DNA of 25,990 nt, from the NCBI GenBank assembly GCA_934216155.1, contig CAKQBK010000035.1, forward strand, positions 1 through 25,990, written 5' to 3'. Shown one piece after another: positions 1 to 25,990 of this stretch (the stretch's first letter is position 1; each line of letters opens with the position of its first letter). A program made the position numbers and the translations under genes. Below the pieces are notes generated by a model that did not search any database, was not told where the DNA came from, and was given only the letters and a program-made list of their open reading frames with translations. This DNA is from an uncultured Dialister sp. Its GTDB lineage: Bacteria > Bacillota > Negativicutes > Veillonellales > Dialisteraceae.

Positions 1-1121
1 CTGTCAATCCCCAATGTCACTGCCACTTTCGTAAACCCACGCAAGTGAATGGGATTTTCATGGAAGCCAAACAAGCAAGGATAGGAAATCGACCCCTCTT
101 GAAAATCTTCCATGGTCCAATCTGCGATATTCCTCATCATAGAAGACGCCTGGTGTCGCAAGTCCTCACCACTCCGAATTGGCAGCACTGCCGTCACAGA
201 CGACACTTGGCGGATAGCATCCACTGGAGAGCGTATCTGCTTTCTTAGCCGTCGATGGGAATTCATCTGTTTGGTCAGATTCTCCTTAGCCGCCCCGACA
301 TAGACATAGTACCCTTTCGGGAAATGCATCGTCTCCTGGTTTCCTATTTCCTTTTCTTCCTCTAAATGAAGCACCAGGAAATAAATCCCCCGATCACCCA
401 TTTCCCGTTCCAGTACCGCCTGGGACGTTGGCAAAAGCCGTGTTGATTCCGGCATAACGAACTCCGGTGTCCAAGAAATCACTGCGGCTTTCCAATCGAT
501 GTAGGGCAAATTTTCACAAAAAGCCTTGGCAAAATCCGGGTCCGTATGGAAATCTGGCAAAAACCACTGGGCCCGTCCGTAATGAACCAGCACCAAAAGT
601 CCAGCATGTCCCCCTTCTTTTCCTATAGACGCCAAGTGGAGCAAATGCTTCGTCCCTCTTTCGGTCGGTGCATCGGGAAACATGGCTCCTTTTTCTCCCG
701 CCAAACTACAGGATTTCACTTCCACAGGAAATACTTCTCCGCTTTCCGGATCGCCCAAAAGCAAGTCGAAACGAGAATCTCCCATGGTCACTTCCCGCCG
801 AAGCAATACATATTTCTCCCAGCCAGGAATCATCTGATGCTGCACCATGTAGGCTGCCACATCATTGCATCGTCCCGTATCAAGGTAAAAAATATCATTT
901 CCTTTTTCTATCCCAATCACCCCATAGGGCGTGCGAGCCTTCGGATTTTCATGGGGCGTCACATAAACCGTGACCCCAGGAAATAAAAGCTCCCTCATCC
1001 GCCCCGGATTGGGCATATGACAAGTCTCCACCTTCCCATGGATTTCTACATGGGCAATAAACCGATTGGGCCTGTCAATGAAACGGCCTTTGATGATGGT
1101 GTGGTACAGTTTAGTAGACAT
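1..1121 (-). CDS. sfsA: SfsA-family nuclease-like protein with C-terminal DUF123 domain (3' end cut by window edge)
   Basis: The frame is open from an ATG at 1121 to the left edge (373 residues, no stop), so the C-terminus is missing. An AAAGGAG site lies 5 nt upstream of the ATG. Residues 38-42 (NPGRM), 80-87 (LDTGRCND), R117-F118-D119 with E134-V-K136 (PD-(D/E)XK-like site) and 148-160 (FPDAPTERGTKHL) are the SfsA signature. SfsA, once called sugar fermentation stimulation protein, is a nucleic-acid-binding family. From about residue 240 a second domain begins (GIYFLVLHL, then a G-YYVYVGAA stretch and HRRLRK), resembling DUF123, a GIY-YIG-related domain usually found alone or fused to nucleases. 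The visible part ends near the expected end of DUF123. The in vivo role is unclear; family assignment is firm, the fusion fairly firm. Confidence 0.88.
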   Translation of the reverse strand, partial: MSTKLYHTIIKGRFIDRPNRFIAHVEIHGKVETCHMPNPGRMRELLFPGVTVYVTPHENPKARTPYGVIGIEKGNDIFYLDTGRCNDVAAYMVQHQMIPGWEKYVLLRREVTMGDSRFDLLLGDPESGEVFPVEVKSCSLAGEKGAMFPDAPTERGTKHLLHLASIGKEGGHAGLLVLVHYGRAQWFLPDFHTDPDFAKAFCENLPYIDWKAAVISWTPEFVMPESTRLLPTSQAVLEREMGDRGIYFLVLHLEEEKEIGNQETMHFPKGYYVYVGAAKENLTKQMNSHRRLRKQIRSPVDAIRQVSSVTAVLPIRSGEDLRHQASSMMRNIADWTMEDFQEGSISYPCLFGFHENPIHLRGFTKVAVTLGID

Positions 1122-1143
1122 AGAGACTCCTTTCAATTGTTGG

Positions 1144-1326
1144 GTTAAGGATTTGTGTCAGTAGGTATGATTCCGCTCGTTATAACAGGTTGCTCAAGTT
1201 TCTCAGGATTCTCAGGCTGCTCAGGTTCTCCGAATGTGCCGATAGGACCCTAGCGATATCATCTCAATCGGGGGGGCCCTTAGAATCTTTAGTACCCTCA
1301 GAAACTTCAGAACCTTTTCAAAGTGT
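1144..1326. repeat. Family A nonamer dyad, copy A1 (hybrid/partial)
   Basis: The left half (about 1144-1237) nearly duplicates the left half of copy A2: a GTTAAGGATTTG end, then about five 9-nt units of GGTTNCTCA type. The right half departs after the centre and carries a different inverted arm (about 1275-1317) with units such as AGAACCTTT and AGAAACTTC, closer to copy A3. The centre has a CTAGCGATAT motif also seen in the 8.9 kb and 20.8 kb repeats. It looks like a mosaic of two family members. Confidence 0.7.
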
Positions 1327-1378
1327 ACCACAAAAATAAGGATTAGTAGCTTGGAAATAGGAAATATCCCAATCCCTA

Positions 1379-1539
1379 GGGAAACGCTGATTTAATCAAA
1401 GCATCTGAAATTATATGAATTTTTATCCAAAGCATCGTCAAGGAAATCCTTAAATAGCTCGCTATTCGCGGATTTCCTTTCCTCGCTTTGAATAAAAATT
1501 CAAGAATAATTTCAGATAATGATTAAATCAGTGTTTCCC
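1379..1539 (+). repeat. Family B 161-nt hairpin element, copy B1 (MITE-like)
   Basis: Terminal inverted repeats of 20 bp (1379-1398 and 1520-1539, one mismatch) begin GGGAAAC and continue into a nearly full-length palindrome. Its apex is an AATAGC/GCTATT stem near 1453-1470. It is about 94% identical to the reverse complement of copy B2 at 18897-19057, and both are exactly 161 nt. It lies within CCTAATCCCTA...GCTACTAATCC-type sequence whose uninterrupted version occurs near 21124-21140, so an empty site can be inferred. It has no coding capacity, as expected for a non-autonomous element. Confidence 0.85.
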
Positions 1540-1563
1540 TTGCTACTAATCCTTAATTACTGC

Positions 1564-1791
1564 AATGCTGTTAAGTTAAGGATTTGCGTTAGCAGGTATG
1601 ATTCCGCTCGTAGTAACAGGTTGCTCAAGTTTCTCAGGATTCTCAGGCTGCTCAGGTTCTCCGAATGTGCCGATGAATGCTAGCGTCATTAGCTCATTTG
1701 AGAAACGTGAGAAACCTAAGTAGCCTGAGAAACCTGAGTAACCTTTGCATCAGCAGAAATCATCGCATATCTCGCTTAACTTAACAGCATT
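1564..1791 (-). repeat. Family A nonamer dyad, copy A2 (complete, with terminal inverted repeats)
   Basis: Perfect 16-bp outer inverted repeats AATGCTGTTAAGTTAA (1564-1579) and its complement (1776-1791) enclose two arms of about five 9-nt units each (GGTTNCTCA type inward on the left; TGAGNAACC type on the right) around a centre containing GCTAGCGTCATTAGC. Read on the minus strand, it closely matches copy A4 at 20897, end to end through both arms. It occupies most of the space just downstream of ychF. Confidence 0.85.
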
Positions 1792-1808
1792 ACTAGTTAC
1801 TGGTCTTA

Positions 1809-2915
1809 CTACACATTAAACCGGAAGTATGCAATATCTCCATCCTGGATGATATAGTCTTTTCCTTCCACACGAAGCAGGCCTTTTTCACGAACTGTCG
1901 CATAAGAGCCGCAATCCATGAGATCCTTATAGGACACGATTTCGGCACGAATGAACCCACGTTCGATATCACTGTGAATCTTCCCTGCTGCCTTCGGTGC
2001 CTTGGTGCCCGCTCTGACAGTCCAGGAACGACATTCATCAGGACCTACGGTAAAGAAGTTAATCAGTCCCAACATGGAATAAGCGGTACGAATCAAACGG
2101 TTCAGCCCTGGTTCTTCTTCGCCCAAATCTTCCAAGAAAGCCTTCGCTTCTTCTGGGTCCAGTTCGGATACTTCCTGTTCGATTTCCGCAGAAATCGGTA
2201 CCCACTTGGCCCCTTCTTTTTCTGCCTGGGCTGCAGCGGCCTGCACATACTGGTTGGCTGTGGGGTCGGAAATATCATCTTCTGCCACATTCAGCACATA
2301 CAGCACCGGCTTCAAGGTGATCAGATTCAATTCCTTCAAAATAGCCAAATCATCGTCCGAAAGTTCCAAAGCTCTTGCGGGGGTTCCTTCCTGCAGCGCA
2401 TTGTATACCTTTTCCAATACAGGAAGATCGGCCTTTGCTTCTTTGATACCTGCCTGGGCCAACTTGGCTGTCTTTGTCTTCTTCTTGTCTACGCTTTCCA
2501 AATCAGCCAGACAAAGCTCTGTATTGATGATATCCATATCACGGACAGGATCAATATTTCCTTCCACGTGGGTGATATCATCATTGACAAAACAACGAAC
2601 CACATGGGCAATGGCATCGGTTTCACGGATATGGCTCAAGAACTGATTGCCCAGCCCCTCGCCCTTAGACGCACCAGCCACCAGGCCAGCGATATCAACG
2701 AAACGGGTGAATGCTGGAGTGGTTTTCTTCGGCTGGAACATGTCCGCCAAATCATAAATGCGATGGTCCGGTACTTCCACCACGCCTACATTCGGTTCAA
2801 TGGTGCAGAAAGGAAAATTCGCCGCCTCTGCTCCGGCTTTCGTAATGGCATTGAAAAGCGTACTCTTCCCTACATTCGGAAGACCCACAATGCCGATTTG
2901 CAAATTTGTACTCAT
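1809..2915 (-). CDS. ychF: Redox-regulated ATPase/GTPase YchF (Obg family)
   Basis: The 368-residue product has the normal length for YchF/OLA1. The P-loop GLPNVGKST is at residues 11-19, the switch II DIAGL motif near 69, and the nucleotide-specificity motif is NVAE (N-x-x-E in place of NKxD), which in this family goes with ATP preference. The C-terminal part, with FFTVGPDECRSWTV and a terminal GDIAYFRFNV, is the TGS domain. YchF binds ribosomes and is implicated in translation and oxidative stress responses. The ATG at 2915 has GAGG 6 nt upstream. The gene is preceded by the S23-containing repeat cassette and followed by family A and B repeats, so it is probably transcribed alone. Confidence 0.97.
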   Translation of the reverse strand: MSTNLQIGIVGLPNVGKSTLFNAITKAGAEAANFPFCTIEPNVGVVEVPDHRIYDLADMFQPKKTTPAFTRFVDIAGLVAGASKGEGLGNQFLSHIRETDAIAHVVRCFVNDDITHVEGNIDPVRDMDIINTELCLADLESVDKKKTKTAKLAQAGIKEAKADLPVLEKVYNALQEGTPARALELSDDDLAILKELNLITLKPVLYVLNVAEDDISDPTANQYVQAAAAQAEKEGAKWVPISAEIEQEVSELDPEEAKAFLEDLGEEEPGLNRLIRTAYSMLGLINFFTVGPDECRSWTVRAGTKAPKAAGKIHSDIERGFIRAEIVSYKDLMDCGSYATVREKGLLRVEGKDYIIQDGDIAYFRFNV

Positions 2916-2962
2916 GATATCCTCTATTTTTTCGCTTATCTTACATAGTCTTGAAATGGATT

Positions 2963-3643
2963 ACTAAAAGGTTATATTCCGATGATTTCATCTTGCTCAT
3001 TTGGTATGTATATGGGCAAGCAAAGGGTTATAACTCCGATGATTGGGCTAAGCAAAAATACAATGCAACACTTTTCAAAAGGTTAGCCCTTCGGGCAGGT
3101 TATGTTCTTCCTGCATCGTCATCTCGCCATAAGGAATACGCTCTTCATGACAACTAGATGTCCGAGATGTATCCATGCTTAACCTGCGAATCATCTGATT
3201 AATCATCCATTGAATCGATCCCACTCGTTTCAATGCACTAGCCAGCAATGGATCCTTTGGCAAATACAAATCCAAGCAATACAGAAGTTGGGTATCTAAT
3301 TCATAGGCAGAACCACGAGCAATGTAAAGGAAATGAAGATAATCTCTTCTCGTTCCTCGCCCCTGTCCTTCCGCAATATTAGATCCGATAGAAGCTACCG
3401 CTCTCCGCATCTGATCACAAAGGCCATATTTCTCATGAGATGGCAACTGGTCGGCTATATGATATACCTCAGAGGCCAAAATCCTAGCCTCTTGCCACAC
3501 TTGCAAATTGCGATACCCTGCCATAAGCCACCTCACGATAGACGACATACCCTTCCTAACCCGCATAACCTTTATAACCCTTTACCAAGCAACTTCTTCG
3601 CAATGTTTGAAATGTGTCAAAGCATCAATAATAACCTTTTAGT
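2963..3643. repeat. Family C dyad C1, a cassette with the four-helix-bundle gene in its loop
   Basis: The outer arms ACTAAAAGGTTAT (2963-2975) and ATAACCTTTTAGT (3631-3643) are exact complements. Inside them, AAAGGGTTATA (3022-3032) pairs with TATAACCCTTT (3573-3583), followed by further AGGTTA-type units on both sides (3077-3103; 3548-3575). The gene at 3075-3524 lies in the loop. Its coding sequence runs into the repeats at the 3' end. The end motif relates to AAGGTTATTATTCTGC shared by copies C3 and C4. Confidence 0.75.
3075..3524 (-). CDS. Four helix bundle protein, S23/bAvd-like family (TIGR02436 type)
   Basis: The product is 149 residues from the ATG at 3524, chosen because GAGGTGG precedes it and the family start (YRNLQVWQEA) follows at once; an in-frame ATG 14 codons upstream lies in repeat DNA. 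The hallmark stretch SIGSNIAEGQGRGTRRDY, then FLYIARGSAYELDTQL, is diagnostic. Relatives are encoded within intervening sequences of 23S rRNA (Leptospira and others), and the bAvd relatives are accessory proteins of diversity-generating retroelements, where they bind nucleic acid and the reverse transcriptase. No reverse transcriptase is visible here. The last 30 or so residues (DTSRTSSCHEE... to the stop) exceed the usual length and are partly encoded by repeat DNA. Function unknown; its position inside a tandem-repeat dyad suggests it belongs to the element and not to the housekeeping genes around it. Confidence 0.88.
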   Translation of the reverse strand: MAGYRNLQVWQEARILASEVYHIADQLPSHEKYGLCDQMRRAVASIGSNIAEGQGRGTRRDYLHFLYIARGSAYELDTQLLYCLDLYLPKDPLLASALKRVGSIQWMINQMIRRLSMDTSRTSSCHEERIPYGEMTMQEEHNLPEGLTF

Positions 3644-3682
3644 CACTACCATACTTTCACTACAAGCCGCTATAGGAAAGCG

Positions 3683-4921
3683 CTATTTCCGTTCTGCCAA
3701 AGCCTTCTTCATTCTTTCTACTGCTTCTTTTGTCAGTTCTGGAGTGTTGAAAGAAGTGAGACGGACGTAGCCTTCGCCGCATGGACCGAAACCGGAGCCT
3801 GGGGTGCAAATGATTTCTGCTTCATTCAGAAGGAAATCAAAGAAATCCCAGCTGGTCATGCCTTCTGGTACAGTGAGCCATACATATGGACTATTCACGC
3901 CACCGCAAGCTGCCAGGCCTGCTTCTTTGGCACCTTCCAGAATGACTTTCGCATTATTTCTATAAATATCCAAAGTAGCCTGAATCTGCTTCTGACCTTC
4001 TTCGGTATAAATGGCTTCCGCACCACGCTGTACGATGTAAGAGCAACCATTGAACTTGGTGCACTGACGACGATCCCACAGGGAATTAGCAGATACCTTT
4101 TCGCCCTTCTTGGTTTCCAGCATCAATTCCTTCGGCACCACGCAGTAACCGCAACGAACGCCAGTGAAGCCAGCGGTCTTGGAATAAGAACGGAATTCGA
4201 TAGCCACTTCCTTAGCGCCTTCGATTTCATAAATGCTGTGCGGCACATCATCTTCGGTGATGAATGCTTCATAGGCAGCATCAAAGAAAATTACAGAGCC
4301 AGTCTGTTTGGCATAACGAACCCACATGGTGAGATCCTTCTTATTCATAGCCGCACCGGTCGGGTTGTTCGGAGAGCACAGATAAATAATCATCGGGTCA
4401 TGGGACGGCAGGTTTGCTTTGAAACCACATTCTTCATAGCATGGCAGGTATTCGAAACGTTCATAAGAACCACGAACAAACTTACCGCTTCTGCCAGCCA
4501 TGACATTGCTGTCCACATATACCGGGTAAACCGGGTCAGTGATAGCCACGATATCAGATTCAGCAAAAATTTCCTGCATGTTGCCTACATCGCACTTAGC
4601 ACCGTCGCTGACGAAAATTTCATCAGCAGAAATATCGCATCCTCTGTCCTGGAAATCATGCTTTGCAATGGCTTCGCGGAGGAACAAATACCCCTGTTCC
4701 GGACCATAGCCACGGAACGTTTCCACATGTCCCATTTCCTCTACAGCCGTCTTCATCGCTTCGATAACAACCGGAGCCAAAGGCTGGGTCACATCGCCGA
4801 TCCCCAAAGAAATAATATTCGCATTCGGATGAGCTGCCTTGTAAGCCTCCTGCTTCTTGCGAACTTCGGCAAACAGATACGCACCCTGAAGATTTAAATA
4901 GTTTTCATTGCAATGAGCCAT
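3683..4921 (-). CDS. dapL: LL-diaminopimelate aminotransferase
   Basis: The 412-residue product has the standard DapL length. It is a class I/II PLP aminotransferase that converts tetrahydrodipicolinate directly to LL-diaminopimelate with glutamate as amino donor, bypassing the acylated dap intermediates. The N-terminal NENYLNLQGAYLFAEV is typical of DapL. SPNNPTG lies at 183-189, FDAAYEAF around D214, and the Schiff-base lysine K248 in SYSKTAGFTGVR. AGAGG sits about 8 nt before the ATG at 4921. A strong promoter about 190 nt upstream and a leader hairpin (E1) precede it. It supplies lysine and diaminopimelate for peptidoglycan. Confidence 0.96.
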   Translation of the reverse strand: MAHCNENYLNLQGAYLFAEVRKKQEAYKAAHPNANIISLGIGDVTQPLAPVVIEAMKTAVEEMGHVETFRGYGPEQGYLFLREAIAKHDFQDRGCDISADEIFVSDGAKCDVGNMQEIFAESDIVAITDPVYPVYVDSNVMAGRSGKFVRGSYERFEYLPCYEECGFKANLPSHDPMIIYLCSPNNPTGAAMNKKDLTMWVRYAKQTGSVIFFDAAYEAFITEDDVPHSIYEIEGAKEVAIEFRSYSKTAGFTGVRCGYCVVPKELMLETKKGEKVSANSLWDRRQCTKFNGCSYIVQRGAEAIYTEEGQKQIQATLDIYRNNAKVILEGAKEAGLAACGGVNSPYVWLTVPEGMTSWDFFDFLLNEAEIICTPGSGFGPCGEGYVRLTSFNTPELTKEAVERMKKALAERK

Positions 4922-4974
4922 AATAATCGCCTCTCGTTATAAATTTTTTGTACCGTAGGAAATAACGTTGGATA

Positions 4975-5031
4975 GACTAGTGACTGGTGACTAGGAAAAG
5001 CGCAAATCCAGTCACCAGTCTACGAGTCACC
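4975..5031. repeat. Family E heptamer dyad E1 in the dapL leader
   Basis: The left arm (4975-4996) has GTGACTG-GTGACTA units and the right arm (5007-5031) the complementary CAGTCAC/GAGTCAC units, separated by about 10 nt. It lies between the predicted dapL promoter and start codon, so it would be transcribed as a hairpin in the 5' leader. No T-run follows it in the minus direction, so it does not look like a classical terminator. Confidence 0.75.
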
Positions 5032-5104
5032 ATGAATCTATCTTTTTCATGCACAGTGACACAGAACCGCATCTGATATTTCCTAAGAAAATACATACGG
5101 GTTT

Positions 5105-5133
5105 ATTTTAACATAAGAAAGAATGGTTCTCAA
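5105..5133 (-). promoter_or_regulatory. Sigma-70-type promoter for dapL
   Basis: On the minus strand, TTGAGA (5128-5133, 5/6 match) and TAAAAT (5105-5110, 5/6 match) are separated by exactly 17 nt. The predicted transcript would start near 5098, giving a leader of roughly 175 nt that contains dyad E1. Confidence 0.7.
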
Positions 5134-5242
5134 GGTAGGAAAATATCGTAGCTATGTCACTTAGTGGCTGTTCGTTAATTCATACACTCCATATTCATGA
5201 AATAAATCTAATAAAAGTTTGGCGCTCAAATACCTTTGCGCT

Positions 5243-5372
5243 ATAGGTTTAAGGTTTACTTTCCAAGCCCGCCATTCAAAAATAATGGATCTTGAAAGTA
5301 TCATTGGTTTAAGGTTTAAATGCTGAATACCAAACCCTAAACCTTAAACCAATGCCCCTTTCAAAACCTATC
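5243..5372. repeat. Family G nested heptamer dyad (GGTTTAA units)
   Basis: The inner perfect 17-bp stem CATTGGTTTAAGGTTTA (5302-5318) pairs with 5338-5354. Outside it, TTGAAAG (5292-5298) pairs with CTTTCAA (5358-5364) and ATAGGTTT (5243-5250) with AAACCTAT (5365-5372). An extra GGTTTAAGGTTTA copy lies at 5246-5258. The unit length is 7. It lies between the chlD-like gene terminator and the dapL promoter. The rest of this gap (5373-5502 and about 5134-5242) shows nothing I can name. Confidence 0.75.
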
Positions 5373-5502
5373 ATTTGTAGATGATGAACTCGGAACGTAA
5401 ACCATAACCCCCATAGTGCAAAAATATTCAGCTAATATCGAGCATTTAAACTACCTAGCATCTTCTGATATAACAGCATTGCCCTTTCACCACTTCGCAT
5501 GC

Positions 5503-5535
5503 AAAAAGAGTCTCTTCCCTCAAAGAGACTCTTTC
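5503..5535 (-). terminator. Intrinsic terminator of the chelatase ID genes
   Basis: On the minus strand, AAAGAGTCTCTT, a short loop and AAGAGACTCTTT form a strong stem ending in a T-run (T's at 5503-5507), about 10 nt after the chlD-like stop codon. Confidence 0.88.
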
Positions 5536-5544
5536 ATAATTCTG

Positions 5545-7464
5545 CTATCTATTCGCTGTGGTTCTCCAGATATGGAGCAGTTGGTCTTCGGAGATTTTAT
5601 CTACCTGGAAATAGGAGGCGCCCATTTCTTTGGCCAGTTTCTTGGCCAAGCCCAGTTTGATGAACCCCGATTCGGTGTCGATGACGGCCACTGGGAGGCC
5701 TCGTTTGCCTATACGTTTGGCTTCTTCCATGGCATCGGTCACTGGATTGGTGCCTTTATTGAGCGGGCTGGTGGCTCTGCCGTCGGTGATGAGGATCACC
5801 ACCGGGTCCTGGTTGGCATCTTGGCGATAGAGCATGTCCAGCACGTCTTCGGCTTTGAGAAGGCCGCTGGCTAGAGGGGTTTTGCCGCCAGTAGGCATGG
5901 AGGCCAGTTTCTTTTGGGCGAAGTCCACGCTTCGGGTGACTGGGAGGAGCACTTCTGCTTGTTTTTTGCGGAAGGCAATCATGCCGACCCGATCTCGTTT
6001 CTGGTAGGCGTCGAGAAGGATTTTGAAAATGACCCCTTTGACGGTTTTCATTCGTTCTCTGGCCCCCATGGAGCCGCTGGCGTCTACCACGAAGAGGAAA
6101 ATATTTCCTGTCCGTTTTTCACGGACTTTGCTTCGCAGGTCGTCTTTGCAAATCACCACGGCGCAGCCATTGGATTGACGGGCTTTCTGGTACGGTGCGG
6201 CGGCGCGGAGGGTAGCGTCGAAGGCGATGTCGCTGGTTTTGGCTTTCGGAATTTCGGCCCGAACGTAGCGGCCTTGCATGAGGTCGGTCATGGTGAGGCT
6301 TCGTTTGCCGCTGCCTTTTTTCGGTTTTCTATCTTTGGCCGGTTCAATCCACATGGGCGGCAGGTTGATGTGCAGATTCGCCGCATCCACTTTTTCTCGG
6401 CTCTGACCTTTTGGATTTGACATCGGTGGCTGGTTTTGGTTTTGTTCCTGGTTGCCTTCCCCATCTTCGGTGTCGGTTTGCGGCGTGTCACCGTTTTCTG
6501 GCATCGGCGGGGTGTTTTCCAAAGGTTCTTCTCTATGGTCGGAAGGTGGATTTTCTTGTGGTTCCTGTTGCTGTTGTTCCGGCGGTGTTTCTTGGGTTTG
6601 TTCCTGTTCTTTATTTTCCGCTTTTCGCATCCGATGAGGGAGCACAAATTCAGCGGCTTTTTCCAAATCTTTTGGCATCACGTAGGTGCGACCTGCCAGG
6701 GCGGCTTCGGCGCGGGCGGCCTCGATGAGGTAAATATCCGCTCTATGACCGGCCACGTGGGCTTTCAGTGTATATACAGCGGCCAGCTGAATCATGGCGG
6801 GCGAAACTTCTACGTTTTGTAAGGTATTTCTCGCTTTGGAAATACGAGCTTTCAGTGCGTCTGTTTCTTCTTGCCATGTATTTCTAAAAGCAATACCGTC
6901 TTTTTCAAAGGCCAGCACCCGGCGAATGATTTCCATCCGGGTGTCATTGTCATAACTGGTTTCAACCTGACAGAACAGGCCGAACCGGTCCAAGCTGGAG
7001 GAAGAAAGGGTGCCGCTGTCTGGATTCATGACCGAAAGAACGGTGAACTTCGTATTTCTAGTTTCCGACAGTCCATCTCGTTCTAGCCGGTAGCTGCCGG
7101 CTTCGCGGATATTCAAAATGGCAGAAAGTAAATCGTCTCGGAGAAGGTTGGCGTCGTCGATATAAATGAGTCCCCCATCGGCTTCATCGATCAACCCGGG
7201 AAGGAGTTTTTTGTGACCGCTGCGGATGGCTTCTTCGGCATCGATGGAGCCAAAGAGTCGATCTTCTGTGGTGCTGATAGGCACTTCCACCCAGGGGGCG
7301 TCCACCAGTTCTCTGGCACTTCGCATGAGGGTGGATTTCCCTGTTCCTTTTTCACCGGACAGCAGGAGCCCGCCGGCGTAGGGATTCACCAAGGTGAGAA
7401 GAATGGCTTCTTTGGCTTTTTCCATGCCGCAGATGGCGACGAAAGGAAATACGTTACGCTTCAT
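5545..7464 (-). CDS. ChlD/BchD-type chelatase subunit (AAA+ plus VWA)
   Basis: The 639-residue product is a D-type subunit of class I (ATP-dependent) metallochelatases. An N-terminal AAA+ module carries GEKGTGKST (37-45) and YIDDANLL (101-108). A low-complexity linker rich in Glu, Gln, Pro and Asn spans about 283-350. The C-terminal von Willebrand A domain carries the MIDAS motif DASGSMG (461-467), [11 protein letters not shown] near 525 and TDGRAT with D561. The D subunit is the scaffold on which the I subunit hexamer drives metal insertion by the large subunit. Its ATG overlaps the end of the chlI-like gene by 11 nt, indicating translational coupling. No chlorophyll genes are visible, so the partner is presumably the CobN-type subunit upstream. 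A terminator follows. Confidence 0.92.
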
Positions 7465-8482
7465 CGTCGATGACCTTATCCACTTCGGACCAGTCCAATG
7501 TCTGTTCTTCGAAGGGGCGGCGTCTCATACGATGGGGCAGAGCCAGGCGGGAAGCTTCCCGGATATCTTCCTTGGTGACTTCGGTGTGACCTTCTACGGC
7601 AGCGATGGTTTCGGCGGTTTTTATCAATGTGATGTCCGCCCGGTGTCCATCGACGCCTAAGGTGATGGAAATCTTGGCTGCCAGGAGCAGGATGTCATTG
7701 GAAACGGTCACCTGCGGGAGCAGTTTCATAGCCCGTTCGATGCGGCGCACTTCTTTTTCCTGTTCTTCTTTCCAGGATTCCAGGAATGGCTGCGGGTCTG
7801 CTTCATAGGCCAGGCGGCGTTTAATGATTTCTGCGCGCTTTTCTGGGTCCTGTTCGCCCACCACTTTGACAGACAGGGCAAAACGGTCCAGTAGCTGGGG
7901 ACGAATATCCCCTTCTTCTGGGTTCATGGTACCGACCAGGGAGAAACGGGCCGGATGGGAGTAGGAAATTCCTTCTCGTTCTACCGTATTGATGCCCATG
8001 GCTGCAGAGTCCAGGAGAACGTCCACCACATGGTCGTCTAGCAAATTGATTTCATCTACGTAGAGAATATTTCGGTTCGCATCAGCCAGGATGCCTGTCT
8101 CAAAAGCACGTTTCCCTTCGCGAATGGCTGCTTCGATATCCAAGGTGCCGACCACGCGATCTTCTGTGGCGGAAACGGGAAGTTCCACGACCTTCATGGG
8201 CAGCATTTCCACTTCTGGTTCGGCGTGGTCATATTTTTCATGACATTCATCACACCAGTTGGCTCTGTCATCGGGATCGTCATGGAAACGGCACCCTTTG
8301 ATGCACTTCCTAGGTGGCAACAGGTCCGCTAAGGCACGAACGGCTGTGGATTTGGCAGTGCCTTTTTCGCCCTGGATAAGTACGCCACCCAATTTCGGAT
8401 TGACTACATTGAGCACTAAAGCTCTTTTCATGGTATCCTGCCCGATAATGGCAGTAAATGGGAATGTTCCCTGTCGTTTCAT
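7454..8482 (-). CDS. ChlI/BchI-type chelatase AAA+ ATPase subunit
   Basis: The 342-residue product is the I-type motor ATPase of a class I chelatase. Walker A is GEKGTAKST (38-46) and Walker B is YVDEINLL (141-148), with the family [11 protein letters not shown] segment near 105 and the C-terminal [13 protein letters not shown]60-x3-C64 and C77-x2-C80 between the Walker motifs form a possible metal site or redox switch. AAAGGAG lies 8 nt before the ATG at 8482. It overlaps the chlD-like gene by 11 nt. It is separated by about 600 nt of repeats from the radical SAM gene upstream, so whether they share a transcript is uncertain. Confidence 0.93.
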
Positions 8483-8537
8483 ATATTTTTCTCCTTTTTA
8501 ATGAAATATTAGTGACTGGTGACTGGGAATTAGGAGG

Positions 8538-8700
8538 GTTGTTAAGTTAAGCGAAACATAGGATGATTTCTTCTTCGTTACGGGTTCTGAAGGTTCTAAG
8601 GGTTCTCAAGGTTCTGAAGGTTTCTCGAATGAGCCAATAAACGCTAGCGTTATCATCTCATTCGGCGCCCCTAAGAACCTTTAGAACCCTTAGAACCTTA
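8538..8700 (+). repeat. Family A nonamer dyad, copy A3
   Basis: It begins with GTTGTTAAGTTAAGCGAAA, matching the A2/A4 end. The left arm (about 8583-8625) is strictly 9-periodic: GGTTCTGAA, GGTTCTAAG, GGTTCTCAA, GGTTCTGAA. The centre has GAATGAGCCAATAAACGCT and CTCATTCGG. The right arm (8671-8700) has complementary CTAAGAACC-type units. A family E half-arm (8508-8523, TTAGTGACTGGTGACT) lies just outside. The arm units differ from A2/A4 while the ends and centre are shared. Confidence 0.8.
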
Positions 8701-8754
8701 TATTTTTTGCGTTTTACCGCTGTACTAGACGCCTAAATGGTTATGTGCCACTAT

Positions 8755-9080
8755 CATGTATCACGCTAGTGCGAACTATCCCCCCTGCCCCCCTTCCAGA
8801 GGAAGAGGGGAGACGCTAGTAAATTTACCGATACAGCCATTTCCCTTTAGGAGCGGATAGCACCGGGTTCTCTTGATATGTTCATTGCGAAGTATGCCGC
8901 TAGAGTTGCCCATCTTCGCTACGCTCGAAATGGCGTCTCACTATATCCCTGCGTCGCTACGCTCCTAGCGATATAGTTCGCTTGCTCACCTCAGCCTTCG
9001 GCAGCTAGCTCCCCCGACAGGGGAGCCAAGACGCTAATGATTCTATGGGTAGAGTCATATTTCCTAATCCCTAGGGCCTA
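8755..9080. repeat. Composite palindromic repeats between the radical SAM and chlI-like genes (includes H1)
   Basis: No gene is seen. The stretch 8887-8924 plus 8955-8986 (GCGAAGTAT, CATCTTCGCTACGC, CCTAGCGATATAGTTCGC) matches 20810-20869, with about 30 extra nt in this copy. At about 8985-9032, CTCAGCC-TTCGG-CAGCTAGCTCCCC and a CCCCCGACAGGGG stem resemble a compact palindromic repeat common in gut Firmicutes intergenic regions (from memory). A related CCCCTT/AAGAGGGG stem is at 8785-8810. Confidence 0.6.
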
Positions 9081-9084
9081 GCTA

Positions 9085-10155
9085 CTAATCCTTAGTCAAG
9101 TAACGTTGTATAAAAAACCGTTTCATGGCGCACTCGGCTTCGCTTTTCCGGACGGTGCCGTCTTTGGTGAGCCACCTGGAGAAGCAGCCGCCTCCGCATA
9201 GGGGGAAATATTCACAGGTGCGGCATGTCGCCATGGCTTCTTTGATGAAGGCCGAAACGGTTTGTACTTTCTTGGGATCCCGGCCAGTTTGGACCGTGCC
9301 CAGGAGGTATTTCTCCCGCCCCATCAAGGAGGAGCAGGCGTAGATATTTCCATGGACGTCCACGAAGGCTGCTTCGCCGTTCATGGCGTAGCACTGGGGA
9401 AATTCGTATTTCTTGGATTTCGCCAGAGACGCCACTCGGTCTTCTTGGGTGAAATGGACGTGGCGGCCAGTCATTTGTTCCAATAGGTCCATCCGGCGGG
9501 CGATGGCTTCCAGGGCTTTTGTCATGGCTTCAGCGCTGGGTTCGTGCAACGAAGCGCCTCGTCCTTGTTCTCGCAAAATGTCGAATCCCACTTGGTGCAC
9601 GTTGCCGTAGAAATGGGCCATGTCGGCTATGCCCGGCAGGTCTTTCACCATGTCGTCGGTGACCACACAGGTGATACCGGTCCCGATGGATTCTTCCGCC
9701 AGATTCTGAAATCCTTTGGCTGCCGCTTTGGAGGAAGAGCCGCCGTCTTTCATGATTCGGGTGCGATCCATCACGTCCCGCCGGCCATCACAGGAAATAC
9801 CGATTCCCACGTGGTGGTCATAGAGGAAACGGCCGATATCTCGGGTCAGAAGGGACCCATTGGTCTGGATTTGCATCTGCGCGTCGTAGTGATTGTCTTC
9901 CACCACTTGAATCAATTTTCGAATCAGAGGAAATCGGAGCAGCGGTTCTCCGCCGGAAAATTGGAGAAGAAATCGGCTGCCACTTTTTCCCGCGAGGTGC
10001 ACCGCTTCGATAGCAATGTCATCGTCCATGTCCACCTGGTCCTCGTCTGCGGCGTAGCAGTACCGACAGGCGAAGTTGCATTTGCCTGTCAGGGTCAGTA
10101 CCAGCATGCGGATAGGCACCATCTGGGTTGGCGATGTATTTCTGAAATCACACAT
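9085..10155 (-). CDS. Radical SAM protein with SPASM-like C-terminal domain
   Basis: The 356-residue product carries the radical SAM cluster motif C26-x3-C30-x2-C33 (CNFACRYC), a SAM-binding-type FSGGEP stretch near residue 68 and QTNGSLL near 97. The C-terminal half has the multiple cysteines of a SPASM or twitch domain: CYAM, YACSS, CRTCEYFPLCGGGC and a last CAMKR, which would hold auxiliary Fe-S clusters. Such enzymes include sulfatase maturases, peptide modifiers and some tetrapyrrole-side-chain enzymes (NirJ/AhbC type). No sulfatase or precursor peptide is visible nearby. The gene lies between the cobN-like and chlID-like genes in the same direction, suggesting a role alongside the chelatase; the substrate is unknown. 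The ATG at 10155 has only a weak upstream ribosome-binding site. Confidence 0.85.
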   Translation of the reverse strand: MCDFRNTSPTQMVPIRMLVLTLTGKCNFACRYCYAADEDQVDMDDDIAIEAVHLAGKSGSRFLLQFSGGEPLLRFPLIRKLIQVVEDNHYDAQMQIQTNGSLLTRDIGRFLYDHHVGIGISCDGRRDVMDRTRIMKDGGSSSKAAAKGFQNLAEESIGTGITCVVTDDMVKDLPGIADMAHFYGNVHQVGFDILREQGRGASLHEPSAEAMTKALEAIARRMDLLEQMTGRHVHFTQEDRVASLAKSKKYEFPQCYAMNGEAAFVDVHGNIYACSSLMGREKYLLGTVQTGRDPKKVQTVSAFIKEAMATCRTCEYFPLCGGGCFSRWLTKDGTVRKSEAECAMKRFFIQRYLTKD

Positions 10156-10180
10156 AGTTTGTTATACCTTTTTAGATAGT

Positions 10181-10540
10181 TAGGAGTGAGGAGTGGTGGC
10201 GGCGAGCCCTCGAATTGCTCTTATATCGATTGCATACAAATAGCAAGATTCCTTTTTATATAGCTCGCCGATGACTGAAGTGGCTATCATCATATTTGAT
10301 GAGAAACAATAGTTATAAGGGGTTACAAAAGGTTATGAAAACACCGTATTCTAATAATCTTTTATCCCCCTTTTTACCCTTGTCACTTGCAATAACAGGA
10401 AATATTTCACAGCAGAAAATAATAACCTTTAGAGCCATGTTTCACATGAAACCTAACTTCAATCTAAGTATAAAAAGGGGTATTGGGGCGCTTTATGAAT
10501 TGCGCGCCCCTTCCGCCACTCCTCACTCCTCATTCCTAAC
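10181..10540. repeat. Family D heptamer dyad enclosing a family C dyad
   Basis: The left arm 10181-10204 (TAGGAGT-GAGGAGT-GGTGGCG) pairs with the right arm 10514-10540 (CGCCACTCCTCACTCC and onward), with extra AACTCCTCAC-type units to 10549. The unit length is 7. The family C2 element lies wholly inside. The gap (10156-10553) holds no gene that I can support. Confidence 0.75.
10311..10431. repeat. Family C nonamer dyad, copy C2 (nested in D)
   Basis: Left units AGTTATAAGG, GGTTACAAAA and GGTTATGAA (10311-10340) face right units in inverse sense (10352-10380: ATAATCTTTTATCCCCC, TTTTTACCC). The right outer end GCAGAAAATAATAACCTTT (10412-10430) is the family C terminal motif. The left terminal motif is degraded or absent. 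Confidence 0.65.
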
Positions 10541-10553
10541 TCCTCACTGCTTT

Positions 10554-13500
10554 TTAGTCCTCATCATCTTCCAATTCCCCTTCTACGGAGAGGTAGAGTT
10601 CTTGCAGTTCTTGTTTCATTTCGTCGCTGGCGTTCCACAGTTTTCTCTGGTTGGCTTCCAGGAGGGTTTCGGCCATGTTTTGGAGGGCCCAGGGGTTGAC
10701 TTTTTTCATCCATTGTTGCATGTCCGGGTCCAGGGCGTATTTCTTGGCGTACTGGTCGTACATCCAATCGTCCATGACACCGCTGGTGGCGTCCCATTGG
10801 AAGCTGATAGACAGGCGGTTGGCCAGGTCGGTGGCCCCTTTGTAGCCGTGTTTCATGAGCCCTTCGATGAATTTCGGATTCATGGATTCGCTTCTAAATA
10901 CCCGTCTCATTTCTTCCTGCACGGTTTTGACCCCCACAGAGGAACGGTTCGTGGTATCGCCCACGTAGGACTGGGGTGTCTTGCCGCCCAGGCTCTTGAC
11001 CGCCGCAATCATGCCGCCGTGGAAGGCGTTGTAGTCGTCAGAGGAGAGGATATTGCTTTCGTGGTTTTCTTCATTCTTCACGGTCAGATCCAGGGAAGCG
11101 AGCCGTTTCTTGAACAATTCTGGTTTGAATACCCCTCGATTTCCGCCGCCAAAGACGTGACCACCCCAGCGCACGTACACGTTGGCCAGGTCGTCTTCGG
11201 TTTGCCAGTTTTTCCCATCCAGCACGGTATTTACCCCGGCCCCATAGGTACCCGGCGCATCGCCGAAGATACGGAATGCCGCATTTCTCCACGCTTCGTC
11301 GCCGTCGACGCCTTCATCGGTCATGACCTTGGTGTCTTCTTTCACGTGTTTTCTGACGTAGTTGTCTTCGTCCGATTCGTCCTGAGACGCCGCCAGAAGC
11401 ACCGCCTGGTCCATCAATTCCGCCAGCTGCGGCAGGGTGTCTCGGAAGAGGCCAGAAATACGACCAGTCACGTCGATTCTAGGCCGTTTCAATTCCGACA
11501 GGGGAATGAGTTCCAACCCATGGACTTTGAGACTTCCTTTCTGCCATACGGGACGAACGCCCAGCATGTAAAGAAATTCGGCGATATCCTGCCCGGAGGA
11601 GCGCATATTTGGCCCGGACCAGAGAACCATGCCGATATTTTCCGGATATTTCCCCTGGTCGGCAATGAATTTCTCGATCATGGCATCGCCTAGTTTGATG
11701 CCCAATTTCCAGCCCGTAGGAGACGGGAGACTTCTAGGATCCACGCCATAGAAATTGCGGCCCGATGGCAGGAGAGCCACACCGCCGGCGTTCGGCGAGC
11801 CTGACGGTCCTGGCGGAACGAAACGGCCTGACAGGGCATCCAAGGTGTGCGTCAGTTCGTCGGTGGTTTTCCGAATCCGCGGTACCAGTTCGTTTGCCAC
11901 AAAGGTGAGAAGAGATTCCAATTTCTGTTTCCACGGTTCACTGCCAGCTGCGCAAGGAAGAGCCATGGCGTCTTGTATCCCCTCTTGGGTGAAATCTTTT
12001 TCGGCTAACGTAGTAATCACTTCTTTGGCTTCGCGACCCATCCGGTCCATGAGCTGCCCATAGGTCATCCCAAGTCCTTCTGCCATATCAGCGGAATGGT
12101 GCTGGATGAAGTCCAGGGAAATATTGTATTTCTCGGCCCACAGGTCATAGATGGAAGGCACATCCCCATTGGACAGGCGGAGCATTTGCAAAATCCCATC
12201 GATGAGAAGGGACCCGGTCAATGGCTGCCCCAGCACATGGAGACCCACGTGGACTTCGCTGTCTTTCAGTTCTTCGATGGTGTCGTGGAGAGCGCTCACG
12301 TAATCTCCGAAAGGCGCCCCCTCTTCATAGGGCACATCGGCGTCCAGCTTGGCCTCTTTGGCGAGCTTCCGAATCGGTTCTTCCATGTCTGTCACGTCAC
12401 TGCCGTTTTCTTTCAGGTGGGCGTATTCGTCCAATGTTTTTTCCAATTCCGCCAATTCATCATAGGCCCCGGCATCTGCCACCGGTGCTGGCAAGTAACC
12501 GATAAGGCACGCCGACCCACGGCGCTTGGCAATCATCCCTTCGCCGGTGATGGTCATATGGTAAGGGTAAATATTTGGCACGTCCCCCAACGCGATGTCG
12601 GGGAAACTGTCCTCATCGAGACCAACGGCCTTACCAGGCAGCCATTCCAAATTGCCATGGGTGCCCAGATGAATCACCGCATCGGCTTTCCAAACGTTCC
12701 GAAGCCAGTAGTAAAAGGCCAAGTATTGGTGGGTCGGCGGGATGTACGGGTCATGGTAAGCCTTGGCCGGGTCCATGCCGTACTGGCGAGACGGCTGCAC
12801 GGTCAGAAATAGATTTCCATCCACCGTACCAGGAATGAGAATATTTCCTTTCTCCGAAAGCATCACATCCCCCGGCGCCTCGCCCCACTGGTCCTCCATT
12901 TTCTCCTGTGCGGCCCGCCCCAATGTGTGGAAGAAGGAAATATAGTCCTTCGCTGGCAGCTGCTGGCAATCTTCCGCCTGCTCTTCGGTCATCATGGTGA
13001 GATCGTTGGTGGCTTTCGACGTCATAAGGGAAATGAAATCTTCCGATGTTTCGGGGATGAAATCCATGTGGTCCCCTTCGGCCTTCATGGCTTTCATGAG
13101 CCCGATGGCGCTCTCCATGGTATCCAGCCCGGAAGCACTGCCGATATTGGAATTCTTCGCTGGGTAATTGTGGAAAATGATGGCAATCTTTTTATTTTCA
13201 TTCTTCATCTGATGGAGACGAGCCCATTTCCCTGCCTTGGAGACCATGCGGTGCATCCGTTCGGGAATCGGCACATAAACCACGCTCCCATCGGGACCTT
13301 TCACGTGACCCGCAATGGGCACACCGTGAATCACCCCATCCAGTTCTGGCATAGCCACGGAAATAGACGTCTCCACAGCGTTCATGCCTTCCGGATTCTT
13401 CCGCCATTCCTCTTCGGGAGTCAGCAGCGTGTAGGCATCCAAAATGGGCACGCCCAATTTCTCCAGCACATCACCGCCGCTTCGGCCAGCCCCCAGGACA

Positions 13501-14294
13501 GAGAATTTCATAGTGGAAACCAACGCATCAATGACCGGCTTCCCATCTTTCATGAAATAGGACTCTAGCACCTTCGCCAGTGGCGGCATGCCCAGAGACG
13601 TATCTACCAGGCCGTTAGCAAACACAGGAATCACATCATAGCCCTGCTTCTCCGCTTCCTCCATGAAACACCGCTGGTACGCCGTGTCATCCCAAATCCA
13701 TTCCTCCCGGTAGAACAGAAGTCCCAGCACCGGCCGATTTCCTTTCCGGTGAGATGAGAGATACCCCTCCAAATCGGTGGTGAACCGATCCGGCGCGTCC
13801 GGGTCATATATGCCAGCCCAAGTATAAGCCTCCGGCTCTTTCGCTTGGGGACCATCTTTCTCAAAGAGCCCATTGGCATAGAGCCAGAGATTTTTGAAAT
13901 TGGTAAGTCCCCCGTAGAGACTGTATTTCCGGAAATGGGTCAACACGTCTCCGGAAATCGAATCACTGTGCTCCGCCGTCTCCCCGTCGATGGCATCAAC
14001 GAAATAGGAAATATGAGATGTCTCCAAGAAATTTTTGCAATCCCGCCAAAAGGACGATTTCAGGGCATTCTTCATGAGATGAATCATCACCAGAGAAGAC
14101 CCGGATAACTTCCTCTCCCAATTCCGGCTCCACTCACTGGACCGCTCCACCTTCACAGGTAGACAGAAATCCGAAATCTCCCGCTTCTCCTGCAAGGCTT
14201 CACAAGCCGCCTTCATAGACGCATACCGCCGATCGTGGTTCGTCATGTAGATAATTTTTGTATCCATTTTTGTCTTTGAAAGACCTTCTTTCAT
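10554..14294 (-). CDS. cobN: CobN/BchH-family large subunit of a class I metallochelatase (probable cobaltochelatase)
   Basis: The 1246-residue product has the usual CobN length. It carries the porphyrin-binding-subunit signature HLGTHGNLEWLPGKAVGLD (GTHG at 544-547) and a conserved C-terminal region (WGGHVFGGGNRGVF, then GYKGATDLANR and WDATSGVMDDW). This subunit binds the corrin or porphyrin and the metal; the AAA+ I and D subunits encoded downstream would supply ATP-driven remodelling. CobN best fits cobalt insertion into a corrinoid, but BchH-like or unidentified tetrapyrroles cannot be excluded from sequence alone. The start is uncertain: the ATG at 14294 lacks a good ribosome-binding site, and the ATG at 14267 is an alternative. 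A structured leader of about 400 nt with nested dyads precedes it. Confidence 0.9.
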   Translation of the reverse strand: MKEGLSKTKMDTKIIYMTNHDRRYASMKAACEALQEKREISDFCLPVKVERSSEWSRNWERKLSGSSLVMIHLMKNALKSSFWRDCKNFLETSHISYFVDAIDGETAEHSDSISGDVLTHFRKYSLYGGLTNFKNLWLYANGLFEKDGPQAKEPEAYTWAGIYDPDAPDRFTTDLEGYLSSHRKGNRPVLGLLFYREEWIWDDTAYQRCFMEEAEKQGYDVIPVFANGLVDTSLGMPPLAKVLESYFMKDGKPVIDALVSTMKFSVLGAGRSGGDVLEKLGVPILDAYTLLTPEEEWRKNPEGMNAVETSISVAMPELDGVIHGVPIAGHVKGPDGSVVYVPIPERMHRMVSKAGKWARLHQMKNENKKIAIIFHNYPAKNSNIGSASGLDTMESAIGLMKAMKAEGDHMDFIPETSEDFISLMTSKATNDLTMMTEEQAEDCQQLPAKDYISFFHTLGRAAQEKMEDQWGEAPGDVMLSEKGNILIPGTVDGNLFLTVQPSRQYGMDPAKAYHDPYIPPTHQYLAFYYWLRNVWKADAVIHLGTHGNLEWLPGKAVGLDEDSFPDIALGDVPNIYPYHMTITGEGMIAKRRGSACLIGYLPAPVADAGAYDELAELEKTLDEYAHLKENGSDVTDMEEPIRKLAKEAKLDADVPYEEGAPFGDYVSALHDTIEELKDSEVHVGLHVLGQPLTGSLLIDGILQMLRLSNGDVPSIYDLWAEKYNISLDFIQHHSADMAEGLGMTYGQLMDRMGREAKEVITTLAEKDFTQEGIQDAMALPCAAGSEPWKQKLESLLTFVANELVPRIRKTTDELTHTLDALSGRFVPPGPSGSPNAGGVALLPSGRNFYGVDPRSLPSPTGWKLGIKLGDAMIEKFIADQGKYPENIGMVLWSGPNMRSSGQDIAEFLYMLGVRPVWQKGSLKVHGLELIPLSELKRPRIDVTGRISGLFRDTLPQLAELMDQAVLLAASQDESDEDNYVRKHVKEDTKVMTDEGVDGDEAWRNAAFRIFGDAPGTYGAGVNTVLDGKNWQTEDDLANVYVRWGGHVFGGGNRGVFKPELFKKRLASLDLTVKNEENHESNILSSDDYNAFHGGMIAAVKSLGGKTPQSYVGDTTNRSSVGVKTVQEEMRRVFRSESMNPKFIEGLMKHGYKGATDLANRLSISFQWDATSGVMDDWMYDQYAKKYALDPDMQQWMKKVNPWALQNMAETLLEANQRKLWNASDEMKQELQELYLSVEGELEDDED

Positions 14295-14306
14295 GTACTG
14301 GATTAA

Positions 14307-14575
14307 GGTGACTGGTGACTCGTGACTAGAGGATGTTTGTTAATTCAAATTTCAACTAGAACAATAATTGTTGCTGGTTGTTAGTTGTTGGATTCAAATA
14401 ACTAACAACCAGCAACAGTGCGTACACAGGAATCTGCACAATACCCGTATTTCTATGCACTTGAATATCAAATTTTGCTGCACATATTCGGTAAATATCG
14501 GGCGTACAAATTATAGAGCATCCTCTAGCAAGAAAAAACATAGCCTAGTCACCAGTCTACCAGTCACTAGTCACC
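14307..14575. repeat. Family E heptamer dyad E2, enclosing F, in the cobN leader
   Basis: Left units GTGACTG, GTGACTC, GTGACTA (14308-14328), continuing as AGAGGATG, face the right AGTCACC-type units (14546-14575) and GCATCCTCTA (14518-14527). The unit is strictly 7 nt. The loop contains the family F dyad and about 100 nt of AT-rich sequence. Confidence 0.75.
14370..14416. repeat. Family F heptamer hairpin (GTTGNTN units) nested in E2
   Basis: The 16-bp perfect stem GTTGCTGGTTGTTAGT (14370-14385) pairs with 14401-14416. The left arm reads as 7-nt units GTTGCTG, GTTGTTA, GTTGTTG. Confidence 0.85.
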
Positions 14576-14580
14576 ATTTC

Positions 14581-14655
14581 ATACATGATTTTCTCATCAT
14601 GTATAATCCTATTATACTCCTTCTGTAATCTTTTGGTGGGCGTTTTCAAAAGATT
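14581..14655. promoter_or_regulatory. Two small hairpins in the predicted cobN leader
   Basis: ATACATGAT (14581-14589) pairs perfectly with 14596-14604 across 6 nt. AATCTTTTG (14627-14635) pairs perfectly with 14647-14655 across 11 nt. Both lie between the candidate promoter at 14710 and cobN. No B12-box consensus was found on the minus strand, so I do not call a cobalamin riboswitch. Confidence 0.45.
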
Positions 14656-14709
14656 GCCAATTTGTTTATAAGGTTTTAATGGAACCGTAGCTACGAGAAG
14701 CTTTGGAAA

Positions 14710-14738
14710 ATTATACTGGTATCACAAAGTGCTGTCGT
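14710..14738 (-). promoter_or_regulatory. Candidate promoter for the cobN gene
   Basis: On the minus strand, ACGACA (14733-14738, 4/6 match) and a perfect TATAAT (14710-14715) are spaced 17 nt apart. It would give a leader of about 400 nt. A second TATAAT at 14611-14616 lacks a recognisable -35 box. Confidence 0.45.
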
Positions 14739-14794
14739 TAAACTTGTGGGCTGAGGTTATGCACTTACCATACATGGGACAATAGCTTAGGTAT

Positions 14795-14832
14795 AAAAAA
14801 AAAGTGTGGATTATTTATCCACACTCTTTTTT
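14795..14832 (-). terminator. Intrinsic terminator after thrB (bidirectional shape)
   Basis: GTGTGGA (14804-14810) pairs with TCCACAC (14818-14824). The stem is flanked by nine A's (14795-14803) and a run of T's (14826-14832), so it has a U-tract on either strand. It lies about 135 nt downstream of the thrB stop and separates the threonine genes from the cobN promoter. Confidence 0.88.
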
Positions 14833-14963
14833 CGTAATAAAATATTCGGCGGGAACAACTACGAAAATAGTAATCATCAAAAAATCGGTACTTTTTTTGC
14901 TACAGACAATGATTTCTTGATAAAAAAACTCGATATTATCGGACCTCACGGGGTATAAGCCGA

Positions 14964-15887
14964 CTATACGCTCATGATACCATTTTGATCAAAGTCGAGA
15001 ATCAGGTACTTAGCTTCGATCTTAGCGGAGTTGAATCCTTCTACCATGGCTTTTCCTACTACATCAGCTTTATCGGCCGGAGCAAAGGCGATGATGATTG
15101 GGCCGGAGCCGCTGATGGTGGCGCCGTAGGCGCCGGCGTAGGTGGCGTTGGCGATGACTTGTTTGGCACCTGGAATGAGATCCAAGCGGTATGGTACGTG
15201 GATGCAGTCATCTAGGCCAAATTTCAGATATTCCGGTTTCTGATACATGAAAGCGGCCATCAGAAAAGATACGGCACCGATGTTGTGAACCGCGTCGCTG
15301 CGGCTATAGGTTTTAGGCAGTACGGCTCTGGCTTTTTCTGTATGGAGTTCAAATTCTGGAATGGTCACTACGGCTTTCCAATGGGATGGAATGTCGATGC
15401 TTTCGGCCGTGACTTTTCCTTCTTTCAAAAGGGCCATGCAGAAGCCGCCCAAAATGGCAGGAGCGGCGTTGTCTGGGTGTCCTTCCATATCAGCGGTGAT
15501 ATTTAAAATGTCAGTGCGATTGAAAGGTTCTCCCATGAGAAGGTTCGCTAGAAATACACCAGAAGCCAATGCGGCGGAGCTGCTGCCTAGGCCTCTGGCG
15601 AAGGGGATACGGTTGATCAGGTACATGTGTCCCCCTGGGATTTCACGGCCTGCTTTTTTCGCTGTTTCCGCCATGGCGTGGATAATCATATTGTCCATGC
15701 CGGTGGTAATCTGGTCGGCCCCTTCTCCTTCGGCTTTGATGTCTGTATCTACCAGTTGTCTTCCTTCTACAGGAACAAACTGAACTACATTGTAGAGTCC
15801 CAAAGACATGCCCAGGGTATCAAATCCGCTGCCAATATTGGCAGTGGTGGCTGGCACGCGAACGATGTATGTTTTATTCTCTGTCAT
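14964..15887 (-). CDS. thrB: Homoserine kinase
   Basis: The 307-residue product is a GHMP kinase that phosphorylates homoserine to O-phosphohomoserine, the precursor of threonine. VPATTANIGSGFDTLG near residue 11 and the ATP-binding loop PFARGLGSSSAALASG (95-110) are diagnostic, with the C-terminal GAYGATISGSGPIIIAF motif. The ATG at 15887 lies inside the end of hom (14-nt overlap), indicating translational coupling. Threonine synthase (thrC) is not in the window. A strong terminator follows. Confidence 0.96.
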   Translation of the reverse strand: MTENKTYIVRVPATTANIGSGFDTLGMSLGLYNVVQFVPVEGRQLVDTDIKAEGEGADQITTGMDNMIIHAMAETAKKAGREIPGGHMYLINRIPFARGLGSSSAALASGVFLANLLMGEPFNRTDILNITADMEGHPDNAAPAILGGFCMALLKEGKVTAESIDIPSHWKAVVTIPEFELHTEKARAVLPKTYSRSDAVHNIGAVSFLMAAFMYQKPEYLKFGLDDCIHVPYRLDLIPGAKQVIANATYAGAYGATISGSGPIIIAFAPADKADVVGKAMVEGFNSAKIEAKYLILDFDQNGIMSV

Positions 15888-17175
15888 CTTCCATAACCCT
15901 CACGATATTGGCAACCTGGCGCATGCAAGGCAGAACCTGCAGGGCTTTTTCTACGTGAATGATATTTTCTCTCGGTGTGTCCTGGGTGATAATCATCAGT
16001 TCTGCGGCATCTTCGATACGGCTCTTCTGGACTACTTCTTTGATACTGATGTCGTTGTCTGCATAGGCAGAGGCAATCTGGGACAGAACACCAGTCACGT
16101 CGTCTACAATGAGACGGAAGTAGTAGGAGTTTTTCAGTTTCAAAGAGGAGTAGAATGGAATCCGTTTGGTTTCCGTGAGCATCATTCCGGTACCGGTGGA
16201 ATGGTTCATGATGTGCTTAGCAGTGCTAATTACATCGGCCATGACAGCACTGGCAGTCGGAAGGGAACCGGCACCACGACCGTAGAACATAACGTCATCT
16301 ACGATATTTCCTGTCACATAAATAGCGTTATAGGAGCCTTTGACGGAAGCCAATGGATGGGTTCTCGGAACGAAGGCAGGATAGACGTTAAGGGAAATAC
16401 CATTTTCCTGGCGGGTACCTACGGCCAGAAGTTTAATGGTGTATCCCATTTCGCTGGCATACTGTACGTCTTTCTGGGAAATCTTTTCAATGCCTTCTAC
16501 CAGTACGTCGTCAAAAGTGACATTGGCGCGGAAGCCAATGGAGGCAAGAATTGCCAGTTTTCTAGCTGCATCATAGCCGCACACGTCATTGGTTGGATCT
16601 GCTTCGGCAAAGCCTTTTTTCTGTGCCAAGCGAAGTGCATCAGAGTAGCTCATTCCTTCTTCATCCATACTGGACAGAATGAAATTGGTGGTCCCATTGA
16701 CGATACCTACGATGCTTTCAATTTCGTTGGCAGCCAGGGAATCATGGAGTGGACGAAGAATCGGAATACCGCCACCAACACTGGCTTCGCAGCTGAAGTT
16801 GACTTTGTTCTCTACGGCTGTATTCATGATTTCTGGTCCAAAGAGAGCTACCAGGTCTTTATTAGCACTGACCACATTTTTCTGATGATTCAGGGCTTCA
16901 AAAATATATTCTTTGGCTGGATGAATACCGCCCATCACTTCTACTACGATGCCTACTTCTGGATCGTTGATGATATGGTCGAAGGAATCAGTCACATCCA
17001 CGCCTTTTAAAATATCCAAATCTTTGTACTTGTCTGGATGACGAACCAATACGTGGGTAATTTCCAGCTGGCAGTCCAATTCTTCTTCCATCATCCGGCT
17101 ATTTCTTTTGATGGTTTCGGCCACACCGCTTCCTACGGTTCCGAAACCAAGAAGTGCAATATGAATCTTTTTCAT
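15874..17175 (-). CDS. hom: Homoserine dehydrogenase with C-terminal ACT domain
   Basis: The 433-residue product has the NAD(P)-binding GFGTVGSG near the N-terminus, the catalytic-domain stretch GGGIPILRPL, then NGTTNFILSSM and GYDAARKLAILA, and a C-terminal ACT domain (YYFRLIVDDVTGVLSQIASAYADNDISI), the usual site of threonine feedback. It reduces aspartate semialdehyde to homoserine. I chose the ATG at 17175, which shares one base with the ACT gene stop (TGATG) and has GGAGGGG 7 nt upstream; a GTG one codon earlier is possible. Downstream it overlaps thrB. Confidence 0.96.
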   Translation of the reverse strand: MKKIHIALLGFGTVGSGVAETIKRNSRMMEEELDCQLEITHVLVRHPDKYKDLDILKGVDVTDSFDHIINDPEVGIVVEVMGGIHPAKEYIFEALNHQKNVVSANKDLVALFGPEIMNTAVENKVNFSCEASVGGGIPILRPLHDSLAANEIESIVGIVNGTTNFILSSMDEEGMSYSDALRLAQKKGFAEADPTNDVCGYDAARKLAILASIGFRANVTFDDVLVEGIEKISQKDVQYASEMGYTIKLLAVGTRQENGISLNVYPAFVPRTHPLASVKGSYNAIYVTGNIVDDVMFYGRGAGSLPTASAVMADVISTAKHIMNHSTGTGMMLTETKRIPFYSSLKLKNSYYFRLIVDDVTGVLSQIASAYADNDISIKEVVQKSRIEDAAELMIITQDTPRENIIHVEKALQVLPCMRQVANIVRVMEDDRE

Positions 17176-17627
17176 CACAAATCCCCTCCCGCACCAAAGG
17201 TGACTGACTGAACGCCTTTCATGGCGCCAATGGCTTCTTTCATATATTGCAAATTCACTAATGATTCTTCTGTTTTCAATGTGATGGTGACAGCCACGGT
17301 TTTACTGGAAGCTGTGGTCCGATTGAAGGATAAAATCGTATTTTTATCTTTTCCAATGCGGCGCATCACTTTATTGAACATAGGAAAATCATCAGACATG
17401 ATGATAAACAGGACTACAATTCTATCTTTTTCCGCGTCAAAAGCAGGTGCTACATGATCTTTGTATTTATAATAAGCACTTCTGCTCATTTTTACTTTTT
17501 GTACTGCTTCGTTAATATTGCCACAAGTACCATCTTTCAACATTTCTTTCACTTTGATGGCTTTCTTGATGGCTTCCGGTAATATTTGCAAATCCACTAG
17601 GTAAAACTGGGATTCTTCTTTTCTCAT
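17175..17627 (-). CDS. ACT domain-containing protein, UPF0735/PheB type
   Basis: The 150-residue product has an N-terminal segment with a possible helix-turn-helix (INEAVQKVKMSRSAYYKYKDHV, about 38-59) and a C-terminal ACT domain (VVLFIIMSDDFPMFNKVMRRIG). This is the layout of the UPF0735 family (Bacillus PheB), often found before hom or thrB in Firmicutes and suspected of amino-acid-sensing regulation. GGAGGAG lies just upstream of the ATG at 17627. It is the first gene of the threonine operon, with promoter and hairpin E3 in front. Its exact function is not established. Confidence 0.9.
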   Translation of the reverse strand: MRKEESQFYLVDLQILPEAIKKAIKVKEMLKDGTCGNINEAVQKVKMSRSAYYKYKDHVAPAFDAEKDRIVVLFIIMSDDFPMFNKVMRRIGKDKNTILSFNRTTASSKTVAVTITLKTEESLVNLQYMKEAIGAMKGVQSVTFGAGGDL

Positions 17628-17680
17628 ACAGCCACTCCTCCGAAAAAATAATTCGTCATTGAAGGGACAAAAACTTTATA

Positions 17681-17757
17681 GGTGACTAGTGAATGGTGAC
17701 TGGTGACTAGGACGAATAGCAGTCTCCAGTCACTAGTCACCAGTCCACCAGTCACCA
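17681..17757. repeat. Family E heptamer dyad E3 in the threonine operon leader
   Basis: The left arm GGTGACTAGTGAATGGTGAC and onward (17681-17711) pairs with the right arm 17725-17757 (TCCAGTCACTAGTCACCAG and onward) across about 13 nt, giving some 30 nearly continuous pairs. It lies between the predicted promoter and the ACT gene. A TTTTT stretch follows on the minus strand about 10 nt later, too far for a standard terminator. Confidence 0.8.
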
Positions 17758-17833
17758 ATTACGACTAGTGTAAAAGGTTCTCACTTTTGTATTTCTATCA
17801 ACAATCATGTAAGTATATACATGTTGTATCACA

Positions 17834-17862
17834 AGTTTACCCTATAGGCTACTTTTTGACAA
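17834..17862 (-). promoter_or_regulatory. Candidate promoter for the ACT-hom-thrB operon
   Basis: On the minus strand, TTGTCA (17857-17862, 5/6 match) and TAAACT (17834-17839, 4/6 match) are separated by 17 nt. The resulting leader of about 200 nt would contain hairpin E3. Confidence 0.5.
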
Positions 17863-17903
17863 TGGGTGGAATCATAAATTTTTTATATAATGAGTAGCTA
17901 CTA

Positions 17904-18692
17904 TCATGTCATAAAGTGAAACAAAATAATTCCGCAAGCAATAGACACATTAAGAGATTCTACGGTGCCAGCCAAAGGAATGTACAGGTTCTGGTCAGCC
18001 AGTGCTAAGAGTTCTTGGCTGATGCCATTTCCTTCGTTGCCAAAGATAAAAATACCTTTATTCATGGTTCCAATTTCTTTATAGGGCCGTGCATTTTCCA
18101 AAGCGGTACCGTACAAAGGAAGGCCGGATTTCTTTTTCCATTCCGAGAGGAATGATACATCTATATTTTCGTAGACCGGAATGCGAAGGATGCTCCCCAT
18201 GGAACTTCGCACTGCTTTTTCAGCATACACGTCGGTGGAACCTTTGGTCAGAAGGATAGCCTCTACGCCAGCGGCTGCGGCGGTACGGAGGATGGTTCCC
18301 ATATTTCCTGGGTCCTGAACAGCGTCCAATACTACAAAAAAGCCGTCTTTCTTTTCTAAGAGGGCTTCTTTGTCATAGGTTTTCTTTTTCACCAGGAGAA
18401 TGATTCCCTGACCGTGTTCTGTGCCAGACAGCAGTTTCATCAAAGAGTCTACCGGAGAGAGAAAGAGCCAATGGAGTTTTTTTCCATCTTCCACCATGGC
18501 TTTGACTCTTTCGTGAGACAGCTGGTCTTTTTGAATCAGGCAAATACAATCTCTGATATCTTGATGAATGGCATCTTCGGCACTCCGCAGGCCTTCCATG
18601 AGAAACATCCCATAGCGGTCTCTGAATTTCTTCTGCTTCAGCTGCAAAGCACATTTGATCCATTTATTGTTACGACTGGTAATTTCTTCCAT
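17904..18692 (-). CDS. TrmH/SpoU-family RNA 2'-O-methyltransferase
   Basis: The 262-residue product is a SPOUT-fold enzyme transferring methyl from SAM to ribose 2'-OH of rRNA or tRNA. The N-terminal substrate-binding domain (ITSRNNKWIKCALQLKQKKFRDRYGMFLMEGLR) is followed by the knot motifs LDAVQDPGNMGTILRTAAAAG, IFIFGNEGNGIS and IPLAGTVESLNVSIACGIILF. I chose the ATG at 18692 (AGGA 7 nt upstream, family start). An in-frame extension to 18794 reads through family C repeat DNA and is spurious. Which RNA nucleotide it modifies cannot be told. It is followed by the threonine operon promoter region. Confidence 0.92.
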   Translation of the reverse strand: MEEITSRNNKWIKCALQLKQKKFRDRYGMFLMEGLRSAEDAIHQDIRDCICLIQKDQLSHERVKAMVEDGKKLHWLFLSPVDSLMKLLSGTEHGQGIILLVKKKTYDKEALLEKKDGFFVVLDAVQDPGNMGTILRTAAAAGVEAILLTKGSTDVYAEKAVRSSMGSILRIPVYENIDVSFLSEWKKKSGLPLYGTALENARPYKEIGTMNKGIFIFGNEGNGISQELLALADQNLYIPLAGTVESLNVSIACGIILFHFMT

Positions 18693-18767
18693 AGTTATAT
18701 CCTGTCTTGAAATAATGTAGAAAAATGAATGAGACTCATCAAGTGATATAGCACCGCAGGATATTAT

Positions 18768-19116
18768 AAGGTTATTATTCTGCTGACCGACCATGTGTCA
18801 ACGCGAAAGACACGGCTTTGCAAAAGGTTAAAAAGGGGGATAAATAGCTTATGCAACTAACATAATCAAATACCCCTGTGTAACCTTTATAACCTAGGGA
18901 AACACTGATTTAATCATGGTTTGAAATTATTCTTGAATTTTTATCTAAAGCGAGGAAAGAAAATCCGCGAATAGCGAGCTATTTAAGGATTTTCTTGACG
19001 ATGCTTTGGATAAAAATTCATATAATTTCAAATTCTTTGATTAAATCAGCGTTTCCCTAGACTCTGTCGGCCTAAAAACTATTGTCTGCTATCGAACAAG
19101 GCAGAACAATAACCTT
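18768..19116. repeat. Family C nonamer dyad, copy C3, interrupted by B2
   Basis: The left terminal motif AAGGTTATTATTCTGC (18768-18783) is matched by an inverted GCAGAACAATAACCTT at 19101-19116 (one mismatch). Inner left units AAAAGGTTA and AAAAGGGGGATAAA (18823-18846) face inverted TACCCCTGTG, TAACCTTTA, TAACCTA (18871-18896). The B2 hairpin starts immediately after the inner right arm, so it inserted into an older C element. Confidence 0.78.
18897..19057 (-). repeat. Family B 161-nt hairpin element, copy B2 (MITE-like)
   Basis: Its ends are GGGAAACACTGATTTAATCA (18897-18916) and the inverted GATTAAATCAGCGTTTCCC end (19039-19057). It differs from the reverse complement of B1 at nine positions by hand alignment. 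TA flanks both ends (ctaGGG and CCCtag), compatible with a short target duplication. It lies inside dyad C3. Confidence 0.87.
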
Positions 19117-19141
19117 CATAAGCTGTACATCGCCACCACTT

Positions 19142-19663
19142 CTAGTTTCTATCGTTTTTCAGATGTGTTTTCACAAATTCATCCAAATTACCGCCAGTGT
19201 ACAGAACGCCGCGGATGCCTGCTCGCTTGGCTGCTTCCACGTCTCTTTCTCCATCGCCAAAGAGGATGGCTCTATCTTTGGAAATGTGGTATTTTTCCAT
19301 GGCTTTGAGAATCATGCCTGGTTCTGGTTTCCGGCAGTGACACACAACATCGTATTTCTTAACGGGAGCACCTGGCAAATGAGGGCAGTAGAAAAATTCC
19401 GTGATGTGTCCCCCATAGGTCTGGAGTTCTTCATTGATTTCTTGGTGGAGCTTTTTCACGTCATCTTCGGTGTAGTAACCACGGGCAATACCACTTTGGT
19501 TGGTCACCACAAACAAAAGCCAGCCTTCTTTTGAAAGTCTGGCTATGGCTTCTCTAGCGCCTTCGATCCAATGAAAATGCTCTTTATCATGCACATATCC
19601 ATCGTCTCGGTTGAGCACCCCATCTCGGTCGAAAAAGACTGCTTTCACAGGAGTTTCGTTCAT
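19142..19663 (-). CDS. gmhB: D-glycero-manno-heptose 1,7-bisphosphate 7-phosphatase (HAD family)
   Basis: The product is about 173 residues from the ATG at 19663, which overlaps the gmhA stop as ATGA with GGAG 8 nt upstream; a GTG three codons earlier is an alternative. HAD motif I is [13 protein letters not shown], motif II VVTNQSG, motif III/IV KPEPGM and [15 protein letters not shown]. The zinc loop CPH...CHC (C-x-H and C-x-C) distinguishes GmhB. It removes the C7 phosphate during ADP-heptose synthesis for lipopolysaccharide inner core, which supports a diderm cell. The kinase/adenylyltransferase hldE is not in the window. Confidence 0.92.
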
Positions 19664-20232
19664 GCTTTCCACTCCATATCGTCAATGAGCTGGCAAATGA
19701 TATGAGCACAAAGCATGTGCATTTCCTGAATGCGGGCAGTCACATCGGAAGGAATCACCAAAGCGGTATCACACAGTGCCACCATGGAGCCTCCGGTTTT
19801 ACCTGTGGATCCGATGGTTTTCATTCCTTTCGCTTTGGCAGCTTTCAGTGCTTCATTCACATTGGCACTATTACCACTGGTGGAAATGCCCCAGAGGACG
19901 TCCCCTTCTTGCCCCAGTCCTTCTACTTGACGGGAAAAGATGCGGTCAAAAGCGTAGTCATTTCCTACGGCAGTCAGAATGGACGTATCGGTGGTGAGAG
20001 CAATGGATGGTAAGGAAATACGTTCATTGTGATATCTGCCTACCAATTCAGCCGCAATGTGCTGCGCATCGGCAGCACTGCCACCGTTCCCGCAAATCAA
20101 AATTTTATGGCCTGCTTGCAGCGCTTCATAGCAAACCGTTGCCATTTCGTAAATGACAGGAAATAAAGCTTTTGTCTTTTCCAATGCTTCTGCATGGTCG
20201 GCAAAGCAAGAGGAGATAGTTTCTTTATTCAT
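19660..20232 (-). CDS. gmhA: Sedoheptulose 7-phosphate isomerase (SIS domain)
   Basis: The 190-residue product starts at the ATG at 20232, preceded by AAGGA; a TTG further upstream lies within nrdR and is less likely. [24 protein letters not shown] is the GmhA signature, with [15 protein letters not shown], a SIS loop [11 protein letters not shown] and [25 protein letters not shown]. It converts sedoheptulose 7-phosphate to D-glycero-D-manno-heptose 7-phosphate, the first step to ADP-heptose. It overlaps nrdR by 8 nt and gmhB by 4 nt, so the three genes form one coupled unit. Confidence 0.94.
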
Positions 20233-20713
20233 TATGATTTCCTTTATGTTCAATCGATTTGGAATGGCCCATCAATGTTTTCAGTTCATTCATGAAGCTT
20301 CCAATATCTTTAAATTCTCGATAGACCGAGGCAAAGCGCACGTAGGCCACCTGGTCCAATTGACGAAGTTCGTCCATCACCAGATTGCCAATCCGTTCGC
20401 TGGATACTTCCTGTTTCAAATCGTTGCGAAGGGTCCGTTCGATGTGATTCACAATATCTTCAATTTGAGAGGTGGTGATATTTCTTTTTTCACAGGCTCT
20501 CACCAATCCGCTACGCAGTTTATTCCGGTCAAACATTTCTCGGGTTCCATTTTTCTTGATCACCCGAAGTGGTGTGGTTTCTACCGTTTCATAGGTGGTA
20601 AAACGGCGTCCACAGGAGAGACACTGCCGGCGACGGCGAATCGAAGCGCCATCATCGGTATCTCTGGAGTCAGTCACCTTCGTATCTGTGCTACTGCAAA
20701 ATGGACATTTCAT
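20225..20713 (-). CDS. nrdR: Transcriptional repressor NrdR
   Basis: The 162-residue product starts at the ATG at 20713 (MKCPFC), with GGGAG about 8 nt upstream; the open frame extends 12 codons further but lacks support. The N-terminal zinc ribbon C3-x2-C6 and CLSCGRRF, and the ATP-cone domain ([19 protein letters not shown]) and [15 protein letters not shown], are typical. NrdR senses dATP/ATP and represses ribonucleotide reductase genes. Its pairing with the heptose genes gmhAB is by position (overlap), not an obvious functional link. Confidence 0.97.
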
Positions 20714-20809
20714 AGGTTGGCTCCCTCTGGTTAGATTAATCAACTGCAAAAAATAAAAAGTGAAAAGTGAGTAGTGGTATTAGTCCCGTAACGGATTGTC
20801 ATACTACTT

Positions 20810-20869
20810 GCGAAGTATAAAGAGCTACCCATCTTCGCTACGCACCTAGCGATATAGTTCGCTTGCACA
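20810..20869. repeat. Repeat H2 (GCGAAGTAT ... CTAGCGATATAGTTCGC)
   Basis: It matches 8887-8924 plus 8955-8986 (H1), lacking the intervening segment there. It contains GCGAAG/CTTCGC complementarity. It lies next to family A copy A4, as H1 lies near A3. Confidence 0.65.
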
Positions 20870-20896
20870 CTTCTTGTATTCTCCCCTCGACTGAGC

Positions 20897-21085
20897 AATG
20901 CTGTTAAGTGAAGCGAAATATGCGATGATTTCTGCTGATGCAAAGGTTACTCAGGTTTCTCAGGATACTTAGGTTTCTCACGTTTCTCGAATGAGCTAAT
21001 GACGCTAGCATCTATTGGCACATTCGGAGAACCTGAGCAACCTGAGAACCTTTAGAAACTTGAGCAACCTGTCACCAACAGCGGA
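20897..21085 (+). repeat. Family A nonamer dyad, copy A4
   Basis: It is nearly collinear with the reverse complement of A2: AATGCTGTTAAG start, ATGCGATGATTTCTGCTGAT, then units GGTTACTCA, GGTTTCTCA, GGATACTTA, GGTTTCTCA, CGTTTCTCG (20944-20988), a centre with GCTAATGACGCTAGCAT, and a right arm of inverted units (about 21022-21072). A family E half-arm (21136-21154, CTACTAGTCACTAGTCACC) lies outside to the right. Confidence 0.82.
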
Positions 21086-21172
21086 GATAAAACGCTAATG
21101 CTACTACCGCTATAGACCTATTTCCTAATCCCTAGCTACTAGTCACTAGTCACCAAATATATTAAAAGGAAG

Positions 21173-21205
21173 AAAAAGCCACACTGCGAGTTGCGGTGTG
21201 GCTTT
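21173..21205 (-). terminator. Intrinsic terminator after ftsZ
   Basis: On the minus strand AAAGCCACAC pairs with GTGTGGCTTT (21196-21205 and 21175-21184) and runs into T's. It lies 11 nt past the ftsZ stop. Confidence 0.9.
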
Positions 21206-21216
21206 CCGGTTGTGAA

Positions 21217-22260
21217 TTATTTTCTGAGGAATTCAGGAACCGCAATACCTGTGGTTGGACGAACGGAGTTGCTGAATCGGCTGGTATTGGAAGTCTGGGT
21301 TGGTGTCTTTTTCTTGTCGCCAAAGCCAGTAGCAATAACAGTGATTTTTACAGTATCGTTGTCAAGAGACGGGTCTACAGAAGTACCCCAAATGATGTTG
21401 GCATCCGGATCGGCTGCTTCGGTGATGATCTGGGAAGCTTCATTGATTTCAAAGAGGCCCAGGTCTTCATTACCGGTGATGTTGATGATAATGCCTTTAG
21501 CGCCGTCAATGCTGCGTTCCAGCAGTGGGCTATTGATAGCCATGGTGGCAGCATCGCTGGCACGATTGTCGCCGCTGCCGATACCGATACCCATCAGAGC
21601 TTCACCCTGGTCGCTCATGATGGTACGTACGTCAGCAAAGTCCAGGTTGATGATACCAGGAACGGTAATCAAGTCGGAAATGCCCTGGATGCCCTGACGA
21701 AGTACGTCATCAGCGGTTTTGAAAGCATCTTTAATGGAAGTCTTTTTATCAATGATTCCCATCAGTTTATCATTCGGAACCACCAGAATGGCATCGACGC
21801 TGTTTTTCAAACGTTCAATCCCTTCAGCAGCATTTTTCGCTCTGACTTTACCTTCAAAGGAAAATGGTTTAGTGACAACCGCAATGGTGAGTGCACCCAA
21901 TTCTCTAGCACACTGCGCTGCTACTGGAGCAGCACCGGTACCTGTGCCGCCACCCATACCAGCGGTAACGAAAACCATGTCTGCACCGGTCAGTGCTTTG
22001 GTCAGGTCTTCTTTGGATTCTTCAGCGGCCTGTTCGCCCACTTCTGGTCTAGCGCCTGCGCCGAGACCTTTGGTCAGCTTTTCGCCAATCTGAATTCTAT
22101 GGTCTTCTTCTACTTTGGATTTATTCAGAACCTGGGTTTCTGTATTGACAGCAAAGAATTCTACTCCTTTGACTTCTGCATCAATCATGCGGTCAACTGC
22201 GTTATTTCCGCCGCCACCTACACCAATTACTTTAATATTTGCCATTTCGGACTGTTCCAT
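21217..22260 (-). CDS. ftsZ: Cell division protein FtsZ
   Basis: The 347-residue tubulin-like GTPase forms the cytokinetic ring. [13 protein letters not shown] is near residue 13, the tubulin signature [12 protein letters not shown] at 101-112, and the T7-loop [11 protein letters not shown] near 210. The short C-terminal tail ends in the conserved partner-binding peptide (AVPEFLRK). AAGGAGGAG lies just upstream of the ATG at 22260. It follows ftsQ after 151 nt with no ftsA between them. A terminator closes the transcript. Confidence 0.98.
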
Positions 22261-22411
22261 GTTTTGCTCCTCCTTTAGGGCCTATTGTCATGTATTTGTT
22301 GACTCAGGATATGCATCCCTGTTTCTATGTATCATATTTTACATTGTACAATACTTTCGGCAACTTCGCTACAGTTTCCGTGAGACAATTTGATAAAAAA
22401 TGCAAAAATTT

Positions 22412-23281
22412 TTATTTTTTCAGCTTGATAAAGGGAGATGCCAGATTGGCATCCACATATTCTACAGAAAGGCCGCGGGCTTTCACATCTCCCACCATAT
22501 TTTCTGCCAGTTCTGCCTGTTTCGCCATGTCGCTGCCATTGCCAAGACGGACGGTCACCCCATCACGGGTGTACGCCCGGATGTTATCATCATTTCCTAA
22601 ATTCACTTCCGAAAAGGCTTTCCGTCCCTCTGGGGAAAGGTGATTCAAGAAATCCAGGGCTTTGGAAACATCTCCCTGGGACACCGTATCTCCCAGGAGC
22701 AGATTACCCAGTCGCTTTCCTGTAATCATCGGTACTTCTACTTTGCGAATGGCTTGCACCGAATCAATGACCATACCGTCTTTGTCAATGAAAGCGTAGC
22801 TCATTTCTCCACGAATCACAGCCAAAGGTACCCGATCTTCGATATGCACTTCCAGTTCAAAGGGGAAATGTCTCGTCACGGTTACATGGGCCACTCGGAT
22901 ATCATGGCTCAGTCGGTCTTCCAGTTCGCTGCCGCTGATTTGCAGCACATTCACCGGTTGGGAAATACGACCTTCAAAGAGTACATCTTCCAATGTCAAT
23001 GTGTCGGTCCCGGTGAGATGAATGTATCCCAAAGGAATAGGCAAAAAGAGAAGTGCCGCAACCAATAGAATCACCGTTCCTGCGGCACCTGCCACGTAGG
23101 CTTTGCCTCGATGGAATCCATGCTTTTTCTTCGGATGATGAATGACAGGTGTCTCTTCTACCGTGTCTTCCAGTGGTACCACAGGCTCTGGCTCGTGGTT
23201 GATTTTTTCCTGTTTTTCCTCAGGTAGCTTCCCCGCATGCTGCTCTCGTCGAAATTCGTTGAAGCTTTTAAAATTATCCAT
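22412..23281 (-). CDS. ftsQ: Cell division protein FtsQ/DivIB
   Basis: The 289-residue bitopic membrane protein has a charged cytoplasmic N-terminus (about 1-60), one membrane helix (AYVAGAAGTVILLVAALLFLPI, about 62-83), then a POTRA-like segment (YIHLTGTDTLTLEDVL) and the extracytoplasmic beta domain (DRVPLAVIRGEMSYAFIDKDGMVID). FtsQ/DivIB links FtsB/L and septal wall enzymes. The POTRA start and position between ddl and ftsZ support the call. AGGA lies 9 nt before the ATG at 23281. A family C dyad separates it from ddl. Confidence 0.9.
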   Translation of the reverse strand: MDNFKSFNEFRREQHAGKLPEEKQEKINHEPEPVVPLEDTVEETPVIHHPKKKHGFHRGKAYVAGAAGTVILLVAALLFLPIPLGYIHLTGTDTLTLEDVLFEGRISQPVNVLQISGSELEDRLSHDIRVAHVTVTRHFPFELEVHIEDRVPLAVIRGEMSYAFIDKDGMVIDSVQAIRKVEVPMITGKRLGNLLLGDTVSQGDVSKALDFLNHLSPEGRKAFSEVNLGNDDNIRAYTRDGVTVRLGNGSDMAKQAELAENMVGDVKARGLSVEYVDANLASPFIKLKK

Positions 23282-23328
23282 ATATTATGATCCTGTAAAA
23301 CTTGTAAAAGCAATGATGCTAAAGAATA

Positions 23329-23513
23329 AAGGTTATTATTCTGCCATGTTCCCTGTCAAGCATAATAGCATATACCGCTACAATCCAGGTTATAAAGGTT
23401 ATATAGGGTTATGTGACATCGTTAGTTTCATAACCTTTTATAACCCTTTTAACCTTTTGATAAGCCCTATCTTCTCATAGTGAAACATAGCAAATCAGTA
23501 GAATAATAACCTT
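23329..23513. repeat. Family C nonamer dyad, copy C4 (best-preserved family C copy)
   Basis: Terminal motifs AAGGTTATTATTCTGC (23329-23344) and GTAGAATAATAACCTT (23498-23513) bound the element. Inner left units GGTTATAAA, GGTTATATA, GGGTTATGT (23389-23415) face right inverted units (23429-23460: CATAACCTTTTATAACCC, TTTTAACCTTTT) across about 14 nt. It lies between ddl and ftsQ. Confidence 0.83.
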
Positions 23514-23558
23514 ATATCTTCTACGCTACCACCGCTCATTATCTCTTCTAACCGCTAT

Positions 23559-24494
23559 TTACACCTTATTCAATCCTGCTTCCAGGAGTATTTTTTCGCA
23601 AAGGGTCGGGAAGTCCATGCCTGCGGCGGCAGCGGCTTTAGGAACTAGGCTGGTGGCGGTCATGCCAGGAATGGAGTTTGCTTCCAGGATGAATGGTTTT
23701 CCTTCTGCATCGGTTTTGAAATCGAAGCGAACCACGCCGGCACATTCTGCCATGCGGTACCCAGCTTCTGCCAATTCGCTCATTTCTTTGGTCAGTTCTT
23801 CGGAAATAGGTGCCGGCACAATGTAGTCAGTGGCCCCTTTGGTATATTTCGAATGATAATCATACTGTCCGGAATGGGGGCAAATCTGAATCACTGGCAG
23901 GGCTTTCCCATCCAAAACGGACACGGTAAATTCATCGCCAGCCAAGTAGGCTTCGGCCAGCATACGAGGTTCCACGTGGAACACCCGATCAATGGCACCT
24001 TCCAGGTCTTCTTCTTTTCTGACAATTTCAATCCCAATGGTAGATCCTTCGCAAGCAGGCTTCAACACAACTGGAAATTTGAAATGGGACAGAATGTCTG
24101 CTTTCACTGCTTCTTTTCCATCTTTCAGATAGTACGGTTTGGAATCCGCCATAGGAAGATGGGCCTGTTTGAAGAAATGACTGGTCATAATCTTGTCCAT
24201 GGTGATGGCACTGGATGTGACGCCAGAACCGGTGTAAGGAATTTCTGCCAGTTCCAGTACGCTCTGCACGGTCCCATCTTCCCCATATTTCCCATGAAGG
24301 GCGATGAAAACTGCATCGGCCCCTAAAGTTTTCAAATTTTCTACCACATGATGTGGGTCGTATTCCATTGGTGTGACGGAGTACCCGATAGAAGACAAGG
24401 CTTCTGCGATGGCACTGCCTGTATTTCTAGAAACTTCTGCTTCTGTAGAAGGGCCACCCATGAGTACTACGATTTTACTCTCTTTTGTAATCAC
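23559..24494 (-). CDS. ddl: D-alanine--D-alanine ligase
   Basis: The 311-residue ATP-grasp enzyme joins two D-alanines for the peptidoglycan precursor. VVLMGGPSTEAEVS is near the N-terminus, ALHGKYGEDGTVQSVLELAEIPYTGSGVTSSAITMDK near 83, KPACEGSTIGIEIV near 151, and the metal site FILEANSIPGMTATSLVPKAAAAAG near 268. The ATG at 24494 overlaps the murC stop by 4 nt (ATGA). In this gene order murB is not present between murC and ddl. Confidence 0.97.
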   Translation of the reverse strand: MITKESKIVVLMGGPSTEAEVSRNTGSAIAEALSSIGYSVTPMEYDPHHVVENLKTLGADAVFIALHGKYGEDGTVQSVLELAEIPYTGSGVTSSAITMDKIMTSHFFKQAHLPMADSKPYYLKDGKEAVKADILSHFKFPVVLKPACEGSTIGIEIVRKEEDLEGAIDRVFHVEPRMLAEAYLAGDEFTVSVLDGKALPVIQICPHSGQYDYHSKYTKGATDYIVPAPISEELTKEMSELAEAGYRMAECAGVVRFDFKTDAEGKPFILEANSIPGMTATSLVPKAAAAAGMDFPTLCEKILLEAGLNKV

Positions 24495-25885
24495 TTGTTT
24501 ATCCCTTTTTCCTTTACCATTTGAATCAATTCTTCACCGGAGCGGTAAATACTACCGGCTCCCATGGTTATAATCATATCACCTGGCTGGATAAAATCAT
24601 ATAGAGCTTTTGCCATTTCGTGAATATTTTCCACATAATGGATTTCTTTTCCTGGATTTCGTTTCGCAACCAAAGACGGAATCAGGTGTCCATCTACGCC
24701 GGCAATCGGTTCTTCGCTGGCCGCATAAATGTCGGTAAAGAACAGAACGTCTGCATCATCAAAGGCTTCCGCAAATTCCTGCTGCAGCAGCTGGGTGCGA
24801 GAGTACCGATGGGGCTGGAACGCACAAATGATGCGATGGTCCCCTGTTTCTCTGGCAGCACGCAAGGTGGCTTCAATTTCTGTCGGATGGTGCGCATAAT
24901 CATCCACCACCCAGAGATCATTTTCTCTGGATTTCGTTTCAAAGCGGCGCTTCACGCCTACGAAATGAGAAAGAGCCTGCTGGATAGTGGTAAAGGAAAT
25001 ACCACAATAGAGCCCGGTCACTACAGCGCCCAAAGCGTCTCGGATGTTATGGGTTCCCGGAATCTGCAGTTCGATGGTGCCCAAGTTTTCTCCTTTATGA
25101 AGCACATTGAAGAACAGGTGCTTATTTTCATACCGTTTATTGATAGCCTGGTAATCAGCATTTTCATCCAATCCATAGGTAATGATGGGCTTTTCTACCT
25201 TTGGCAGAATAGCCTTCACCCCTTCGCTATCGATGCAAAGAATGGCTGCACCGTCATTATAGGAAATATGGCTAATGAATTCCACGAAGGCTTTGCGAAT
25301 ATTTTCCACGCTACCATAGTGATCCAAATGGTCATCTTCGATATTGGTCACCACCGTGAGGTACGTGGAGAATTTCAAGAAAGAGCCGTCACTTTCATCG
25401 GCTTCGGCAATCACATAATCGCCATGACCCAGAATGGAATTGCCATGAATGTAGTCTGCAGCGGCCCCCAGTACGATGGTGGGGTCTTTCTGGGCTTCAT
25501 AGAAAATCTGTCCCACCATAGCGGAGGTGGTGGATTTCCCATGAGCACCGGCTACCGCAATGCCTTTCCCCCACTGGAACATAGCTGCCAGCACGTCAGA
25601 CCGATGGAAGACGGGAATGTTTTCCTTTTTCGCTTCCAACAGTTCTGGATTGTCGTCTGAAATGGCAGAGGAAATAATGAGACAATCTGCCCCTTTCACA
25701 TGCTCTGCCTTGTGCCCAATATAAACAATGGCACCTTTTTTACGAAAATCTTCTAAAAAAGGAGAATCGTTCATATCGGAGCCAGATACTTCATATCCTT
25801 TGTCAAGCAAAATCGTAGCCAAGGCTCTCATGCCCATGCCACCAATTCCTACAAAGTGAAATCGATGATATCTATTCAAATCCAT
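24491..25885 (-). CDS. murC: UDP-N-acetylmuramate--L-alanine ligase
   Basis: The 464-residue cytoplasmic Mur ligase adds L-Ala to UDP-MurNAc. HFVGIGGMGMRALA is near residue 9, the ATP-binding loop AGAHGKSTTSAM near 112-122, EADESDGSF near 165, the DDYAHHPTEI motif near 335 and CAFQPHRYSRT near 360. AAGGAGG lies upstream of the ATG at 25885. It is coupled to ddl. The upstream region holds a tandem repeat array running off the window. Confidence 0.98.
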   Translation of the reverse strand: MDLNRYHRFHFVGIGGMGMRALATILLDKGYEVSGSDMNDSPFLEDFRKKGAIVYIGHKAEHVKGADCLIISSAISDDNPELLEAKKENIPVFHRSDVLAAMFQWGKGIAVAGAHGKSTTSAMVGQIFYEAQKDPTIVLGAAADYIHGNSILGHGDYVIAEADESDGSFLKFSTYLTVVTNIEDDHLDHYGSVENIRKAFVEFISHISYNDGAAILCIDSEGVKAILPKVEKPIITYGLDENADYQAINKRYENKHLFFNVLHKGENLGTIELQIPGTHNIRDALGAVVTGLYCGISFTTIQQALSHFVGVKRRFETKSRENDLWVVDDYAHHPTEIEATLRAARETGDHRIICAFQPHRYSRTQLLQQEFAEAFDDADVLFFTDIYAASEEPIAGVDGHLIPSLVAKRNPGKEIHYVENIHEMAKALYDFIQPGDMIITMGAGSIYRSGEELIQMVKEKGINK

Positions 25886-25916
25886 AGTAGGATCCTCCTT
25901 GTTATTTGAAATATAG

Positions 25917-25990
25917 GGTTCTCAGGGTTCTCAGGGTTCTCAGGGTTCTCAGGGTTCTCAGGGTTCTCAGGGTTCTCAGGGTTCTCAGGG
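25917..25990. repeat. Perfect GGTTCTCAG tandem array (family A arm), cut by window edge
   Basis: Eight exact 9-nt copies plus two bases run to the window end. This is the unit of family A arms in its most homogeneous form, probably the left arm of another dyad. It begins about 32 nt upstream of the murC start codon. Confidence 0.95.

Follow-up and report, generated by a model that had tools for sequence, protein, structure and literature searches.

The facing arrays of short tandem repeats that lie between the genes of this stretch of Dialister DNA belong, with a probability of roughly 70%, to a class of hairpin elements in which a G-rich array of 7-nt (or 8-, 9- or 11-nt) units is followed by the gene for a 23S rRNA intervening sequence protein (IVP, or S23p) and by a complementary C-rich array. 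The stretch analysed, here called the window, comprises 25,990 nucleotides from an uncultured Dialister sp. (contig CAKQBK010000035.1). Computation shows the architecture of the elements, the match of the arms within a copy, the dependence of period on IVP lineage, and the occurrence of copies between genes, within 23S rRNA and RNase P RNA, and in an ISL3 element. The gene-less arrays of the window (family A and the GTGACTN, GTTGNTN, GGTTTAA and GAGGAGT arrays) would be gene-less relatives or relics of such elements.

Facing arrays in the window

A sequence-only reading had described inverted dyads made of short tandem arrays, with units of 7 or 9 nt, in almost every gap between genes. The places it listed are indeed arrays or dyads of the cores it named, and its two periods stand out clearly: the tandem signal of the gaps peaks at period 7 (z = 11.3) and period 9 (z = 13.6), with z values of 3.4 at 8, 3.1 at 10, 6.0 at 14 and 6.5 at 18, and from −1.4 to 2.8 at periods 5, 6, 11–13 and 15–17. 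Here the best tandem score, summed over gaps, was compared with 100 dinucleotide shuffles; the test took in 12 of the 13 gaps and omitted a perfect 9-nt array at 25915–25990. Self-complementarity, taken as the score of each gap against its own reverse complement, exceeded that of shuffled sequence in 9 of 12 gaps (score reached by at most three of 200 shuffles; z from 3.1 to 30.4). A separate palindrome of about 160 bp, present in two copies (1379–1539 and 18897–19057) nested among the dyads, may drive the score of two of these nine gaps (1122–1808 and 18695–19141). Gaps 2916–3074, 3567–3682 and 22261–22411 showed no significant self-complementarity against 200 shuffles. An even spread of periods, or arms as symmetric as shuffled sequence, had been named as grounds for giving up the description; the window shows neither.

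The 9-nt units fall into two families. Family A is a dispersed repeat whose outer end, CTGTTAAGTTAAGCGA, occurs four times at up to three mismatches (0.12 expected) and whose centre is common to three aligned copies; its DNA has no match in 12 relatives. The copy at 1144–1330 has diverged GGTTCT-type units. That at 1560–1794 is a near-complete palindrome with conserved ends and centre (59-nt arms, 75% complementary), and further copies lie at 8534–8710 (31-nt arms, 90% complementary) and 20896–21085 (conserved ends, aligned centre). The array at 25915–25990 on the forward strand, 8.4 perfect copies of AGGGTTCTC, had been taken for a dyad starting at 25917; it is a single array cut by the end of the window. 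Family B is marked by the motif AAGGTTATTATT, found five times exactly and once with one mismatch. Allowing up to two mismatches gives a count of six against 2.6 expected, which 4 of 100 shuffles attain; the weight of the motif therefore lies in its exactness. One family B copy (2963–3640) contains an IVP gene and three do not. The latter lie at 10311–10430 (GGTTAT at 10331 facing ATAACC at 10422), at 18768–19116, where the copy contains the second 160-bp palindrome, and at 23322–23520, with four GGTTAT units against three facing ATAACC.

Among the 7-nt units, GTGACTN arms face each other at 4973–5030 (with a short loop), 14307–14576 and 17681–17757. The second of these dyads contains a GTTGNTN dyad at 14369–14417 (24-nt arms, 92% complementary). 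GGTTTAA arms lie at 5243–5353 (16-nt arms, 94% complementary), and GAGGAGT arms at 10178–10548 enclose the family B copy at 10311–10430. Two short arrays, GTGACTG at 8512–8526 and AGTCACT-type at 21138–21153, stand alone with no partner arm noted. GTGACTN arrays also occur in a Dialister-family genome that has no IVP match (G008), so arrays are possible without an IVP gene; a single pattern search of 12 genomes found no IVP gene between GTGACTN arms.

The gene-less dyads consist of facing 7-nt or 9-nt arrays, and a six-frame profile search, which covered open frames of at least 45 aa at an E-value of 1e-6 and would miss shorter or weaker remnants, found no IVP gene or remnant between their arms. 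Transcription terminators, or regulatory hairpins with no tie to IVP elements, would likewise lie between genes and fold well, as these dyads do, and it suits such an origin that Rfam at gathering thresholds reported no known RNA, rRNA included, in the window. Terminators would not be expected to have such sharp periods, 7 and 9, or ends shared within families, and one member of family B encloses an IVP gene; we consider this origin very unlikely.

The IVP gene of the window

The element at 2963–3640 (reverse strand) lies between protein genes, as do the other window elements. It is an insertion relative to three relatives, in which the aligned flanking genes are 20–66 nt apart. It encloses an ORF of 163 aa at 3075–3566 on the reverse strand, with the start probably at 3521, that encodes a 23S rRNA intervening sequence protein, or four helix bundle protein. 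The ORF matches PF05635 (E = 5e-33, 113.9 bits, curated cut-off 33.8) and TIGR02436 (E = 1.2e-31, 109.1 bits, curated cut-off 24), and position 3198–3512 is the sole match of the six-frame profile search in the window. The predicted structure is a four-helix bundle (pLDDT 86), closest to 2GSC (TM 0.72/0.91 against 2gsc_B) and 2RLD and then to Avd of diversity-generating retroelements.

The sequence-only reading listed 9-nt units at 2963 but overlooked the gene between the arms. GGTTAT occurs on the forward strand at 2970, 3026 and 3098, and ATAACC at 3565, 3574 and 3631. These units face inwards, but this copy stays below threshold with the strict array caller, in its facing score and in the test of symmetry; the symmetry score of the joined span 2916–3682 is matched by 37 of 200 shuffles. 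The arms have diverged, and the copy has decayed, too far for it to pass these tests; it is assigned to the element class because its units face inwards and one of its ends carries an exact 12-mer.

Facing arrays flank IVP genes in four phyla

The survey of IVP genes elsewhere used domains of at least 60 aa collapsed at 97%, which left 196, of which 8 lacked two usable flanks. The sample is not random, consisting mostly of best-scoring matches (the best 30 loci per search). Protein searches with two IVP subfamilies gave matches in 2 of 59 and 10 of 59 genomes of a phylum sample, and a family search in Nostocaceae was added afterwards. In viral contigs, two stretches fitted a pattern and no IVP was confirmed.

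Of the 188 non-redundant IVP genes, which come from four phyla, 128 had the same tandem period called in both 350-nt flanks. With the same caller, this was seen in 8 of 960 random placements and in none of 411 shuffled flank pairs. In one sample of 30 genomes, 15 of 22 IVP genes had such flanks against none of 25 Y1_Tnp transposase genes (5 of 30 transposase loci were too short and were dropped). In 103 of 188 copies the flanks were more complementary in facing orientation than 99% of mismatched pairs (median 21.0 versus 9.0); in direct orientation 25 of 188 passed this level. Both a called period and significant facing arms were lacking in 48 of 188. The periods were 7 in 103 copies, 8 in 18, 9 in three and 11 in two; outside the window they go beyond 7 and 9. 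The more general picture of the sequence-only reading, a single architecture with few periods and a variety of unit cores, extends to all four phyla. Calls of period 10 (L253) and period 12 (L291) were judged by eye to be low-complexity artefacts, and both copies were excluded from the analyses of arm composition, tree and folding, which leaves 126. In 100 of these the 5' arm contains more G than C (14 with less, 12 ties). In minimum free energy folding of 40 elements drawn at random, the element's own arms closed in 25; when the 3' arm was taken from another copy, closure was seen in 2 of 40.

The same controls bear on the reading that the arrays are generic simple-sequence repeats, in which units of 7 nt are favoured by polymerase slippage, one arm is copied onto the other by quasi-palindrome correction and the IVP gene is a passenger that happens to lie in such gaps. 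Over-representation of heptamers and the idea of a polymerase footprint are both in print (PMC4692102), and G008 has arrays without IVP matches, as such a reading would have it. The contrast between IVP genes and both transposase genes and random placements tells against it, as do the dependence of period on lineage and the setting of some copies in structural RNAs described below. We hold it to be unlikely.

Array density correlates with IVP count across 34 genomes (Spearman 0.40, p = 0.018); this correlation was left unused because it draws on at most one locus of about 20 kb per genome.

Inheritance of unit sequence and period

The units are mostly private to each copy, with 56 distinct units among 75 copies. 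Unit identity is 0.838 between the two arms of a copy and 0.528 to other copies (n = 75). Between copies it climbs with IVP protein similarity, from 0.55 at the far end to 0.95 in the eight pairs above 0.9 protein similarity; random 7-mers give 0.48. Because unit identity tracks IVP similarity, the arms are taken to pass down together with the gene and to drift, and the same trend weakens the idea of a brand-new unit at each insertion. Drift with descent is also what simple-sequence repeats would show. The sequence-only reading had invoked a templated or slippage-based generator with a changeable unit. Since the arms are inherited with the IVP gene and drift, a generator that writes a fresh unit at each site is unneeded; slippage, the other half of that proposal, would together with arm-to-arm correction suffice to explain both inheritance and drift.

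The period, too, goes with the lineage of the IVP. A tree built from 121 IVPs (those of the 126 copies with a domain of at least 85 aa) has 11 changes of period, compared with 21.1 when shuffled (minimum 16 in 1000 shuffles). A nearest-neighbour test of period against protein gave p = 0.07 at 59 copies and was significant with more copies. The AEAWRKR clade of 15 copies contains 11 of period 8, two of period 9 and two of period 7; as this group with periods 8 and 9 is one clade, its period may have been inherited as a single state. Behind the period of 7 (8, 9, 11) and its link to lineage there might be a step that is templated or measured by a protein. A bolder version, tentative and on balance doubtful, is that IVPs, by themselves or together with a polymerase, gauge the arms or write them. 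They would constitute a protein-templated repeat generator in which the lineage sets the unit length and the sequence is free, with hairpins planted in gaps and at the tips of essential structural RNAs, and the known bacterial heptamers would be its footprints.

Elements within structural RNAs and an insertion sequence

Four of 223 IVP loci, from three genomes, lie within 23S rRNA (L256, L266, L270 and L272); L256, L266 and L270 have LSU_rRNA matches. In E. coli numbering, the insertion points are 1164/1185 for L256 and 1158/1186 for L266 and L272, with L270 located by its 3' side only. The stems of L256 and of L266/L272 are facing heptamers, and L270 shows the 3' arm only. All four lie at the helix of known intervening sequences, numbered as in PMC4990558 and placed by its position in E. 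coli. A further IVP element sits within a hairpin of the only RNase P RNA gene (rnpB) found in its genome, and there, too, heptamer arms close the insert. Since IVP arrays also occur in 23S rRNA and in RNase P RNA, the intergenic facing arrays and the intervening sequences of rRNA seem to represent a single kind of hairpin element.

In one genome (G116), an ISL3 element has heptamer arrays within its inverted repeats, which enclose tnpA and an IVP gene; the six copies examined show target repeats of 7–8 bp, read by eye. Together with the conserved ends of families A and B, this favours the notion that ordinary transposons or MITEs have these arms as their terminal inverted repeats, with IVP as cargo and transposases acting in trans. 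Most copies differ in their unit, unlike the fixed ends of transposons, and no transposase was noted among the six window proteins scanned with Pfam; overall, this notion is decidedly unlikely.

For the IVP hairpin element, the following course can be envisaged. Once transcribed, a copy would form a long stem whose loop holds the IVP gene. Sites in structural RNAs would be tolerated, because the insert would merely lengthen a terminal stem, and an rRNA insert might be excised by RNase III, by analogy with what has been published for Coxiella. Slippage would alter the number of units, hairpin-templated correction would hold the arms complementary while the unit drifts, and the IVP, as a relative of Avd, might bind the arms or aid the persistence or movement of the element.

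Relation to known systems

Arrays of heptamers have been noted in bacteria for decades and, to our knowledge, have no agreed cause. In the RNase P RNA of heterocystous cyanobacteria, tandem heptamers occupy P12. Repeats of this kind, known as STRRs, were reportedly described in these organisms, the RNase P RNA gene included, by Vioque in 1997. The likeness lies in tandem repeats within rnpB; the cyanobacterial repeats are not known to enclose a gene, whereas here an IVP gene lies between the arms, in the rnpB of another phylum. RNase P RNA is thereby added as a host, the sole detected rnpB of one genome having a protein gene in its hairpin.

According to the sections of PMC4990558 at hand, the IVP/S23 family has no known function, and the helix 45 intervening sequence of Coxiella burnetii has tandem heptamers at its stem, two to three of them before the ORF in strain-variable number, treated there as a local feature of one element. 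The four 23S loci found here are such inserts, with an IVP gene in a stem loop. The elements described here differ in that most copies lie outside any known RNA, some lineages have periods of 8, 9 or 11, and one copy is in RNase P RNA; 23S rRNA intervening sequences thus become one habitat of a wider element. With heptamer arrays tied to the IVP family in four phyla, and with a period that follows lineage, both the cause of the arrays and the function of the protein become directly testable.

Short dispersed intergenic palindromes with conserved ends, as in families A and B, recall REPINs and MITEs; here the arms are tandem arrays with mostly copy-private units, and the linked protein is of another kind. 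Avd (PDB 4DWL, 8UB7) shares the four-helix bundle by fold match. The bAvd profile PF22296 gives a weak link, with E-values of 4.6e-8 to 0.0019 on four of five IVPs, all below the cut-off, and no match to the window IVP at 0.001. A Pfam scan of six window proteins found no reverse transcriptase.

Facing arrays of two periods and many cores in one genome had seemed unfamiliar to the sequence-only reading; for facing heptamers there is, besides the Coxiella stems, a precedent in Xanthomonas, where two genomes have 70 and 75 convergent pairs of GGGAATC (PMC4692102, as far as its sections at hand go). The Xanthomonas and Nostoc heptamers of that paper (GGGAATC, GGGGA(C/T)T) share the period of 7, the mostly intergenic position and the convergent pairs, and have one unit core per organism in those sections, compared with many here. 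The main text of PMC4692102 mentions neither S23, XCC0516, 23S nor transposase. Xanthomonas campestris itself encodes an IVP: 2GSC, the nearest structure to the window protein, is XCC0516.

Tandem arrays in the window

Judged by its sequence, the window DNA is from a Dialister-like genome; the aminotransferase encoded at 3683-4921, which we take to be DapL, has 90% identity to its counterpart in Dialister sp. UBA7295. The gaps between genes are occupied by dyads whose arms are tandem arrays. The sequence-only reading had claimed that their units are 7 or 9 nt long and their arms symmetric, and for the window both points are borne out. A period-resolved test of 12 of the 13 gaps gave z = 11.3 for period 7 and z = 13.6 for period 9; z was about 3 at periods 8 and 10, and periods 5, 6, 12, 13 and 16 showed no excess. 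Self-complementarity exceeded that of 200 dinucleotide shuffles in 9 of 12 gaps, two of these nine also containing a 160-bp palindrome.

Copies of family A (9-nt unit, GGTTCTNNN) have their outer ends and a central palindrome in common, and copies of family B (9-nt unit, GGTTATNNN) an exact 12-mer end. Inside each of four family B spans, all GGTTAT units lie to the left of the ATAACC units; the hexamer also occurs elsewhere in the window.

Two further dispersed repeats were seen. The near-perfect palindrome of about 160 bp (1379-1539 and 18897-19057), with ends GGGAAACRCTGATTTAATCA, is MITE-like; one copy sits between two family A copies, the other inside a family B element. Related stretches (CCATCTTCGCTACGC, CTAGCGATATAGTTCGCTTGC) lie in two gaps, at 8880-9000 and 20790-20880.

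An IVP gene within a family B element

The family B element at 2963-3640 contains a gene that the earlier reading overlooked. This ORF, on the minus strand at 3075-3566, matches the 23S rRNA intervening sequence protein (IVP) family PF05635 (E 5e-33) and the four helix bundle protein model TIGR02436 (E 1.2e-31). Its AlphaFold model (pLDDT 86) is nearest to the IVPs of Xanthomonas (2GSC) and Bacteroides (2RLD), followed by Avd of diversity-generating retroelements. Compared with three relatives, the element is inserted: the aligned flanking genes are 20-66 nt apart there and 755 nt apart in the window. This IVP copy itself fails strict array, facing and symmetry tests.

Facing arrays around IVP genes

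PF05635 is present in 4 of 12 Dialister-family genomes, in 28 of 30 Nostocaceae genomes and in 20 of 31 diverse genomes reached via other loci; at E up to 1e-12, it is found in 14 of 81 genomes of Dialister's phylum and in 42 of 61 of a Bacteroidota sample. The fetched sequences and the window together hold 227 IVP domains, of which 188 copies were left after dropping those that were short, near-identical or without two flanks; they are mostly best-scoring matches rather than a random draw.

An array of the same period occurs in both flanks of 128 of the 188 copies. As controls, the same caller was positive at 8 of 960 randomly placed sites, at none of 411 pairs of shuffled flanks and, within one Nostocaceae sample, at 0 of 25 Y1_Tnp genes as against 15 of 22 IVP genes. 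By group, with labels assigned by us on the basis of record titles, called copies number 24/35 in Bacillota_C, 22/34 in Bacteroidota, 6/14 in Planctomycetota, 76/104 in cyanobacteria plus one bin titled Gracilibacteria, and 0/1 in the window. Period 7 predominates (103 copies), followed by periods 8 (18), 9 (3) and 11 (2); one call each at periods 10 and 12 had a low-complexity look on inspection and was left out of the polarity, folding and tree tests. Clean 11-nt arrays (AACGATAGTTA type) flank related IVP genes from different genomes (loci L257 and L271).

The arms face each other. In 103 of 188 copies, the two flanks are more reverse-complementary to each other than 99% of mismatched flank pairs; in direct orientation, 25 of the copies pass this threshold. 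Neither the array nor the facing test found arms in 48 of the 188. Unit agreement is 0.838 between the two arms of one copy and 0.528 between different copies. Read on the coding strand, G outnumbers C in the 5' arm of 100 copies (opposite in 14, ties 12) and C outnumbers G in the 3' arm of 104 (opposite in 13, ties 9; n = 126 for each), a polarity that is not plain strand skew because it flips across the gene. In predicted RNA folds, 25 of 40 randomly drawn elements paired their own arms around the gene; when the 3' arm was taken from another copy, 2 of 40 did so.

By title or abstract, the Coxiella case alone links IVP genes with tandem arrays among the matches listed, in a search that covered mainly open-access papers. 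The Coxiella paper describes an intervening sequence (IVS) with tandem heptamers ahead of the ORF, in strain-variable number, and its excision by RNase III (PMC4990558). A second paper, on Xanthomonas and Nostoc, describes convergent heptamer pairs (PMC4692102).

Drift of units and inheritance of the period

In an earlier set of 92 called copies, 56 of the 75 period-7 copies had distinct units. Unit identity rises with IVP protein similarity; therefore, arms are passed on together with the gene and drift in sequence. Periods are better conserved than units. Nearest protein neighbours have the same period in 114 of 128 cases (85.2 expected; at most 106 in 10,000 permutations), and a quickly built tree with 121 proteins shows 11 changes of period, compared with 21.1 when periods are shuffled (at least 16 in 1000 shuffles; at least 17 when shuffling stays within phyla).

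The IVP protein may measure unit length. Inheritance of the period is enough to explain its link with lineage, because the AEAWRKR clade (period 8 in 11 copies, 9 in two and 7 in two; 14 of its 15 copies belong to the cyanobacterial group) is a single lineage and an earlier test of period against protein, on 59 copies, gave no significance.

Arrays lacking a gene

We infer that the window's 7-nt families without a gene (GTGACTN, GTTGNTN, GGTTTAA, GAGGAGT) derive from IVP elements, and put it no more strongly because a pattern search of 12 genomes found no IVP gene between GTGACTN arms and a Dialister-family relative without IVP matches (G008) carries GTGACTN arrays too. IVP genes in other phyla are flanked by units resembling some of these families (for example at L154 and L140); the resemblance may be due to chance. 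A compound motif with CCTAATCCCTAGCTACTAGTCACTAGTCACC occurs at 21121-21153 of the window and in G008 (locus L304), there near GGTTCAA/GGTTCAG 7-nt arrays.

IVP elements in RNA genes and in an insertion sequence

A BLAST comparison of 223 loci (L081-L303) with the E. coli 23S gene placed four IVP loci within 23S rRNA genes. They come from three genomes in the sample of Dialister's phylum, one of which contributes two loci of identical sequence. Inserts matched on both sides fall at E. coli positions 1158-1186, presumably helix 45, which is where the Coxiella IVS is reported to lie. L256 (GAGGTTA GATGTTA GAGGTTA GAAGTTG), L266 and L272 have stems built of facing heptamer arrays; in L270, the 3' arm alone is visible and the 5' side reads N.

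The closest relative of the L256 protein (0.58) belongs to an element, L258, inside an RNase P RNA gene (G173:C1:403572-404346). The RF00010 match (L258 1229-2003) spans all 367 model positions, with the IVP element as a single insertion in a hairpin that we take to be P12. The insert is an IVP hairpin of about 400 nt with facing heptamers as arms, and the interrupted gene is the one RNase P RNA match found in this 2.4-Mb genome. Among 60 more IVP loci searched with Rfam, none had its IVP within a known RNA. Two IVP elements (L261, L265) lie about 110-200 nt away from a tmRNA gene. Heptamers occur in the tRNA-Leu intron of cyanobacteria, and STRRs were reportedly described within rnpB by Vioque in 1997.

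IVP plus arms can also be transposon cargo, because a 12.3-Mb Nostocaceae genome holds seven nearly identical ISL3 copies encoding a transposase (PF01610, E 2.6e-67) and, as second ORF, an IVP. The element (L211, about 58-1953; copies L189, L210, L213, L214 and L215, plus L212, whose sequence includes a run of N) is bounded by inverted repeats containing heptamer arrays and a small hairpin. Target repeats, read by eye at six copies, are 8 bp long in five and 7 bp in L189.
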